A DNA stretch of 64,000 bases from Shinella zoogloeoides (GTDB lineage: Bacteria > Pseudomonadota > Alphaproteobacteria > Rhizobiales > Rhizobiaceae). The notes beneath the pieces were generated by a model. It was not told where the DNA came from, searched no databases, and was given only the letters and a program-made list of their open reading frames with translations. The position numbers and the translations under genes were made by a program. Shown here piece by piece: positions 1 to 64,000 of the stretch; position 1 is the stretch's first letter; every line of letters begins with the position of its first letter. The stretch lies in contig NZ_QNUJ01000001.1 in the NCBI RefSeq assembly GCF_003574625.1, positions 62,001-126,000 on the forward strand, in the 5' to 3' direction.

Positions 1-109
1 GATTTGCCATGCCGAACAAGTCCTTTTCTGGTTGACGTCAAGCGCTTGAAATTAAAAGATGGAGGAGCATCGGTTTTCGCTATTTCGAACATCTGAAACA
101 GGAAGTGCC

Positions 110-658
110 ATGTCGGTCGATATCGGAGGCAGGCTGCGCCATCTGCGCATGGCCCACAATCTCTCCCAGCGGGAGCTCGCCAAGCGCGCCGGCGTCACCA
201 ATTCGACGATCTCGCTGATCGAATCGAATGCCTCGAACCCATCGGTCGGCGCCCTCAAGCGCATCCTCGACGGCATCCCGATCGGCCTTGCGGAATTCTT
301 CGCCTTCGAGCCAGATCGCCCGCGAAAGGCGTTCTACCGGGCGGACGAGCTGACGGAGATCGGCAAGGGCGGCATTTCCTACCGCCAGATCGGCGACAAC
401 CTCTTCGGCCGCAGCCTGCAGATATTGAAGGAGTGCTACCAGTCCGGCGCCGATACCGGAAAGGTGCCATTGGTGCATGAGGGGGAGGAGGGCGGCATCG
501 TGCTGTCCGGTCGCCTCGAAGTGACCGTCGACGACGAGCGCCGCATCCTCGGCCCGGGCGATGCCTACTATTTCGAAAGCCGCCGTCCGCACCGCTTCCG
601 CTGCGTCGGCCCGGTGCCCTGCGAGGTCATCAGCGCCTGCACCCCGCCGACCTTCTGA
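110..658 (+). CDS. XRE-family transcriptional regulator with C-terminal cupin sensor domain
   Basis: A 182-residue cytoplasmic DNA-binding regulator of the HTH-cupin type. Residues about 8-62 form an HTH_3/XRE domain (LRHLRMAHNLSQRELAKRAG followed by a serine-rich recognition helix). Residues about 105-178 form a cupin barrel with the VHEGEEGGIVLSG and GPGDAYYF strands. Relatives such as PuuR control polyamine or amino acid catabolism; the ligand here is unknown. I chose the ATG at 110 because AGGAAG lies just upstream and the HTH starts at once; an in-frame ATG at 59 lacks a good ribosome site. A strong hairpin terminator follows directly. No obvious target operon adjoins it inside the window. 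Confidence 0.88.
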   Translation: MSVDIGGRLRHLRMAHNLSQRELAKRAGVTNSTISLIESNASNPSVGALKRILDGIPIGLAEFFAFEPDRPRKAFYRADELTEIGKGGISYRQIGDNLFGRSLQILKECYQSGADTGKVPLVHEGEEGGIVLSGRLEVTVDDERRILGPGDAYYFESRRPHRFRCVGPVPCEVISACTPPTF

Positions 659-663
659 AAGAA

Positions 664-688
664 GAAAGCCCGCCGGAGGCGGGCTTTC
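664..688. terminator. Bidirectional intrinsic terminator
   Basis: A perfect 11-bp stem (GAAAGCCCGCC pairing with GGCGGGCTTTC) around a 3-nt loop, with A and T tracts at the outer ends of the arms. It lies between the convergent XRE regulator and the DUF1508 gene and can serve both. Confidence 0.8.
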
Positions 689-703
689 GGGAAATGCGGC
701 GGA

Positions 704-886
704 TCAGGCCTGAGTGTTGTCCTCGACCGGCGCATCGGGGCCGTTCTTCTTGATCGAATCGATGGCGTTCTGCGCGCTGGCCTTGCTGGAATAGCCTTCC
801 GTCGAGAACATGATCTCGCTGTTGTACTTGAAGCGAACGCGGAATTCGCCGGCCTTGTCCTTGTAGATTTCAAACTTGTGCGCCAT
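704..886 (-). CDS. DUF1508 / YegP-family small protein
   Basis: A 60-residue protein beginning MAHKFEIYKDKAGEFRVRFK and ending in an acidic tail. It has the single-copy YegP layout: F-I-Y-D...EFRWR-like strand, then GYSSKASAQNAIDSIKKN, which matches the family's SKASA..AI.SVK motif. The function is unknown; members are small alpha-beta proteins. The start at 886 is set by GGGAAG upstream; an 18-residue longer frame has no ribosome site. It is convergent with the XRE regulator across a shared terminator. Confidence 0.85.
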   Translation of the reverse strand: MAHKFEIYKDKAGEFRVRFKYNSEIMFSTEGYSSKASAQNAIDSIKKNGPDAPVEDNTQA

Positions 887-1024
887 GGGCTTCCCTTTTC
901 CCGGAATGTGAATCAGACGCGCTGAACGTGCCAGCGGCAACGGGCACTGACAAGAGCGCTGGTTGAAAAGTCCGCAGCAAATTGAAAGCGCCGGTTGGCG
1001 GGGCAGGCACGCTATTGACGAGTA

Positions 1025-1726
1025 TCAGGGCCTGTGCGCCGGCTCGTCGTCCGCCGGGTGCCCGCCCATTCCAAGGCCGCCGCCCATGCCGCCTCCACCT
1101 CCCATACCCATGCCGCCGCCGCCACCGCCACCGCCGCTGCGCGCGCCTTCCTTGCCGCGCTCCGCCTTGCCCCGGCTGCTGCCGCCAGACGGGCGGGCCG
1201 GGCCTTGCCTCGGGATGGCAAGGTCCGCGGGAACCGGATCGAGATCGAGGGCGCCGCGAATGAAGGCGCGAAGGGAGACGACGAGATCATGGGTGTGCAC
1301 CGGCCGGCCGGCGACCAGCTCCCGCACCGCCTTTTCCGCGAGCCGGACCTGCTCCTCGGTGCCGAGCAGCATGATGTCGGAAAGCGCCGCCTCCACATCG
1401 TCCCGGATGCGGCGGCTGCGCTCGGAGCTGGCAGAAAGATCGACGTCGCCTTCGACCGTTGCCTGCGGCTCCGCCCTCTGGCGCAGGTCGCGCAAATGGG
1501 TGGGATCGACCGCGAGATTGCCGGTGAAGGAGCCGCCGAGCGTCTTGTAGGCCGCGATCAGGGTGCGCAGGCGCTCGTTGATCTGCCGGTTCGCGCGCTC
1601 CCGCCGCTGCTGGATCGTCACCATCATGACAAGGCGGATGCCGATGCTGATGAGCGTGAACAGCGCCAGGCCGATCAGCGTGACGAGAAGGCTGTGCCAG
1701 GAAGTGAAATCGAGATTGCGCAGCAC
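1025..1726 (-). CDS. Conserved hypothetical membrane protein with glycine-rich C-terminal tail
   Basis: A 233-residue protein read from a GTG start. Residues about 10-38 form one strong transmembrane helix (LLVTLIGLALFTLISIGIRL). A charged cytoplasmic region follows, predicted helical, with QQRRERANRQINERLRTL. From about residue 170 the tail is low-complexity: lysine/arginine-glycine, then runs of G and M. No known domain is recognised. The opposite strand carries a long open frame here, but it is a by-product of the GC- and glycine-rich codons. It diverges from the sugar operon across about 170 bases, so its promoter likely lies in 1727-1896. Confidence 0.6.
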   Translation of the reverse strand: MLRNLDFTSWHSLLVTLIGLALFTLISIGIRLVMMVTIQQRRERANRQINERLRTLIAAYKTLGGSFTGNLAVDPTHLRDLRQRAEPQATVEGDVDLSASSERSRRIRDDVEAALSDIMLLGTEEQVRLAEKAVRELVAGRPVHTHDLVVSLRAFIRGALDLDPVPADLAIPRQGPARPSGGSSRGKAERGKEGARSGGGGGGGGMGMGGGGGMGGGLGMGGHPADDEPAHRP

Positions 1727-1896
1727 GTTGCAGGAATCCTTGAAATGGGGACGGACGGGCCGAATCTGTCCTGCCGCCGAGGATTGCGCAATGCCGGCAT
1801 CGAAAATACCGTCGCCGGGCGCTTCGCATGGTCTGGCGCAAGGCCGCCGGGTAGGTCATGTTTCAACCTTGTCCGAAAAGGGCGATGAGGTGAAAG

Positions 1897-4329
1897 ATGG
1901 TGGACGGGTCACTCGCACCTGGGCGGCCGGGGATAGCGGCGCGCTGGACATCAAGCGCCAAGAGCGGTGTCGGAACCGCGCTCTCGTTCCGCAGCCCGCT
2001 CTGGTTCACCATCAGCCACGGCATCCTGAACGAGATCTATTATCCGAGGCCCGACAATGCCTGCACGCGCGATTTCGGGCTGGTTGTAACCGGGGCAGAC
2101 GGCGGCTTCTGGGAAGAAAAGCGTGATGCCAGCCATGACATCGAGGCCATGGAGAAAGGCGTGCCCGCCTATCGGCTCGCCAACAAGGCTCTGGACGATG
2201 CCTGGTGTATCGAGAAACTCATCCTGAGCGACCCGGCGCGGCCCTGCCTCCTCCAGGAGATCACCTTTACCCCGCTCAAGGGCAAGATTGCAGATTATCG
2301 CGCCTACGGCCTGCTGGCGCCGCATCTGGTGAATGCCGGCATGGGCAATACCGCCTGGATCGGTGAATATGGCGGCGTGTCGATGCTGTTCGCGACCGGG
2401 CGCGGCACGAGCCTTGCTCTTGCCTGCTCGCTGCCCTGGGGCGCCCGCTCCGCCGGCTATGTCGGCGTCTCGGATGGCTGGCAGCAGCTCCGCGCATCCG
2501 GTCGCCTCGATTCCGATTTCCGGTGCGCCGAAGACGGAAATGTCGCGCTCACTGCCGAAATCGGCTTTTCCGAAGACGCCCGCACGGCCGTCCTGGCGCT
2601 TGGCTTCGGCGATACGCCCGACGAAGCGGCGGAGCACGCCATTGCCAGCCTGTCGCAGGGGTTCGACACGGCGGCAAAGGTTTATCTTTCCGAGTGGCGG
2701 GAATGGCAGGCCAAGCTTGTGCCGCTCGACCGCGCCGGGCCATCCACCGCCCTCGATCCCTATCGCGTATCGACGGCGGTTCTGGCTACGCATCGTTCGT
2801 CGCAGCCTCCGGGAGCCGCGGTGGCCAGCCTCTCGATTCCCTGGGGATCCGCCAAGGGGGATGACGATCTCGGCGGCTATCACCTCGTCTGGCCGCGCGA
2901 CCTCGTCGAGACGGCCGGTGGCTTTCTCGCCGCCGGCGACGCGGAAGAGGCGTTGCGGATCCTCGGTTATCTGGAGACCATCCAGCAGGACGACGGGCAC
3001 TGGCCGCAAAATGCCTGGCTGGACGGCGCCGCCTATTGGCCGGGCCTGCAGATGGACGAATGCGCCTTTCCCATTCTGCTCGCTGACGCCCTGCATCGTG
3101 CGGGCCATCTGCCGGAAGAGAGATTCCAGCGCTTCATGCCGATGATCGAGAAGGCCGCGTCCTATGTGGCTCGCAACGGCCCGGTGACCGGCGAGGACCG
3201 GTGGGAGGAGGATGCCGGCTATAGCCCCTTCACGCTGGCGGTCGAGATCGCCGCCTTGCTGGCGGCCGCCGACCTGCTCACGCTTGCCGGCAAGGCGGAC
3301 GCCGCCGCCTACCTGCGGGAGACCGCCGATTGCTGGAATGAACAGATCGAGCGCTGGACCTATGTCGAGAACACACCTCTCGCGGTGGAGCATGGCGTGG
3401 CCGGCTATTATGTCCGCATCGGCGCGCCGGATACCGCCGACGCCGCCTCGCCGAAGGACGGCTTCGTGCCCATCAAGAACCGGCCGCCGGAGGCCTCCAG
3501 CCTGCTGGTGCGCCAACTCGTCAGCCCCGATGCGCTGGCGCTGGTACGTTTCGGTCTGCGGGCGGCTGACGATCCGCGCATCCGCGATACGGTCACGGTA
3601 ATCGATGCCTTGCTGCGCTGCGACCTGCCGCAAGGCCCGCTCTGGTATCGCTACAATGACGATGGTTACGGTGAGCATGACGACGGCGCGCCCTTCGATG
3701 GCTGGGGGACCGGCCGACCATGGCCGCTGCTTGCCGGTGAACGGGCGCATTACGAACTGGCCGCCGGGCGGCGCGAGGAGGCGGAGCGTCTGCTCGGCGC
3801 GCTGGAGGGATCGGCCAATGCAGGCGGGCTGATCCCGGAGCAGGTCTGGGACGGCGAGGACTTGCCGAATCTCGAATTGTTGCACGGCCGCGCCTCCGGC
3901 AGTGCCATGCCGCTGGTCTGGGCGCATTCCGAGCACATCAAGCTGTTGCGCTCGCTGAAGGACGGCGCCGTCTTCGACCTCCCGCCACAGGGGATCGAGC
4001 GCTATGTCAGGAGCAAGACCATATCGCCGTACCGATCATGGCGCTTCAACCAGAAGACCGCCTCCCTGCCCGCCGGCAAGCTCCTGCGCATCGAGGTTCT
4101 GGCGGCCGCCATGGTGCGTTGGAGCCTCGACGGCTGGGCGACCGTTCATGAGAGCGAGACACAGGAGAAGGCGTTCGGCATCCATATCGTCGATTTGCCC
4201 ATTGCCGATGCCGATCCTGGTGCTAGCCTTGTCTTCACGTTTTTCTGGCGCGACGCAGGCCATTGGGAGAATGCGAACTACGCCGTTGCCGTTTTGCAAT
4301 CCTCTTCAACGTCACCAGCACGGGAGTAA
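1897..4329 (+). CDS. Glycoside hydrolase family 15 protein (glucoamylase-like)
   Basis: An 810-residue enzyme of the bacterial GH15 class, which removes glucose from the non-reducing ends of alpha-glucans or related glucosides by inversion. The N-terminal about 270 residues form the beta-sandwich seen in bacterial glucoamylases (LWFTISHGILNEIYYP). The (alpha/alpha)6 catalytic barrel follows with HLVWPRDLVETAGGF near 332, a candidate general acid in WEEDAGYSPF near 436, and the candidate general base Glu in PEQVWD near 648. No signal peptide is seen, so the substrate is probably cytoplasmic (storage glycogen or imported oligosaccharide). The start has GAGGTG upstream. It is the first gene of a four-gene operon with gnd, zwf and a glucokinase-like gene. 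The exact glucoside is unproven. Confidence 0.9.
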   Translation: MVDGSLAPGRPGIAARWTSSAKSGVGTALSFRSPLWFTISHGILNEIYYPRPDNACTRDFGLVVTGADGGFWEEKRDASHDIEAMEKGVPAYRLANKALDDAWCIEKLILSDPARPCLLQEITFTPLKGKIADYRAYGLLAPHLVNAGMGNTAWIGEYGGVSMLFATGRGTSLALACSLPWGARSAGYVGVSDGWQQLRASGRLDSDFRCAEDGNVALTAEIGFSEDARTAVLALGFGDTPDEAAEHAIASLSQGFDTAAKVYLSEWREWQAKLVPLDRAGPSTALDPYRVSTAVLATHRSSQPPGAAVASLSIPWGSAKGDDDLGGYHLVWPRDLVETAGGFLAAGDAEEALRILGYLETIQQDDGHWPQNAWLDGAAYWPGLQMDECAFPILLADALHRAGHLPEERFQRFMPMIEKAASYVARNGPVTGEDRWEEDAGYSPFTLAVEIAALLAAADLLTLAGKADAAAYLRETADCWNEQIERWTYVENTPLAVEHGVAGYYVRIGAPDTADAASPKDGFVPIKNRPPEASSLLVRQLVSPDALALVRFGLRAADDPRIRDTVTVIDALLRCDLPQGPLWYRYNDDGYGEHDDGAPFDGWGTGRPWPLLAGERAHYELAAGRREEAERLLGALEGSANAGGLIPEQVWDGEDLPNLELLHGRASGSAMPLVWAHSEHIKLLRSLKDGAVFDLPPQGIERYVRSKTISPYRSWRFNQKTASLPAGKLLRIEVLAAAMVRWSLDGWATVHESETQEKAFGIHIVDLPIADADPGASLVFTFFWRDAGHWENANYAVAVLQSSSTSPARE

Positions 4330-4332
4330 GAT

Positions 4333-5361
4333 ATGCAGATCGGAATGATTGGCCTCGGGCGCATGGGCGCCAGTATGGCGCGGCGCCTGATGAAGGCCGG
4401 GCATGAATGTGTCGTCCATGACATCAATCCGGCAAGCGTCGCCGATCTCGCCCGGGATGGCGCCGTCGGCGCGGCTTCTATCGAGGATCTCGTCGGCAAG
4501 CTGCAGAAACCCCGCGTCGTCTGGCTGATGCTGCCGGCCGCAATCACGCGCAAGGTCGCCGGCGCGGCCGCCGACTTCATGGAGGCGGGCGATTCCATCG
4601 TCGACGGCGGCAATTCCAATTATCGAGATGCGGTCGATCAGGCCGCGCTGTTCTCGAAGAAGGGCCTGAATTACCTGGATGTCGGCACCAGCGGCGGGGT
4701 CTGGGGGCTGGACCGCGGCTATTGCCTGATGATCGGCGGCCCGGACGAGGCGGTGAAGCGCCTCGATCCGATCTTCGCCACCCTGGCGCCCGGTGCTGGC
4801 GCCGGCAACGCGCCGGACGGTGCGGCGGGCACCACGCCCTATGGTTACCTGCATTGCGGTCCGAGCGGCGCCGGCCATTTCGTAAAGATGGTCCACAACG
4901 GCATCGAATACGGCATCATGGCAGCCTATGCCGAGGGGATGAACATTCTCAAGGCGGCCAATGCCGGCGCGCAGAGCCGCGATGCGGACGCCGAGACGAC
5001 GCCGCTGGACGAACCGCATTATTACCGCTTCGACATCGACCTGGCTGAGGTCGCCGAGGTGTGGCGCCACGGCTCCGTCATCGGTTCCTGGTTGCTCGAC
5101 CTCACCGCCGGCGCCCTTAAGGCCGACCCTGAGCTTTTAAAATTCAGCGGGCGGGTGTCCGATTCCGGCGAAGGCCGCTGGACGTTGAAGGCCGCGATCG
5201 ATACCGGCGTTCCGGCCCCCGTTCTGTCGACGGCCCTGTTCGACCGCTTCTCCTCGCGCGGGGAAGCCGAATATGCCGACAAGCTTCTTTCGGCCATGCG
5301 CTTCGCTTTCGGCGGGCACGTCGAAAAGCCGAAGTCCCCGACCGGGGGAGAGAACGAATGA
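4333..5361 (+). CDS. gnd: 6-phosphogluconate dehydrogenase, decarboxylating (short form)
   Basis: It oxidises and decarboxylates 6-phosphogluconate to ribulose 5-phosphate. The 342-residue length fits the short GntZ/YqeC-type enzymes, not the roughly 470-residue classical form. The N-terminal Rossmann motif is GLGRMGASM, then [10 protein letters not shown], the substrate-binding GTSGGVWG, and the catalytic Lys in [19 protein letters not shown]. The gene starts 4 nt after the glucoamylase stop and its TGA overlaps the zwf ATG (ATGA), so the three are probably co-translated. The short form is often NAD-linked; cofactor choice here is inference. Confidence 0.93.
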
Positions 5362-6737
5362 GCAGCCACCGATCCGACGTTCTGGTGCTGTTCGGGGCAA
5401 CCGGCGATCTGGCCCACAAGAAGATTCTTCCCGCACTCTACTCCATGGTGAAGCGCGGTGTTCTGACCGAACCGGTCATCGGCGTGGCGCTGGAGGATTG
5501 GGATCGCGCGAAGCTGGCAGAACGCGCGCGCGACGGCATCGAGGCAGCCAACGGCAAGGTTGACGAGGATGCGTTCCGCAAACTTGCCGATCTCCTCCAC
5601 TATGTCAGCGGGGACTACCGCGGCCCGGCAACCTTCACCCGGTTGAGGGAAGCGCTGTCGAGCGACAAGTCACCGCTCTATTATCTTGCGATACCGCCAT
5701 CCATGTTCGAACCGGTGGTGCAAGGGCTGGAACAGTCCGGCGGCGCCGCCGGCGCCAGGGTGATGGTGGAAAAGCCCTTTGGCCGCGATCTGCAATCGGC
5801 ACGCTGGCTCAATCGGGTCCTGCACATCGTCTTCGACGAGGCGTCGATCTTCCGCATCGATCACTATCTCGGCAAGGAAGCGATCCAGAATCTGCTCTAT
5901 TTCCGCTTCGCCAATGCCTTTCTCGAACCGGTATGGAACCGCAATTTCGTCGATAGCGTGCAGGTCACCATGGCCGAGAATTTCGGTGTGGAAGGCCGCG
6001 GCCGGTTTTATGACGAGGTCGGCTGCATCCGGGATGTCATCGAGAACCATCTCCTCAACATCATTCTGCTTCTGGCCATGGAGCCTCCGGCCGGCAACAA
6101 TGCAGACGATCTGATCGACGAGAAGGTGCAGGTCCTGAAGGCAGTGCGCACGCTGACGGCAAACGATGTCGTGCGCGGACAGGTCGATGGATATCTGCAG
6201 GAGCCGGGCGTCGCGGCGGCTTCGCCGCGCGAGACCTTTGCCGCCGTGCGCTTCATGATCGATACCTGGCGCTGGCAGGGCGTGCCTTTCTATATCCGCG
6301 CCGGCAAGAACCTGCCGGTGCATGCGACGGAGGTTCTGGTGCGTTTCAAGCAGCCGCCAATTGCCGTGTTCGATGCCGTCGCGCGTGACGAGGCGAATTA
6401 TCTGCGTTTTCGCATCAGCCCCGATGTAGCCATCGGTATCGGTGCACGCCGCAAGGCGTCCGGTGATGCGATGGTGGGTGAAAAAGTGGAACTGAGCGCC
6501 CTCGACACGGATACCAGGAACGAAATGGAGCCCTATGAGCGGCTGATCGGCGATGCGATGAACGGCAATCGACAATTGTTCACCCGGCAGGATGCCTCGG
6601 AGATTGCCTGGCGCATCGTTGCCCCGGTGCTCGATGATCCGTCGCCGCCCGCCGTCTACCAGCCGGGAACGTGGGGACCGGAGGAAGCCATGGCGGGCTT
6701 CTGCCCGCCCGGCGGCTGGGTCGATCCGGGAACGTGA
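5358..6737 (+). CDS. zwf: Glucose-6-phosphate 1-dehydrogenase
   Basis: It oxidises glucose 6-phosphate to 6-phosphogluconolactone, the entry to the pentose phosphate and Entner-Doudoroff routes. The 459-residue protein has the nucleotide-binding [16 protein letters not shown] at residues 10-25 and the active-site RIDHYLGKE near 173-181, followed by the C-terminal alpha+beta domain ([15 protein letters not shown]). It overlaps gnd by 4 nt. No 6-phosphogluconolactonase gene is adjacent, so lactone hydrolysis must be spontaneous or encoded elsewhere. Confidence 0.96.
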
Positions 6738-6751
6738 CGGAGGGCGAGGCG

Positions 6752-7462
6752 ATGGATGCATGCACCGAGGCAAATCAGCCGGCAAGCGACGAGCAGAAGA
6801 TCGTTCTCGCCGTCGATATCGGTGGCTCCCATGTCAAGATCCGCACCAGTTCGGGCGGCGAGGAGCGCAAGTTTACTTCGGGTGCGGGCATGGGACCTGC
6901 CCGGATGATGGCGCAACTGAAAGTGCTCGCCCAGGATTTGCGCTTCGATGTCGTCGCCATGGGATATCCGGGGCCTGTCGTCCACAACCGGATCGTGCTC
7001 GACCCACGCAATCTCGGTCCGGGCTGGGTAGGGTTCGACTTTGCCGGCGCCTTCGGCAAGCCGGTCAAGATCGTCAATGACGCGCTGATGCAGGCGATCG
7101 GCTCCTATGAGGGCGGGCGCATGTTGTTTCTCGGCCTCGGCACCGGGCTGGGGGCGGCCATGATCGTCGACCATGTCGCGCAGCCCATGGAGTTGGCCCA
7201 TCTGCCCTATAGGAAAGGCAAGAGCTTCGAAGCCTATGTCGGGGAAGCGGGGCTTGAAAAACGCGGCAGGAAGAAATGGCGAAAGTCCGTCTTCGATGTC
7301 GTGGAACGGCTGCGGGCTGCAATGGAGCCCGACGATGTCGTCATCGGCGGCGGCAATGTCGAAAAACTGGACGAAATGCCGCCCGGTGCCCGGCGCGGTG
7401 ACAACGTCCTCGCCTTCGAGGGTGGTTTCCGTCTCTGGCACGACGCGGCACTCGTCGTTTGA
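6752..7462 (+). CDS. ROK-family kinase, polyphosphate-glucokinase-like
   Basis: A 236-residue sugar kinase that probably phosphorylates glucose released by the upstream GH15 enzyme, feeding Zwf. The phosphate-binding motif is VLAVDIGGSHVKI near residue 18, the phosphate-2 motif is LFLGLGTGLGAAM and an adenosine motif VVIGGGNVEKL lies near the C terminus. Length and motifs match the PpgK subgroup, which uses polyphosphate and/or ATP; the donor cannot be read from sequence. The ATG at 6752 is preferred because of GGAGGG upstream; it lies 14 nt after zwf. It is the last gene of the operon. Confidence 0.85.
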   Translation: MDACTEANQPASDEQKIVLAVDIGGSHVKIRTSSGGEERKFTSGAGMGPARMMAQLKVLAQDLRFDVVAMGYPGPVVHNRIVLDPRNLGPGWVGFDFAGAFGKPVKIVNDALMQAIGSYEGGRMLFLGLGTGLGAAMIVDHVAQPMELAHLPYRKGKSFEAYVGEAGLEKRGRKKWRKSVFDVVERLRAAMEPDDVVIGGGNVEKLDEMPPGARRGDNVLAFEGGFRLWHDAALVV

Positions 7463-7472
7463 GTCGGAACCG

Positions 7473-7503
7473 CGCTCCTTCACGCGGGCCGCGCGAAGGA
7501 GCG
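7473..7503. terminator. Hairpin between convergent genes
   Basis: CGCTCCTTC pairs with GAAGGAGCG around a GC-rich 13-nt loop that can pair further. It lies just after the sugar operon and before the 3' end of the oppositely oriented SDR gene. There is no clear T-run, so this is a weak or factor-dependent terminator candidate. Confidence 0.35.
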
Positions 7504-7549
7504 GGGTAGTCCCTGGCCGCCATGGTCGCCGCCAGGTCGTCCAATGCCG

Positions 7550-8323
7550 TTACTTGGTCGTGTAGCCGCCGTTGACGAGGATCGTCTGACCGGTCATCCA
7601 CCAGCCCTCCGAGACCATGAACCGGATATAGGGGACGATGTCCTCGATATCGGTGAGGCCCGTTTTGGAGAACTTCGAGAGCGCGGCTGCCGTCTTGTGG
7701 TAGGCAACCGCATCGGCGCCCTCGGCCGGATAGAAGAACGACGTGTCCATCGGGCCGGGGCCGATCGCCGTCACCGAGATGCCACGCTCGCCGAACTCCT
7801 TGGAGGCCGCGCGGGTGAAATGCTCGACCGGCGCCTTGGTCCCCGCATAGGCGGCGTAGAAGGGTGTGAACGCCCCCAGCAGCGAGGTGACGAGCGTGCA
7901 GATCTTGCCGTTGTCGTTGAGGTGCTTGCCGGCCTCCTTGATGAAGAAGAAGGCCGATTTGGCGTTGACCGCGCTCATCTCGTCGTATTCGGCTTCGGAG
8001 ATCTCGATCATCGGCTTCTTCAGCACCTTTCCGACGGTGTTGATCGCGATATCCGGCTTGCCAATCGCGGTGACAGTGTCGGCGAAGAGCTTTTCCATCG
8101 CGCCGGCCGTGGTGAGATCGGCCTGAAAGGCGACCGCGTCCGCGCCCGCTGCCTCGATGGCGGCGACGGTCGCCTCCGCATCGGCCCTGGTGGCGGCGCT
8201 GTTGTAGTGGATAGCGATCGCTTTTGCCCCATGGGCAGCGAGATCGCGGGCGATCAGCGCGCCGAGGTTCTTCGCGCCTCCCGCGATGAGAACGGTTTTA
8301 CCCTTGATACTATGGTCGGTCAT
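7550..8323 (-). CDS. SDR-family NAD(P)-dependent oxidoreductase
   Basis: A 257-residue short-chain dehydrogenase. The cofactor motif is GGAKNLGALIA near residue 14, with NTVGKV in place of the usual NNAG. The catalytic Ser-Tyr-Lys appears as TSLLGAF followed by YAAYAGTKAPVE, and the C terminus has GQTILVNGGY. The substrate is unknown. The ATG at 8323 has GGAGGC upstream. The gene is divergent from a LysR regulator 137 nt away, the usual layout of a LysR target. Confidence 0.9.
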   Translation of the reverse strand: MTDHSIKGKTVLIAGGAKNLGALIARDLAAHGAKAIAIHYNSAATRADAEATVAAIEAAGADAVAFQADLTTAGAMEKLFADTVTAIGKPDIAINTVGKVLKKPMIEISEAEYDEMSAVNAKSAFFFIKEAGKHLNDNGKICTLVTSLLGAFTPFYAAYAGTKAPVEHFTRAASKEFGERGISVTAIGPGPMDTSFFYPAEGADAVAYHKTAAALSKFSKTGLTDIEDIVPYIRFMVSEGWWMTGQTILVNGGYTTK

Positions 8324-8460
8324 GGCGCGAGCCTCCGTGCTTCGTGCGGCCGCGTCATGCGATCGCTTTCGAGGGCGCACGATATCGTCTACAATTATGC
8401 TATAAAGCCGGTTATTCTGAAATCACCTGTCGTCATTCCTGTACAATAGAGGCGCCTTGC

Positions 8461-9357
8461 TTGGACCGCATCGACCTGTTCCGCATCTTCGTCCGTGTCG
8501 TCGAATGTTCGAACTTCACGCGCGCCGCCGATATGCTCGGCATGCCGCGCTCGTCCGTATCGGCAGCGGTGCAGGAGCTGGAAGGCCGTGTCGGGGCCAG
8601 GCTCCTGCACCGGACGACAAGGGTGGTCTCGCCGACGCAGGACGGCCTGGCCTTTTACGAGCGCTGCCGGCGGCTGATCGCGGATGTGGAGGAAGCCGAA
8701 AACGTATTCCGCCAAACCGCCGCGCCTTCGGGCCGGCTCCGGATCGATGTTCCGGGCCGTATCGGCCGGCTTGTCATCGCACCGGCACTTCCTGAATTTC
8801 TCGACACCTATCCCGAGATCGACATCGATCTCGGCGTCACGGACCGCGCGGTGAATCTGGTGGAGGACAGCGTCGATTGTGTGCTGCGCGTGGGGCCGCT
8901 CGCCGATTCAGGCCTGATCGCGCGTCAGATTGGCGATCTCCCGCTGATCAATGTCGCAAGCCCCGCCTATCTCCTGCACCATGGCATGCCTGAAGCGCCG
9001 GAAGACCTTCGCGATCATCTGGCGATCAACTACGCCTCGCCATCGAGTGGTCGCATCGAGGCCTGGGAATGGGTCGAGGACGGGGTAATCAAGACCCGGC
9101 CGATGCGCAGCCGCGTCGCGGTCAACAGCGCCGAAGCCTATATCGCCTGCTGCGTGGCTGGTCTCGGTCTGATCCAGATTCCCGCCTATGACGTTCGCGA
9201 CCATCTCAGCGTCGGCGAGCTCGTCGAGGTGCTGCCTTCATATCGCGCGGAGCCGATGCCGGTGACGCTTCTCTATCCGCACCGCCAGCACCTTTCACGC
9301 CGGCTGCAGGTTTTTGCCGACTGGCTTGAGGCTTTGCTAAGGCAGAGGCTTCTCTGA
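8461..9357 (+). CDS. LysR-family transcriptional regulator
   Basis: A 298-residue regulator, probably of the divergent SDR gene. Residues about 2-60 hold the winged HTH (DLFRIFVRVVECSNFTRAAD); residues about 88-290 are the periplasmic-binding-like effector domain. I place the start at the TTG of 8461 because LDRIDLFRIF is where family members begin, GAGG precedes it, and no ATG lies nearby in frame. The 137-nt divergent spacer is AT-rich and holds a TACAAT box at 8442-8447. Confidence 0.9.
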   Translation: MDRIDLFRIFVRVVECSNFTRAADMLGMPRSSVSAAVQELEGRVGARLLHRTTRVVSPTQDGLAFYERCRRLIADVEEAENVFRQTAAPSGRLRIDVPGRIGRLVIAPALPEFLDTYPEIDIDLGVTDRAVNLVEDSVDCVLRVGPLADSGLIARQIGDLPLINVASPAYLLHHGMPEAPEDLRDHLAINYASPSSGRIEAWEWVEDGVIKTRPMRSRVAVNSAEAYIACCVAGLGLIQIPAYDVRDHLSVGELVEVLPSYRAEPMPVTLLYPHRQHLSRRLQVFADWLEALLRQRLL

Positions 9358-9452
9358 ATGAGGGGCAATGCGGCGGGCGCTTGGAGGCAGCGGCAAGCGC
9401 TTCAACGCACGTGGTTTGCGCGGAAGCGCCTGCTCGGCTGCGATACCCGCAG

Positions 9453-10193
9453 CTATGAAGGCTCCGGGATCGGATATGGCGTGGCCGGCAGCGGTGCCGT
9501 TTGGGGCGGAAAGTCAGGACAAGGCAGGCTGTTTCCTGCGAAATAGATATGATGGAAGGCGTCGGCACGTCCGCCGATCAGGCACACGTCGTCACGTCGC
9601 CAGCGCCAGGGCAGGGCGCAAAGCCTTTCTTCGAAATCCGCCGAAACGGTTGCCGACCAGAAAGCTGCGATGCCGCCGGGGGAGAGAATGCGATGGACGG
9701 ATTTCAGGCCATCGTCGCTGTAAATCGCGTCATTCGTCTCCCGCACCGTGAAATCGGGGCCGTTGTCGGTGTCCATCAGAATGACATCGTAGCCTTTGTC
9801 CTGCCGCTTCAGAAAGTGCTGTATGTCGACCACGCGAAGATCCACCCGTCGATCGCGCAGCGGATGGCCGGCCAGATGGCCGATATGATCCCGGTTCCAG
9901 TCGACGATTTCCGGGACCAACTCGCAGACGGTCACCTCGGCATTCTCGTCGATCCAGTCGAGCGTCGCGCGCAGCGTGAAACCCATGCCGAGCCCGCCAA
10001 TCAGCACGCGCCGGACCGGACGGCCGAGAAGCCGGAGGCTCCGCTCGGCGAGGACCGTTTCCGACCGGTGATTGATGTTGGACATCAGCTCCAATCCGTT
10101 GAAGCGGATCTCGTGGATGTCACCCTTCCTGCGTAAGAGAATCTCGTCGCCGGCTGCGTTGCAGATCCGTGCCAGTTCCGTCCATAAGGGCAT
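9453..10193 (-). CDS. Spermidine-synthase-like (SAM-dependent methyltransferase fold) protein
   Basis: A 246-residue protein with the Rossmann core of the spermine/spermidine synthase family: RRVLIGGLGMGFTLRATLDW is motif I, VTVCELVPEIVDWNRD is the acidic loop, VIDIQHF-like VVDIQHFLKR follows, and VILMDTDNGPDF sits at the active-site strand. It lacks the extended N-terminal domain of true SpeE, so it may be a distant homologue rather than an aminopropyltransferase. The ATG at 10193 has AAGGAA upstream; a longer open frame into the intergenic region is not supported. Monocistronic here. Confidence 0.78.
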   Translation of the reverse strand: MPLWTELARICNAAGDEILLRRKGDIHEIRFNGLELMSNINHRSETVLAERSLRLLGRPVRRVLIGGLGMGFTLRATLDWIDENAEVTVCELVPEIVDWNRDHIGHLAGHPLRDRRVDLRVVDIQHFLKRQDKGYDVILMDTDNGPDFTVRETNDAIYSDDGLKSVHRILSPGGIAAFWSATVSADFEERLCALPWRWRRDDVCLIGGRADAFHHIYFAGNSLPCPDFPPQTAPLPATPYPIPEPS

Positions 10194-10208
10194 GTCGTTT
10201 CCTTGCAT

Positions 10209-10957
10209 TGTTCCATCGTCGGGTGAGGCGGTCCGTTCGGGTTGCCAGCGCTCAGAGGCGCGGCAACCCGGCGACATGGCCTGGCGCGTCTCCGCGAGAC
10301 CGGCCGGTGAGCCCGAGAGCGCCCCCGCGGGAGTGAACAAGGCTACGAATGCGGTCAGGCAAGGCCGTGCCCCTCGTCGCATCGCGGACGAGCGGCTCGA
10401 GGCGTGCACGGTGGATGAGCGATAGGTCCATGGCGAGAAGCAAGGCGTGCTTGCCCAATGCGATCTCCAACAGTTGGCTGATGCGATGCGGCCCAAATCC
10501 CGCAAGCGCGTTCGCACGCCCGAAAGAGGGTGCGGCGGAGCCGAGCGGCGGGACATGTTCGGATAAGGCGAATGAACGCTCTCCCTGGGCGGCCTCTAAC
10601 CAGGAGGAGGGCCGACCAGGGTCAGGAGCTCGTGATCAGACGTAACCTGGAGCTATGGCGGGTGAAAAGCGCGTTCATGCCGGTACTATCGGCCATGGAA
10701 AGCGGAAAGTCAAAGCACTGAAAAAAAAGAAAAAACGGGAAATGTCCTCCCCTTGAATAGGGCCGCGAGAGACCCTATGTCCAGGTCATGTGCATGGAAA
10801 CGTTCATCAGGATGACCAGGCTTGCCGGCGAAGCACGTGCTTCGTCCCGGAGCGGCGCCCTTCCATTTTTCGATCGCCGCACGTAGCCAGCTCCGGGAAT
10901 ATTATCATTGCGGTTCATTTCAGCGATGCGCTTGCATCGCGCAAATGGAGCGTAACC
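10209..10957. other. Intergenic region without a convincing gene
   Basis: About 750 bases between the spermidine-synthase-like gene and the small zinc-ribbon ORF. A minus-strand frame (10252 to about 10640) is open and protein-like (GFGPHRISQLLEIALGKHA) but has no start codon with a ribosome site; it may be a gene fragment. A 33-codon, very basic plus-strand ORF (10655-10756) has GGAG only 2 nt from its ATG. Neither is called as a gene. An A-rich stretch lies at 10720-10740. Confidence 0.4.
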
Positions 10958-11131
10958 GTGAGACATCCCCTCCCGTTGCAATTCTGCATATCCTGCAATC
11001 GTTCTCTGCCGCGCGCGGCTCGCCGCTGCCCGTGGTGCAAACGTCTGGCCGTTGCCCAGATCGATCCGGCGCTCATGCAGCGGAATGTCCCATCCGTTCA
11101 CCGGTTCGGTGTCGAGGGGGAAAGGCTATGA
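10958..11131 (+). CDS. Candidate 57-residue zinc-ribbon protein
   Basis: Starting at the GTG of 10958, with GGAG 7 nt upstream, this frame encodes a basic peptide with two CxxC pairs (CISCNRS and CPWCKRL) separated by 13 residues, the spacing of a small zinc ribbon. Its TGA overlaps the ATG of the Nudix gene (ATGA), which suggests translational coupling. No family was recognised. It could instead be a chance frame upstream of the Nudix gene; paired cysteines plus ribosome site plus overlap argue mildly for a real gene. Confidence 0.42.
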   Translation: MRHPLPLQFCISCNRSLPRAARRCPWCKRLAVAQIDPALMQRNVPSVHRFGVEGERL

Positions 11132-11571
11132 GGGATGTTCTGAAGGAGCGGGCCGACGAAGTCCTGTTGCAGCGATATGGAGCCGTCCCGTGGCGGAGGG
11201 ATCAGCGTGGCCGCGTGCGCGTGCTGCTCGTGACCTCCCGGGGGCGCGGCCGCTGGATCGTTCCGACGGGATGGCCGATGAAGGATAAGCCGTCCTATCT
11301 TTCGGCGGCGATGGAGGCTTTCGATGAAGCCGGCGTGATCGGCGATATCCTCACATACCCTCTGGCAGGCTATCGCTATGTCAGGGAGACGGCGGAGGGC
11401 GTGCTGCAACATTACCATGTGACCCTGTTCGCGCTACGGGTGCGCGGCACGCTAACGCATTGGCCCGAACGCAAGCAGCGCATCCGCGGCTGGTTTGATC
11501 CTGAGGAGGCGGCCGACAAGGTGGAGAATGCGGAACTGGCGCGCGCCATCCGAACCTTCCAGCCTGACTGA
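11128..11571 (+). CDS. Nudix-domain protein with degenerate Nudix box
   Basis: A 147-residue single-domain protein similar to bacterial diphosphoinositol-polyphosphate-phosphohydrolase-like Nudix proteins. The box reads GWPMKDKPSYLSAAMEAFDE then AGV. Against GX5EX7REUXEEXGU, the first Glu is Lys, Arg is Met, and the first Glu of the EE pair is Asp. Since this helix binds the metal, catalysis may be altered. It has a paralogue at 49,886-50,410 with the same Glu-to-Lys change but an otherwise normal box. The preceding ORF overlaps its start by 4 nt. Confidence 0.8.
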   Translation: MRDVLKERADEVLLQRYGAVPWRRDQRGRVRVLLVTSRGRGRWIVPTGWPMKDKPSYLSAAMEAFDEAGVIGDILTYPLAGYRYVRETAEGVLQHYHVTLFALRVRGTLTHWPERKQRIRGWFDPEEAADKVENAELARAIRTFQPD

Positions 11572-11749
11572 ACTCCCTGCCGAGCCTGCTGCTCTCTGCT
11601 GAAGTTCGGCGCGACCGTCAGCTTCATGAGCCCACGGCATGAGGGCGAGGAATTGGTCGAAACCAACTCCAATCTCCGTGCTTGCGGCTTTTGATGCAAA
11701 GACCGCATTGTGGCTGGCCAGCCCTCTCCCCGATGGGGCCGGCTGGCGG

Positions 11750-12296
11750 TGAAGCGTTCGCGTCGGCAGTCCGGCTTCTCCGTCTTCGCGCCACCGGGCG
11801 TGCCTCGGTCAAGGTCTGGCGGAACCGCTTCCTTGCACTGATAGCGTTCTTCCTCGTCAAGCGAGGGCCAGGACAAACCGGCTATCCGGGCGGCGGAATG
11901 GGATGCCCAAAGCCCGGTATCGAGCGTATTACCGCCAAGGGTTTTCCGCGTTTGTTCGGCTACGTCGGCCCAGAATTTGGCGCGTGCGGCATGCCCATCC
12001 TCTGTCAGATACGCGCCGGAAGAGGGGGGCTAGCGTGCTCCCTCGCCAGAATATGGTTGTAGAATTCCTGTGCGAGGTGGCCGATTTGGTAAGCACGGGA
12101 TTTGCGCGGGCTCTCTCGAAAAGTTTTTCGGTGAGCCGATATAGTTTGTCCACTCGCAGCCGCGCTGTCCTCGGGAGCAGGCTCCCAACATGCGCACGAA
12201 CTCGCGTCTTTTCAGCCTGTCGCGCAAATTGGCGGGCACGACTCTGCGGAAATGAAACATACGTCCGCGCCGGACAACATTGAAAGGAGCTGCCAC
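11750..12296 (-). pseudogene. Frameshifted relic of a tyrosine integrase (N-terminal part)
   Basis: Translation of the minus strand in successive frames gives consecutive pieces of the N-terminal half of a DUF6538-type phage integrase. The first frame from 12296 gives RRVVPANLRDRLKRREFVR. A second frame gives DKLYRLTEKLFERARAN. A third gives YQIGHLAQEFYNHILARE. A later one near 11,830-11,990 gives KTLGGNTLDTGLWASHSA and LSWPSLDEEERYQ. At least three frameshifts separate them and the catalytic domain is missing. It reads away from the tRNA-Gln attachment site and lies outside the present element, so it is probably left from an earlier element in the same tRNA. Confidence 0.72.
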
Positions 12297-12391
12297 GTCG
12301 CTTCGCTCGCGTAGCGGTTTGTAGCAAAATGCTTCATCCCGCCTGAGGTGGCGCGAGACACTTTAATGATTTCAATGATTTAGGAGGAAGT

Positions 12392-12408
12392 TGGCTGGGG
12401 AACCTGGA
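12392..12408. repeat. attL core, 17-bp direct repeat
   Basis: TGGCTGGGGAACCTGGA is identical to the 3' end of the tRNA-Gln gene at 30,768-30,784. It sits 118 nt before the integrase start, so it marks the left junction of the integrated element. The repeat covers the CCA end, acceptor strand and part of the T arm. Confidence 0.9.
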
Positions 12409-12460
12409 CAGTAATCCAACTTTTTCTAGCGCCTTGTTTCTGTTTATTTTATTGTTATTA

Positions 12461-12505
12461 TTGACCTATTTCGATCAAAGTTGTAACACCGGACTGTAAC
12501 GCCGG
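12461..12505 (+). promoter_or_regulatory. Integrase promoter with tandem TGTAACRCCGG repeats
   Basis: TTGACC at 12461-12466 and TAACAC at 12484-12489, with 17-nt spacing, form a plausible sigma-70 promoter for the integrase. The -10 lies within the first of two direct repeats, TGTAACACCGG (12482-12492) and TGTAACGCCGG (12495-12505), 13 nt apart. They could bind a regulator or the integrase itself. Confidence 0.55.
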
Positions 12506-12525
12506 GATGCTACACGAGGACCGAA

Positions 12526-14322
12526 ATGGCGCGTATCAGTTACCTTCTCCGTCGCGGCGCAAGCTACTATGCCCGCATCAAGGTTCCGACCGATCTTGTC
12601 GAGATCGTCGGCAGGAAGGAGCTTGTCAAAGCGCTCGGCACGAAAGAGGAAAACGAGGCGAAGCGCCTCATGTGGCCCGTGGTCGAAAACTGGACCCGGC
12701 AGTTTGATGACCTCCGCAGCCGTCGCACGATGACTGCCGACGACAAGGCCCATGCGACGTGGCAGCACTACGAAGCGACCCTTGAACGTGACGAGGCAGC
12801 CCGGCGCACCGCACCGACGCAGGCCGACGTTGACGAGGCGACCCGCGCCATGTTCTCGCGGGCAGAGCGCGGCGAGATAAGCAGCGCCGACCCGCTGGCG
12901 ATCCTCGACGCCACGCTTGAGGTTCAGGCCAAGCAGCGCGCCCACGAGGTAGACGCCATTTCGCGCCGGGCGAAGCTCACCGAGATGCAGAAGCACCTAG
13001 CCAACGGGACGACGGCGCTCATCGCCCACGAGGTAGACGACTACGTTGACCAGAACCGACTTATCGTTGATCGCGACAGCCCCGATTGGAAGGACGCCGC
13101 GCGCTTGATGATGCGCGGCGAGGTCGAAGGCTTGAAGCGGTCTTTCGAGCGCGATGCAGGCGACTACACGGGCAGGCCGTCCGATCCCATCGTCAAGCCT
13201 GTCACCGGCAGCGCCCGCGAGGCCGCAGCGCCCGGCGAAACGATCATGGAGCTTTTCGAGAACTACGCCCGCGAGAACCCGAACCAGATCAAGCCGGACA
13301 CGCTGGCGCAAGCTCGCCGGGACGTGGGCCTGTTCGTTGAATACGTCGGCAGCACATGCCCGGTGCATCGGATCGATAAGAAGGCCGTCCGCGAGTGGAA
13401 GGCGCTCTTGATGCAATACCCGGTCAAGGCGAGCGAGACGAAGGCATTTGACGGCATGAAGCTTGCGCAGATCGTCAAGCACAACGAGACGGTCAAGAAG
13501 CCGACCATCAGCACGACGACCGTTAATCGCTACCTGTCGGGGTTCAGCGCGTTTTGCACTTGGCTGACGAACCACGGCTATCTCACGGCAAACCCTGCCG
13601 CCGATATGTTCTTGAAAAAGTCGAAGGAGAAGACGACGAAGCCCTTCACGGTTGAAGACATGAACGCCCTGTTCAAGTCGCCCTTCTTCACGGGATGCCA
13701 GAGCGACGAAGCCCCGCGCTTTTGGAGCAAGCCCGGTAACGTCCTTATCCGTGACCATCGCTATTGGGTTCCGTTGATCATGCTCTATTCCGGCGCGCGT
13801 CCGGCAGAGATTGCGCAGCTAGGCGTCGATGACGTGCGCGAGGATCGTGGGCATTGGATCATGCACATCACGACAGAGGGGGAGGGCGACAAGAGCGTGA
13901 AGACCGACGGCTCTATGCGCGTCGTCCCGGTCCATCCCGAATTGATCAAGCTTGGCTTGCTCGACTACCATGCTGATATGAATGAGCGCGGTGAAAAACG
14001 CCTGTTCCCGCTGGCAGAGCGCAATGAGCGCGGGCAGATGATCGCCGACTTTAGCCGCGATTTCCCGCGCTACTTGACGAAGATCGGCTTGAAGGAAGGC
14101 CGCGGCCTGTCCCTTTACAGCTTCCGGCATGGTGCGGCTGACGCCCTCCGTCGAGCGGGCTTCCTTGATGAGCAATTCGGTTTCTTGCTCGGCCATACCT
14201 CCGGCACGATGACACAGCGCTACGGCACCCTGCCGCAGGGGATGCTTGAGCAGCGCGTGGAACTAGTGCGTGCAATTGCCTATCCCGGTTTAGACCTAAG
14301 CAGCCTAGTGCCGTTGACGTGA
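12526..14322 (+). CDS. int: Tyrosine recombinase / phage integrase
   Basis: A 598-residue site-specific recombinase that should integrate and excise the element at tRNA-Gln. The N terminus (RISYLLRRGASYYARIKVP) is the DUF6538-type arm domain, residues about 245-350 form the SAM-like core-binding domain, and the catalytic domain lies at about 400-580. It keeps Arg in MLYSGARPAEIAQLG, Arg in YSFRHGAADALRRAG (the HxxR box, with Tyr replacing His), His in LLGHTSG and the nucleophile Tyr in TQRYGTL. GAGGA precedes the ATG. Only attL separates it from the flank. No excisionase was recognised. Confidence 0.93.
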   Translation: MARISYLLRRGASYYARIKVPTDLVEIVGRKELVKALGTKEENEAKRLMWPVVENWTRQFDDLRSRRTMTADDKAHATWQHYEATLERDEAARRTAPTQADVDEATRAMFSRAERGEISSADPLAILDATLEVQAKQRAHEVDAISRRAKLTEMQKHLANGTTALIAHEVDDYVDQNRLIVDRDSPDWKDAARLMMRGEVEGLKRSFERDAGDYTGRPSDPIVKPVTGSAREAAAPGETIMELFENYARENPNQIKPDTLAQARRDVGLFVEYVGSTCPVHRIDKKAVREWKALLMQYPVKASETKAFDGMKLAQIVKHNETVKKPTISTTTVNRYLSGFSAFCTWLTNHGYLTANPAADMFLKKSKEKTTKPFTVEDMNALFKSPFFTGCQSDEAPRFWSKPGNVLIRDHRYWVPLIMLYSGARPAEIAQLGVDDVREDRGHWIMHITTEGEGDKSVKTDGSMRVVPVHPELIKLGLLDYHADMNERGEKRLFPLAERNERGQMIADFSRDFPRYLTKIGLKEGRGLSLYSFRHGAADALRRAGFLDEQFGFLLGHTSGTMTQRYGTLPQGMLEQRVELVRAIAYPGLDLSSLVPLT

Positions 14323-14326
14323 TGGG

Positions 14327-14533
14327 CTACTTTGGCCGCCTGTTGTAGGGTGACTGGTTTGTCGGCTTGAGGGATATGTTCTCATCTTGAGCTTTAGCGC
14401 GGACCGAATCTTCCGTGCGACCTAGCTTAAGGCCCATGACTCGAGTTGGGGTGTTTTCTTTGGCAAGTTGTTTGAGGTCCTTCACGTCCTCACTCGACCA
14501 CGGCTTTCCGTGGTTTTTCGGCTCTTTTGCCAT
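14327..14533 (-). CDS. Small SANT/Myb-like conserved protein
   Basis: A 68-residue basic protein, MAKEPKNHGKPWSSEDVKDL onward, with a WSSEDVKDLKQLA then TRVMGLKLGRTEDSVRAKA layout that resembles a SANT/Myb-type helix-turn-helix. Such short proteins are common in rhizobial genomes and elements; the function is unknown. The ATG at 14533 follows GGAG. It is convergent with the integrase, 4 nt from its stop, and divergent from the structural operon. As the only small DNA-binding candidate beside int, it might act as a regulator or directionality factor, but this is conjecture. Confidence 0.7.
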   Translation of the reverse strand: MAKEPKNHGKPWSSEDVKDLKQLAKENTPTRVMGLKLGRTEDSVRAKAQDENISLKPTNQSPYNRRPK

Positions 14534-14721
14534 TCCACTCTCCATTGCCATCATAAGATGAGTTTAGCCGATTCTTACAAGCAAGAGCGCATGATTCAAT
14601 ATTGCGGAATGATCAATTTTTCTGATTTAGAGTGGCCCAACTATCAATATTTTATAATTTAGGGATTCACTTTTCGTTCCTGTTGTGAGATTCTGCCCTC
14701 AAGTTAATTGAGGACGGACGC

Positions 14722-15960
14722 ATGAACTTTCCCGGTATTGTTTTAAGTGCAAAGAAGGCGCTCGGCTTTCCGGTTGAACAGAAGGCGTATTCCCTCGCTG
14801 ATGCCGCGATCAATGAAATCTTTGGCGTCGTCCCGACTGCATCCGGTGTTGTTGTTACTGCCAATTCCGCGATGGCCGTCCCGGCAGTTCTTCAAGCCGT
14901 CCGGTTAATCTCGGAAACTATCGGATCGTTGCCTTGCAAGCTCTATCGCGAAGCCAGTGACAGCAAGGAAGCGGCCAAGGATCACCCGGCGCACAAGATC
15001 ACCCATAGCCGGGCAAACGACTGGACGAGCGCCGGGCAGCTTCGCGTAGGCCTTACCCTTGACGCCCTGCTTCATGGCGCTGGCTATGCGCAGGTTGTCC
15101 GCGCATCTGACGACCGTCCGCTTGAATTGCATCGGCTCGACCCGTCGAAGGTGCAGCGCCGTTGTGAGGATGACGGCGAACCCTTCTATCTCGTCTCGAC
15201 CGAACGCGGACAGGTCCGGCTCTCCTATCGCGACGTTCTCTATATCCCGGCCTTCGCTGGCGTCTCGCCGGTCAAGCTTGGCCGCGAGGCTATCGGCATC
15301 GGCCTCACCCTCGAAAAGCACACTTCGAACCTGTTTAGCGACGGCGCGCGGCCCAGCGGCATGTTCTGGAGCGAGAACAGCGTTCCCGACACCGATGCGG
15401 GCACGAAGACCATCGCCAACATCTTGAAGGACTACCGGGCGGCGTTCAGCGGCGGCAAGCAGTCGCGTCCGCTCATCGTGCCGAATGGGTTTCGCTACCA
15501 GCAGATGGCCCTTGCCAGCACGGACGCGCAGTTCATCGAAAACCGCCTTGAACAGATCAACGAGGTTGCCCGCGTCTTCGGCGTCCCGCCGCACATGCTC
15601 TATCAGCTTGAACGGGCGACATGGAGCAACGCGGAACAGATGGCCGCGAGCTTCTTGCAGCTTTGCCTTCGCCCTTGGCTCGACAAGTGGCAGGACGCCT
15701 ATGCGACTGTCCTTCTCACGGACGAAGAACGCGACACCCTCTATTTCGAGTTCGTCATTGACGACTTGCAGCGTGCCGACGCCGCAGGCCGGGCCGAAAT
15801 CTTCGGCAAGCTTGTCGCCATGCGCGCCATGACCCCGAACGAAGTCCGCGCCGCAATGAACCTGCCCGCACTGCCGGGCGGCGACGAACTGGCGAACCCC
15901 TACACCACGACGACCACGACCGGCCCGGCAGAACCCCCGCAGCCGAAGGAGAACGCATGA
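14722..15960 (+). CDS. Phage portal protein, HK97 type
   Basis: A 412-residue portal, the ring at the capsid vertex through which DNA is packaged and the tail attached. Recognisable parts are the AVLQAVRLISETIGSLPCKL N-terminal helix, the HDALLHGNGYA-like LDALLHGAGYAQV, RPLELHRLDPSKV, and the clip/stem helix VARVFGVPPHML then WSNAEQMAASFLQLCLRPWL. The C-terminal tail is Thr/Pro-rich. It is the first gene of the structural operon; a TATAAT box at 14653-14658 lies in the AT-rich leader. Its stop overlaps the next start by ATGA. Confidence 0.93.
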   Translation: MNFPGIVLSAKKALGFPVEQKAYSLADAAINEIFGVVPTASGVVVTANSAMAVPAVLQAVRLISETIGSLPCKLYREASDSKEAAKDHPAHKITHSRANDWTSAGQLRVGLTLDALLHGAGYAQVVRASDDRPLELHRLDPSKVQRRCEDDGEPFYLVSTERGQVRLSYRDVLYIPAFAGVSPVKLGREAIGIGLTLEKHTSNLFSDGARPSGMFWSENSVPDTDAGTKTIANILKDYRAAFSGGKQSRPLIVPNGFRYQQMALASTDAQFIENRLEQINEVARVFGVPPHMLYQLERATWSNAEQMAASFLQLCLRPWLDKWQDAYATVLLTDEERDTLYFEFVIDDLQRADAAGRAEIFGKLVAMRAMTPNEVRAAMNLPALPGGDELANPYTTTTTTGPAEPPQPKENA

Positions 15961-16028
15961 CCATCGCCCAGCTTTTGGCTTCGCTCGAAGCCCGCCTTGC
16001 GACCTATGAGAAGGCAACCAAGTCCTAA
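15957..16028 (+). CDS. 23-residue ORF coupled between portal and chaperone genes
   Basis: MTIAQLLASLEARLATYEKA plus three residues, predicted to form one amphipathic helix. The start overlaps the portal stop (ATGA) and its stop overlaps the next start (TAATG), so ribosomes would have to pass through it. It could be a small structural helix peptide or simply a coupling device. No homologue is known to me. Confidence 0.5.
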   Translation: MTIAQLLASLEARLATYEKATKS

Positions 16029-16489
16029 TGCAGCACACCGCCTTTTTCGGTGACGGCGAAAAGACCTTCGCCCTCACGACCGAGATGATTCTTGAGCTTG
16101 AACGCAAGACCGGCGTCGGTATCGCCGCGCTCTACGCCCGGTTCATGCGGCAGGAGTTCCATTTCGCCGACATGATCGAAATCGTCCGCACCGGCCTCAT
16201 TGGTGGCGGGACTTCCCCGGCAGATGCGCAGGTGCTTGTCGATACCTACGCCAAGCCCCGCCCGGTCATGGAAGTGTTTCCGCTCGCCTTCGACATTCTG
16301 GACGCCCGTTGGAGCGGGACGCCGGAAGCACCTGCCAAGCCCGATCTCGGCGAGATGGACGAAACCGTCTTCTGGACGAACGACGAACTCGAAGACGACG
16401 CGCCGGCACCGGCAGGCACGAAGCAGGCCGCAGCGACCGGCGATCTCGCCGCAGCCTTGAACGACGCGCTTACGCAGGTAGCCGAATGA
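16028..16489 (+). CDS. GTA-gp10-like tail assembly chaperone (Phage_TAC_11-like)
   Basis: A 153-residue protein whose N-terminal half matches the gene-transfer-agent gp10 family: a strand FALTTEMILELERKTGVG, a helix ALYARFMRQEFHFADMIEIV and GLIGGGTSPADAQVLVD. The acidic C-terminal third is disordered. Chaperones of this kind escort the tape-measure protein during tail building. Its place between portal and capsid is unusual, since tail chaperones normally sit just before the tape-measure gene. Starts and stops overlap both neighbours by 1-4 nt. Confidence 0.7.
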   Translation: MQHTAFFGDGEKTFALTTEMILELERKTGVGIAALYARFMRQEFHFADMIEIVRTGLIGGGTSPADAQVLVDTYAKPRPVMEVFPLAFDILDARWSGTPEAPAKPDLGEMDETVFWTNDELEDDAPAPAGTKQAAATGDLAAALNDALTQVAE

Positions 16490-18036
16490 CCGACGCGCAG
16501 AACATCGAAATCAAGGCCGACGTTTCCATCGACGACACCGGCACCGTGACCGGCATCGCATGGCCGTTCGGCTCGCCGGATAGCGTCGGCGACGTAATCG
16601 AAAAGGGCACCGTCGCCTTCGCGAACAGCGTCCCGATGGTCATGGAACATGACCAGCAAAAGGTTGTCGGCGTTTGGGAAACCTGCACCGAAACCGACAA
16701 GGGCCTTGAGGTAAAGGGCCGCTTGTTCGTGGAAGGTATCGGACCCGCCCGCGATGCACACCGGCAGTTAAAGGCCGGTAAGATCGTCGGTCTGTCCATC
16801 GGCTTCCGTCACACCGGCTTCGAGCCGCGCGCCGTAGGTGGCCGCGTCTTCAAGTCCATCACCGTCAACGAAATCAGCCTTTGCCGTCGCCCGGTTCATC
16901 CCGGCGCGCACGTCACCGTCGTTAAGTCCCAGATTGAGGAAAATATGGAAAACGAAATCGAGAATGCACCGGAGGCCAAGGCCGACCCGGTTGTTACCCC
17001 TGACGAAATGAAGGCCATCAAGGCCCGCATGGACAAGCTCGAAGCCAAGGCGAACCGCCCGCTCGCAGCGAACAACAACCATCCGGCGGGCGACAACGAC
17101 AACACCGAGAAGAAGGCGTTCGTCTCCTATCTTCGCCGTGGCATCGAACGTATCAGCCCGGATGAGGTCAAGGCGCTCACCGTCTCGACCGACGCCAATG
17201 GCGGATACCTGGCACCGGAAGAATTCGGCAGCGAGCTTATCAAGCTGTTGAACGAATACTCGCCGATCCGGCAGTATGCCCGCGTCGTCAATATCTCCGC
17301 GCCGGAAATTAAGTATCCGCGCCGCGTGTCTGGCACCGCTGCAACGTGGGTGGCCGAAACCGAAGACCGCACGGAAAGCGGCATGACCTTCGAACAGATC
17401 ACGCTGACCCCGTTCGAACTGGCGACCTTCACCGACGTTTCGAACCAGCTTCTCGAAGACAATGCCTATGGCCTTGAGGGCGAACTTCTCGCCGACTACG
17501 CCGAAAGCTTCGGCAAGACGGAGGGCGTTGCATTCGTCAAGGGAACCGGCACCGGCCAGCCGCGCGGCATCATGACCGCGACCGGCATCAAGGAAGTGAA
17601 GACCGGCGTTGCCGCTGCCTTCCCGTCCACGAACCCGGCAGACGTGATTATCGGCATGTATCACCAGATTGCCACGTCGCACGCCCAGAACGGCGCATGG
17701 CTCATGAACCGCAACACTTTGTCCGTTATCCGGCAGTGGAAGGATGGCACGGGCCGTTACCTCGTGCTCGACCCGATCACCGCAGGCGGCGTGATGACGC
17801 TGCTTGGCCGTCCGATTGTCGAAATGCCCGACATGGACGACATCGGCGCGGGCAAGTTCCCGATCCTGTTCGGCGACCTGTCCGGCTATCGCATCATCGA
17901 CCGCGTGGGCCTTTCGACCCTCCGCGATCCTTATAGCCTTGCTGGCAAGGGACAGGTTCGTTTCCACGCCCGGAAGCGTGTCGGCGCTGACCTGACGCAC
18001 CCTGACCGGTTCGTAAAGCTCAAGGTCGCGGCATAA
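16486..18036 (+). CDS. Fused HK97 prohead protease and major capsid protein
   Basis: A 516-residue fusion. Residues 1-150 form an HK97-family prohead protease with candidate catalytic His55 (VMEHDQ) and Ser104 (VGLSIGFRH), then the ITVNEISLCRRPVHPG strand. Residues about 155-215 are a charged helical delta/scaffold segment, and about 220-516 the HK97 capsid fold (TDANGGYLAPEEF, VAETEDRTES, AFVKGTGTGQPRGI, WLMNRNT, LLGRPIVEMPDM). An in-frame ATG at 16945 (Met154) with GAGGA 4 nt upstream sits exactly at the junction, so capsid protein of 363 residues could also be made alone. The start overlaps the previous stop by ATGA. Confidence 0.88.
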   Translation: MTDAQNIEIKADVSIDDTGTVTGIAWPFGSPDSVGDVIEKGTVAFANSVPMVMEHDQQKVVGVWETCTETDKGLEVKGRLFVEGIGPARDAHRQLKAGKIVGLSIGFRHTGFEPRAVGGRVFKSITVNEISLCRRPVHPGAHVTVVKSQIEENMENEIENAPEAKADPVVTPDEMKAIKARMDKLEAKANRPLAANNNHPAGDNDNTEKKAFVSYLRRGIERISPDEVKALTVSTDANGGYLAPEEFGSELIKLLNEYSPIRQYARVVNISAPEIKYPRRVSGTAATWVAETEDRTESGMTFEQITLTPFELATFTDVSNQLLEDNAYGLEGELLADYAESFGKTEGVAFVKGTGTGQPRGIMTATGIKEVKTGVAAAFPSTNPADVIIGMYHQIATSHAQNGAWLMNRNTLSVIRQWKDGTGRYLVLDPITAGGVMTLLGRPIVEMPDMDDIGAGKFPILFGDLSGYRIIDRVGLSTLRDPYSLAGKGQVRFHARKRVGADLTHPDRFVKLKVAA

Positions 18037-18040
18037 CCCT

Positions 18041-18670
18041 ATGACCTACAAGCGGCCCGCCTACGAAGAAGTGAGGATTGCGCACGGTGACAGCACCGTG
18101 ACGCTTCGCCCTACCTTGCGGGCCGCTGTTACCCTCGAAGCTCGCTATGGCTTCCCGACCATGTTCCGGGCGCTCGAAGAAGGCAGCTTCACCATCATTT
18201 CCGATATCGTCGCGACCGCAGCCAATGGCGATCACGATGCAGCGACCTTCCTTTCTCCAGAAGCGGCGGGAAGGTCGCTTTCCTCTTTCATCGGTCTCGC
18301 CCGCATCCCGCTTGCCGAACTCGTTTCCATGCTGATGCCCGCGCCCGATCCGCAGGCCGTCAACGTTCGCCCTTCCGGCAAGTCCATCGCATGGGGCGAA
18401 TACTATGCCGACCTCTATGAGAAGGCGACCGGCTGGCTTGGCTGGACGCCCGAACAGGCATGGAACGCTACGCCTACCGAAATCGACCTTGCCTATACCG
18501 GCCATATCGCGAAGCTCAAGGCCATCCACGGCAGCGGCGAGGACGACAAGCCGACCGCAAAGGCACCCGATCCCGAACAGGCATCGCGCAATGTCGCCGA
18601 TGGCCTCGACCCCGAATTTGACCGTGCTGGCCTTCGCGCCCTCAAGGCAAAGATTGCAGGTGGCGTATGA
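18041..18670 (+). CDS. Tail-chaperone-like protein, GTA gp10/gp10.1-like
   Basis: A 209-residue protein. The N-terminal about 115 residues share the layout of the first chaperone-like gene (TVTLRPTLRAAVTLEARYG, then FTIISDIVATAANGD). The C-terminal part has WLGWTPEQAWNATPTEIDLA, which resembles the Phage_TAC_6/GTA gp10.1 motif in which a helix, W and TP.EL occur. So it looks like two chaperone modules in one chain. It starts 4 nt after the capsid stop and overlaps the HNH gene by ATGA. The assignment rests on layout, not strong identity. Confidence 0.55.
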   Translation: MTYKRPAYEEVRIAHGDSTVTLRPTLRAAVTLEARYGFPTMFRALEEGSFTIISDIVATAANGDHDAATFLSPEAAGRSLSSFIGLARIPLAELVSMLMPAPDPQAVNVRPSGKSIAWGEYYADLYEKATGWLGWTPEQAWNATPTEIDLAYTGHIAKLKAIHGSGEDDKPTAKAPDPEQASRNVADGLDPEFDRAGLRALKAKIAGGV

Positions 18671-19020
18671 GTAAGCCCGCCCGCATTTGCTCTTGTGGCC
18701 GTGTCGTCGCGCATGGCGTTCTTTGTGAATGCCAGCGCACCCTCACCCGCGAACGCAATGCCCGTCATGATGCCCGTCGTCCTTCGGCCCGTGCCCGTGG
18801 CTATAACCACGAGTGGCGCAAGGCCCGCACCGAATACCTCGCATCACACCCGCACTGCCGGGAGTGCAGCACCCACGGCATCACCCGCCTTGCGACCGTC
18901 GTGGATCACATCGTTCCGCACCGTGGCGATAAGCGCCTCTTTTGGACGCGGGCTAACTGGCAGCCGTTGTGTGTGCCTTGTCATTCGTCTGCCAAGCAGC
19001 GGCAGGAGCGCGCGCTATGA
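18667..19020 (+). CDS. HNH endonuclease
   Basis: A 117-residue phage HNH nuclease with a zinc-binding CSCG...CECQ N terminus and the HNH core HPHCRECSTHG, VVDHIVPHRGD and NWQPLCVPCH. In HK97-like phages and capsid-forming satellites such a protein works with terminase to nick or cut at cos during packaging. Here terminase is five genes downstream, an unusual separation. Overlaps both neighbours by ATGA. Confidence 0.9.
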   Translation: MSKPARICSCGRVVAHGVLCECQRTLTRERNARHDARRPSARARGYNHEWRKARTEYLASHPHCRECSTHGITRLATVVDHIVPHRGDKRLFWTRANWQPLCVPCHSSAKQRQERAL

Positions 19021-19958
19021 CGCCCGCAGAACGCGCCCGGCAGATCGACAAGGAAGAATTTGAGGCGGAATGCGCAGCTATCCGGCAGCGCGCGATAAGC
19101 TATGCAGCGCGTCGTCGGCTGGAAAGGCGCACCGAGTTTCTAGCTGCGATCAACCGCGAGCCGGTCAAGTTCATTCCGCGCCGCTGGAAGGCGAAGGCCG
19201 CGCCCGCAGCCACGCCGCAGGTTATCGATGTTGAGGCCGCACCCGCACCGGAACCCGTCACGGTAACGGTTTCCATGCCGATCAAGGCCAAGCCGGTTGT
19301 TGTAAAGCAGCCGAAGCCGGAGAAGGTCAAGCAGCCTAAGCCTATCAAGTTGAAGCAACCGAAGCCCGTTGTGATCAAGGCCAAGAAGCCGAAGGCACAG
19401 CCTAAGCGGTTCACCGTTGATGGCCTCACCTTGTCCAAGACCGAATGGGCCAAGCATCTCGGCATCACCTACGGCGCACTCATGGTTCGTATGTCGCGGC
19501 TCGGCTCGCTTGAGGCAGCGATAAAGCTCGACAAGAAGCGCGAGGCTTTCAACGTGAACGGCAAGACCGTCACCGAATGGGCCGAACACTTCGGTCTTGC
19601 CCGCTCCGTCCTGTATCGCCGTATCAAGATCGATGGCAGCGCCGAACGTGTCATCAACGAGTTGATCGATTGCCCGCCCGTTGTCTATCGCCACAGCGAC
19701 GGCGAGCCAAGGGTTGCCCGCACTTACACCTTCGACGGCAAGACCCTGACCGCCCGCGAATGGTCCACCATCACCGGCTTGCATGTCCGCACCCTTCGGT
19801 CACGCATCTCGACCGGCTGGACCATTGAGCACGCTCTGACGACGCCCGCCAACATGAGGCCGGGGGTAGCTTCGAACTTTGCCCCTTCATCGGGGACCGG
19901 CGCGGGGAGCACCGCGCAAGAGACACCGAATATAACTTTTTCAGGGAATGACGCATGA
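19017..19958 (+). CDS. Unknown protein with three tandem HTH-like repeats and a KQPKP linker
   Basis: A 313-residue basic protein. Residues 1-60 are helical and Arg-rich; 90-131 form a Lys-Pro linker with repeated KQPKP. Three related units follow at about 131-169, 178-214 and 237-274, each of the form F-x-V-D/N-G-K-T-L-x-EWA..-G-(6)-L..RI..-(S/W)-EHAI, for example YTFDGKTLTAREWSTITGLH. Such units occur in phage proteins as small helix-turn-helix DNA-binding modules. The role is unknown: DNA recognition during packaging, or a regulator. It overlaps HNH before it and the connector gene after it. Confidence 0.75.
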   Translation: MTPAERARQIDKEEFEAECAAIRQRAISYAARRRLERRTEFLAAINREPVKFIPRRWKAKAAPAATPQVIDVEAAPAPEPVTVTVSMPIKAKPVVVKQPKPEKVKQPKPIKLKQPKPVVIKAKKPKAQPKRFTVDGLTLSKTEWAKHLGITYGALMVRMSRLGSLEAAIKLDKKREAFNVNGKTVTEWAEHFGLARSVLYRRIKIDGSAERVINELIDCPPVVYRHSDGEPRVARTYTFDGKTLTAREWSTITGLHVRTLRSRISTGWTIEHALTTPANMRPGVASNFAPSSGTGAGSTAQETPNITFSGNDA

Positions 19959-20257
19959 CCGTCGTATCGCTCGACCTCGCCAAGCAGCACATGAAGGTGG
20001 ACGGAACCGCCGAAGATGAGCTTATCACGCTCTACATCGACGGCGCGGAAGCGTGGATTGCCAACTATATCGGGAAGCCGCTCGCCGACTTCGATCCTGT
20101 CCCGGCAGACGTGAAACTCGCCGTCTTGAAGCTCGTCGCCTTCTACTACGAGGTTCGCAGCCTCGCGACCTACGGCCTTTCCGTCGATATGGCACCGCAG
20201 GGCGTGACCGCGATCCTCGATAGCTACCGTGAAAGGTGGTTCGGCGATGGCGAATAA
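19955..20257 (+). CDS. Head-tail connector protein, gp6-like
   Basis: A 100-residue helical protein with the HK97 gp6/SPP1 gp15 pattern: MTVVSLDLAKQHMKVDGTAE (a stretch of DLAK.HL.VD.DDED), LITLYIDGAEAWIANYIGKP, and VKLAVLKLVAFYYEVR. It forms the ring under the portal. Start overlaps the previous stop by ATGA. Confidence 0.9.
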   Translation: MTVVSLDLAKQHMKVDGTAEDELITLYIDGAEAWIANYIGKPLADFDPVPADVKLAVLKLVAFYYEVRSLATYGLSVDMAPQGVTAILDSYRERWFGDGE

Positions 20258-20678
20258 GACCGACAACGGCCTCGCCGAGACGATGGCAGCATTCGACCGC
20301 ATCGCCCGCGCGCCGCGTGAGGCCGTGCTTCCTGCCCTTATGAAGTCCGGTAACGAACTCGCAGCGGCCCAGAAGGCACTTGCGGAAACGTCCCGCGATA
20401 CCGGCGCGCTCATCGACAGCATCGCCGTCACCATGCCCGGCCATTCGACGCCCGCGTATAGCCAGCCGGGCGGCAGTCGCGTTGCCGGTGAAACGGAAGT
20501 CATCGTGACGGCTGGAAACAGTGACGTGCGTTACGCGCACCTTGTCGAATACGGCACGTCCGACGCGGAAGCGCAGCCCTTCTTTTGGCCTGCCCTCCGT
20601 CTTCTCCGCAAGCGCCTGCAAAACCGCATCAATCGCGCCGCGAAGAAGGCCGTCAAAGACGCATGGAATGAGCAATGA
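20247..20678 (+). CDS. HK97 gp10-family tail completion / morphogenesis protein
   Basis: A 143-residue protein with the gp10 features: an N-terminal helix with ALMKSGNELAAAQKAL, TGALIDSIAVTMPG, and VRYAHLVEYGTSDAEAQPFF, the family's typical HLVEFGT..M.A.PF signature, then a Lys/Arg-rich C-terminal helix. The ATG at 20247 is preferred because AAAGGTGG precedes it; a GTG at 20229 is in frame. It caps the connector so the tail can join. It overlaps gp6. Confidence 0.88.
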   Translation: MANKTDNGLAETMAAFDRIARAPREAVLPALMKSGNELAAAQKALAETSRDTGALIDSIAVTMPGHSTPAYSQPGGSRVAGETEVIVTAGNSDVRYAHLVEYGTSDAEAQPFFWPALRLLRKRLQNRINRAAKKAVKDAWNEQ

Positions 20679-21091
20679 TTGAACCGACCCTCGCCTTACA
20701 GACCGCTATCCGCGCCCGCCTCATCGGCAAGCAGGACGTGACCGACCTTGTTCCGGCAGACCATATCCGGGCAGGCAGCACGCGGCCCGACAAGACGCCG
20801 TGCATCATCATGTCGGACGGCAACACCGCCCTGCACGGCCACGACTACAGCAGCCAGCGCACGGCATGGGTCTACCTCGACCTTCATATCTGGACGCTCG
20901 ACGCCGGTCAGGACGCGGCGAAGGAGATTGCAGGCGTCGTAACCGCGGCCCTCGAAAAGCGGAACCTCGCTATCGAAGGCGGCTATTGCGATCACTTCAA
21001 GGTCACGGCGTCCCGGTTCCCGCGCGACCCCGACCCCGCCTACGGTCATGGCGTCCTGTCCGTCGAAGCCCTCATTCGGTGGATTGTCTGA
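20675..21091 (+). CDS. DUF3168 tail completion protein (GTA gp8-like)
   Basis: A 138-residue protein beginning MIEPTLALQTAIRARLIGKQ, with the DUF3168 pattern VPADHIRAG, PCIIMSDGN, VYLDLHIWTLDAGQDAAKEI and HGVLSVEALIRWIV. The family links the head-completion ring to the tail tube. ATGA overlap before, TGATG overlap after. Confidence 0.87.
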   Translation: MIEPTLALQTAIRARLIGKQDVTDLVPADHIRAGSTRPDKTPCIIMSDGNTALHGHDYSSQRTAWVYLDLHIWTLDAGQDAAKEIAGVVTAALEKRNLAIEGGYCDHFKVTASRFPRDPDPAYGHGVLSVEALIRWIV

Positions 21092-21408
21092 TGCTCAATA
21101 TCGGGAACCTTGATCGCCGCATCACCATCGAGCGCGAGACGGAAACCGTCATGCCGTCCGGCAGCGTCGTGAAAGCGTGGACGCCGGTTGCGACGGTATG
21201 GGCCGAACTCATCCAGCAGACGGCGAGCGAGTTTTTCACCGGCTACGGCGAGGCAGAAACCGGCACCGTGATTTTTCGTGTCCGTTATCGCCCTGGCATC
21301 ACGACTGCCGACCGCGTGACCTATGACGGCACTGCCTACGGCATCAAGGAAATCAAGGAACTCGGCAGGCGTGACGCGCTCGAACTTCGCGGCGAGGCCC
21401 TGACGTGA
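21091..21408 (+). CDS. Phage head closure protein (SPP1 gp16-like)
   Basis: A 105-residue protein with the Phage_H_T_join pattern: LNIGNLDRRITIERETET, VWAELIQQTASEFF, VIFRVRYRPGITTADRVTYD and YGIKEIKELGRRDALEL. It seals the connector after packaging. The neighbouring genes overlap at both ends. Confidence 0.9.
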   Translation: MLNIGNLDRRITIERETETVMPSGSVVKAWTPVATVWAELIQQTASEFFTGYGEAETGTVIFRVRYRPGITTADRVTYDGTAYGIKEIKELGRRDALELRGEALT

Positions 21409-21812
21409 CCCATCTTCGCGGCGTCAAGCCCGCCCTTGCACCCGACCGCGCACCGCTCACGAAGGCACCGACCGCGCCTAAGTGGATGACGGATGACGCG
21501 CGTGCGGAGTGGAAGCGGATCATGCCGCGCTTGATCGAAGATCGGATCATCACCCGCGCCGACCTGACCGGCATCGAGAACTATTGTGTCGCCGTGGGCC
21601 GCGTGCGCGAGATTGAGGCCATGTTCCGCAGTTACGGCACCTTGGACAAGACCCTGTTCGGGATGCAGAACCGCGCAATGCAGACGGCCCGGCAGCTTGC
21701 GGCGGAATACGGCTTGTCGCCGACCTCGCGCGCCCGTGTCGGCAGTGCAGCCGACAGCGACGATGACGGCGACAACCCCATGAGCGTCGGCAGGAACCGC
21801 GCCCATGCCTAA
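21405..21812 (+). CDS. Terminase small subunit, P27 family
   Basis: A 135-residue protein from a GTG start within GTGA. It has the P27 features LTKAPTAPKWMTDDARAEWK, LIEDRIITRADLTGIENYC, and LFGMQNRAMQTARQLAAEYG then LSPTSRARV. It recognises the DNA to be packaged and hands it to the large subunit. It overlaps the large-subunit gene by 8 nt. Confidence 0.9.
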   Translation: MTHLRGVKPALAPDRAPLTKAPTAPKWMTDDARAEWKRIMPRLIEDRIITRADLTGIENYCVAVGRVREIEAMFRSYGTLDKTLFGMQNRAMQTARQLAAEYGLSPTSRARVGSAADSDDDGDNPMSVGRNRAHA

Positions 21813-23451
21813 GAGCGCGTTCCCGCATTGGATTTGTGACGGCAGTGCCATTCCCGACCCGTTCGGCTATGGACAGGATGCCGTCGATTTCATCACGGCC
21901 TTGAAGCACCCGGCTAGCGCCGCGCCGAAGGGCAGTTTCCAGCTTTACGATTTTCAGGAGCGCATGACGCGGCGCATCTACGGCCCGCGCAATGCCGATG
22001 GAAGCCGGATCGTTCGCACGGTCTTCCTCATGCTGCCCCGTGGCAATCGCAAGACCAGCATCGCCGCAGCGTGGGCGCTTCTCCATACTATCGGCCCGGA
22101 AGCTCGCCCGGCTGGACAGGCCATCTTTGCCGCATCCGACCGCGAACAGGCAGGCATCGGCTTCAAGGAAGCGGCGAACATCGTGCGCGAGGATCGCCGC
22201 ATCGTCGCCGCAACGCGCATCTACGATGCCCATAACTCGGCAAAGAAGATCATGTGCCGCCCGAACAAGGCGGAATTGCTTGCGGTTTCCAGCGACGGCG
22301 CGGCCCAGCACGGCAAGACGCCCAGCTTTGTGCTTGTTGATGAAATCCACGCTTGGAAGGGGCGCGACCTCTGGGAAGCGCTCAAGTCCGGCATGGCGAA
22401 GGTTCCCGACACGCTCATGATCATCGCCACGACCGCAGGCCGTGGACAGGAGAACATCGGTTTCGAGCTTTACGACTACGCCCGTAAGGTCGCGACCGGC
22501 GAGATCGACGACCCGTCGTTTCTGCCGATCATCTTTGAAGCAGAACCCGGCGATGACTGGCGTGACGAAGCCGTTTGGCACAAGGTCAATCCCGGCCTTG
22601 CCCACGGCTTCCCCGATCTCGGCGGATTGCGCACGATGGCACGCGAGGCCGAACACCGGCCCGCCGAACGGTTCGCCTTCCAGCAGTTCCACCTTAATAT
22701 GTGGCAGGCCGCTTCCCGCGATCCGCTTTTTGATATGGCCGTTTATGATGCCGGGCGTGATCCGAACTTCGACCTCTCCGAACTTGAGGGCTTACCGTGC
22801 TGGCTCGGCGTGGACCTTTCCCGTTCCGGCGACCTCACGGCCATTGTCGGCGCATGGCGTCACGAGGATGGCCGCATTTCTGTCCACCCGTGGTTCTTCC
22901 TGCCGTCCGAAGGCTTGGAAGACAAGGCTAAGGTCGAACAGGTTCCTTATCTTCGCTGGCGTGACGACGGCCTTTTGACCGTGATCGACGGCCCGGTCAT
23001 CGAACCCAACGTGATCGCCGACAAGATTATTGACCTTTGCGGCACCTTCGACGTGAAGGAAGTCGTCTTTGACCCGTCGCTTGCCGGGCCGATCATGAGC
23101 AAGCTCATGGATCACGGCATCAACGTGCTTCAGCTTCCCCAGACGAAGAAGGGCATGAATGGCCCGATCTGCGACCTTGAGCGTGTCGTGAATGGTCGCC
23201 GCATCCGGCACAGCGCGCACCCGATCCTTCGCAACCACTTCGAAAGCGTCGTCGTCAAGCGTTCAACCAGCGCCGACGAACTGACGACCATGCACAAGGG
23301 AACTCGCCACTCCAATCATATCGACGGCGCGATTGCGTCCGCACTGTCCGTCTTCCGGGCAGCGGCGAACGACAACGCCCCGACCCTTCACGAACTTGAC
23401 CCTGACGAATACGCCGCCCGCATGGATCACATGTGGGAAGAAGCAGCATAG
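21805..23451 (+). CDS. Terminase large subunit
   Basis: A 548-residue packaging ATPase-nuclease of the YmfN/HK97 gp2 type. The ATPase domain has the Walker A variant LPRGNRKTSIAAAW near residue 77, Walker B FVLVDEIHAW near 178 and the coupling motif IIATTAGRGQ. The RNase-H-like nuclease domain has VDLSRSGDLTAIVGAW near 335, VVFDPSLAGPIMSKL, and HSNHIDGAIASALSVF at the C terminus, which supply the acidic metal ligands. In most phages terminase precedes the portal; here it closes the head module. Confidence 0.94.
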   Translation: MPKSAFPHWICDGSAIPDPFGYGQDAVDFITALKHPASAAPKGSFQLYDFQERMTRRIYGPRNADGSRIVRTVFLMLPRGNRKTSIAAAWALLHTIGPEARPAGQAIFAASDREQAGIGFKEAANIVREDRRIVAATRIYDAHNSAKKIMCRPNKAELLAVSSDGAAQHGKTPSFVLVDEIHAWKGRDLWEALKSGMAKVPDTLMIIATTAGRGQENIGFELYDYARKVATGEIDDPSFLPIIFEAEPGDDWRDEAVWHKVNPGLAHGFPDLGGLRTMAREAEHRPAERFAFQQFHLNMWQAASRDPLFDMAVYDAGRDPNFDLSELEGLPCWLGVDLSRSGDLTAIVGAWRHEDGRISVHPWFFLPSEGLEDKAKVEQVPYLRWRDDGLLTVIDGPVIEPNVIADKIIDLCGTFDVKEVVFDPSLAGPIMSKLMDHGINVLQLPQTKKGMNGPICDLERVVNGRRIRHSAHPILRNHFESVVVKRSTSADELTTMHKGTRHSNHIDGAIASALSVFRAAANDNAPTLHELDPDEYAARMDHMWEEAA

Positions 23452-23462
23452 GAACAGCCGAA

Positions 23463-26114
23463 ATGGATGATACGCAGCGCCTTGTCGTCAGCCTCGAAGC
23501 CCGCATGACGAAGTATGAGCGGGATATGGCCCGCGCCCGCAACGCGACGAACGACAACTTCAAGAAGATGGAAGGTCGCGCCCAGCAGTCGGCGCGCAAC
23601 ATGGAACGGACGATGGGCCGGGCGTCCGCGTCCATCGGCGAAAAGCTCCAGGGCATGTTCGCCCCGCTCATGAGGGGCGGCGCGGTTGTCGCTGGCGTCG
23701 GTGGCGCTGCTATCGCCCTCAAGGAAATCGCCAACAGCATCGCCGAAGTAGACCGCGAGGCCCGCAAGGCTGGCGTCACGTCGAAGGCTTGGCAGCAGTG
23801 GACCTATGTTGCGACCGCAACCGGCATGAGCATCGACGGCGTGACCGACGCCCTCAAGGAATTGAATATTCGCGGCAAGGAATTCGCATTGACCGGGAAG
23901 GGGAGCGCCGAAGCCGCGTTTCAGCGCCTCGGCTATTCCGCAACCGACGTTGCGCAGAAGTTGCAGGACCCTAGCCGTTTCATGGATGAAATCATCGGCA
24001 AGCTTAAGAAGCTGGATATGGCACAGCAGACCTTGGAGCTTGACGAAATCTTCGGCGGAACCGGTGCGGAACAGATGGCGAAGGTTCTCGGCCTGTCCGT
24101 CGCGGAAATCCAGAAGATGCGCAGCGAGGCCGCGACGTTTTCCGACGAGCAGGTTGAAGCCGCGAAGCGGATCGATCGCGAGTTCTCGACCATGTGGCGC
24201 AACTTCACGGTCTACGCCAAGCAGGCCGCGATTGAAGGCGTCAACGTCGCTTCGAAGGTGATCGACTTCATAAACAACCCGGGCGATCCGGGCGGGAGGA
24301 AGTATAAGGCTCTCATCGACCGCTACAACTCGCCGGAAGAGCAGTTGAAGCGGTTGCAGAAGCAGCGCGCCGGTATTGTCGCAGCCATTGAGCGCGAGAA
24401 GGCGAACACCGGCAACTTCTTGCAGCAGCAGGAGCTTCGCCAGCTTAATGCCGCCCTGTCTGCCGTGGACGACCAGATTCATGAGGTCACGGGCGGCAGC
24501 GACGAGTTTAAGCAGGCGCTCAAGGAACTGTCCGCAGCGAGCAACAGCTTGTCCGGCGCGTTCGGTGGCAACGTCACGGCGGCGGCCAACTTCAAGACGG
24601 CCCTTGTCGAACTCAAGAACCTCGTGCCGGAGTTGAAGGCCGAACTTGACACCCTCGCCACGACGGACGGCATCGACGCGGCCTACAATAAGGCCGTGCA
24701 GAACGCCCGCACCATGGGCGAGGTTATGAACGCCACGGACCTTGCGAACCGCGCCAAGAGCATCGCCCGTTTCGGCAAGCACGACAACATTCTCGACCTC
24801 ATCGCCAGCGTCGAAAGCGGCGGGGACTACAATGCGACCCTCGACAATGGCCGGTGGACGGGCGGCGCGCAGAACCTCACCGGCATGACCTTGAATCAGG
24901 TCCGCGACTTACAGCGCCGTATGCTCGCCGATCCGGCGAACCGCGCCCTCTACGGCGACGGAAAGGGTTCGTCCGCGCTTGGCCGCTACCAGATCACCGG
25001 CCGGACGCTTGAAGGCTTGATGAAGGAGCTTGGCCTTTCCGGTGATCGTCTGTTCGATCAGGACACCCAGGACGAACTTGCCCGCGCCCTTCTTCGCCGT
25101 CGCGGCAATGATCCGGCAGAGCTTCGCAACGAGTGGGAAGGTTTGCGTCGTGTAGACGACGGCACCATTCGCAACGCTTACAACGGCACGCCCACCGCAG
25201 CCCAGCCGCTTGCGCCGACCGATAGCGAACGCGAGCGCACCGAACTCATCCGGCAGCAGGACGCGGCCCGTAAGAGCTTGAACCAGAGTGTCGAGGAAGG
25301 TCTTGCGCTCGCCCGTTTCGAACAGTCGATTTCCGGCATGTCTGCACAGCAGCAGCGTGTCGAGCTTGCCGTCTATCAGGCGCAGCAGGAGGCCAAGCGC
25401 GCGGGCATCACCTTGTCCGATCAGGAGCTTGCCAAGATCCGCGAGAAGATCACCCTCACCCAGCAGCTTGACGCGACGAACCAGCAGGTCGCCACGTCGT
25501 CGGACGGACTGCGCAACGCCCAGCAGTATTTTGCGGAAAGCTTCACGTCGTCCCTGTCGGGTCTTCTCACCGGGACGCAGGACTTGAACGGCGCGGTGCG
25601 CAACCTCATCAACAGCTTGATCGATGCCGCGTTGCAGGCCGCGCTTCTCGGCAAGGGTCCGCTCGGGGGGCTGGGTGGCGTCGGCGGTGGCCTCTTCGGT
25701 TTGCTCTTCGGCTTTAGCGAGGGCGGTTATACCGGCGACGGCGGGAAGTATCAGGCCGCAGGCGTCGTGCATCGTGGCGAATACGTGCTTTCGAAGGAGG
25801 CGACCCGGCGCGCGGGCGTGGCAAACCTCGACGCGCTGCATTCGTCGCTCAAGGGATACGCGGCAGGCGGTTACGTCGGCGGCGCGCCCGCGATCCGCAA
25901 GCCCGACCTCAAGGCCGCAAACAGCAACGCGACGAACGTCGTCACCATCTCGCCCGCGATCACCATCAACGCCAACGGTGGCGAGCCGGCACAGAACGCA
26001 GACCTCGCCGCGAAGGTAGGGAAGCAGGTCGAACAGCAGATGCGTGGCCTTGTGGCTGACGAGCTTCGCCGTCAGACGAAGGTAGGCAACTACATGAACC
26101 AGAGGGGCCGTTAG
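23463..26114 (+). CDS. Tail tape-measure protein with internal lysozyme-like domain
   Basis: An 883-residue protein. The N-terminal about 110 residues are the usual RLVVSLEARMTKYERDMARA coil, then a hydrophobic stretch and long coiled coils. Residues about 435-580 form a muramidase-like domain: LIASVESGGDYN with candidate catalytic Glu near 451, SSALGRYQITGRTLEGLM and DQDTQDELARALLRRRG. The C terminus has FSEGGYTGDGGKY and VVHRGEYVLSKEATRRAG, typical of tape-measure proteins. It sets tail length and may cut peptidoglycan at entry. It is the last structural gene; nothing resembling tail tube, baseplate or fibres follows. The ATG at 23463 is chosen; one at 23433 overlaps terminase. Confidence 0.9.
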   Translation: MDDTQRLVVSLEARMTKYERDMARARNATNDNFKKMEGRAQQSARNMERTMGRASASIGEKLQGMFAPLMRGGAVVAGVGGAAIALKEIANSIAEVDREARKAGVTSKAWQQWTYVATATGMSIDGVTDALKELNIRGKEFALTGKGSAEAAFQRLGYSATDVAQKLQDPSRFMDEIIGKLKKLDMAQQTLELDEIFGGTGAEQMAKVLGLSVAEIQKMRSEAATFSDEQVEAAKRIDREFSTMWRNFTVYAKQAAIEGVNVASKVIDFINNPGDPGGRKYKALIDRYNSPEEQLKRLQKQRAGIVAAIEREKANTGNFLQQQELRQLNAALSAVDDQIHEVTGGSDEFKQALKELSAASNSLSGAFGGNVTAAANFKTALVELKNLVPELKAELDTLATTDGIDAAYNKAVQNARTMGEVMNATDLANRAKSIARFGKHDNILDLIASVESGGDYNATLDNGRWTGGAQNLTGMTLNQVRDLQRRMLADPANRALYGDGKGSSALGRYQITGRTLEGLMKELGLSGDRLFDQDTQDELARALLRRRGNDPAELRNEWEGLRRVDDGTIRNAYNGTPTAAQPLAPTDSERERTELIRQQDAARKSLNQSVEEGLALARFEQSISGMSAQQQRVELAVYQAQQEAKRAGITLSDQELAKIREKITLTQQLDATNQQVATSSDGLRNAQQYFAESFTSSLSGLLTGTQDLNGAVRNLINSLIDAALQAALLGKGPLGGLGGVGGGLFGLLFGFSEGGYTGDGGKYQAAGVVHRGEYVLSKEATRRAGVANLDALHSSLKGYAAGGYVGGAPAIRKPDLKAANSNATNVVTISPAITINANGGEPAQNADLAAKVGKQVEQQMRGLVADELRRQTKVGNYMNQRGR

Positions 26115-26362
26115 TCATGGACTTCAAGCAGCCCCTCGCGTTCTTCGTGCCAGTCCCTCACCTTCTCGCATAGCAAGCCTAAGAACGCCTCGAAAAACAG
26201 GTGCTCGGTCTCACCGTTCGGAGTGAAGGCGTAGAACACGTCATCAATGACATGCCATGTGCCGATGATCTCGCCATCGGCAATGTAGATTACGTCACCG
26301 CTTTCGCATTCGCGCTCTGTCATGCCGTCCAGATACAGCTTCCAATGCTTGGGAATTTCCAT
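26111..26362 (-). CDS. Small acidic protein of unknown function
   Basis: An 83-residue acidic protein, MEIPKHWKLYLDGMTERECE onward, with VIYIADGEIIGTWHVID suggesting a small beta-rich fold. No family was recognised. GGAG precedes the ATG. It is convergent with the tape-measure gene and overlaps its stop by 4 nt, and it marks the switch from the structural operon to the right arm of the element. Confidence 0.65.
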   Translation of the reverse strand: MEIPKHWKLYLDGMTERECESGDVIYIADGEIIGTWHVIDDVFYAFTPNGETEHLFFEAFLGLLCEKVRDWHEEREGLLEVHD

Positions 26363-26764
26363 GTCGTCTCCGCGTCTTCGATTGCTAATGGACGGAGGGT
26401 GCGACGCAGGCGGTTAGCCGTAAAGACCCCGGCAGGGCAAAATTCGAGCCGCTGTCACTAAATGCATATATGCAAGGCGCTCACTATCCGCGTGACATGT
26501 TGCGCCGATGCAACGGTTTCGACCGGCGCTGTTTGACTCATAGCGAGTCACTGGCGCGTTTCGTGGCCTTGGACGCCTCATCACCCGTCCGGCACCCTGA
26601 AAGCCTCTCAGTGATTCGCTACGGCGGAAACGCGGAACGTCCCGTGTCCGATCCGAGACTTGTTCCGCGCCGGGGAGCGAAGCGACCGGCCGGGGCCATC
26701 TCATTTCGGTATGGGTATCTTCTTGACCAGACGCGGTAACGACTAGCCGGAACCTTGTTTCTCC
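26363..26764. other. Non-coding spacer right of the structural operon
   Basis: About 400 bases with no supported gene. It contains the palindrome TGCATATATGCA near 26463 and several short GC-rich hairpins. Short open frames here have neither ribosome sites nor protein-like composition. It leads into the repeat cluster that begins at 26765. Confidence 0.45.
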
Positions 26765-26956
26765 AAGCGTGACAGGTTTCCGCGTTCCACTAATTCTATA
26801 ATTACTAATAGATTATATAACTATTATATATTTACGAACGGAGGATTTTGTCACGCTTAGGAAAGGCACCCGGAACGCCTCTCTTTGTCACGCTTCCGGG
26901 AGTTAGAACGCTGCACCCCGTCACGCTAAGCTAGAACGGTGCATTTCGTCACGCTT
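26765..26956. repeat. Five bipartite 23-bp iterons flanking an AT-rich core
   Basis: Each unit reads GAACG, nine variable bases, then GTCACGCTT (one ends in A). Four direct copies lie at 26836-26858, 26873-26895, 26906-26928 and 26934-26956; one inverted copy lies at 26765-26787. Between the inverted copy and the direct copies, 26788-26835 is strongly AT-rich (for example ATTATATAACTATTATATAT). Iterons beside an AT-rich stretch are typical of replication origins, but could also be operators for the adjacent promoter, or packaging sites. The fixed 9-nt gap points to one protein touching both half-sites. Confidence 0.85.
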
Positions 26957-26961
26957 CAAGA

Positions 26962-27005
26962 TTTTTTGGACTTTCGACGCGGTTGCTCCAGCATACCGCT
27001 ATAAG
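26962..27005 (+). promoter_or_regulatory. Promoter-like module, copy A
   Basis: A T6 run, GACTTTC, GACGCG, GCTC, CAT and CGCTATAA occur in fixed order. The same module recurs at 27,585-27,629 with about 80 percent identity although the surrounding sequence differs. TATAA serves as a -10; there is no consensus -35, so an activator or phage-specific factor is likely. It begins 6 nt after the last iteron and precedes the 180-residue ORF. Confidence 0.6.
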
Positions 27006-27040
27006 TTCCCATGCGCCGCACGTAACGGAGACACCACGGC

Positions 27041-27583
27041 ATGGGACGGATGAATTTAAGCGGCTGGACGCCGGAGGCGATTGCGGCTCGCAAGCAGCAA
27101 CAGGCCAATGACAGGCAGAAGCGAAAACGCGCCAAGGAAAAGGAAGAACGCGACATGGCGAAGAAGAAGGAAGTGCTCACCGAAAGCTCGCCGGAGGTTG
27201 TGGAATTCGTTGATGACCTTCGCGGGTTGAAATTCGTTGGCATGATTGAACTGATCGCGGCATGGGAACGCCGCTACAAGCAGCCCTTTCCAATCGGCAG
27301 TTCTGTTGTCGCCATCCCCGGCGAAACTCATGCCGAATATCATGAGCGTTTCGAGCACCATCGGCAGATGGCCTTAGCGAAGTTCTATTCGCAGGACTTC
27401 TATGCCCGGCAGAAGGCCAAGGAGCGGAAGAAGGCCTTCGACACCAAGGAAGCGATGGAAGCCAAGCGGGCGGGTATCTCTGTCTTCGAACTTCAAAAGC
27501 GCCGCAAGATCGCCGCAGCCGCAGCGGCAGAGGCGAAGAAGGCCCGGCAGGTCCAGCGGCTCGCCGACAAGATCGCGGCCTAA
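27041..27583 (+). CDS. Hypothetical highly charged protein
   Basis: A 180-residue Lys/Arg/Glu-rich protein. Residues 10-45 and 120-180 are predicted coiled-coil or single helices (KQQQANDRQKRKRAKEKEER; RRKIAAAAAAEAKKARQVQR). A short ordered centre, about 50-115, contains LRGLKFVGMIELIAAWERRY. The function is unknown. It is the first gene downstream of the iterons and of promoter module A, so it is the best positional candidate for a replication or copy-control protein, though no motif supports this. Confidence 0.6.
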   Translation: MGRMNLSGWTPEAIAARKQQQANDRQKRKRAKEKEERDMAKKKEVLTESSPEVVEFVDDLRGLKFVGMIELIAAWERRYKQPFPIGSSVVAIPGETHAEYHERFEHHRQMALAKFYSQDFYARQKAKERKKAFDTKEAMEAKRAGISVFELQKRRKIAAAAAAEAKKARQVQRLADKIAA

Positions 27584-27584
27584 C

Positions 27585-27629
27585 TTTTTTAGACTTTCTG
27601 ACGCGCTCGCTCGGCCATCTCGCTATAAC
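27585..27629 (+). promoter_or_regulatory. Promoter-like module, copy B
   Basis: Second copy of the module at 26,962-27,005, with the same T6, GACTTTC, GACGCG, GCTC, CAT and CGCTATAA blocks in register apart from one inserted base. It starts just after the stop of the 180-residue ORF and would drive the short terminated transcript described next. Confidence 0.6.
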
Positions 27630-27670
27630 TCGATTATCACCGGGCGGACTCACCAGTTGGTTGGAGATAA

Positions 27671-27748
27671 ATGAGAACGCCGGTCGCAGCGGCTTCCAGT
27701 CTTTTGCGGCTGGCAAGAATAGCCCCTCACGGTTTGCGCAAACCGTGA
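27671..27748 (+). CDS. 25-residue leader-peptide-like ORF overlapping a terminator
   Basis: TTGGAGATAAATG gives a good ribosome site. The peptide is short, Ala/Leu/Arg-rich and ends ARIAPHGLRKP. Its last nine codons and stop lie inside the terminator hairpin at 27,721-27,754, so a translating ribosome would melt the stem. There is no run of one amino acid as in classical biosynthetic attenuators. It may be a chance ORF within a small RNA. Confidence 0.4.
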   Translation: MRTPVAAASSLLRLARIAPHGLRKP

Positions 27749-27759
27749 GGGGCTTTTTC
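27721..27759 (+). terminator. Strong intrinsic terminator
   Basis: A perfect inverted repeat (AGCCCCTCACGGTTTG and its complement) closes on a GC-rich tip and is followed by TTTTT. It is the strongest terminator in the element. Confidence 0.88.
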
Positions 27760-27777
27760 GAGCCTGCGAAGACGAGC

Positions 27778-27795
27778 TAAGTAAGCGCTTACTTA
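27778..27795. promoter_or_regulatory. 18-bp perfect palindrome, candidate operator
   Basis: TAAGTAAGCGCTTACTTA is fully self-complementary. It lies in an AT-rich stretch about 100 nt upstream of the 65-residue ORF at 27894, suitable for a dimeric repressor. No cognate regulator is identified. Confidence 0.5.
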
Positions 27796-27893
27796 TTGTT
27801 TTTATTGATAAAACTTCAATACACCCTCTTGCCAAATCACGCCGCATGAATCACATGTGCCTCGCCTAATCACGGGCCGGGGACATAATCGAA

Positions 27894-28091
27894 ATGCAGC
27901 CTGCCGTTTACTTCCATACCGACGCCTACCTTCACGCCATCGATACCGTCGAGAACGTCGCCCGGTCCTTCGACCCGGCCGAACCCGCCGACCTTCGCAC
28001 GCGCATTATGGAAGCCCTCGGCGATCTCGGCATTTGGCCAATGGAGATTTTCAACGGGCAGGATGAGGGCGAGGTAATCGTGGCCGTGTAA
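27894..28091 (+). CDS. Small acidic hypothetical protein
   Basis: A 65-residue acidic protein, MQPAVYFHTDAYLHAIDTVE onward, with DPAEPADLRTRIMEALGDLG and a C-terminal GEVIVAV strand. It resembles no known family to me. A weak GGGGA ribosome site precedes it. Small acidic proteins are common among phage and satellite anti-host or regulatory factors, but nothing specific can be said. Confidence 0.5.
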   Translation: MQPAVYFHTDAYLHAIDTVENVARSFDPAEPADLRTRIMEALGDLGIWPMEIFNGQDEGEVIVAV

Positions 28092-28108
28092 AAAAATGAA
28101 ACACCCTG

Positions 28109-28148
28109 TTGACAATTGTGAATGTGAATTCTATTTTCACATTCACAA
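28109..28148 (+). promoter_or_regulatory. Sigma-70 promoter overlaid by a perfect 13-bp inverted repeat operator
   Basis: TTGACA (28109-28114), 17 nt, TATTTT (28132-28137) is a near-consensus promoter. Arms TTGTGAATGTGAA (28116-28128) and TTCACATTCACAA (28136-28148) form a perfect inverted repeat with a 7-nt centre that covers the spacer, the -10 and the start region. Each arm contains TGTGAA twice in tandem. A bound dimer or tetramer would block RNA polymerase, so this is probably a tightly repressed promoter. Confidence 0.75.
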
Positions 28149-28161
28149 CAGGAGTTCACTG

Positions 28162-28695
28162 ATGGCAAAGACGGCACTAGAGCGCAAACGCGAACAGCTT
28201 AACCGTGAGGCGTCACGTCTCCGATTATTGACGGAAAGCACTTATCCCTTCCTCAAGCTGCCATTCTTTCAGTGGTTGGACGAAAACAGCGGGCAAGAAT
28301 GGGATAATGGCGACCTTCACAAAGACGCCTCGCGGATCATCTTCCCGGCCTTTGAAGACGATAGCGGTCCACGCTCCGTGGACGGGGAAGTCGAACGGAT
28401 CGGTAAGGATGACCCGGAAGCGGACCCCTACGCCGGTTATGCTGGCTCTATCGGGCGGGCGGAACGTCTTGTTGACGATCTACTTGCCCTCGCCAGCATC
28501 TACGCCAACACGATCAACACCTACAAGAAGGAGGAACTGACCGCCCGCATCAAGGAAATCGAAGACGCTGACTTGTCCGACCCGGACACGAAGAAGAAGG
28601 CGCTCGCCGACATTGTGCGGTTGCGCAAGATGCTGGAACGGCTCGACAAGGCAAGTCGCATTAGCATTCCAGAATACAAGATCAAGGGCATCTAA
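28162..28695 (+). CDS. Hypothetical helical protein under operator control
   Basis: A 177-residue protein starting MAKTALERKREQLNREASRL, with an N-terminal coiled coil, a central acidic region (WLDENSGQEWDNGDLHKDAS) and a C-terminal coiled coil ending in IVRLRKMLERLDKASRI. No family was recognised. The ATG at 28162 follows GGAG; an upstream in-frame ATG at 28096 lies before the promoter and is rejected. It is the first gene behind the strong palindromic operator, hence likely an early or lysogeny-controlled function. Confidence 0.6.
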   Translation: MAKTALERKREQLNREASRLRLLTESTYPFLKLPFFQWLDENSGQEWDNGDLHKDASRIIFPAFEDDSGPRSVDGEVERIGKDDPEADPYAGYAGSIGRAERLVDDLLALASIYANTINTYKKEELTARIKEIEDADLSDPDTKKKALADIVRLRKMLERLDKASRISIPEYKIKGI

Positions 28696-28788
28696 CGCCC
28701 GGAAGAAGGGGAACGGCAAAGCGAAGTTTGGTCGCCGAGCTTTGCCGCCCCGCAATCTCACACAGCAATAACAGCTAAGGAAATCACC

Positions 28789-29169
28789 ATGTCTCTCGAA
28801 GATACCACGACCCAGGCACCCGCCGCAACGATCACGGAACGGGAGCTTTGGGCGATTTTCGTCGCTAATGCTTGGCAGACCACGTTTAGCATGGGTCCGA
28901 CTGTCGAGCGGTGCAAGCCCGAAGACCTTCTTCGCGATCCGGGCATCCACGGTCTTACGTCAGAACTCTCGTCCAGCCTTGCGGATGCGGTCGAAGAAGT
29001 TGATGATCCGACTAGCGAACTCGACTGCTTCATTGACGATATCGAATCATATCTCGCTAACTTGAAGCGGGTTCGCGACCATTTCGATCGCATCAAGGAT
29101 GCGTTCGTGGTTGACGATGATGGCGACGAAGTTCGCTATCGGATGCCCGTGGTTTCGGAGGCCGCGTAA
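28789..29169 (+). CDS. Hypothetical acidic protein
   Basis: A 126-residue acidic, mostly helical protein (TITERELWAIFVANAWQTTF; VDDPTSELDCFIDDIESYLA). No domain was recognised. It follows the operator-controlled gene after 93 nt that contain an 8-bp GGCAAAGC/GCTTTGCC hairpin, and it sits 1 nt before the next ORF, so the two are probably co-transcribed. Confidence 0.55.
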   Translation: MSLEDTTTQAPAATITERELWAIFVANAWQTTFSMGPTVERCKPEDLLRDPGIHGLTSELSSSLADAVEEVDDPTSELDCFIDDIESYLANLKRVRDHFDRIKDAFVVDDDGDEVRYRMPVVSEAA

Positions 29170-29170
29170 C

Positions 29171-29365
29171 ATGACGATCATCGTCCATGATAAGCCGAAG
29201 CTCACCCGTCGTCACGAACTAGAATTTGAGATTGCCGGGCTGATCGAGGAAGCGGCTACGTCCGACGAGAAGGTCAGCCCGGATGGACTCGCAAGCTCCA
29301 TCCTTGACCTTATCGAAATTGAGACGGGCGTCACGTTTGACGGCCCGCCCATGAGCGCCACGTAG
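29171..29365 (+). CDS. Small hypothetical protein
   Basis: A 64-residue acidic helical protein, MTIIVHDKPKLTRRHELEFE onward, with EIAGLIEEAATSDEKVSPDG and ILDLIEIETGVTFDGPPMSA. No family is recognised. It starts 1 nt after the previous stop. A GC-rich hairpin follows. Confidence 0.5.
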   Translation: MTIIVHDKPKLTRRHELEFEIAGLIEEAATSDEKVSPDGLASSILDLIEIETGVTFDGPPMSAT

Positions 29366-29387
29366 CACACTAGGCACGTCAACCAGT

Positions 29388-29418
29388 AGAAGCCCGCCGC
29401 GAACATCGGCGGGCTTCT
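29388..29418. terminator. Hairpin between convergent genes
   Basis: AGAAGCCCGCCG pairs with CGGCGGGCTTCT around a 7-nt loop. It separates the rightward small-gene operon from the leftward cargo gene. There is no long T-run on either side, but the 12-bp stem is perfect. Confidence 0.55.
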
Positions 29419-29427
29419 GTATGATTA

Positions 29428-30630
29428 CTACCTGCCGAAAGTCATCTTCGGTTTCCGCTTGCCAGTCCGTTCCTCGAAGTATTCCACCGGCCACTCTGTT
29501 AGCGGGAAAATCTCGTGGAAATCGTCGTGGAGATTTTGAGCGAGGATTGGCAGGGTGTTCAAAAGCTTGTGCGCGTTAACCTCCGTTTCACGAATGAGGT
29601 CGCCGGCTCGCCATGCGTCATCGCCGCTTCTCTCGACGTAACGTTCATCAGCCACTCCACCATTGTGCTCGTAGACGTGACGCCGTTCCAACATCATCTT
29701 GAGGAAGTCCGTCGTCGGGCCGTCGATGCCTCTCAGCAGATCGACCTCGAACGCTGATTTTACCTCGTTAAAGGTGGCGCTCTCGATGTCATGAAAAATG
29801 AGACGATCTAGTCGCTTCATCCTAGAGGGCTTCATAGGGATGCGCTTTTTAAGTTGGTTGATCACGTCCCTACACGATGCATCGAACGCGGACACTGCCC
29901 TGCTGACAACAGCGTCGGGCGAGATCGATTTGTCTTTGAGTCCGCTTCGAAGCTTTTGAAAGCTATCGTTCAAGCTTGCCATGTTGTTGCGGTAGCCGCA
30001 CGACGCGCAATAGCCGAATAGTCCGCGAATATCGTTAAACTCGCCGCACTTCACACACTCGAAGCGTGTTTGCTGCGTTTCCGACACATAGTAGAAGTCC
30101 GGGCGATTGCCGGTGTCTTCAGACCTAGCAATCGCGTCCATGTCGATCACGAACTCGGTCTCTGTTCCGGGTTCTAGGTCCGCCTCGATAGCTTCGTAGT
30201 AGGTCGCGATGTAGTGTTTGATGTATCTAACATGCGCCTCCGTGAGGAAATGAAAGGCTTGTGTCCTCAGTCCGCAATAGGGGCATGTGAGTGGGTATAT
30301 CGCAGGATGTGTTCCGTTGCGGTAGTAGCCGCTGCATCGTGGGCACTGGTGGCCCCATTTACCGTGAGAGTCGGACCCTAGGAACACTGCCATGCAGCCA
30401 GCCGGACAAGCTGGCTCGAAGGCTTGACCTATGCCGCCCATCCTAACGTCTGAAACGGGAAACCCTTGAGGCACCGCAGCATAGATAGCGATCATGACCA
30501 TTGGGCCGGGACTTGAGCCGCGAAACCCCGCTGCGATGCTTAGGGCGCCATTCTCATCGCATCGGACGGCAAAAGTCGCCTGTCCGCCGCAATGAGCGAT
30601 CTCGGTAAAGTCTTCGCTGTATGCTTTCAT
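29428..30630 (-). CDS. Zinc-ribbon protein with C-terminal HEPN-like domain, candidate defence or toxin protein
   Basis: A 400-residue protein. The N-terminal half has paired cysteines: C96-C99 with C116-C119, and C192-C195 with C208-C211, plus C75 and C79, so two or three zinc ribbons. The C-terminal region (about 225-370) is helical and carries ERRHVYEHNGGVADERYV at 315-332, which matches the Rx4-6H signature and flanking Asn-Gly of HEPN RNase domains (R317-x4-H322). HEPN proteins often act as RNases in abortive infection. The gene lies alone, against the main transcription direction, between the last element gene and the tRNA, a usual place for cargo. The domain call is by motif only. Confidence 0.6.
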   Translation of the reverse strand: MKAYSEDFTEIAHCGGQATFAVRCDENGALSIAAGFRGSSPGPMVMIAIYAAVPQGFPVSDVRMGGIGQAFEPACPAGCMAVFLGSDSHGKWGHQCPRCSGYYRNGTHPAIYPLTCPYCGLRTQAFHFLTEAHVRYIKHYIATYYEAIEADLEPGTETEFVIDMDAIARSEDTGNRPDFYYVSETQQTRFECVKCGEFNDIRGLFGYCASCGYRNNMASLNDSFQKLRSGLKDKSISPDAVVSRAVSAFDASCRDVINQLKKRIPMKPSRMKRLDRLIFHDIESATFNEVKSAFEVDLLRGIDGPTTDFLKMMLERRHVYEHNGGVADERYVERSGDDAWRAGDLIRETEVNAHKLLNTLPILAQNLHDDFHEIFPLTEWPVEYFEERTGKRKPKMTFGR

Positions 30631-30767
30631 TGCGATCCCCTGTTCGCAGCAACTATCTTCGATAGCTAGGCGAGTCGCAATGTCACGTCTGTATCAACTA
30701 CTAAGCTGTAACACTTAGCTTTCGCTAATGTTATTTAAGTGTTTGATTTTACTGAGAAAGATGGAGA

Positions 30768-30784
30768 TGGCTGGGGAACCTGGA
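30768..30784. repeat. attR core, 17-bp direct repeat within tRNA-Gln
   Basis: Identical to the 17 bases at 12,392-12,408. Integration at this site rebuilt an intact tRNA gene on the right side. Confidence 0.9.
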
Positions 30785-30841
30785 TTCGAACCAAGATTAA
30801 CGGAGTCAGAGTCCGTCGTTCTACCGTTGAACTATTCCCCA
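30768..30841 (-). tRNA. tRNA-Gln (anticodon CTG)
   Basis: A 74-nt tRNA with encoded CCA. On the minus strand the acceptor TGGGGAA pairs with TTCCCCA, followed by discriminator G and CCA. The anticodon loop is CTCTGAC, giving anticodon CTG. The T loop is TTCGAAT on a CTTGG/CCAGG stem with one G-T pair. It is complete and is the attachment site of the element. Confidence 0.95.
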
Positions 30842-31039
30842 GCATGGCTGGTTCCGGCGGGGCCGGTGCCTGTGAGGCGGGCTTATAAACAAAAGGCGGC
30901 GTGTTGCAAATGTTTTTTTTTGGAAAAAATTGCGGCCTGCTGTTCGGCATGCACTGTTACCGCCGCGTCATAAAAAGAATTTGGCGAACCGGCCTGGCGC
31001 TGGTAATGTCGCGCCAACGAAGATCGAGAGAGCGCCTGC

Positions 31040-32620
31040 TTGCAGCTTAAGGCTTTGCGCGGCGCCATAGGCAGTACAGTGAACGACCCCGACAGCGGCG
31101 AAAAGCCGTCCGTTTCCGGGGCGCGAGATGCGGACAATGCGGGGCGGCCGAAGCGGTCGCGCCGTCGCAAGGGAAAGCAGAAGGGCGCCATGAGTCCCTC
31201 TGCCGTTTCCCCGTCCGCAGGCCAGGCGGCCGGTTTGTCCGCGCCCGCCGAGCGCCCCCAGGCCGCGACGAGCGGCAACAATGCGCGCCGGAACAAGCGT
31301 CGCAGGCACGGCAGGAATCCGGGCGGCGAGAATGTGCGCCCGCTCGCGCCCGTCGGCCAGCGCGAAGACCCCCAGCAGGATCAGGCGGATAGCCGCAAGC
31401 CGCGCCGCAAGCATCGTGGGCGGAAATCCGCGGCGCGTCCGGCCCCGGCGACCGCCGAAGCCGGCGGGCTCCTGCCGCCGATCGAGGCCGGCGCCGTGCC
31501 ACGCCCGCCGCAGCACGTTGCCGAACCCCGGCGCGAGGCCGCGCCGCCGCACCGTTCGGCCGAGCGCGAGCATCACGACGCGCCGCTCTACGCCGCGCTC
31601 GACCTGGGCACCAACAATTGCCGCCTTCTCGTGGCCCAGCCGACACGACCCGGCCAGTTCCGGGTGGTGGATGCCTTTTCGCGGATCGTGCGCCTCGGCG
31701 AGGGGCTTGCGGCGAGCGGCCGGCTTTCCGACGAGGCGATGGACCGCTCCGTCGAGGCGCTGAAGATCTGCGCGGCCAAGCTGAAGAACCGCAATATCCG
31801 CCGCAGCCGCCTCATCGCCACCGAGGCCTGCCGCGCGGCCGATAATGGCGAGATGTTTCTGGAGCGCGTGCGCCAGGAGACGGGGCTCGAGCTCGAGATC
31901 ATCAACCGCGAGACGGAAGCGCGGCTTGCGGTCTCCGGCTGCTCCTCGCTCGTCGGGCGCGAGGCGAAGTCCGTCGTGCTCTTCGACATCGGCGGCGGCT
32001 CCTCGGAAATCGCGGTCATCCGCATCGGCGACAACCGCTCCAGCCGGCTTGCCAACCACATCACCCACTGGACCTCGCTGCCGGTGGGCGTCGTCACGCT
32101 CTCCGAGCGCCATGGCGGACGGGACGTGACGCCGGAGAGCTTCGCGGGCATGGTCTCGGAAGTCGAGGGCATGCTGGCGAATTTCGATTGCCCGGGCGAG
32201 AGCGTCCATGCACCGGAGGATTTCCACCTCATCGGCACCTCCGGCACGGTGACGACGCTGGCGGGCGTTCATCTCGACCTGCCGCGCTACGACCGCCGCC
32301 GCGTCGACGGCGTGTGGCTCTCGGACGACGAGGTCACGGCCATGCAGGCGCGGCTGCTCTCCTGGGACTTTTCCGCCCGCGCGGCCAATCCCTGCATCGG
32401 GCCGGACCGGGCGGACCTCGTGCTCGCCGGCTGCGCCATCCTGGAGGCGATCCGTAAGCGCTGGCCGTCGCGCCGCATGCGCGTTGCCGACCGCGGCTTG
32501 CGCGAGGGCCTGCTCACCGACATGATGGCCGATGACGGCGTCTGGCGCCGCGGCCGCCACCGCCGCAACCAGCGCGGTGGCCATCGCAATCCGGCAAAGC
32601 CCGAAGGACAGGCGTCATGA
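31040..32620 (+). CDS. ppx: Ppx/GppA family exopolyphosphatase or pppGpp phosphatase with basic N-terminal extension
   Basis: It hydrolyses polyphosphate and/or pppGpp. The actin-like fold begins near residue 182 with [17 protein letters not shown] and has [12 protein letters not shown], the catalytic [13 protein letters not shown], and [16 protein letters not shown]. The first roughly 180 residues are low-complexity, rich in Arg, Lys, Pro and Ala, and have no known domain. The 526-residue call uses the TTG at 31040; a GTG at 31079 would give 513 residues. It overlaps rlmE by ATGA. Which substrate dominates is unknown. Confidence 0.88.
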
Positions 32621-33333
32621 CCAAGACCCCCATCGGCCGCAAGCTCGGCCAGAAGGTCAAGAAGGGCAAGCTCAAGGCCTCTTCCCGCCGCTGGCTGGAG
32701 CGTCATATCAACGATCCCTATGTGCAGCGCGCCAAGCTGGAGGGTTATCGCGCCCGCGCGGCCTTCAAGCTGCTGGAGATCGACGAGAAGCACAACATCC
32801 TCGGCGGCGCCCGGCGCATCATCGACCTTGGCGCGGCGCCCGGAAGCTGGTCGCAGATCGCCGCCAAGGTGACGGGCTCGACGGATACGGACCCGCGCGT
32901 CGCGGCCATCGACTTCCTGGAGATGGACCCGCTGCCGGGCGTGCACATCCTGCAGATGGACTTCCTTGATCCCGATGCACCGCAAAAGCTCATCGAGGCC
33001 GTCGGCGGCACGCCGAATCTCGTCATTTCCGACATGGCGGCGCCGACCACCGGCCACCGCCAGACGGACCATCTGCGCACCATGCATCTGTGCGAGGTCG
33101 CCGCGCATTTCGCCGTCGAGGTGCTGGCCGAGGGCGGGCATTTCCTCGCCAAAACCTTCCAGGGCGGCACGGAGCGCGAGCTTCTCAACATGCTCAAGCA
33201 GAATTTCAGGCAGGTCATCCATGTGAAGCCGGGCGCTTCGCGCGCCGAGTCGGTGGAAATGTTCCTGCTCGCCAAGGGCTTCAAGGGCCGCAAGGCGAAG
33301 GATGAGGCGGCGGAAGAAAACGAGGAAGCCTGA
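32617..33333 (+). CDS. rlmE: 23S rRNA (uridine-2552-2'-O)-methyltransferase
   Basis: The FtsJ/RrmJ enzyme that methylates U2552 late in 50S assembly. The 238-residue protein has [12 protein letters not shown] (catalytic Lys), the SAM motif [31 protein letters not shown] (Asp), [10 protein letters not shown] (Lys) and [17 protein letters not shown] (Glu), giving the K-D-K-E tetrad. Its start overlaps ppx (ATGA), a pairing common in Rhizobiales, and its stop overlaps the VOC gene. Confidence 0.95.
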
Positions 33334-33716
33334 TGCTTCTCTACACCACGGTCGGCACCAATGATCTTGTCCGCGCCGGTCGCTTCTACGATACGGTCCT
33401 GCTGCCGCTCGGTTATGCAAGGCAGAAGGAAGCGACGGGCGAGATCGGCTATGCGGCGGATGGCGACGTGCGCTGCCGCTTCTGGGTCGTGGAGCCCTTC
33501 AACCGCGAGCCGGCCACCTTCGGCAACGGCGTCACCATCGCCCTTGTCGCCCCGAACCGTGCGGCTGTCGACGCATTCCACGCTGCAGCGCTCGCTGCCG
33601 GTGGTACGGACGAGGGCGCGCCGGGCCTGCGGCCCTTTCATGCCAGCTTCTATGCGGCCTTCGTGCGCGACCATGACGGCAACAAGCTGGCGGCTGTCTG
33701 CGAAAAGCCGGAATGA
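33333..33716 (+). CDS. VOC-superfamily (glyoxalase-like) protein
   Basis: A 127-residue single VOC unit, [20 protein letters not shown] onward, with the beta-alpha-beta-beta-beta repeats and FYAAFVRDHDGNKLAAVCEK at the C terminus. The metal ligand set cannot be assigned confidently and the substrate is unknown. The start overlaps the rlmE stop (TGATG). Confidence 0.85.
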   Translation: MLLYTTVGTNDLVRAGRFYDTVLLPLGYARQKEATGEIGYAADGDVRCRFWVVEPFNREPATFGNGVTIALVAPNRAAVDAFHAAALAAGGTDEGAPGLRPFHASFYAAFVRDHDGNKLAAVCEKPE

Positions 33717-33741
33717 TTTGATTTCTTGAGGCGGGGGCGTT

Positions 33742-33893
33742 CCTCATTCCGCTGCCGGGACCTTCTCCCCGCAGGCGGGGAGAAGGGGGGTGTCGCACCG
33801 TTTTCCCCCAAGGCTCAAGATGCAGGAAAACGATGCGCCCAGCGCTCCTCGCCCCGCTTGCGGGGAGAGGATGCCGGCAGGCAGGTGAGGGGC
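33742..33893. repeat. Rhizobial intergenic mosaic-type repeat (RIME-like), copy 1
   Basis: An imperfect long palindrome starting CCTCATTCCGCTGCCGGGAC and ending in GGCAGGTGAGGGGC, with inner CTTCTCCCCGC/GCGGGGAG hairpins. A related copy lies at 36,670-36,793. The layout fits the Rhizobium-specific intergenic mosaic elements; the name is by resemblance. Confidence 0.7.
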
Positions 33894-33910
33894 TTATCCT
33901 CCACGCCTCG

Positions 33911-35320
33911 TCATTTCACCGTCACCGCGTCTTCCTCCCGGCCCGCCATGCGGTGGCCCGAGACGGTCGAGCCCGCATTCTTCGCCATGGCGATGAAGGG
34001 TAGGACGGCGGCAAGCGTCAGCACCGAAATCACCATGAAGGCGATCTGGAAGTCGCGCAGTTCCAGCGGCGAGCCGGTGAGCGATGTCTCGATCTCGAGG
34101 ATGGCGCCGGCCACCGCGACGCCGAGCGCCAGACTGATCTGCTGGAGCACCGCGCTCATCGAGGTCGCCTTGCTGGCGTCGACGTCGGGAATGTCGGCGA
34201 AGGACAGCGCGTTCACGCTGGTGAAGAAGAAGGATCGGGCAAAGCCGGCGATGAGCAGCACGCCGGCCATGAACCAGAAGGGCGTCGCGGGCGTGAAGAG
34301 GCCGTTGACGAAGGTCAGCGCCGCGCCGCAGATGCTGGCGACGATCAGCGTCGTGCGGAAGCCGGCAAGCGTGAGCACGCGCCTTGCGACGAACTTGGTG
34401 GTGATCGCCCCGATGGCGCCCGTGAAGGTGACGAGGCCGGACTGGAAGGGCGAAAGCCCGAAGCCGACCTGCAGCATCAGCGGCATCAGGAAGGGCACCG
34501 CGCCGACGGAGATGCGGAACAGCGTGCCGCCGATGGAGGCGGCGCGGAAGGCGCTGTCGCGGAAGAGTTTCAGGTCGAGCAGCGGCGTCGGATGGCGCCG
34601 CGCATGGCGGACGTAGAGCACGCCGCACAGAAGGCCGACGGCGGTGGCGACGATGCCGATGATCGGCGGCAGTGCCGGCAGGCTGACAACGGAGAGGCCG
34701 AACATCGTGCCGGAGGCGGCGACGGCGCTGAGGAAGAAGCCCGCCCAGTCGAGCGGCGGCGGGGCGGCGGCGCGGATCTCCGGCAGGTAGATGCCCGAGA
34801 GGACATAGCCGACGATGCCGACCGGCACGTTGATGAGGAAGATCCAGTGCCAGGAGAAATAGGTGGTGATGAAGCCGCCGAGCGGCGGGCCCGCCAGCGG
34901 GCCGACGAGCGCCGGGATCGTCAGCAGCGCCATTGCCGAGACGAGCTCGGAGCGCGAGGTGCTGCGCACCAGCACGAGGCGCGCGACGGGCGTCATCATC
35001 GCCCCGCCCATGCCCTGGAGGAAGCGGGCGACGACGAAGGCGACGAGGCTGTTCGCCACCGCACAGAGAATGGAGCCGGCGACGAAAACGAGGATGGCGA
35101 AGCGGAAGATGCGCTTTGCCCCGAAGCGGTCCGCCATCCAGCCGCTCAGCGGAATGAAGGTCGCGAGCGACACCATGTAGGAGGTCAGCGCCAGCTTCAG
35201 CGTGATCGGCCCGACGCCAAGATCGGCGGCGATGGCCGGCAGCGAGGTGGCGATGACGGTGGAGTCCATCTGCTCCATGAAGAGCGCGACGGCAAGGATG
35301 AGGGGAACGATACGGTTCAT
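33911..35320 (-). CDS. MFS transporter, DHA2 (14-helix) drug exporter type
   Basis: A 469-residue inner-membrane exporter starting MNRIVPLILAVALFMEQMDS. The motif LDxTIVNVALP is present as MEQMDSTVIATSLPAIA, motif A as GWMADRFGAKRIF, and motif C as GPLAGPPLGGFI. About 14 hydrophobic segments are visible. Likely substrates are lipophilic drugs or metabolites. The start at 35320 is chosen; a much longer frame upstream has no transporter features. It stands alone. Confidence 0.9.
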   Translation of the reverse strand: MNRIVPLILAVALFMEQMDSTVIATSLPAIAADLGVGPITLKLALTSYMVSLATFIPLSGWMADRFGAKRIFRFAILVFVAGSILCAVANSLVAFVVARFLQGMGGAMMTPVARLVLVRSTSRSELVSAMALLTIPALVGPLAGPPLGGFITTYFSWHWIFLINVPVGIVGYVLSGIYLPEIRAAAPPPLDWAGFFLSAVAASGTMFGLSVVSLPALPPIIGIVATAVGLLCGVLYVRHARRHPTPLLDLKLFRDSAFRAASIGGTLFRISVGAVPFLMPLMLQVGFGLSPFQSGLVTFTGAIGAITTKFVARRVLTLAGFRTTLIVASICGAALTFVNGLFTPATPFWFMAGVLLIAGFARSFFFTSVNALSFADIPDVDASKATSMSAVLQQISLALGVAVAGAILEIETSLTGSPLELRDFQIAFMVISVLTLAAVLPFIAMAKNAGSTVSGHRMAGREEDAVTVK

Positions 35321-35619
35321 CGGCAGATCGCGATACTGGTTCTGGAGCAATTCCAGCAGAAATGTGCAGCGGTTTTGCGTCCGCAATTGTGAGAAAAATA
35401 AGATGGGCGCTTTTTGCGAAATGGCAGGAAACGGCAGGCGCTTGCGCGGGCACCGTCTTCTGCGCCCGTTGCCGGCATCTGTCAAATCGCGGCGGCCTCT
35501 CCTGGCCATCACAACCCCGTGATGGGGCGGGACTGCATCGTGACCGCGCCCTAGATCGGGCCATGGCATCCTGCCGCCGGGGTCCTGAGCCCAGGCAACA
35601 CCTGACCGGAGACGATACC

Positions 35620-36612
35620 ATGGGAGACCCTTCGACGATCTCGCGCCGATCCTTGTTTCTCGCCGCCGGCGTCGGCACATTGGCCGCGCCCCTGGTGCTG
35701 AACCGCGCCGCCCTTGCCCAGACTGAGACGGACACGACCGACATGAGAGCGAGCCCCATCGAAACGCGCAGCATGAAGCTCGGCAGCTTCCGCATCCTCA
35801 CTGTGCGCGACGGCATCCGCCCTTCGGGCGCGCCGAGCGAGACCTATGGCATCGGCCAGCCCGCCGAGGCCGTCGCCGCCCTGCTCACGGAGAATTTCCT
35901 GCCCGCCGACACCTTCGTGAACAGCTTCACGCCGACGCTCGTCGATACGGGCGCGGAGGTCGTGCTGTTCGATACCGGCATGGGCGAGGGCGGGCGCAGC
36001 GCCGGCATGGGGCGGCTGCTGGAAGGGTTGAAATATGCCGGTTATACGCTGGACCAGATCTCCGTCGTCGTCCTCACCCATATGCATGGCGACCATATCG
36101 GCGGGCTAATGGAAGGCGGCAAGCCGGCCTTTCCCAATGCCCGCTACGTCACCGGCCGCACGGAATATGATTTCTGGGTCAATCCGGAGCGCATGGGAAC
36201 GCCCGCCGAGCAGGGCCACCAGGGTGTCCTCTCCAAGGTCCAGCCGCTGGCCGAAAAGCTCACCTTCATCGAGAACGAGGGCGAGGTGGTGCCCGGCGTC
36301 ACCGGGCTCGATGCCTTCGGCCATTCGCCCGGCCACATGATCTTCCGCGTCGAATCGGAGGGAAGGGCCCTGATGCTGACGGCCGACACGGCGAACCATT
36401 TCGTGCTCTCGCTCCAGCGGCCGGACTGGGAGGTTCGCTTCGACATGGACAAGGCCGCGGCGGCGGCGACCCGCAAGCGCGTCTTCGACATGATCGCGAC
36501 CGACAGGCTCCCCTTCATCGGCTACCACATGCCCTTCCCCGCTGCCGGCTTCGTGGAAAAGGCGGGCGAGGGCTATCGCTTCGTGCCGGTGAGCTATCAG
36601 TTCGACGTTTGA
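35620..36612 (+). CDS. Tat-exported MBL-fold metallo-hydrolase
   Basis: A 330-residue protein with a twin-arginine signal (SRRSLFLAAGVGTLAAPLVL, then AALAQ) and a metallo-beta-lactamase fold: LFDTGMG, THMHGDHIGG near residue 153, FGHSPGHM and TADTANH, and a C-terminal GYHMPFP that supplies a further ligand. It resembles the methyl-parathion-hydrolase/AHL-lactonase branch; the real substrate is unknown. GGAG-type site upstream of the ATG at 35620. The 299 nt before it contain no gene. Confidence 0.87.
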   Translation: MGDPSTISRRSLFLAAGVGTLAAPLVLNRAALAQTETDTTDMRASPIETRSMKLGSFRILTVRDGIRPSGAPSETYGIGQPAEAVAALLTENFLPADTFVNSFTPTLVDTGAEVVLFDTGMGEGGRSAGMGRLLEGLKYAGYTLDQISVVVLTHMHGDHIGGLMEGGKPAFPNARYVTGRTEYDFWVNPERMGTPAEQGHQGVLSKVQPLAEKLTFIENEGEVVPGVTGLDAFGHSPGHMIFRVESEGRALMLTADTANHFVLSLQRPDWEVRFDMDKAAAAATRKRVFDMIATDRLPFIGYHMPFPAAGFVEKAGEGYRFVPVSYQFDV

Positions 36613-36669
36613 GATGTCGACCGCGGTGGTGAGCCACGGATGTCTCCAGCTCGAGCGGTGGAGGCAAAA

Positions 36670-36793
36670 GCCCCTCATCCCGCTGCCGCGACCTTCTCCC
36701 CGCAAGCGGGGAGAAGGGACTTGGGGCAATGCCGTGCAACATCTGCCTTCTCCCCGCATGCGGGGAGACGATGCCGGCAGGCGGATGAGGGGC
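36670..36793. repeat. Rhizobial intergenic mosaic-type repeat (RIME-like), copy 2
   Basis: It starts GCCCCTCATCCCGCTGCCG and ends in the near complement GGCAGGCGGATGAGGGGC, with two internal CTTCTCCCCGC hairpins. It is related to the element at 33,742-33,893. Confidence 0.7.
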
Positions 36794-36973
36794 GGCGGCG
36801 CCTGTTCAGAAGCAGGCCCCGAAACCGATTGCCGGCTTTTTGCTATTCCCAATCCGTCATGAACGTGTTACCAGCCCTCGCCAACTTCCAAGAATTTCTT
36901 GCAAGCGACCGAGGTGGACAACTCCCAATGTCCTCCCTGGGCAGCCTGCTATTACACTGAAGGAACTTGGCCT

Positions 36974-38470
36974 ATGGCGCGCATCATTGAAACGGCAACC
37001 GGTCTCGAAGCCCTGACCTTCGACGACGTTCTCCTGCAGCCCGGTCACTCCGAGGTCATGCCGGGCCAGACGAACATCGCGACCCGCATCGCCCACGATT
37101 TCGAGCTGAACCTGCCGATCCTCTCCTCCGCGATGGACACGGTCACGGAAGGCCGCCTTGCCATCGCGATGGCCCAGGCCGGCGGCCTCGGCGTCATCCA
37201 CCGCAACCTGACGCCCGCCGAGCAGGCCGAGGAAGTCCGCCAGGTCAAGAAGTTCGAGAGCGGCATGGTCGTCAACCCGGTGACGATCGGCCCCGATGCG
37301 TCGCTCGCCGACGCGCTGTCGCTGATGAAGGCGCACGGCATTTCCGGCATCCCGGTCGTCGAGAACGGCGGCAATGCCAAAGCCGGCCGCCTCGTCGGCA
37401 TCCTGACGAACCGCGACGTGCGCTTCGCCTCCGACCCGACCCAGAAGATCTACGAGCTGATGACCCGTGAGAACCTCATCACGGTGAAGGAGAATGTCGA
37501 CCAGCAGGAGGCCAAGCGCCTGCTGCACCGTCACCGCATCGAGAAGCTGCTGGTGATCGACGGCGACGGCCGCTGCGTCGGCCTCATCACGGTGAAGGAC
37601 ATCGAGAAGTCGCAGCTCAATCCCAACGCCTCCAAGGATGCGCAGGGCCGCCTTCGCGCCGCCGCCGCCATCTCCGTCGGCGATGACGGCTTCGAGCGCG
37701 CCGAGCGCCTCATCGATGCCGGCGTCGACCTCATCGTCGTCGATACGGCGCACGGCCATTCGCAGCGCGTGCTCGATGCGGTGACCCGCGTGAAGAAGCT
37801 GTCGAACTCGGTCCGCGTCATGGCCGGCAACGTCGCGACGGCCGACGGCACCCGGGCGCTCATCGATGCGGGTGCGGATGCCGTCAAGGTCGGCATCGGT
37901 CCGGGCTCGATCTGCACCACCCGCATCGTCGCCGGCGTCGGCGTGCCGCAGCTCGCCGCTATCATGTCCTCCGTCGAGGCGGCGCAGGCATCGGACATTC
38001 CGGTCATTGCCGACGGTGGCATCAAGTTCTCGGGCGACCTTGCCAAGGCGATCGCCGCCGGCGCTTCCGCCGTCATGGTCGGCTCGCTGCTCGCCGGTAC
38101 GGACGAGAGCCCGGGCGAGGTCTTCCTCTACCAGGGTCGCTCCTTCAAGGCCTATCGCGGCATGGGCTCCGTCGGGGCGATGGCGCGTGGCTCGGCCGAC
38201 CGCTACTTCCAGGCGGAAGTGCGCGACACGCTGAAGCTCGTGCCGGAAGGCATCGAGGGCCAGGTGCCCTATAAGGGCCCGGTCTCGGGCGTGCTGCACC
38301 AGCTCGCCGGCGGCCTCAAGGCCTCCATGGGCTATGTCGGCGGCAAGGACATCAAGGAATACCAGGAGCGCGCCACCTTCGTGCGCATCTCCGGCGCGGG
38401 CCTGCGCGAAAGCCACGCCCATGACGTGACGATCACCCGCGAAAGCCCGAACTATCCGGGCGCCGTCTGA
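36974..38470 (+). CDS. guaB: Inosine-5'-monophosphate dehydrogenase
   Basis: It oxidises IMP to XMP with NAD, the first step to GMP. The 498-residue protein has [16 protein letters not shown] at the N terminus, two CBS domains at about 100-220, the catalytic Cys near 314 in [25 protein letters not shown], and the flap [15 protein letters not shown] lies before the ATG at 36974. Monocistronic with a terminator after it. Confidence 0.97.
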
Positions 38471-38498
38471 TCGGCCGATCCCGACACGACCTTTGCGG

Positions 38499-38526
38499 AA
38501 TGCCCGGCTTTTGCCGGGCATTTTCG
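38499..38526 (+). terminator. Intrinsic terminator of guaB
   Basis: AATGCCCGGC and GCCGGGCATT form a 10-bp stem with a TTTT loop, followed by a T-rich tract. Confidence 0.88.
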
Positions 38527-38614
38527 TTTGGCGGGGTGCCACTCCCGTTTCGTTTTTCCGTTCGTCTGCATAGGATGAAATGCCGGCAATCTCGCCGGCT
38601 ATCGGGGGAACATC

Positions 38615-38974
38615 ATGAAGACGATTTTGGCTGGCGCCCTGCTGGGCCTGGGTCTCGTCGTGCCTGCGCAGGCGCAGACCGTCAATGCCGGCACCTACAC
38701 CGTCGAGGGCACCAATCTCGACGGTTCGGCCTATGGCGGCACGGCGACCATCGAGCTGACCAGCGAGACGACCTGCTCGATCGAATGGCACACCGGCTCG
38801 ACCACGTCGAACGGCATCTGCATGCTCTACGACAATGCCTTCGCGGCCGCCTATGTGCTGGGCGATGCCGTCGGCCTCATCGTCTACGAAGCCAAGGGCG
38901 ACGGGTCGCTGGAAGGGGCCTGGACGATCAGCGGCAAGGACGGCTCCGGCAGCGAAACGCTGACGCCGCAATAG
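38615..38974 (+). CDS. Small secreted hypothetical protein
   Basis: A 119-residue protein with a Sec signal (MKTILAGALLGLGLVVPAQA, cut after AQA). The mature part is beta-rich (TVEGTNLDGSAYGGTATIEL; GSLEGAWTISGKDGSGSETL) and contains two Cys that could form a disulfide. It is likely periplasmic and of unknown role. GGGGGAA precedes the ATG. Confidence 0.75.
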   Translation: MKTILAGALLGLGLVVPAQAQTVNAGTYTVEGTNLDGSAYGGTATIELTSETTCSIEWHTGSTTSNGICMLYDNAFAAAYVLGDAVGLIVYEAKGDGSLEGAWTISGKDGSGSETLTPQ

Positions 38975-39077
38975 GAGGGCGCGTTTTCCTTCGGCTTGCG
39001 GCACGGCAGCCTTTCCGGTTGAGGCTTTCGCCGGAAACACTTATGCAGGTGGCTGAAACGCAAGCCGAAGGTTCCCC

Positions 39078-39497
39078 ATGTCTCCCACGGAAGCCACGAT
39101 CTGGCCGATGATCGCGCATGCCGCGCTCATTTTCGGCCTCTATATCCTGCTCTCGACCCGCCGCGTCGGCGCTGTCAGGGACGGCCGTGCCAAGGCCGAG
39201 CAGTTCCGCGAGAACCGGGACGAGCCGGCCGAAAGCCTCGTCGTCAAGAACGCTATCGCCAACCAGTTCGAGCTGCCGGTGCTGTTCTATGCGGTGAGCA
39301 TCCTCCTCTACCTCGTCGATGCCGACAATCCGGTGACGGTCGTCGGCGGCTGGCTCTTCGTGGCGCTGCGCTACGCGCATGCCTATGTGCATGTCACCTC
39401 GAACCGCCTGCGCTACCGCCGCCCGCTGTTCATCGCCAGCCTGCTGGTCGCGATGATGCTCTGGCTCTGGCTCGCCGTCTGGCTGGCGCTGACCTGA
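39078..39497 (+). CDS. MAPEG-family membrane protein
   Basis: A 139-residue inner-membrane protein with four hydrophobic helices and the MAPEG-type segment KNAIANQFELPVLFYAVSIL, followed by ALRYAHAYVHVTSNRLRYR. Eukaryotic relatives are glutathione-dependent; the bacterial role is unclear. It stands alone between a secreted protein gene and a hydrolase gene. Confidence 0.88.
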   Translation: MSPTEATIWPMIAHAALIFGLYILLSTRRVGAVRDGRAKAEQFRENRDEPAESLVVKNAIANQFELPVLFYAVSILLYLVDADNPVTVVGGWLFVALRYAHAYVHVTSNRLRYRRPLFIASLLVAMMLWLWLAVWLALT

Positions 39498-39579
39498 TCC
39501 CCGGTAACGCAGTTGTGTTGGGCGCGCCGGCGCGCGGGGCCTATCTTGTCCTTCTGGCCGAAAACCCGGAGGATCCGCC

Positions 39580-40455
39580 ATGGACAGGACGCAGATCACG
39601 CAGGCGATGATCGACGCCTATGACGAATACACCCACCTGACGCTCGACCGCCGCCGCTTCATGGAGCGGCTGACGGCGCTTGCGGGCTCCGGCGCCGCGG
39701 CGGCCGCCATCGCGCCGCTGCTTGCCGCCAATTCCGCGAGCGCCGAGATGATCGCCTCCGACGACGAGCGCCTTTCGGCGAAGGATGTCGTCTATGGTGG
39801 CAGCTCGGGCGAGATGAAGGGCTATCTCGTGCGCCCGAAGGCGGCGACCGGGCCGCTCGGCACCGTCATCGTCATCCACGAGAACCGCGGCCTCAATCCG
39901 CATATCCGCGACGTCGCGCGGCGCATGGCGCTGGAAGGCTTCATTGCGCTCGCCCCTGATTTCCTCTCGCCCTCGGGCGGCACGCCGGACGACGAGGATC
40001 AGGCGCGCGACATGATCGGCAAGCTCGATCCGGCGGCCACGGCCGCCAATGCGGAGGCGAGCCTGCAGTTCCTGGCAAAGCTCGACGGCGCGAACGGCAA
40101 GGTCGGCGCCATCGGCTTCTGCTGGGGTGGCGGCCTCGTCAACCGCTTCGCGACGGCATCGCCGGAGCTGAAGGCGGCCGTCGCCTATTATGGCGCGCAG
40201 CCGTCGGCCGAGGCGGTGCCGAACATCAAGGCGGCCCTGCTGCTGCACTATGCCGGCCTCGACGAGCGCATCAATGCCGGCATCGATGCCTATCGCAAGG
40301 CGCTGGAGGCGAACGGCAAGACCTTCGAGATCCACGTCTATGACGGTGTCAACCACGCCTTCAACAACGACACCTCCGCTGCCCGCTACGACAAGGCGGC
40401 CGCCGACCTTGCCTGGCAGCGCACGGTGGCGTTCCTGAAGAAGTATGTCGGCTAG
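39580..40455 (+). CDS. Dienelactone hydrolase family protein with Tat-like leader
   Basis: A 291-residue alpha/beta hydrolase. Residues 23-60 look like a twin-arginine leader (LDRRRFMERLTALAGSG, ending in ANSASA). The hydrolase has VIVIHENRGLNPHIRDVARR, the nucleophile Cys in GFCWGGG near residue 180, a later Asp, and the His in YDGVNHAFNND. Ester or lactone substrates are expected. GGAGGA sits before the ATG. It ends in a 4-nt overlap with the convergent GNAT gene. Confidence 0.9.
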   Translation: MDRTQITQAMIDAYDEYTHLTLDRRRFMERLTALAGSGAAAAAIAPLLAANSASAEMIASDDERLSAKDVVYGGSSGEMKGYLVRPKAATGPLGTVIVIHENRGLNPHIRDVARRMALEGFIALAPDFLSPSGGTPDDEDQARDMIGKLDPAATAANAEASLQFLAKLDGANGKVGAIGFCWGGGLVNRFATASPELKAAVAYYGAQPSAEAVPNIKAALLLHYAGLDERINAGIDAYRKALEANGKTFEIHVYDGVNHAFNNDTSAARYDKAAADLAWQRTVAFLKKYVG

Positions 40456-41024
40456 TCCTTGACTGTCAGCCGCATGGCGCAGCGCGTGTCGCGCGGCAGG
40501 CCGTGTTTGGATTCCTCGTCGAGCACCGCGTCGAGGCGCGCCGGAAGCGCTGCCTCGTCGAGCGTCTCGAAGCCCAGCCGCTCGTAGAACGGGCAGTTCC
40601 ACGGAATGGTGCGGAAGGTCGTCAGCGTCACGGCCGCAAGGCCGCGTTCCGCCGCCTGCTCGACAGCATGGCGGATCAGCCGGCGGCCGATGCCGAAACC
40701 CTGGTGCAGGTGATCGACGGAAATCTCCCAGATATGCAGTTCGGACCCGACGACCTCGGCGCTCAGGAAGCCGACGGGCTGGTCGCCGTCGGCGGCCGCG
40801 ACCCAGTTCGTGCCCTTGCCGATGAGGTCGTGGTGCCGCTCGGCGCTCTGCACATCGCCGATCGCCAGCCAGGAGAAGGCCTCGATGAGGCGGAAGGCCT
40901 GCGCGGCCGACCGCTCGATCCGGCGTAGCGTCTCGATTTCGTCTTCGCGGGCGGGCCGTACCGTCACCCTGGACGGCCCGGCCTTGCCTGCGGGGATGCC
41001 GTCCAGAGGAATGAGTGTCACCAT
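40452..41024 (-). CDS. GNAT-family N-acetyltransferase
   Basis: A 190-residue protein with the acetyl-CoA motif A as LHIWEISVDHLHQGFGIGRRL followed by LIRHAVEQAAERG, and motif B NCPFYERLGFETL. The acceptor is unknown. Its 5' end overlaps the 3' end of the LysR gene by 7 nt, so the two are probably one transcript. Confidence 0.88.
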   Translation of the reverse strand: MVTLIPLDGIPAGKAGPSRVTVRPAREDEIETLRRIERSAAQAFRLIEAFSWLAIGDVQSAERHHDLIGKGTNWVAAADGDQPVGFLSAEVVGSELHIWEISVDHLHQGFGIGRRLIRHAVEQAAERGLAAVTLTTFRTIPWNCPFYERLGFETLDEAALPARLDAVLDEESKHGLPRDTRCAMRLTVKD

Positions 41025-41983
41025 CCCGGCAGGATCTGTCCCGGCCTCAGCCGCGCGAGGCGCGGGAAGACCTTCACTTCCGCTTCCGGCAGGTCATCGG
41101 CCGCCGTCAGCGGCGTGATGTTGTCGAGACAGGCGGTGATATGGCTGGTGATGGCGTTGGAGAGCGAAGGCGAAAGGCCCGGCCGCCGCATGATGCCGAT
41201 CTGCACGGGCGCGAGCGGCGGAAAGCCGTCCGCCTGCGTCAGCACCTTCATGCCGGGGCGCAGCGCCGATTCCGGCAGAACCGAAACCGCCATGCCCGCC
41301 ATGACGGCGGCGGCGACGACGGTGGAGGACCAGCTCGTGAACAGCACCTGGTAGTCGCGCCCGACCGAATCGAGCGCGGCGCAGGCGATCTGCCGCCACT
41401 GGCAGTCCCGCCGGCCGACGGCGAGCGGCACCGGCGCGTTCTCCGGCAGCGGATGATTGGCCGACATGACCCAGCAGAGCGGCTCCGTCCGCACCACGTC
41501 GGACTGGCGCTGGCGCGGATTGTGCGTGACGAGCGCGATGTCGAGTTCGCCCTTGGCCATCTTCTCGGCAAGGTCGACGGAGGGTTCGCACACGATATAG
41601 AGCTCGACATTCGGATGCGTCTTGGCAAAGCGCATGATGATCTCGGGCATGTAGCGGTCGGCATAGTCGTCCGGCGTGCCGATGCGCAGCATGCCCTCGA
41701 GGCGGTTGTCGTCGAAGGCGGCGATGGCCTCGTTGTTGAGGCGCAGCATCCGGCGGGCGAAGTTGAGCAGGCGCTCGCCCTCGGCCGTCAGCCTGTTGCC
41801 GCGCCCGTCCTTCATGAAAAGCTGCTTGCCGATACGCTCTTCGAGCCGTCGCATCTGCATGGACACGGCCGACTGGGTCTTGAAGACCCGATCCGCCGCC
41901 CGCGTGAAACTTCCGGTATCCGCGATCGCAACGAAGGTCTGGAGCTGGTCGATGTCTAACGGAGCGGACATAACGTTACTCAT
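41018..41983 (-). CDS. LysR-family transcriptional regulator
   Basis: A 321-residue regulator with an N-terminal HTH (LQTFVAIADTGSFTRAADRV, then SAVSMQMRRLEE) and effector domain from about 95. An alternative ATG lies four codons in, at 41971. It is divergent from the DUF1127 gene across 264 nt that include a TTAGAAACATTCGTTGGACT stretch suited to LysR binding. Downstream GNAT gene overlaps it. Confidence 0.92.
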   Translation of the reverse strand: MSNVMSAPLDIDQLQTFVAIADTGSFTRAADRVFKTQSAVSMQMRRLEERIGKQLFMKDGRGNRLTAEGERLLNFARRMLRLNNEAIAAFDDNRLEGMLRIGTPDDYADRYMPEIIMRFAKTHPNVELYIVCEPSVDLAEKMAKGELDIALVTHNPRQRQSDVVRTEPLCWVMSANHPLPENAPVPLAVGRRDCQWRQIACAALDSVGRDYQVLFTSWSSTVVAAAVMAGMAVSVLPESALRPGMKVLTQADGFPPLAPVQIGIMRRPGLSPSLSNAITSHITACLDNITPLTAADDLPEAEVKVFPRLARLRPGQILPGW

Positions 41984-42247
41984 AAGATTGTTTGATTGAT
42001 AGTATTAGAAACATTCGTTGGACTGATCAATGTCTTTCTGCGAAAAAGCGATTGTCGAACGATGGCTTGTCCGCCAGCCATTGCCGACAGGATCTGCCGC
42101 TTCGCCCAGACCTCCCGGCCGGCGGCTCTTCTTGCAGTCCAGTTCCCCCTCACCGTCACCCGTACCCTGCGGGCGGCGAACGATCACAGGTGCCGCGCGG
42201 GCCCCATCGAAGGACGATGGTGCGCGGAGCCGGAAAGGAGAAATGCC

Positions 42248-42544
42248 ATGCGCATGATCGACCGCAGAATGGAAATCGAGGCACCGGCGAAACGTCGCCA
42301 GGTCTCCGGCCTTCTTGTCCATGTCCGCAACGCCGCCGCCAGATTTGCTCGTGCATGGCAGAACCGCCGCGCGATCAACCGGCTGAGCGAGCTCGACGAC
42401 CACCAGCTCTTCGACATGGGCCTGTGCCGCAGCGACGTCCAGGCCGTCCGTTCGGCCTCCTTCTTCTCCGATGCCGGCTTGCATCTGACGATCGTGGCGC
42501 GCGAGCGTGCCCGCCGCCATGTGCGCCAGGGTCGCTCGGACTGA
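42248..42544 (+). CDS. DUF1127 (YjiS-like) domain protein
   Basis: A 98-residue basic protein with the DUF1127 signature in the middle: RRAINRLSELDDHQLFDMGL then CRSDVQ. Short relatives bind RNA or affect phosphate and carbon storage in Agrobacterium; this longer form is uncharacterised. AAAGGAG precedes the ATG at 42248. Confidence 0.88.
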   Translation: MRMIDRRMEIEAPAKRRQVSGLLVHVRNAAARFARAWQNRRAINRLSELDDHQLFDMGLCRSDVQAVRSASFFSDAGLHLTIVARERARRHVRQGRSD

Positions 42545-42621
42545 TTTCCTCCGGCGCCGTCCTTCCCTCCCGGACGGTTCCTGACTTCCCCGCAGGGTGA
42601 GAGCCAATAACCCTGCCGCTT

Positions 42622-42660
42622 GCCCGGCGTGCGACTCCCAAGGTCCGCGTCGGGCTTTTT
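42622..42660 (+). terminator. Probable intrinsic terminator after DUF1127 gene
   Basis: GCCCG and CGGGC close an imperfect stem that continues with GCG/CGC pairs, followed by TTTTT. Confidence 0.5.
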
Positions 42661-42809
42661 CAAAGGGCTATTTCCCGAAAATCCGCTTTACCTTAGGTAA
42701 ACCACCCTCGGCTACCGTTGCCATGGCAGCCGCGGAGCCGTTCCGCGGGCATGACGCCGTCTGCCTTCCGGATGAGCCGGACCCAGCTCTAGCCCTCGGA
42801 CGGATCGCC

Positions 42810-45062
42810 ATGCGCATTTCGCGTAAACTGCCCCTTGCCGCTGCCGTGCTCACGCTTCTTTCCATCGGCGCCGCCAGCGCCGTGTCGCTGATCGTCAGCG
42901 CGGAGACCGTGACCCGGCAGGTGATGCAGAAGCTGGAGGCGACCGCCGACGGGCGCCGCAACGAGGCGCGGACCTATCTGGAGGGCATGAAGCTCGACCT
43001 CATCAGCCTTTCCACCGCCATGCCGACCACCCAAGCCTTCTACGGTTTCGCCGGCGCCTGGGGCGCGCTCGGCAAGGATCCGGCGAAGGAACTGCACGAC
43101 CGCTACATCGCCAACAACCCGAACCCGCCGGCCGAGCGCTACCTGTTGGACACGGCGAAGAAGGACAATTTCGACCGCTCGCACAAGCAGTACCATGTCA
43201 CCTTCCGCAAGCATCTGGAATCGCAGGGCTATGCCGATCTCTACATGATCGATCCGAAGGGCAACGTGCTCTATTCCGTCGCGAAGGCAGAGGATTTCGG
43301 CACGAACCTCCTCGACGGCCCCTACAAGGAAAGCGGGCTCGCCGCAGCCTTCAAGGATGCGATGGCGCTCAAGGATGCGGGGACGATCGTCTTTTCCGAC
43401 TTTTCCGAATATGCCGCGCTCGGCGGCGCGCCGGCGGCCTTCCTCGCCGCGCCCATCACCATGAACGGCCGCACGCTCGGCATCATGGCGATCCGCGTGC
43501 CGAACGCCAAGATCGATGCCATCTTCGGCAACAGCAAGGGCCTCGGCGAGACGGGCGAAACGGTGCTGGTGCGCGCCGACGGCACGGTGTTGACCGATTC
43601 CGCCCGCACGCCGGAGCCCGACGCGCTGAAGGTCCGCCTCGACATCGCCAACCTGCCGGTCGGCAGCGAGGCCCATGGCATCATCACTGACGCGGCCGGC
43701 ACGGAGCTCTATGCCGCCGGATCGCCGCTCTCCTTCGGCGGGGCGGACTGGTCGGTCATCGCCAAGATCACCCGCGCGGAAGCGACGGCGGGCCTGATGC
43801 GCGGCACGCTGATCGTACTCGGCCTGACCGCCGCGATCATCGGTCTCGCCATCCTCGCGGCGACGATCTTCTCGCGCGCGCTGACCCGGCCGATCCACCA
43901 GCTCGTCGAGGCGATGACCGCGCTGGCCGCCGGCAATACCGATATTGCGCTTCCGAAGGAAAACCGCGCCGACGAGATCGGCGACATGGTGCGCTCGGTC
44001 GCCGTCTTCCGCACCGCCGCGCTGGAAAAGGCGGCGCTGGAGCGTTCCAGCACCGAGGCGCGCGACCATGCCGCCCGCGAGCAGCAGGCGCAGGAAGCCG
44101 CCAAGGCCGCGCAGCAGCGCCAGGTGCAGGAGGCCGTCGGCACGCTCGGCACCGCGCTGGAGCGTCTTTCGGCCGGCGACCTCTCCACCGTCATCGGCCA
44201 TGCCTTCGCCGAAGGGCTTGACGAGCTGCGTGTCGACTTCAACACCTCCGTCCGGCGCCTTGCCGAAACCATCGCCGCCGTCTCCGGCAATGCGCGCTCG
44301 ATCGACGGCAAGGTCGCCCATGTCGATGCCGCCGCCCGCGATATCGCCGAGCGCACCGAAAGCCAGGTGGCGGCGCTGGAGCGCACGACCGAGGCCGTCG
44401 GCCAGATGATGGAGGCGATCCGCAACTCCACGGCCCGGGCCGGCGAGGCCTCCCGCATGGCGACGGAGGCGAAGGCCAGCACCGACCAGTCGAGCGGCGT
44501 CGTTTCCGATGCGGTCGCGGCCATGGAGCGCATCGAGGGCGCCTCGCGCGAGATTTCCAGCATCATCAACGTCATCGACGAGATCGCCTTCCAGACGAAC
44601 CTTCTGGCGCTCAATGCCGGCGTCGAGGCGGCGCGGGCAGGCGAGGCGGGCAAGGGCTTTGCCGTCGTCGCGCAGGAGGTGCGCGAACTTGCCCAGCGCT
44701 CGGCGAATGCCGCAAAGGACATAAAGGCGCTGATCACCAAGTCCGGCGTCGAGGTGGCGAAGGGCGTCGATCTCGTGCAGCAGACGGGCGAGGCGCTGTC
44801 CGGCATTGCCGGGCAGGTCGCCCGCATCAACGACCATATCCATTCGATCGCCGCAGCCGCCAACCAGCAGTCTTCCAGCCTCGGCGATATCAGCCGGTCG
44901 ATGGCCGAGATGGAGCAGGTGACGGCGCAGAACCGTCAGGCCGTCTCGCAGACGGCGGCCGGCATGTCCGGGCTTGCGGGCGATACGCGCTCGCTCGCGG
45001 CGATCGTCGAGCGCTTCAACGTGCCGGTCGAGGCGGAGAGGGAGCGCGCGGCGGCGGCCTGA
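42810..45062 (+). CDS. Methyl-accepting chemotaxis protein with periplasmic Cache sensor
   Basis: A 750-residue chemoreceptor. TM1 is at about 5-27 ([20 protein letters not shown]), a periplasmic Cache-type sensor at about 30-330 ([20 protein letters not shown]), and TM2 at about 333-355 ([20 protein letters not shown]). HAMP follows at about 355-410, then the signalling domain with the hairpin tip [20 protein letters not shown]. The receptor has no pentapeptide CheR tether at the C terminus. Ligand unknown. It is monocistronic and convergent with the next gene. Confidence 0.94.
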
Positions 45063-45065
45063 TCG

Positions 45066-45908
45066 TCAGGCCTTCTTGCCGCCGTCCGGCTCCACGCCGC
45101 CGCGCATGGTCTCGAAGATCGTCTCGATGTTGCGCTGGTAGTCCTTCTGCATCTCGAGCCCCGTGTCGAACATCGTGTTGACGAGGCTCTTCAGCGAATC
45201 GGCGGGCGAGGCATCCGGCGCGCTCGGCTTTTCGGCCGCCGGCTGGCCGGCCATGCCCGCCATCATGTCCTGGAAGGCTTTCGCGAAGGGGTTGTCGGTG
45301 AAGGGATTGGCCGGCGCTTCCTTCCTGCCGCCGAAGAAGTCCTGCGCGGCCTGCACGAAGGGATTGTCGGCGAAGGGGTTCGCCGGTTCCGGCTTCTTCG
45401 CAAGGCCCGTCGCCTCGGCCCATTGCTGCATCATGTCGGCAAAGGGATTGGCGGACGCCTTGCCGGTATCCGCACCGGGGAAGAAGGGCGCGAGCGACTG
45501 CTTGAAGATCCCGCCCATCAGCGTACTCGCCATGACGGGCAGCAACTGCTTGTAGATCTCCTGGCCGATGCCGGTCATCTGCGCCGCCTGCGCGGCGATG
45601 GCGCGGGAGACGTCCTTGCTGCCGAAGAGATGGCCGAGAATGCCGTTGCCCTCGGCAAGGCCCTGCGGCGTGAAGGCCTTGCCCATGTCCTCGAAATATT
45701 TGGCATGCTCGCCCGTCGTCAGCGCCTTCATGAAGGCGGCGAGGTCGTAGGGATTGGCGGCGTTGCGCTTGAAGCCCTCGGAAAAGGCCGGCATCAGCGC
45801 GGCGACGGCCTTGACGGCCTGCTCCTGCGCCAGCCCGAACTGCCGCGCCATCAGGTCGACGGCATGGCCGTTCTGCGCCTGCATCATCATGTCGTAGAGC
45901 GAAAGCAT
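45066..45908 (-). CDS. DUF937-domain protein with NPF repeats
   Basis: A 280-residue protein. The N-terminal about 160 residues match DUF937 (LYDMMMQAQNGHAVDLMARQ, FGLAQEQAVKAVAALMPAFS, ILGHLFGSKDVSRAIA). The rest contains three NPF-centred units, two of them near-identical (PANPFADNPFVQAAQDF and PANPFTDNPFAKAFQDM). The function is unknown. The start at 45908 fits MLSLYDMM; a longer frame lacks support. Confidence 0.82.
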   Translation of the reverse strand: MLSLYDMMMQAQNGHAVDLMARQFGLAQEQAVKAVAALMPAFSEGFKRNAANPYDLAAFMKALTTGEHAKYFEDMGKAFTPQGLAEGNGILGHLFGSKDVSRAIAAQAAQMTGIGQEIYKQLLPVMASTLMGGIFKQSLAPFFPGADTGKASANPFADMMQQWAEATGLAKKPEPANPFADNPFVQAAQDFFGGRKEAPANPFTDNPFAKAFQDMMAGMAGQPAAEKPSAPDASPADSLKSLVNTMFDTGLEMQKDYQRNIETIFETMRGGVEPDGGKKA

Positions 45909-46015
45909 GGCAGACCCTTTCCCGCCGGCAGGCCCACTGGCAGGCCCATTACCAAGCATGTGCCTGCACTATAACGGGAATTTCGGCCGCGCAAACAGCT
46001 TTCTTGGGGTCGGAC

Positions 46016-47389
46016 TCAGTACTGGTATTCGGAAAAGACCGGCTCGACGGAGCCGTTCCAGCGGCCGTTGTAGAGCGCCAGCATGTCTTCCGCGAGCGTC
46101 GCCTTCTTGGCCAGCACCTCGTCGAGCGGCGCGAGGAAGATCGTCTCGTCCACGCCGTCGCCATTGGTGCGGGCGCGGGCGGCGAGGCCCTGGCGGGAGA
46201 TCGACACGACTTCGCGGGCGACATCGAGCAGCGGCTTGCCGCGGAAATCGGCCCTGAGGCCCTCGGCCGGCACGGCATTGCGCAGCGCCGTGACTTCCTC
46301 GACCGTCCAGTCGCGCGTCAGCGCTTCGGCCGCGTCGAGCGCGCCGTCGTCGTAGAGCAGCCCCACCCAGAAGGCCGGCAGCGCACAGATGCGCCGCCAG
46401 GGACCGCCGTCCGCGCCACGCATTTCGAGGAAGCGCTTGAGGCGCACATCGGGGAAGAGGGTGGAAAGATGGTTCGTCCAGTCGCCGAGATTCGGCTCGT
46501 AGTCGGCGATCTCGCCCTTGAGGGCGCCCGCCATGAACTGGCGGAAGGTGACGTGCGTGCAGTCGTGATACTTGCCGTCGCGAACGACGAAATACATCGG
46601 CACGTCGAGCGCCCATTCGACATAGCCCGCAAAGCCGAAATCGGGCGCGAAGGCGAAGGGAATAAGGCCGGCGCGGTTGTTGTCCGTGTCGCGCCAGATG
46701 TCGCCGCGCCAGGAAAGCAGGCCGTTCGGCTTGCCGTCGGTGAAGGGCGAGGAGGCGAAGAGCGCGGTCGCCATGGATTGCAGCTTCAGCGACACCTGCA
46801 TCTTGCGGCGCATGTCGGTTTCGCTGGAGAAGTCGAGATTCACCTGGATCGTGCAGGTGCGATACATCATGTCGAGACCCTTGGTGCCGACCTTGGGCAT
46901 GTAGCGGGTCATGATGTCGTAGCGGCTCTTGGGCATGCGCGGGGTTTCCGCGAAGGTCCATTTGGGGCTGCCGCCCATGCCGAGGAAGCGGATGCCGAGC
47001 GGTTCGGCGATCTCGCGCAGCGTCGCGAGGTGCTGGTTGGATTCCTTGCAGGTCTGGTGCAGGTTTTCCAGCGGCGCGCCGGAAAGCTCGAACTGGCCGC
47101 CGGGCTCCAGCGAGATGGCGCCCATGCCGGAGGGTTCGGCAAGGCCGATGATGTTGCCGGCGTCCATGATCGGCTCCCAGCCGGTCTTGGCCTGCATGCC
47201 GTTGAGAAGCGCCGAAATGCTCGCCTCGCCAAAATAGGGGACGGGGCTGTTGTCCGCCGTAAAGAAGACGAATTTCTCGTGCTCGGTGCCGATGCGGAAC
47301 TTTTCCTTCGGCTTGCAGCCGTCGGCAAGATACTCGGCCATGTCCGCGACGGAGCGGATGGGCGTCTGGTCGGTGGTGTCACGGGCCAT
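46016..47389 (-). CDS. gshA: Glutamate-cysteine ligase
   Basis: The first enzyme of glutathione synthesis, joining Glu to Cys with ATP. At 457 residues it is the alphaproteobacterial/plant class: RIGTEHEKFVFF near residue 32, GAISLEPGGQFELSGAPL, GGSPKWTF, MMYRTCTIQVNLDFSSE and EMRGADGGPWRRICALPAFW. It lies downstream of rsmE with a 165-nt gap and may have its own promoter. Confidence 0.96.
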   Translation of the reverse strand: MARDTTDQTPIRSVADMAEYLADGCKPKEKFRIGTEHEKFVFFTADNSPVPYFGEASISALLNGMQAKTGWEPIMDAGNIIGLAEPSGMGAISLEPGGQFELSGAPLENLHQTCKESNQHLATLREIAEPLGIRFLGMGGSPKWTFAETPRMPKSRYDIMTRYMPKVGTKGLDMMYRTCTIQVNLDFSSETDMRRKMQVSLKLQSMATALFASSPFTDGKPNGLLSWRGDIWRDTDNNRAGLIPFAFAPDFGFAGYVEWALDVPMYFVVRDGKYHDCTHVTFRQFMAGALKGEIADYEPNLGDWTNHLSTLFPDVRLKRFLEMRGADGGPWRRICALPAFWVGLLYDDGALDAAEALTRDWTVEEVTALRNAVPAEGLRADFRGKPLLDVAREVVSISRQGLAARARTNGDGVDETIFLAPLDEVLAKKATLAEDMLALYNGRWNGSVEPVFSEYQY

Positions 47390-47554
47390 GGGCGTCTTCT
47401 TCTGAACGGATGGCGCCCGGCAGAACGCTGGGCCTGGGAGGGTGCTTGAACCGGAATTAGATGCGGTGCAAGCGAATTCCTTTCAAGGCAGATTCAAAAA
47501 AACCCAATCGACTTTTTCACGGGCGTGGATTTTCTTGCTTTTGTGCAAGTCCGG

Positions 47555-48292
47555 CTATCGCCAGTCGCCGATCGCCGCCTGGATGATGGCCATCGCCGCC
47601 ACCGCGGCCGTGTCGGCCCGCAGGATGCGCGGGCCGAGCGGGATGGGCGTCACGAAATCGAGGCTGCGCAAGAGCGTGCGCTCACTGTCCGAAAAGCCGC
47701 CTTCCGGCCCGACGAGCAGGGCGAGCCTGCGCTCCTCGATCTTCTGCAGAACCGGCAGTGGGTTCTGGCTGCCATGGCCCTCGTCGCAGAAGACGATCCG
47801 CCGCTCCCGCGGCCAGTCGGCAAGCAGATCTTCGAGCTTGCGCGGCGCGGCAACCTGCGGGATCGAGAGGATGCCGCATTGCTCGGCCGCCTCGACGGCA
47901 TTGGCCTCCAGCCGTTCCAGGCTGGTGATCTTGCCCTGCACATGCTGGGTCATGACGGGCTGGAGCACGCCGGCCCCCATCTCGACCGCCTTCTGCACCA
48001 GATAGTCGAGCCGTCCGACTTTCAGCGGTGCGAAAAGATAGTGAAGGTTCGATGGCTCGGGCTGCGGCCGGGTCTGCTCGACCAGCGTGAAGAGGAGGCG
48101 CTTGCGCGTCGGGAAGGAAAGCGTCGCGTGCCATTCGCCGTCGCGTCCGTTGAAGAGCAGCACGGCATCGCCCTCGGCCATGCGCAGCACGTTCGTCAGG
48201 TAGTGGAAATGCTCTTTCGACGCCTCCACGGCCACGCCCGCCGCAAGGGCGTCAGCGGTGAAGAGGCGCTGCATCCGGTAATTGGCGCGCAT
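47555..48292 (-). CDS. rsmE: 16S rRNA (uracil-1498-N3)-methyltransferase
   Basis: A 245-residue SPOUT-class enzyme with an N-terminal PUA-like domain ([20 protein letters not shown]) and the knotted C-terminal domain: [48 protein letters not shown] and [20 protein letters not shown]. It begins 8 nt after the phosphate transporter, so the two are probably cotranscribed. A longer open frame through the transporter antiframe is spurious. Confidence 0.94.
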
Positions 48293-48300
48293 GACGTGTC

Positions 48301-49803
48301 TCAGCTGAAAAGCGTGTGGAGGGTAAGGAAGACGAGGGCGGAGAGGATCGCCGAGACGGGCAGCGTCACGATCCAGGCCGAGACGATCGTCATGAAATGC
48401 GAGCGGCGCACGAGATAGCGCCGGCGCGTCTCGTCCGTGTTGACCGGCGGCTGCTCCGGCGCGACCTGGTTGCCGCGGCTGCGGATATAGTCGATGCGGC
48501 GGCCGGAATTGCGCGTGTACCATTCGCGGAAGAGACCGACGCCAAAGACCGCGCCGACGGCGATATGCGTCGAGGAGACGGGGATGGCGAAGGCGGAGGC
48601 GGTCAGCACCGCGACGGCCGAGGAGAGCGCCACGCAGAAGGCGCGCATCGGGTTGAGCTTGGTGATCTCGCTGCCGACGATGCGGATGAGGCGCGGGCCG
48701 AAGAGCAGCAGGCCGAGCGAGATGCCGACGGCGCCGATGACCATCACCCAGAGCGGGATGGCGGACCCCTCGCCGGATACGCCGGAGCGCAGCGCCGAGA
48801 CCACGCCGTAGAGCGGCCCGACGGCGTTGGAGACGTCGTTGGCACCATGCGCGAAGGAGAGGAGCGCGGCCGAACAGATCAGCGGAATGCGGAAGAGCGT
48901 GCGCAGCGACTGGTTGCGGTTGTCGAGACCCTCCGCATGGCGGCGGACGATGGGTCGGGTGACGACATAGGTGAGGACGGCAAAGCCGAGACCGATCAGC
49001 ATCGCGTCGCGGAAGGAAAGGCCGAAGGAGCCGGTTGTGCCGCCATTTGCGAGGAAGGCCGCGAAGGCGCCGGCCATCAGTGCGACGAGCACCGGCACCC
49101 AGGTCTTCGCCGCCGCGATCTTGTCCTCGCGGTAGATGATGGTTTCCTTGATGAAATAGAGGAAGGCCGCAGCGATCACCCCGCCGAGGATCGGCGAGAC
49201 GGTCCAGCTTATGACGATGACGGCGATGGCGTCCCACTGGACGGTATGGAAGCCGCTCGCCGCGGCGCCCGCGCCGATGACGCCGCCGACGATGGCGTGG
49301 GTGGTGGAGATCGGCGCATTGGCTAGCGTCGCGATATTGATCCAGATCGCCGCCGAGACGAGGGCGGCCATCATGGCCCAGGCGAAGGTCTCGGGGTTCG
49401 GGAAGGCCGAGCGGTCGACGATGCCGGAGGCGACCGTCTGCGCCACGCCCTGGCCGGCCAGAAGCGCCCCGGCGATCTCGAAGACCGCGGCGATGACGAG
49501 GGCGACGCCCATGCTCATGGCGCGCGCGCCGACGGCCGCGCCGACATTGTTCGTCACGTCGTTGGCGCCGATATTCATGGCCATGTAGGCGGCAAGGGCG
49601 GCGGTGACGGCGATGACCAGAACGCCCGCGGTGCCGGTGGCGAAGGTGCTGGCGACGACCATGGCGATCAGCAGGAAGACGAGCGAAATCCCCACGCCCG
49701 CCCAGGAGCGCAGCACGAACTGCGTGGCCTGTTCGGTATAGGTGAGTTTTTCAAGATCCTTGTCCAGCGTCGGCTTGCGAAGCTGGACCTGAGAATTCGC
49801 CAT
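48301..49803 (-). CDS. pit: Inorganic phosphate transporter, PiT family
   Basis: A 500-residue inner-membrane phosphate/metal symporter. It has the paired PiT signatures [14 protein letters not shown] near residue 80 and [15 protein letters not shown] near 320, [15 protein letters not shown] and [14 protein letters not shown], and about ten hydrophobic helices. The long cytoplasmic N terminus and central loop are charged. It is the first gene of a leftward group with rsmE. Confidence 0.94.
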
Positions 49804-49885
49804 TCATGCTGCTCCGTTTCAAAGCCCCTCGCACTATCGTCTCAGGGCTTCGTCGGCAATATGACAACGGCCCGGCAGGGGCTTT

Positions 49886-50410
49886 TCAGGCGTCCGGCGG
49901 GCCGTTTTTGGGGATGGCCGCGATCTCGGAGAGGATTTTTCGCTCGAAGGCGAGGAGCAGCGTCTTGAGACCCGGCTCCTGCACGCGGTTGGCGGCTTCC
50001 GCACAGTCGACCCATTCGGCGCGGCGCTCGCCCTTTTCCGGAAAGTTCTTGCAGACGTCGTCGACGACGAGCGGGAAAACCCGCACCCGGCAATCGACCT
50101 TCATCCCGCCGGCGAGCCCCTTCAGATAATGATAGCTGCCGACCGGCTCGTCGCTGATGGCGCCCTTCACACCGGCCTCTTCCCAGGCCTCGCGCGCGGC
50201 CGCCGCCGCGGCCGTCTTGCCGTCCATCGGCCAGCCCTTCGGAATGATCCAGCGGCCGGTGTCGCGGCTGGTGATGAGGAGGACTTCGACCGTCGGACTC
50301 TTCTTCTTCACCCGATAGCACAGCGCGCCATATTGTTCGCGCACGGGCCTGCGGAACATGAGATGGACGTCACTGGCGATGCGGTTGAGAATGTTCAAGG
50401 TCTTCTTCAT
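49886..50410 (-). CDS. Nudix hydrolase
   Basis: A 174-residue Nudix protein. The box GWPMDGKTAAAAAAREAWEE then AGV keeps REUXEEXGU but has Lys in place of the first Glu. The leader VREQYGALCYRVKKKSPTVE matches the diphosphoinositol-polyphosphate phosphohydrolase-like group. It is a paralogue of the protein at 11,128-11,571, which has lost more of the box. AAGAGGA lies before the ATG at 50410. Confidence 0.88.
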   Translation of the reverse strand: MKKTLNILNRIASDVHLMFRRPVREQYGALCYRVKKKSPTVEVLLITSRDTGRWIIPKGWPMDGKTAAAAAAREAWEEAGVKGAISDEPVGSYHYLKGLAGGMKVDCRVRVFPLVVDDVCKNFPEKGERRAEWVDCAEAANRVQEPGLKTLLLAFERKILSEIAAIPKNGPPDA

Positions 50411-50490
50411 TCCTCTTGCCGGCCTCCCGCCGGGAAGCGTGCTCTGAGTCGTTATCGGCCATCTTGCTTGCGCGAGATTTGCGGCGCAAG

Positions 50491-51285
50491 TCAGGCTTGT
50501 GGGGGAAGGCCGCGCTTTTGCATGCGCAGCTGGGAAATCCTCTGCCATTCCCCGCTGCGCTCGGCTTCCCTGATCGCGGCGGCGATATAGTCCATATGCG
50601 CCTGGGCGGCCTGCCGCGCGCCCTGTCCGTCGCCCGCCATGATGGCGGAATAGATCGCCTCGTGCTGGGCAAGCAGATGTCCGCGCGCTTCCTCCGAGGA
50701 GAAAACGAGGTGGCGGTGGAAAAAGATCCCCTGCGCCAGGAGCCGGTAGCAGGCGCGCAGCGTGTGCAGCAGCACGATATTGTGCGCCGCCTCGCCGATG
50801 GCGTTGTGCAGCTCCACGTCGGTTTCGAGCTCTGCATCGAAGGAGCTGCCGGCATGGGCCGCGCGCATCGCCTTCATGATGCGGGTCAGCATCTGCCGGT
50901 CGTATTCGGTCGCGCGGCGCGCGGCGAGCTCCGCGGTGATGCCCTCCAGCTCCCGGCGGTATTCGATATAGTCCTCCGTCGCCCGCTGGTGGCGGGCGAT
51001 GAGGTCGACGACGGGGCGCGAGAAGACCTGGCCGATGATGTCGGCGACATAGGTGCCGCCGCCGTGCTGGCTGATCAGCAGGCCGCGGTTCTCCAGCTCC
51101 TTCAGCGCCTCGCGCAGGATCGGGCGGGAGACGTCGAGGCGTTTGGAAAGCTCCCGCTCGCCGGGCAGCCGGTCGCCGTCGCGCAAGATCCCTTCGAGCA
51201 ACAGAAGCTCGATCTGCCGCACGACCTCGTCCGAGGTCCGGCTATGGCTGATGCGGGCGAAAAGGTCGAAGGCGGTGTCGGTCAC
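50491..51285 (-). CDS. FadR-type GntR/FCD transcriptional regulator
   Basis: A 264-residue regulator. Residues about 18-82 form the GntR winged helix (DRLPGERELSKRLDVSRPIL) and about 110-250 the FCD ligand domain with metal-binding D..H..H spacing (DVELHNAIGEAAHN, LAQGIFFHRHLVF, EHEAIYSAI-like QHEAIYSAIM). It resembles LldR/GlcC, regulators of lactate and glycolate oxidase genes. The glcDEF genes lie 3.3 kb away, so it may control them. It is divergent from the DUF3422 gene. Confidence 0.88.
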   Translation of the reverse strand: MTDTAFDLFARISHSRTSDEVVRQIELLLLEGILRDGDRLPGERELSKRLDVSRPILREALKELENRGLLISQHGGGTYVADIIGQVFSRPVVDLIARHQRATEDYIEYRRELEGITAELAARRATEYDRQMLTRIMKAMRAAHAGSSFDAELETDVELHNAIGEAAHNIVLLHTLRACYRLLAQGIFFHRHLVFSSEEARGHLLAQHEAIYSAIMAGDGQGARQAAQAHMDYIAAAIREAERSGEWQRISQLRMQKRGLPPQA

Positions 51286-51427
51286 GCTGCGACACTACCA
51301 ATGCGGGCGGAAACTGGTCAACAATCTTGTCCACTTCATGCCTGTGGACCTGCGTCAATGCGCCCTATCTCAGTATCCCTGACATTTGTTAAGACTATGC
51401 TGTTGCACATGAGGGGAAGGTGCAGGC

Positions 51428-52705
51428 ATGGCTAAGGGCAGTTTCGCCTTTCCGCAGGCGACCGCGCGTGCGCAGGCGCTCGGGGAAATTCACGCAAGAC
51501 CGTATGCGCTGGTGCCGTCGCCGCGCGTCATCTTCCAGCTCGCGTTCCTCACGGAGGGCGGCTCGGCGGTCGACCATGCCGTCATGGCGGAGCTGTCGCG
51601 CTCGCGCGGCATCTCGCCGCCCGGCCGCGATTCCAGCCACCACGCGCTGAGCTGGGGGCAGGGGACGCTGCGCTGGGAGCGCCATACCGAGTTCTCGACC
51701 TATTTCTGGGATGCGCCCGTGCCGGAAAAGTTCGGCGGCGAGGTGCCCGTCCATCCTTTCGGCGACAGCTTCTCGCCGCCCGGCACGCTGATCTCCGGCA
51801 TCCGCCTCGAAATCCGGCCGGATTCGCCCGAAACCCGCGAGGCGATCTCCGCCTTCGATCCGACGAGCCTCTGTTACAGCGAGATCAAGAACGGCCAGGG
51901 CGTCGTCCTCACCGACTTCCGCCAGGACGGCGACGGGCTGACGCAGATCCTTGTCATCGACCGCGGCATGACGGAGGCCGGGCGCGGCGCGCTCGTCCAG
52001 CGCCTGCTCGACATCGAGACCTACCGCACGCTCGCCATGATGGGCCTGCCGCTCGCCCAGTCGCTCTCGCCCGATATCCGCCGCATCGAGGACGGGCTGA
52101 CCGGCATCACCAATGCCATGAAGCAGCACGCCCGCGACAAGGCCGACGAGCTGCTCACCGAGATCACCCGCCTTGCCGCCGAGCTGGAGGCCAATGCCGC
52201 GCTCAGCCTCTACCGCTTCGGCGCGAGCCGCGCCTATTACGGCATCGTGCAGGAGCGTATCCGCACGCTGGCCGAGACGGCGGTGCCGGGCTACGAGACG
52301 CTCGGCTTCTTCCTGGAGCGCCGGCTGGCGCCGGCCATGCGCACCTGTCAGTCCGTCGAGGAGCGGCAGGCGAACCTGTCGCGCAAGCTCGCCCGCGCCA
52401 CGGCCCTGCTTCGAAGCTGGATCGACGTGGAGCTGGAACAGCTCAATTCGACGCTGCTCAACTCCATGGACCGCCGTGCGAAATTGCAGCTTCGCCTGCA
52501 ACAGACCGTCGAGGGCCTGTCGGTGGCGGCGATCTCCTACTATGTCGTGGGGCTCTTCGGCTATGTGGCGAAGGCGGCGCACGGCCTCGGCCTGCCGATC
52601 AAGCCGGAGACGCTGACGGGCATCGCCGTGCCGTTCGTCATATTCGGCATGTGGCTGCTCGTGCGCGCCATCCGCCACCGCCATGCGGAAGAGGACCGGC
52701 ACTGA
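51428..52705 (+). CDS. DUF3422 membrane-anchored protein
   Basis: A 425-residue protein of a family frequent in Alphaproteobacteria. It has EIHARPYALVPSPRVIFQLA near residue 20, ERHTEFSTYFW, the long central helices, and two C-terminal transmembrane segments (VAAISYYVVGLFGYVAKA and LTGIAVPFVIFGMWLLVRAI). Topology suggests a cytoplasmic body tethered to the inner membrane. The function is unknown. Confidence 0.92.
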   Translation: MAKGSFAFPQATARAQALGEIHARPYALVPSPRVIFQLAFLTEGGSAVDHAVMAELSRSRGISPPGRDSSHHALSWGQGTLRWERHTEFSTYFWDAPVPEKFGGEVPVHPFGDSFSPPGTLISGIRLEIRPDSPETREAISAFDPTSLCYSEIKNGQGVVLTDFRQDGDGLTQILVIDRGMTEAGRGALVQRLLDIETYRTLAMMGLPLAQSLSPDIRRIEDGLTGITNAMKQHARDKADELLTEITRLAAELEANAALSLYRFGASRAYYGIVQERIRTLAETAVPGYETLGFFLERRLAPAMRTCQSVEERQANLSRKLARATALLRSWIDVELEQLNSTLLNSMDRRAKLQLRLQQTVEGLSVAAISYYVVGLFGYVAKAAHGLGLPIKPETLTGIAVPFVIFGMWLLVRAIRHRHAEEDRH

Positions 52706-52728
52706 GGGGAAGCGGCGGCCTTTCGGCC

Positions 52729-53625
52729 TCAATGCTCCCAATAGGGCTGGTGGCCGTAGAGCTCGGCGAGATAGTCGATGAAGAGCCGCACCTTGACCGG
52801 CAGGAACTGCCGGCTCGGATAGACTGCCGACAGCACCACGTTGCGCGAGCCCTCGTAGCCCGGCAACACCTGCCGCAGTCCGCCGCTCCTTAGCGCCGGG
52901 CCGACATCCCAGGTCGAGCGCAGCGCGATGCCCAGACCGGAGAGCACGGCCTCGGTCACGACTTCGCTGGAATTGGTATAGAGCGGCCCGTGCGGACGGT
53001 AGGTGATGCTGCCTTCCGGACCCTCCAGCCGCCAGGCGTCCTGCGTGTGCGGCGGCAGGCAGACATGATGCGCGAGGTCCTCGATCGAGGCCGGCGTGCC
53101 GTGGCGGGCAAGATAGTCGGGCGATGCGCAGAGCACGCGCCGCACCGGCGCGAGCCGGCGCGCGACGAGCGAGGAATCCGACAGTTCCCCGATGCGGATC
53201 GCAAGATCGAAGCCGCCGCCGACGATGTCGGAGAAGTCGTCGGTGAGGACGAGGTTGACCACCAGCTCGGGATAGCTGTCCATGAAGCCCTTGAGATGGG
53301 GCGCGATATGCATGCGGCCGAACGAGGTCGGCGCGGAGATGCGCAGCGAGCCGCGCACCGCGCCGGAGCGGCCGGAAACGAAGGCTTCCGCCTCCTCGAT
53401 GCCCGAGAGGATACCGACGATGCGCTCGTAGAAGCCCTGCCCGGCCTCGGTCAGCGAGATCTGCCGCGTCGTGCGCTGGAAGAGGCGGGTGCCGAGCCGC
53501 TCCTCCAGCCGTTTCACGCGCTTGGAGACGACGGCGGGGGAAAGGCCGAGGGCCCGCCCCGCCGCCGACATGCTGCCCATGGCGATGACGCGGGAGAAGA
53601 TTTCAAGATCGCCGAGATTTGTCAC
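52729..53625 (-). CDS. LysR-family transcriptional regulator
   Basis: A 298-residue regulator from a GTG start: HTH at 3-62 (LEIFSRVIAMGSMSAAGRAL, SPAVVSKRVKRLEERLG) and effector domain from about 90 (GSLRISAPTSFGRMHIAPHL). It belongs to the DsdC/AaeR-like branch by its PTSFGR motif. Its target is unknown; the next leftward gene upstream of it is an acid phosphatase. Confidence 0.91.
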   Translation of the reverse strand: MTNLGDLEIFSRVIAMGSMSAAGRALGLSPAVVSKRVKRLEERLGTRLFQRTTRQISLTEAGQGFYERIVGILSGIEEAEAFVSGRSGAVRGSLRISAPTSFGRMHIAPHLKGFMDSYPELVVNLVLTDDFSDIVGGGFDLAIRIGELSDSSLVARRLAPVRRVLCASPDYLARHGTPASIEDLAHHVCLPPHTQDAWRLEGPEGSITYRPHGPLYTNSSEVVTEAVLSGLGIALRSTWDVGPALRSGGLRQVLPGYEGSRNVVLSAVYPSRQFLPVKVRLFIDYLAELYGHQPYWEH

Positions 53626-53648
53626 GCGCCGTCTCCGTCACCTGCGGT

Positions 53649-54338
53649 TCAATTGGTGGAATTGGCGATGACTTCCTCGCCGAACTTGCCGTTCTTCGGC
53701 TCCGGCTTGTAGGTCGAGTTCTGCGCCCGCATGACGCGGATCGGCCGGATGCCGGCCGCGAGCGCCGCCTTCATGTCGCTATCGGCGTCACCGTAATAGA
53801 TCTTCAGCTTGTGGTCTTTCAGGAATTCCACCTTGTTTTCCGACGAGGCGGTGAAGACGACGTCGTTCATCTTCTCGATGCCGAAGGCCTTCTTGATGGC
53901 ACCGGTCAGCGTCTCGCCGCCGCTGCCGCGGGTGCGGCCGGTGATGAAGAAGATCTCGTCGCCGCGCGCTGTATGCATGTCGATCAGCTTGCGCGCGACC
54001 TCCTTCGGAATGGAATACTGGTCGCAATTGTTGGTGTGGATGTCCGTCCAGAAGGCATCCATGTCGAGATATTCGTCCGAGGCCGGGGAATACTTCATCT
54101 TGCCGTAGTAGAAGCAGGGGCTGGAATAGAGCACCGTATCGTCCACGTCGAAGCCGACCGCCATGGGAGCTTCTCCCTCCAGCGAAGCCTCGACCTGCTC
54201 CACGGAAACCCAGTGCACCGGCGCGGTCGCCAGAAGCTCGGATGTCGTGATGCCGGGATTGAGGTTCGACACGTCTTCGGCGAAGGCGGAGCCCGCGAGC
54301 AGCAGAAGGGCCGAGACGGCCGTGAACGATTTGCGCAT
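53649..54338 (-). CDS. aphA: Class B (HAD-type) periplasmic acid phosphatase
   Basis: A 229-residue exported phosphatase with a Sec signal (MRKSFTAVSALLLLAGSAFA). The HAD nucleophile motif is AVGFDVDDTVLYSSPCF near residue 60, motif II is EIFFITGRTRGSGGETLTGA, and motif IV is IYYGDADSDMKAALAAGIRP, characteristic of AphA. It dephosphorylates phosphomonoesters in the periplasm. It is divergent from glcD across 261 nt. A far longer frame in antisense to glcD is spurious. Confidence 0.9.
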   Translation of the reverse strand: MRKSFTAVSALLLLAGSAFAEDVSNLNPGITTSELLATAPVHWVSVEQVEASLEGEAPMAVGFDVDDTVLYSSPCFYYGKMKYSPASDEYLDMDAFWTDIHTNNCDQYSIPKEVARKLIDMHTARGDEIFFITGRTRGSGGETLTGAIKKAFGIEKMNDVVFTASSENKVEFLKDHKLKIYYGDADSDMKAALAAGIRPIRVMRAQNSTYKPEPKNGKFGEEVIANSTN

Positions 54339-54599
54339 GCTTTCCTCCTCATGCCTGCCGATCGAAGGCGCGCGCGGGGCGTCGACTCCGGTCCGGGCGA
54401 CTGTCGCATTCGTGTCACAGACGGTCAATGCGATCGCGGCGCGATCCACCTCTCTCTCGGGCGGGCGGTGGCGACGGCATGGGTTTGCACTGGCCGGGAC
54501 AAGGTGGTAAAGAAAATGGACCACTTGGGGATATGGGCGGAAGCGCCCGACGTTCCTGCCCGGCGAAAGCCGCAGGAAACAGGCGAGAAGAGGCACGGA

Positions 54600-56036
54600 A
54601 TGGATCAGATAGAGTTCCTGGAGCCGCGTCCGGCGGTGCTGTCGCGCCGTCGCGAGATCGTCGCCGATCTTCTCGATCTCCTGCCGGAAGGCTGTCTCGT
54701 GCATGAGCCGCGCGAGCTGGTTCCGTTCGAGACGGACGCCTTCGTCTCCTATCGCCGCCTGCCGCTCGCCGTCGCCCTGCCGGAAACGACCCAGCAGGTG
54801 GCAGCGGTCCTCAAATACTGTCATCGCTACGGCGTGCCGGTGGTGCCGCGCGGGGCGGGCACCTCGCTTGCCGGCGGGGCGATCCCGCAGGAGGACGCGG
54901 TGGTCGTCGGCCTTTCCAAGATGGCGCAGATTCTCGAAGTGGACTACGCCAACCGCACCGCCACGGTGCAGGCCGGCGTCACGAACCTCTCGATTTCCGA
55001 TGCCGTCTCCGCCGACGGCTATTTCTACGCGCCCGATCCGAGCTCGCAGCTCGCCTGTACCATCGGCGGCAATATCGGCATGAATTCCGGCGGCGCGCAT
55101 TGCCTGAAATACGGCGTGACGACCAACAACCTGCTCGGCGTCAAGCTGGTGCTGATCGACGGCACCATCGTCGAGCTCGGCGGCAAGGCGCTCGACGCCG
55201 GCGGGCTCGACCTTCTCGGCGTGGTCTGCGGCGGCGAGGGCCAGCTCGGCGTCGTCACGGAGGCGACGGTGCGCCTGATCGCAAGGCCCGAGGGCGCGCG
55301 CCCGGTGCTCTTCGGCTTCGACACATCGGAGGAGGCGGGCGCCTGCGTCGCCGACGTCATCGGCGCCGGCATCATCCCCGTCGCCATCGAGTTCATGGAC
55401 AAGCCGGCCATCGAGATCTGCGAGGCCTTCGCCCATGCCGGCTATCCGATGGATGTCGAGGCGCTGCTGATCGTCGAGGTCGAGGGCTCCGAGGCGGAGA
55501 TGGACGCGATGCTCGCCAGCATCATCGAGATCGCCGGCCGGCACGGCGTCAAGGTCGTCAAGGAAAGCCAGTCCGCCACCGAGGCGGCGCTGATCTGGAA
55601 GGGCCGCAAGTCCGCCTTCGGCGCCACGGGCCGCATCGCCGACTATATCTGCATGGACGGCACGGTGCCGCTCGGCCAGCTTCCCTATGTGCTGCGCGGC
55701 ACGGCGGAGATCGTCGCCAGATACGGCCTGCGCGTCGCCAATGTCTTCCATGCCGGCGACGGCAACATGCATCCCCTCATCCTCTTCAACGCCAACGATC
55801 CGGAGGATGCCGCGCGCGCCGAGGCGGCGGGCAACGATATCCTGAAGCTCTGCGTCGATGCCGGCGGCTGCCTCACCGGCGAGCATGGCGTCGGCATCGA
55901 GAAGCGCGACCTGATGCGCCATCAATATGCCGAGGCCGACCTTGCCCAGCAGATGGCCGTGCGCGCCGCCTTCGATCCGCAATGGCTGCTCAATCCCTCC
56001 AAGGTCTTCCCGCTCGAAGGGCGCCCCGCCGCATGA
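54600..56036 (+). CDS. glcD: Glycolate oxidase subunit GlcD (FAD-linked)
   Basis: The catalytic flavoprotein that oxidises glycolate to glyoxylate. The 478-residue protein has the FAD_binding_4 domain (VPVVPRGAGTSLAGGAIPQE, ACTIGGNIGMNSGGAHCLKY, GGEGQLGVVTEATVRL) and the FAD-oxidase C domain ending VANVFHAGDGNMHPLILF and GCLTGEHGVGIEKRDLM. It is the first gene of glcDEF; its stop overlaps glcE by ATGA. Confidence 0.96.
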   Translation: MDQIEFLEPRPAVLSRRREIVADLLDLLPEGCLVHEPRELVPFETDAFVSYRRLPLAVALPETTQQVAAVLKYCHRYGVPVVPRGAGTSLAGGAIPQEDAVVVGLSKMAQILEVDYANRTATVQAGVTNLSISDAVSADGYFYAPDPSSQLACTIGGNIGMNSGGAHCLKYGVTTNNLLGVKLVLIDGTIVELGGKALDAGGLDLLGVVCGGEGQLGVVTEATVRLIARPEGARPVLFGFDTSEEAGACVADVIGAGIIPVAIEFMDKPAIEICEAFAHAGYPMDVEALLIVEVEGSEAEMDAMLASIIEIAGRHGVKVVKESQSATEAALIWKGRKSAFGATGRIADYICMDGTVPLGQLPYVLRGTAEIVARYGLRVANVFHAGDGNMHPLILFNANDPEDAARAEAAGNDILKLCVDAGGCLTGEHGVGIEKRDLMRHQYAEADLAQQMAVRAAFDPQWLLNPSKVFPLEGRPAA

Positions 56037-57232
56037 CGCCGATCCACGAACCGCTTTCCGAAGAGGCCGCCGCGCGCCTCGTCCAGGTCGCCGCCCTCTC
56101 GAAGACGCCCCTCGTCATTCGCGGCGGCGGCACGCGCAGCCTGCATCCGGCGCCCGAAGGCGCGGACGTGCTCTCGACGCGCGGCCTTTCCGGCATCGTC
56201 GCCTACAACCCGGCGGAAATGACCATGACGGCCCGCGCAGGCACGCCGCTGGAGGTGGTGGAAGCCGCCCTTGCCGAAAAGCGCCAGATGCTCGCCTTCG
56301 AGCCGAACGACCTGCGCGGCGTGCTCGGCACGTCGGGCCTGCCGACCATCGGCGGCGTCTTCGCCACCAATGCCTCCGGCCCGCGGCGCTTTACGGCCGG
56401 CGCAGCGCGCGACAGCCTGCTCGGCGTGCGCTTCGTCAACGGCAAAGGCGAGATCGTCAAAGCGGGCGGGCGGGTGATGAAGAACGTCACCGGCCTCGAT
56501 CTCGTGAAGTTGCTCGCCGGCTCGCATGGCTCGCTGGCGCTCATGACGGAGGTCACCTTCCGGCTTCTGCCGGTGCCGGAAACCGCCGTCACGCTCGTCG
56601 TCTCGAACCTCAACGATGCGGAAGCCGCCGCCGCCATGGCGACGGCCATGTCGATGTCCGTCGAGGTATCGGGCGCCGCCCACCTTCCTGAAAGCGTGTG
56701 CGGCCGCATTGCCGGCGGCGCGCTGCCGGATGGCGCCGCCACCGTGCTGCGCCTCGAAGGGCTTGCCGCCTCGGTCGCTGTCCGCGCGGAAAAGCTTGCG
56801 GCCGCCATGGCCGGCTTCGGCGCCGTCACGCGGCTGGAAGGGGAGGTCTCGCGCCGCCTCTGGCGCGAGATTCGCGACGGCGCGCCCTATGCCGACGGCA
56901 CACCGCGCCCGCTCTGGCGCGTCTCCGTCGCGCCGCTCGCCGGCCAGCAGCTCGTCGCCGCGCTCCGCCTCGAAGCCGGCGTCGATGTCTTCTACGACTG
57001 GCAGGGCGGCCTCGTCTGGTTGCGCATGGAGGCCGATCCCGAGGCGGAACTCCTGCGCCGCTACGTCAAGGCCGTTGGCGGCGGACACGCGACGCTGCTG
57101 CGCGCGCGGCCGGAGGTGCTGGCGGCGACCGAGACGTTCCAGCCGCAGGCCGAGGCGGTCGTGATGCTTCAGGCGCGGGTAAAGGCGAGCTTCGATCCGG
57201 ACGGGCTGTTCCAGTCGCGGATGGTGGGGTGA
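56033..57232 (+). CDS. glcE: Glycolate oxidase subunit GlcE (FAD-binding)
   Basis: A 399-residue FAD-binding subunit: PLVIRGGGTRSLHPAPEGAD, VLGTSGLPTIGGVFATNASG, and GGRVMKNVTGLDLVKLLAGS then GSLALMTEVTFRLLPVPET. The C-terminal FKSRMDP-like end is GLFQSRMVG. It forms a membrane-associated complex with GlcD and GlcF. ATGA overlap with glcD; 174 nt separate it from glcF and hold a large inverted repeat. Confidence 0.94.
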   Translation: MTPIHEPLSEEAAARLVQVAALSKTPLVIRGGGTRSLHPAPEGADVLSTRGLSGIVAYNPAEMTMTARAGTPLEVVEAALAEKRQMLAFEPNDLRGVLGTSGLPTIGGVFATNASGPRRFTAGAARDSLLGVRFVNGKGEIVKAGGRVMKNVTGLDLVKLLAGSHGSLALMTEVTFRLLPVPETAVTLVVSNLNDAEAAAAMATAMSMSVEVSGAAHLPESVCGRIAGGALPDGAATVLRLEGLAASVAVRAEKLAAAMAGFGAVTRLEGEVSRRLWREIRDGAPYADGTPRPLWRVSVAPLAGQQLVAALRLEAGVDVFYDWQGGLVWLRMEADPEAELLRRYVKAVGGGHATLLRARPEVLAATETFQPQAEAVVMLQARVKASFDPDGLFQSRMVG

Positions 57233-57258
57233 GGAAATGATGACGATGCACGCTGTTC

Positions 57259-57378
57259 ACCCCCCTCTGCCCTGCCGGGCATCTCCCCCACAAGGGGGGA
57301 GATTGAATCGTGGCACCGCCTTGCCCCCAGCCGATCTCCCCCCTTGTGGGGGAGATGCCCGGCAGGGCAGAGGGGGGT
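57259..57378. repeat. 45-bp perfect inverted repeat inside the glc operon
   Basis: Two 45-nt arms (57259-57303 and 57334-57378) are exact reverse complements, separated by 30 nt. Each arm contains CTGCCCTGCCGGGCATCTCC. The element sits between glcE and glcF in the direction of transcription, so the mRNA would carry a 45-bp hairpin. It looks like a mobile intergenic palindromic repeat, distinct from the RIME-like copies. Confidence 0.92.
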
Positions 57379-57406
57379 ATGCCACGGCCTCGGAGGGCGC
57401 CCGCTG

Positions 57407-58729
57407 ATGCAGACCAACTTCACCGCCGAGCAGCTCGCCGATCCCCATGTCGCGACATCGGAAAAGATCCTGCGCAAATGCGTGCATTGCGGCTTCTGCA
57501 CCGCCACCTGTCCGACCTATGTGACGCTCGGCAACGAGCTCGACAGCCCGCGCGGCCGCATCTATCTCATCAAGGACATGCTGGAGAACGGCCGGCCGGC
57601 CGATGCCGAGGTCGTCACCCATATCGACCGCTGCCTTTCCTGCCTTGCCTGCACGACCACCTGTCCTTCCGGCGTCGACTACATGCATCTCGTCGACCAT
57701 GCCCGCATGCATATCGAGGAGACGTACCGGCGACCTTTCTGGAATCGGCTGACGCGCAACATTCTGGCAGCGGTGCTGCCCCATCCCGGCCGCTTCCGTC
57801 TGGCGCTGAAGGCGGCAAATCTCGGCCGCCCCTTCGCCGGTCTCCTCAAGCGCTTCAAGCCACTGGAACCCTTCGGCGCGATGCTGGACCTTGCGCCGCG
57901 CAGCCTGCCGAAAGCCTCCGGCAGCGCAAGGCCCGGCACGCATCCCGCCGCCGGCCCGCGCCGCGGCCGGGTGGCGATCCTCTCGGGCTGCGCCCAGCCG
58001 GTGCTGAAGCCGGAGATCAACGAGGCGACGATCCGCCTGCTCACCCGCCTCGGCGTTGAGGTCGTGGCGCCGGCCGGCGAGGTCTGCTGCGGTTCGCTCG
58101 TCCATCATATGGGGCGTGAAGAGCAGGCGCTGGAAGCGGCGCGGCGCAATGTCGACGTCTGGCTCGGTGAGGTGGAGAAGGGCGGGCTCGACGCCATCAT
58201 CGTCACGGCCTCCGGCTGCGGCACGACGATCAAGGACTACGGCTTCATGCTGCGCCTCGATCCCGCCTATGCGGAAAAGGCCGCGCGCGTCTCGGCGCTC
58301 GCCAAGGATATCACGGAATATCTCGCCACCCTCGACCTGCCGCAGCAGGAGGCGAGGGGGCTGACGGTCGCCTATCATTCGGCCTGCTCCATGCAGCACG
58401 GCCAGAAGATCACCATGCTGCCGAAGACGCTTTTGAAGAAGGCGGGCTTTGCCGTGCGCGATCCGGCGGAAGGGCATCTGTGCTGTGGCTCGGCCGGCAC
58501 CTACAATATCCTGCAGCCCGAAATTTCCGGCAAGCTGAAGGCGCGCAAGGTGAAGAACATCGAGGCGACGAAGCCCGATCTCATCGCGACCGGCAATATC
58601 GGCTGCATCACGCAGATCGCCACGGGAACGGCGATCCCGATCCTGCATACGGTCGAGCTGCTCGACTGGGCCTATGGCGGGGAAAAGCCGGCGGCGCTCA
58701 CGGCCCTGGCCATGAAAATGCCGGCCTGA
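57407..58729 (+). CDS. glcF: Glycolate oxidase iron-sulfur subunit GlcF
   Basis: A 440-residue subunit with two [4Fe-4S] motifs near the N terminus (CVHCGFCTATCPTY and CLSCLACTTTCPSG) and two CCG domains (AGEVCCGSLVHHMG; EGHLCCGSAGTYNI). It passes electrons to the quinone pool. The ATG at 57407 begins MQTNFTAEQLADPHV, the usual family start; a 21-codon upstream extension comes from the inverted repeat. Confidence 0.95.
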   Translation: MQTNFTAEQLADPHVATSEKILRKCVHCGFCTATCPTYVTLGNELDSPRGRIYLIKDMLENGRPADAEVVTHIDRCLSCLACTTTCPSGVDYMHLVDHARMHIEETYRRPFWNRLTRNILAAVLPHPGRFRLALKAANLGRPFAGLLKRFKPLEPFGAMLDLAPRSLPKASGSARPGTHPAAGPRRGRVAILSGCAQPVLKPEINEATIRLLTRLGVEVVAPAGEVCCGSLVHHMGREEQALEAARRNVDVWLGEVEKGGLDAIIVTASGCGTTIKDYGFMLRLDPAYAEKAARVSALAKDITEYLATLDLPQQEARGLTVAYHSACSMQHGQKITMLPKTLLKKAGFAVRDPAEGHLCCGSAGTYNILQPEISGKLKARKVKNIEATKPDLIATGNIGCITQIATGTAIPILHTVELLDWAYGGEKPAALTALAMKMPA

Positions 58730-58739
58730 CGGCCGGCAT
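58718..58739. terminator. Hairpin overlapping the glcF stop codon
   Basis: ATGCCGGCC and GGCCGGCAT form a 9-bp stem with a TGAC loop that contains the glcF stop. The T-run lies on the minus strand side, so it may end transcription of the convergent L,D-transpeptidase gene. Confidence 0.5.
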
Positions 58740-58768
58740 CATCGCCTATCTTGAAAGGTCGGCGGCGA

Positions 58769-59479
58769 TCAGCCGCCGAAGCCGAACAGCGTGCCGAGGA
58801 AGTCGATGCCGCGGTCGTTGTACTGGATCGCGCCCTGCTTGTTGCCGGGACCGACCACGATGACCTTGGTGCCGATATCGGCGCGGGCATAGAGGTGCTC
58901 CACGTCCTGGTTCATCATGCGGATACAGCCCGAGGACATGTTCTGGCCGATCGTCCAGGGCTGGTTCGTGCCGTGGATGCGGAAGATCGTGTCGCGGCCG
59001 CCCTGGTAGAGGTAGAGCGCGCGGGCGCCGAGCGGATTGTCCTCGCCGCCCTGCTGGACGACGGGCAGGATGCGGCCCTTCTTGGCCTCGCGGCGACGCA
59101 TCTCGGCCGGCGGCGTCCAGGTGGGCCATTCGGCCTTGCGGCCGACCTTCACCACGCCCGACCAGCCGAAGCCGTCGCGGCCGACGCCGATACCGTAGCG
59201 CGTCGCGCGATTCTTGCCCTCGACATAATAGAGATACTTGTTGTTCGTATCGACGATGACGGTTCCCGGCGCCTGATCGGTGACGAACCGCACCTTGGTG
59301 CGCTTGTATTTCTGCGCCACCTGCTTCTTGCTCATGGGCTGTGCGACGAGCGTCACGGTGGAGGCCGTCTCGATCCGGTCGCCCGGTTGCGCGCCCGGGA
59401 AGGCGCCTGCCGACGTGACCGGCATCATCGCCGTGGCAGCAACCGTCGCTGCCAGCAAGATCGATGCGTATTTCCGCAT
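58769..59479 (-). CDS. L,D-transpeptidase (YkuD / ErfK family)
   Basis: A 236-residue exported enzyme that forms 3-3 peptidoglycan crosslinks or attaches proteins to peptidoglycan. Signal peptide at 1-26 (ILLAATVAATAMMPVTSAGA). The YkuD domain runs from about 72 and has IFRIHGTNQPWTIGQNMSSG followed by CIRM, with catalytic Cys near residue 185. It is one of two neighbouring paralogues on the same strand. Confidence 0.93.
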   Translation of the reverse strand: MRKYASILLAATVAATAMMPVTSAGAFPGAQPGDRIETASTVTLVAQPMSKKQVAQKYKRTKVRFVTDQAPGTVIVDTNNKYLYYVEGKNRATRYGIGVGRDGFGWSGVVKVGRKAEWPTWTPPAEMRRREAKKGRILPVVQQGGEDNPLGARALYLYQGGRDTIFRIHGTNQPWTIGQNMSSGCIRMMNQDVEHLYARADIGTKVIVVGPGNKQGAIQYNDRGIDFLGTLFGFGG

Positions 59480-59608
59480 GGTATAGTCCCTCTCACTCCT
59501 TGAATATCGTGAGGCTAGCCGAGAGTCTTGACCGATTGCAAGCCGGCTTGCCGGCAGTAAGACGGTTGTAAGGGCGGATTTCTTCGGCATCTGTTGCCGG
59601 AAAAGCAG

Positions 59609-59639
59609 ACATCTCCGGCCGCAGGGCAGCCGGAGATGT
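59609..59639 (-). terminator. Intrinsic terminator of second L,D-transpeptidase gene
   Basis: ACATCTCCGGC pairs with GCCGGAGATGT (11 bp, 9-nt loop). On the minus strand it is followed by a T-rich tract, just after the stop at 59674. Confidence 0.65.
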
Positions 59640-59673
59640 TCTTTAGGCGTGGCGATTGCTGGAAGGCGAACCG

Positions 59674-60411
59674 TCAGATCACGATGACCTTGGTGCCGAC
59701 CTTCACGCGTTCGTAGAGATCGACGACGTCTTCGTTGCGCATGCGGATGCAGCCGGAGGAGACGCCGTAGCCGATCGTCCAGGGCGCATTGGTGCCGTGG
59801 ATACGGTAGAGCGTGGAGCCGAGATACATGGCGCGCGAGCCGAGCGGGTTTGCTGGCCCGCCGTCCATGAAGGCCGGCAGGTAATGGCCCTTGGCGGCCT
59901 CGCGCTGGATCATCTCCTTCGGCGGGGTCCAGCTCGGCCATTCGGCCTTGCGGGTGATCGTATGCGCGCCGGCCCATTCGAAGCCCGGCTTGCCGACGCC
60001 GACGCCATAGCGCCGTGCCTTGCCGTCGCCGAGCACGAGATAGAGGAAGCGGTTGTTGGTATCGATGACGATCGTGCCGGCCTTGTACTTGCTGTCGTAG
60101 GAAACGAGCTGCGGCAGGTACATCGGATCGATCCTCGAGCGGACCGGGTTCTGCGCGCGGCTCGTCACGGCGACCTGCTCGACGCGGGCGCCGTCGCGCC
60201 GGATGACGCGGCGCTGCTCTACCCGCTGGCGCTGGACGATGCGGCGGCTGTTGACGGCGGGCTGCACGCCCTCGCCGGTGAGCTGCATCAGCCACGGGGC
60301 GGCAAGGTCGGGGCTGACGATGACCGGCGGCCGGCTCGTGTAGCGGTCGCCCGCATAGGCATTGGTCGTGGTGGCCAGGATGGTGGCTGCAAGAAGGGTT
60401 CGTATCAACAT
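59674..60411 (-). CDS. L,D-transpeptidase (YkuD / ErfK family)
   Basis: A 245-residue exported paralogue of the previous gene. Signal peptide at 1-20 (LLAATILATTTNAYA). An Arg/Gln-rich linker (RRIVQRQRVEQRRVIRRDG) at about 55-75 precedes a YkuD domain with LYRIHGTNAPWTIGYGVSSG followed by CIRM. The two catalytic domains are clearly alike; the leaders differ. A terminator separates the genes, so they are expressed separately. Confidence 0.93.
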   Translation of the reverse strand: MLIRTLLAATILATTTNAYAGDRYTSRPPVIVSPDLAAPWLMQLTGEGVQPAVNSRRIVQRQRVEQRRVIRRDGARVEQVAVTSRAQNPVRSRIDPMYLPQLVSYDSKYKAGTIVIDTNNRFLYLVLGDGKARRYGVGVGKPGFEWAGAHTITRKAEWPSWTPPKEMIQREAAKGHYLPAFMDGGPANPLGSRAMYLGSTLYRIHGTNAPWTIGYGVSSGCIRMRNEDVVDLYERVKVGTKVIVI

Positions 60412-60625
60412 CGGACGTACTCGCTACTGATCGTCGCCGGGATGCGCCGGAAGAAAGAAATGGCGCCGGTTCGCAGAAATGCTTGCACCCTTGGATGAAG
60501 CGAATGGTAAACGCCGGTTCATTCGCATTGCAGGAGGCGGATAAAGCTTTGAGTAGGGTTATTGCCCGCTTTCCAAATGTGGTTGATAAGTGGTAAACGG
60601 GAACAAACAGGAAACGGAGACGGCG

Positions 60626-61255
60626 ATGACGGAACGCGGGCTGGTGGTGGGCGAGGACGGGCGGACGCGCTGCGCATGGCACGGCGGGCTCGAGGACTAC
60701 CGCCGCTATCACGACGAGGAGTGGGGCCATCCGGTCACCAGCGACCACCGCCTGTTCGAGAAGATCTGCCTCGAAGGTTTCCAGTCTGGCCTTTCCTGGC
60801 TCACCATCCTGCGCAAGCGGGAAGGCTTCCGCGCCGCCTTCGCCGGCTTCGACTTCGACAAGGTCGCGACCTTCGGCGATGCGGATATCGCGCGCTGCCT
60901 TGCCGATGCCGGCATCGTGCGCCATCGCGGCAAGATCGTCTCGACGATCAACAATGCCCGCCGGGCGCAGGCGCTGCGCGAGGAGTTCGGCACGCTCGCC
61001 CGTTACTTCTGGGGCTTCGAGCCGAAGCCGGAGGAGCGCCCGGCCCGCATGGACTGGGAAACGCTTTCCGCCAACCCGACGTCGCCGACCTCGGTGCGCC
61101 TTTCGAAGGATCTCAAGAAGCGCGGCTGGACCTTCGTCGGCCCCACCACCGTCTATGCCTTCATGCAGGCCATGGGCCTCGTGAACGACCATGTGGAAGG
61201 CTGCTTCTGCCGCGCGGAAGTCGAAAAGAAGAGAAATCTGCTCGCACGGCCATAA
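60626..61255 (+). CDS. tag: DNA-3-methyladenine glycosylase I
   Basis: It removes 3-methyladenine from alkylated DNA. The 209-residue protein has RCAWHGGLEDYRRYHDEEWG at the N terminus (with zinc-binding Cys and His), FEKICLEGFQSGLSWLTIL, and the C-terminal VGPTTVYAFMQAMGLVNDH then GCFCR. The ATG at 60626 has CGGAGA upstream; an earlier ATG at 60590 is in frame. Monocistronic. Confidence 0.93.
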   Translation: MTERGLVVGEDGRTRCAWHGGLEDYRRYHDEEWGHPVTSDHRLFEKICLEGFQSGLSWLTILRKREGFRAAFAGFDFDKVATFGDADIARCLADAGIVRHRGKIVSTINNARRAQALREEFGTLARYFWGFEPKPEERPARMDWETLSANPTSPTSVRLSKDLKKRGWTFVGPTTVYAFMQAMGLVNDHVEGCFCRAEVEKKRNLLARP

Positions 61256-61414
61256 ATCCGGTATTGCCTTGGCAAAACGCTATTTGATTTTACAACGAAT
61301 CATGTAGCTTAAGGTTGAGCGGCACAACCATACATCGGAAGTTCTGGGGTCGATTCGCACGTGCGTAGTCGTGGCGCGCGGCTTTGTGCTGCATGATCTG
61401 ACATGAGGGGAAAC

Positions 61415-61630
61415 ATGTCGCCAAACGCACCTGCATTCGATGATTCTCGACTTGAGCCATGGGCCTGTGACAAGGCGCAGGAGATCATGCTCCGCGAGGG
61501 CTTTCGTCTCATCCGCTCGGCACGCAGCGGCAGCAATACCGATCTCCGTGAAACCAGCCTCATGATGGCCCGCGTCATTGCGGCCTCGCTGGTCGAGGCG
61601 TCCGCCCAGCGGCAGCGCGCGGGCAAGTAG
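61415..61630 (+). CDS. Small hypothetical protein
   Basis: A 71-residue helical protein (PWACDKAQEIMLREGFRLIR, then LMMARVIAASLVEASAQR). GAGGGGAA precedes the ATG at 61415. No family is recognised. The 234 nt after it hold only a terminator. Confidence 0.55.
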   Translation: MSPNAPAFDDSRLEPWACDKAQEIMLREGFRLIRSARSGSNTDLRETSLMMARVIAASLVEASAQRQRAGK

Positions 61631-61832
61631 CGGCTAACGCCGGCGGAGGATCTGTTCGACGGGCTTGCATGGCGGTCATGCCATGCGGCGTGGGCCTTCG
61701 GGCCAGGCGCGACGATGAGCGCGCAGGATGAACGGGCGTCCTCGGGCGGCTCCGCATGCCGTGCCGCAAGGCGATCCGCGCTTTCCGGCCTCACCCGGCT
61801 TGCCCGAGGGTCCACGACTGCCTTTGCGGAAA

Positions 61833-61854
61833 AGGCCCGCCTTGCGGCGGGCCT
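61833..61854 (-). terminator. Intrinsic terminator of DUF305 gene
   Basis: AGGCCCGCC pairs with GGCGGGCCT around a 4-nt loop; the minus strand continues into TTTTCC. Confidence 0.75.
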
Positions 61855-61864
61855 CCCTATTGGC

Positions 61865-62248
61865 TCACTTGGCGTTCTTGGCCAGCCACTCTTCCATCAT
61901 CTTGATCTCACCCTCCTGGGCGCTGACGATGTCTTCCGCGAGCTTCCGGATGGCTGGGTCCTTGCCGTGTTCCAGCTCGACCTTCGCCATGTCGATGGCG
62001 CCCTGGTGGTGGGCGATCATCCCGCGCACGAAATCGACATCGGCATTGCCGGTGAATTCGATCTCCATGCCCTTGTGCATCTTCGCATTGGCGTCGACGA
62101 AGGCCTTGGTGGACGCGCTCTGGTCGCCCGTGGCCTGGCCCATCGTCATGCCCTGATGGCCGGAATGATCGGCGGCATCCTGGGCGATTGCGGGCATGGT
62201 GAAGGTAAGCGCGAGGGCCGCGCCGAGAAGCATGTTCTTTGCGTTCAT
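61865..62248 (-). CDS. Secreted DUF305 / CopM-like metallochaperone
   Basis: A 127-residue periplasmic protein with signal peptide (MLLGAALALTFTMPAIAQ). It has the DUF305 metal-site motif DVDFVRGMIAHHQGAIDMAK and His/Met-rich N-terminal DHSGHQGMTMG. Relatives bind copper or silver. The adjacent upstream gene is another small secreted His/Met-rich protein, which supports a metal-handling pair. Confidence 0.88.
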   Translation of the reverse strand: MNAKNMLLGAALALTFTMPAIAQDAADHSGHQGMTMGQATGDQSASTKAFVDANAKMHKGMEIEFTGNADVDFVRGMIAHHQGAIDMAKVELEHGKDPAIRKLAEDIVSAQEGEIKMMEEWLAKNAK

Positions 62249-62316
62249 GATGATTTCCAGTTCTGAATACGGTTGATGGTCGGGGCGCGGGCGCCCCGGA
62301 TATCAGTCAAGCGTCG

Positions 62317-62637
62317 TCAGGACCGGGGAGGGGGATCGAGCGGGGGAAGCGCAAGGCCGGCCAGTTGCGGCGTGGCTGCGGAAACCGGGCTCGAAATGTC
62401 GAGATCGCGGCCGATCGGCTCCAGCCGGGCGGCTTCGATGGCGAAACAGGCCGAACAGGCGAGAGGATGCGCGGACGGCTTCGCCTTGCCGTGCTCGCCG
62501 CCGCCATCCTCGCCGGCCATGTGGTGCATGGCGTGCATCCCGGCCGGCTGCGCGGCCGTCATCGTCGCGGCGACCGCCGGCACCCAGCCGGAAAGGACGG
62601 CGCCCAGAATGGCGAGGACGAAGAGGACCTGTCTCAT
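62317..62637 (-). CDS. Small exported His/Met-rich protein, possibly copper-related
   Basis: A 106-residue protein with a hydrophobic leader ([20 protein letters not shown]), a [12 protein letters not shown] cluster and [11 protein letters not shown], ending in PPLDPPPRS. This end and the CxxC are typical of DUF2946-like proteins found beside copper genes; the match is by general look only. It lies 68 nt upstream of the DUF305 gene on the same strand, so the two probably form an operon. Confidence 0.65.
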
Positions 62638-62787
62638 GGCAGGAGAGATAGGCGCACGCTGCGCAAAAGAAAAGGGGTGCCTATAAGGATGCTCCTCCTG
62701 CCCTGCTGCGCGCACCTGCGCCCTTGCCGCTGCCCCTTCAATCCGCTAGGGAAACCGCAACGGAAATACGGAATTTCGGGTATCCCG

Positions 62788-64000
62788 ATGAGCGAAAAGC
62801 AGAAAAAGCCCCAGAAGCTGAAAGCCCGCCTGCCGCGCGGCTTCGTCGACCGTGACGCCGCGGACATCCGCGCCGTCAATGAGATGACGGCGAAGATCCG
62901 CGAGGTCTACGAGCATTACGGCTTCGACCCCGTCGAAACGCCGCTCTTCGAATATACCGACGCGCTCGGCAAGTTCCTGCCCGACAGCGACCGCCCGAAC
63001 GAGGGCGTGTTCTCGCTGCAGGACGACGACGACCAATGGATGAGCCTGCGCTACGACCTGACGGCGCCGCTCGCCCGCCATGTCGCGGAGAATTTCAACG
63101 AGATCCAGCTTCCCTACCGCACCTATCGCGCGGGCTATGTCTTCCGCAACGAGAAGCCGGGCCCGGGCCGCTTCCGCCAGTTCATGCAGTTCGATGCCGA
63201 TACGGTCGGCGCGGCCGGCGTACAGGCGGATGCCGAAATGTGCATGATGATGTCGGACACGATGGAAGCGCTCGGCATCGCCCGCGGCGACTACGTCATC
63301 CGTGTCAACAACCGCAAGGTCCTCGACGGTGTGCTGGAGGCGATCGGCCTCGGCGGCGACGACAAGGCAGGCGCGCGCCTCACCGTGCTGCGTGCCATCG
63401 ACAAGCTCGACAAGTTCGGCCCGGAGGGCGTCAGGCTCCTGCTCGGCGCCGGCCGCAAGGACGAATCCGGCGACTTCACCAAGGGCGCCGGCCTCGATGC
63501 CGGACAGATCGAGAAGGTGCTCTTCTTCGTCGGCATCAAGGACTATGCGGAAAGCGCAGCGGATCTCGCCAGGCTCGTCGAAGGCACGACGAAGGGCGCC
63601 GAAGGCGTCGACGAGCTGAACCAGATCGGCCATCTCGTCACCTCGGCCGGCTATGGTCCGGACCGCATCAAGATCGACCCGTCGGTCGTGCGCGGCCTCG
63701 AATATTACACAGGCCCGGTCTTCGAGGCCGAGTTGCAGTTCGCCGTCACCAACGAGAAGGGCGAGAAGGTCGTCTTCGGCTCGGTCGGCGGCGGCGGCCG
63801 CTACGATGGCCTCGTCTCCCGCTTCATGGGCCAGCCGGTGCCGGCGACGGGCTTCTCCATCGGCGTCTCGCGCCTGATGACGGCGCTGAAGAACCTCGGC
63901 AAGCTCGGTCAGGAGGAGGTGGTCGCGCCCGTCCTCGTCACCGTCATGGACGGTGACATCGAGAGCATGGGCCGCTACCAGCGCTTCACACAGGAGCTGC
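62788..64000 (+). CDS. hisS: Histidine-tRNA ligase (5' part, runs off the window)
   Basis: Class II synthetase that charges tRNA-His. The visible 404 residues include [20 protein letters not shown], motif 1 [15 protein letters not shown], motif 2 [20 protein letters not shown] then [11 protein letters not shown], the histidine-A loop [13 protein letters not shown], and motif 3 [20 protein letters not shown] then [10 protein letters not shown]. The anticodon-binding domain begins near 390 and continues beyond base 64,000. Confidence 0.95.

Follow-up and report, generated by a model that had tools for sequence, protein, structure and literature searches.

The hallmark of PICIs is the presence of Stl/AlpA-type regulators, and the capsid-forming kind (cf-PICIs) also carry a replication module of their own, with a primase or initiator. 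Gene transfer agents (GTAs) are vertically inherited and encode a full tail, without an integrase or att sites. To our knowledge, chimeric tails have so far been shown in one Vibrio system. The cf-PICIs are defined by their own capsid, protease, portal, connectors, terminases and HNH protein together with helper tails (PMC10690885), and some cf-PICIs in a sampling carry tmp (PMC12987554, Nature 2026). The PLEs of V. cholerae build chimeric tails with their own tape measure protein (TMP) and TAC, as documented by TEM, blot and mass spectrometry, so that the principle of the chimeric satellite tail is already in print (PMC12987554).

The locus examined here lies in DNA of Shinella zoogloeoides (GCF_003574625.1, NZ_QNUJ01000001.1, positions 62,001-126,000 of the forward strand), a stretch of 64,000 nt referred to hereafter as the window; coordinates are window positions. 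Like a cf-PICI, the element is placed in the host chromosome by an integrase and att sites, and holds its own capsid, protease, portal, connectors, TerS, TerL and HNH genes, with no tube, tip or lysis gene recognised in it although TMP and chaperone genes are present. It differs from cf-PICIs in its alphaproteobacterial hosts, in the fusion of capsid and protease, and in the presence of the TMP and both chaperones throughout its clade as far as scored. Pfam and PHROG recognised neither a Stl/AlpA-type regulator nor a primase in the element, where small ORFs without a match remain, and no such regulator among the matches listed for the downstream ORFs of relatives.

The satellite TMP and TAC genes recall the PLEs, and the predicted fold of TacA resembles the PLE chaperone 5ir0. 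PLEs take the tube and other tail parts from the phage (PMC12987554); the element is predicted to do likewise, and its tail may work like that of a PLE. It is not a PLE, however, because it has its own capsid gene. PLEs use a modified helper capsid and the contractile tail of a lytic phage (PMC12987554), whereas here the head genes belong to the element itself and the TMP is of siphophage type. Mulch and Flayer of Streptomyces are similar in having capsid and packaging genes and in missing key replication genes, but depend on virulent helpers; their authors report no significant PICI homology, and PMC10690885 makes no mention of 'tape measure'. The 15.8-kb cf-PISP, a head-making, tail-gene-free plasmid form, comes from Vibrio (PMC13230959), in contrast to the alphaproteobacterial plasmid relatives found here, one of which holds a TMP and a tube gene. 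The element is distinguished from a GTA by its integrase, att sites and empty site, and from a complete temperate siphophage by having no recognised tube, tip, lysis or replication genes.

Taken from its gene content, the element is probably a capsid-forming phage satellite whose tails would be chimeric, combining its own TMP and chaperones with the tube and tip of a helper. In this respect the original prediction, a satellite that packages itself and brings a tape measure, remains the best reading, but membership of the PICIs does not follow from the genes recognised, among which are neither a regulator nor a primase. New are the tube-less clade, the graded tail gene sets, the swapped cell-wall-enzyme domain in the TMP and the candidate iteron origin.

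Gene content and ends of the element

The insertion in tRNA-Gln measures 18,376 bp with a 17-bp att repeat at each end, and a genome of the same species has the empty site (Table 1). In an Rfam scan the tRNA was the sole RNA match. Our map agrees with the earlier description of an integrase, a head and packaging set, connectors, two chaperone-like genes, an 883-aa TMP and 17-bp att repeats. That description had seen no tail tube, baseplate, fibres, lysis genes, repressor or replication proteins, and Pfam and PHROG scans likewise brought up nothing recognisable as tube, tip, lysis, repressor or replication gene. Some 4.7 kb between the TMP gene and attR contain small ORFs and one 400-aa gene. 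None of the 58 homologues of c3 has a Pfam domain. Scans of the element for promoters (7, relative to a shuffle mean of 5.3) and terminators (18, relative to 19.6 in shuffles) gave no clear excess.

Table 1. Features of the element, in window positions
Feature	Position	Strand	Match or basis
attL, 17-bp direct repeat TGGCTGGGGAACCTGGA	12392..12408		empty site
Tyrosine integrase, 598 aa	12526..14322	+	phrog_1 2e-35
Portal protein, 412 aa	14722..15960	+	PF04860 4e-87
TacA, tail-assembly-chaperone-like, 153 aa	16028..16489	+	GTA gp10 family
Protease-major capsid fusion, 516 aa	16486..18036	+	PF04586 1.9e-15, PF05065 5.9e-82
TacB, predicted two-part tail assembly chaperone, 209 aa	18041..18670	+	weak PF09550 1.4e-4, PF11836 0.04
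HNH endonuclease, 117 aa	18667..19020	+	phrog_2323 1.2e-30
HTH/HNH-related basic protein, weakly conserved	19017..19958	+	phrog_3377 3.7e-17 (scan start = GTG 18969)
Head-tail adaptor Ad1	19955..20257	+	phrog_40 1.3e-27
Neck1 / tail completion protein	20247..20678	+	phrog_5 2.2e-21 (scan start = GTG 20229)
Tail terminator	20675..21091	+	phrog_176 1.5e-11
Head closure Hc1	21091..21408	+	PF05521 1.6e-22
TerS, terminase small subunit	21405..21812	+	phrog_83 2.5e-29
TerL, terminase large subunit, 548 aa	21805..23451	+	phrog_9 3.7e-126
TMP, tape measure protein, 883 aa	23463..26114	+	phrog_10574 1.8e-87
83-aa ORF	26111..26362	-	homologues at same place in few relatives (cluster of 6); no PHROG match
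Candidate origin (iterons)	26766..26955		function inferred
c1, basic protein adjoining iterons	27041..27583	+	no Pfam or PHROG match
Palindrome, 20-bp, 95% complementary, terminator-like	27718..27757		
c2, small ORF	27894..28091	+	homologues in relatives
Promoter-like site with overlapping palindrome; predicted regulated c3 promoter	28109..28147	+	best in element, 10/12
c3, conserved ORF	28162..28695	+	58 homologues besides itself
c4, small ORF	28789..29169	+	homologue in G003
c5, small ORF	29171..29365	+	ORF only
Cysteine-rich protein, 400 aa, probable cargo	29428..30630	-	no match above cut-off
attR, second repeat copy, 3' end of tRNA-Gln	30768..30784		

The TMP contains an internal lysozyme-like domain at about aa 440-580 (phrog_430 match), and among relatives the cell-wall-enzyme domain at this protein is either of two kinds, lysozyme or peptidase. 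TMPs of relatives reach about 969 aa, and the shortest readings, 438 and 486 aa, are incomplete. The TMP is under purifying selection, with dN/dS of 0.14-0.18 relative to seven of eight relatives (0.52 to the eighth) and of 0.09-0.21 in the six informative pairs among nine further ones. The TacA family is labelled 'tail tube protein' by both PHROG and the Pfam description (phrog_8985; PF11836), and 3 of the 50 viral fold matches listed for TacA were named tail tube protein. Were TacA a tube, the element would depend less on a helper. We rejected this label because the predicted fold is tail-chaperone-like and because eight loci hold a separate tube beside TacA. TacB is predicted to be a chaperone from a weak profile match; its fold is predicted to be helical, without a match among solved structures. 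Profile searches of TacA and TacB against solved structures yielded nothing useful, and Foldseek against the PDB gave no match at E 0.001 for either protein.

A tube-less clade in the alphaproteobacteria

Relatives were collected by TerL scans, from which the best 80 genome loci and the best 80 viral contigs were kept; some elements occur in both sets, and the viral contigs include provirus predictions, from which virion packaging is not to be read. The order portal-TacA-protease/MCP-TacB-HNH-Ad1-Neck1-terminator-Hc1-TerS-TerL-TMP was kept exactly in 122 of these 160 loci (59/80 genome loci and 63/80 viral contigs). In a TerL tree of 165 different rows, the window's clade comprised 129 rows on one side of a branch with support 100. 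TacA was kept in 104/104 and TacB in 103/104 of the clade rows that hold portal, MCP and TMP. The original prediction had treated the TMP as an oddity, yet it was present in 128 of the 129 clade rows and is also reported for PLEs and sampled cf-PICIs (PMC12987554). That prediction had turned on whether close relatives carry tube, baseplate and lysis genes; using a profile that detects only phrog_158-like tubes, we detected tube genes in none of the 107 scorable rows of the 129, and in 24 of the 36 rows outside the clade. Nor is the host range rhizobial, as had been supposed, but class-wide: the 80 named loci, some of them incomplete elements, span ten named families of alphaproteobacteria. No description of this alphaproteobacterial family was found among the papers listed in the literature search, the founding cf-PICI and SatelliteFinder papers, which may contain one, lying outside its scope.

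A minority of relatives encode a major tail protein in the interval that separates capsid from TacB. Five clade rows (L088, L117, L121, L188 and L259) have an extra small ORF there, three of which match phrog_5707 (function unknown) and two of which have no match. ORFs of the phrog_5707 type in other lineages gave a weak match to a major tail family (L136, 1.7e-4; L131, 2.1e-3), and L131, L136, L141 and L144 also hold a separate phrog_158-like tube. Downstream of the TMP, the complete viral-contig elements had 255 ORFs, reduced to 109 cluster representatives. The matches listed for these (25 of 30 PHROG families; Pfam complete) comprised one tail family, a gpM-like minor tail protein, and none for a hub, a fibre or lysis. 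The 97 ORFs in the same place at 24 tube-bearing loci included tail chaperonin (7), distal tail (2), gpM (2) and partition ATPases (4) among the matches listed, which cover the best 25 of 84 families, further tail genes being possible. Mean size was 17,720 bp (SD 682) across 51 elements with a tRNA att repeat at each end, and the lengths of the core and of the remainder traded off (r -0.41, permutation P 0.0016).

The family offers a large natural alphaproteobacterial series with complete head genes and tail genes in graded sets, in which owned and stealable satellite tail parts can be tested directly. Chimeric tails are likely common beyond the one Vibrio system. The series also draws attention to satellites of symbionts, Sinorhizobium for example, as safe ground for a helper search. 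A relative lies on pSymB of S. meliloti Ak57.

Proposed tail assembly and competing explanations

Under the satellite reading, a helper phage would enter or be induced, after which the element would excise and be amplified, perhaps from the iteron origin by replication proteins absent from the element. Its own heads would package its genome of roughly 18 kb. TacA and TacB would hold the element's TMP while helper tube subunits polymerise around it on the helper tip, giving a tail whose length is set by the element and which is supplied with the element's own cell-wall-degrading domain. The terminator and neck proteins of the element would join this tail to the head, and the particle would be released by helper lysis proteins. 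More tentatively, and with rather less confidence than we place in the satellite reading itself, the clade may be a stable tube-less lineage of head-making satellites that customise a stolen tail internally. The ruler, the chaperones that load it and an exchangeable cell-wall drill (lysozyme or peptidase) would always come from the satellite, and tube and tip always from another phage, so that tail length and wall penetration are set independently of the supplier phage; a phage-type iteron origin would let helper replication proteins amplify the element, and the tube-encoding sister lineages would record steps from phage to satellite.

The same TMP could instead jam the helper's tail rather than enter the element's own, in which case the element would be a head-only satellite that uses TMP and chaperones as weapons to spoil helper tails while its heads take finished ones. 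Helper interference is common among satellites, and Rta of PLE11 acts via the TMP of its helper (PMC12987554). We consider this unlikely, however: one or the other kind of cell-wall-enzyme domain is retained in the TMP although a decoy could do without it, the element retains its own tail terminator and neck protein, and the PLE TMP is incorporated in the virion (PMC12987554). Missing tube, tip, lysis and replication genes would also be expected of a decayed prophage or simple deletion derivative, but this is very unlikely indeed, because 122 of the 160 kept loci share the twelve genes in the same order; intact genes, purifying selection, exact att ends, a narrow size range and the lack of a detected tube across the clade likewise speak against decay.

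It is distinctly improbable that the element is an autonomous small phage, whether with an unrecognised tail or with no tube at all and the TMP acting in ejection. In its favour, tubes are encoded by sister elements, a distal tail family is matched by two ORFs downstream in relatives that have a tube, and no function is assigned to c1-c5 or to the cysteine-rich protein; but the roughly 4.7 kb before attR hold small ORFs and one 400-aa gene, no lysis or replication genes were recognised, and chaperones and a terminator make little sense if the tube is absent. The resemblance of TacA and TacB to the GTA gp10/TAC families raises the prospect that tails are borrowed from a resident GTA rather than a phage. 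This is highly improbable in view of the one GTA-like cluster in the host (contig C6), which looks decayed: its capsid gene is followed by a single open frame with an Ad1-like start and a hub domain, and neither tube nor TMP was found there.

Helper search and candidate origin

A search of the host genome and of relatives for a prophage with matching tail-tube and connector genes had been proposed as a check. The host assembly is 99.97% complete, and a second TMP, a PF06199 tube, a phrog_158 tube and a gpM-like gene were all not found in it; the families searched therefore gave no sign of a helper with a homologous tail residing in the host.

The candidate origin consists of one AGCGTGAC and four GTCACGCT iterons flanking an AT-rich tract (about 26787-26836). 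No replication protein was recognised in the element by Pfam or PHROG. Across 394 genomes of the family a three-copy iteron pattern gave five matches, relative to none with a reversed-pattern control. Besides the window these were three chromosomal sites with no phage genes visible nearby and, in G276, a prophage-like site where no helicase gene was seen. No helper was identified through the iterons. The three-copy pattern matched 73 viral stretches, the window's own element among them; all 73 were checked for density and coding overlap, 12 for neighbours and six of these 12 for the adjoining protein. L334, which belongs to the 12, is itself a further satellite of this type. This protein matched replicative helicase/primase families in 6/6 cases, which were chosen for a sizeable neighbouring ORF (L298 and L301 being alike) and do not amount to a blind test. 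The array in the window has five copies, compared to at most three in 30 block shuffles, and by the same test 26 of 162 loci exceeded their own shuffles. A second test picked out CCGGAA arrays in 16 of 158 loci relative to one control stretch in terL, GTTCCG arrays in 10 loci relative to 0, and GTCACG arrays in 7 relative to 0.

Insertion and gene content of the element

Two copies of a 17-bp direct repeat delimit the element, and the right copy is the tRNA-Gln 3' end. The flanks are contiguous and element-free in one same-species genome (99% across the 267-nt join) and likewise in a same-genus genome (89%); the element is therefore an 18,376-bp insertion, and the att-bounded element of the original prediction is confirmed. 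Among 20 other genomes of the genus, three further genomes span the join from base 72-79 onward. The + strand encodes, in order, an integrase, a portal, the tail-assembly-chaperone-like protein TacA, a protease-capsid fusion, a second such chaperone (TacB), an HNH protein, an HTH/HNH-related protein, the neck proteins Ad1 and Neck1, a tail terminator, the connector Hc1, the terminase subunits TerS and TerL, and the tape measure protein (TMP). Downstream of TMP lie an 83-aa ORF (- strand), an iteron stretch, five small ORFs (c1-c5) and, on the - strand, a cysteine-rich protein of 400 aa; none of these matched a family over the cut-off, the 83-aa ORF, c1, c3, c4 and the cysteine-rich protein having been scanned singly. 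None of the element proteins was recognised as a tube, distal tail, hub or fibre protein, nor as one for lysis, repression or replication, in agreement with the predicted absence of tube, lysis, repressor and replication genes. The 75-aa ORF listed below is possibly a small DNA-binding regulator, and the odd tRNA is probably a spurious call.

Coordinates of the element and of individual features
Feature	Sequence	Position	Strand	Observation
Element	window	12392-30784		bounded by the direct repeats
75-aa ORF	window	14327-14554	-	opposite strand, between integrase and portal
tRNA call	window	11183-11276		ARAGORN, four-base anticodon
TMP with carboxypeptidase-like domain	L358, S. meliloti pSymB	13653-16370		called vanY glycopeptide resistance gene by a resistance predictor, 30.7% identity
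Three AGCGTGAC iterons	L353, genome G276	9799-9856		just past tRNA-like sequence, near phage-like genes

Relatives and the tube-less clade

Of 297 genomes searched in the host's family, 139 gave a TMP match, and 59 stretches around TMP sites were inspected. In 35 of them, spread over 33 genomes, TMP comes directly after TerL, and these count as elements of this kind; adding the element of the window gives a minimum of 34 carriers among the 297 genomes. The other 24 stretches, judged from ORF layout, mostly resemble ordinary phages or fragments. By layout, L247, L248, L256 and L257 run from capsid through terminator, a ~147-aa ORF at the tube position, TacA and TMP to long proteins at the tip position, and two genomes (G104, G259) carry both satellite-like and phage-like kinds. 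In G273, of the window's genus, a 597-aa TMP (L063/L064) akin to the C-terminal part of the window TMP has a c3 homologue after it and no TerL match before it; this locus is perhaps a different satellite kind or a remnant.

A TerL profile search was evaluated on the best 80 of 258 relatives in named genomes and the best 80 of at least 575 in viral contigs, sets that overlap in some elements (three tested pairs were identical). Profiles for the 12 core genes found all of them in 60 of the 80 genome loci and 63 of the 80 viral contigs, and the window's gene order was kept in 59 and 63, respectively. Among the 38 other loci, 22 were judged truncated at the edge of a contig. TacA was not recognised in eight genome loci (L130-L132, L134, L136, L138, L141, L143), and in most of these TacB was not either; the rest show gene loss, a different order or a different kind. 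By title, 75 of the 80 named loci are Alphaproteobacteria, four carry no class and one is a MAG titled Exiguobacterium, so that the predicted rhizobial host describes the window but not the range of its relatives. The MAG (L104, CP059262.1, titled Exiguobacterium profundum) is most likely a mislabelled alphaproteobacterial bin.

A scan of 255 ORFs downstream of TMP in complete viral-contig elements (109 cluster representatives) listed just one tail family, that of gpM-like minor tail proteins with 7 clustered ORFs, among 25 of 30 PHROG families and the full Pfam list. In 170 loci with a capsid match, a few ordinary phages included, the capsid-TacB gap measured at most 60 bp in 138, 60-250 in 5 and more than 250 in 27, and eight gap proteins matched the major tail family phrog_158, as did the annotated tail tube protein of plasmid pMPOP02. 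A tube profile built from the phrog_158-matching proteins was run on the TMP stretches of the host's family, the TerL-search loci and the window. It could be applied to 160 loci, duplicates included, in which TMP adjoins TerL and the capsid region is covered: 20 of these have a tube gene, whereas 140, including the window, gave no match; the same survey found the gpM-like protein in 23 loci.

An unrooted TerL tree (FastTree, 165 different sequences) is divided into 129 and 36 rows by a single branch of length 0.29 with support 100. The 129-row clade has no tube gene in 107 scored rows (the capsid region is not covered in 22), while beyond the branch a tube is present in 24 rows, absent in 9 and unscored in 3. 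Clade rows with portal, capsid and TMP (n=104) carry TacA in 104 and TacB in 103; the exception, L108, is a ~8.6-kb copy with gene loss. TMP occurs in 128 of the 129 rows, the exception (L161) being a 4.2-kb contig; the collection scans used TerL alone and did not select for TMP, with TerL seeds from TMP-bearing loci. Five clade rows (L088, L117, L121, L188, L259) have a small extra ORF in the capsid-TacB gap; in three rows it matches phrog_5707, a family of unknown function, and in the other two it has no match. In L131, L136, L141 and L144, ORFs related to the phrog_5707 kind adjoin a separate tube gene, and two of these ORFs also match a major tail family weakly (1.7e-4 in L136, 2.1e-3 in L131).

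That this copy is a simple deletion derivative is very unlikely, since relatives keep the 12-gene order in 59 of 80 genome loci and 63 of 80 viral contigs and no tube gene was detected in the 107 scored rows of its clade. The unrooted TerL tree by itself gives no direction of change; as sister lineages and phages have tail genes, the clade probably lost its tube.

Tape measure, iterons and element size

Of eight relatives compared with the window, seven gave a TMP dN/dS of 0.14-0.18; the eighth, L070, has a much more divergent TMP and gave 0.52. Of nine further pairs, six were informative (0.09-0.21) and three identical. The middle of the window TMP is a lysozyme-like domain, replaced, by eye, by a D-Ala-D-Ala peptidase-like stretch in 4 of 15 aligned TMPs (G247, G259, G263, G192). 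An S. meliloti copy is annotated D-alanyl-D-alanine carboxypeptidase, and the vanY call on the satellite TMP of L358 is likely a false positive.

The TMP-c1 interval contains one AGCGTGAC and four GTCACGCT copies flanking an AT-rich tract. The same iteron word is arrayed beside replicative helicase/primase genes in six viral contigs, picked for a sizeable neighbouring ORF (two are alike). No replicative helicase or primase protein was recognised in the element, and we therefore infer a candidate origin served by a helper. Other family elements have different repeated words at this place, where most fail a simple repeat test. G276, the genome of the L353 iterons, also carries a family element (L232).

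A tRNA-derived repeat flanks both sides in 58 of 87 loci. After removal of 7 rows (duplicate records, copies without some head genes), the 51 elements measured 17,720 bp (SD 682, range 15,766-19,089). Core length and the remainder were correlated at r = -0.41 (kinship ignored; two TMP readings incomplete), and the length spread exceeded only 0.16% of 20,000 permutations' spreads, again ignoring kinship. The narrow size fits a fixed-capacity head. Genes downstream of TMP in viral-contig members of the family include one match each to Pycsar cyclase, TIR, BglII-type restriction, methyltransferase and Abi-alpha, possibly anti-phage cargo.

Helper search and known satellites

The host assembly was searched for TMP, PF06199, phrog_158, gpM-like and hub families. 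The prophage with a matching tail tube that might have been expected there did not appear with these families: there was no second TMP, no PF06199 or phrog_158 tube and no gpM-like gene. The helper is perhaps a virulent phage. The one hub domain lies in a GTA-like (gene transfer agent) cluster of decayed look. On contig C6 (L268/L269) a single open frame of this cluster (852 aa as called) begins like Ad1 and also contains the hub domain, which suggests an internal deletion.

From its head and packaging genes the element looks like a capsid-forming phage-inducible chromosomal island (cf-PICI), as predicted, but proven PICI status is not claimed. cf-PICIs and plasmid forms are described in PMC10690885 and PMC13230959. 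According to PMC12987554, V. cholerae PLE11 has its own genes for TMP, a tail assembly chaperone and a hub protein, and its chimeric tails differ from the phage's by the expected 10 nm; the legend of Extended Data Fig. 10 in that paper also mentions putative tmp genes among sampled cf-PICIs. The chimeric-tail principle is already known, and an own TMP is less unusual than predicted; new in this family are the clade-wide TMP and two chaperones alongside a self-made head, the graded tail sets across sister lineages and the alphaproteobacterial hosts.

Methylorubrum populi pMPOP02 (L357, NC_010721.1) is an episomal relative with portal to TerL, TMP and a tail tube gene, annotated between capsid and chaperone. 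A 17,494-bp Paracoccus marcusii plasmid (L354, NZ_CP157016.1) carries portal to TerL and a replication initiation protein, with no integrase annotated. Both are possible alphaproteobacterial satellite-plasmids. Portal and terminase genes also occur on small plasmids of Methylorubrum (L355, NZ_CP088250.1, 16,127 bp) and Roseomonas (L356, CP099479.1, 16,883 bp).
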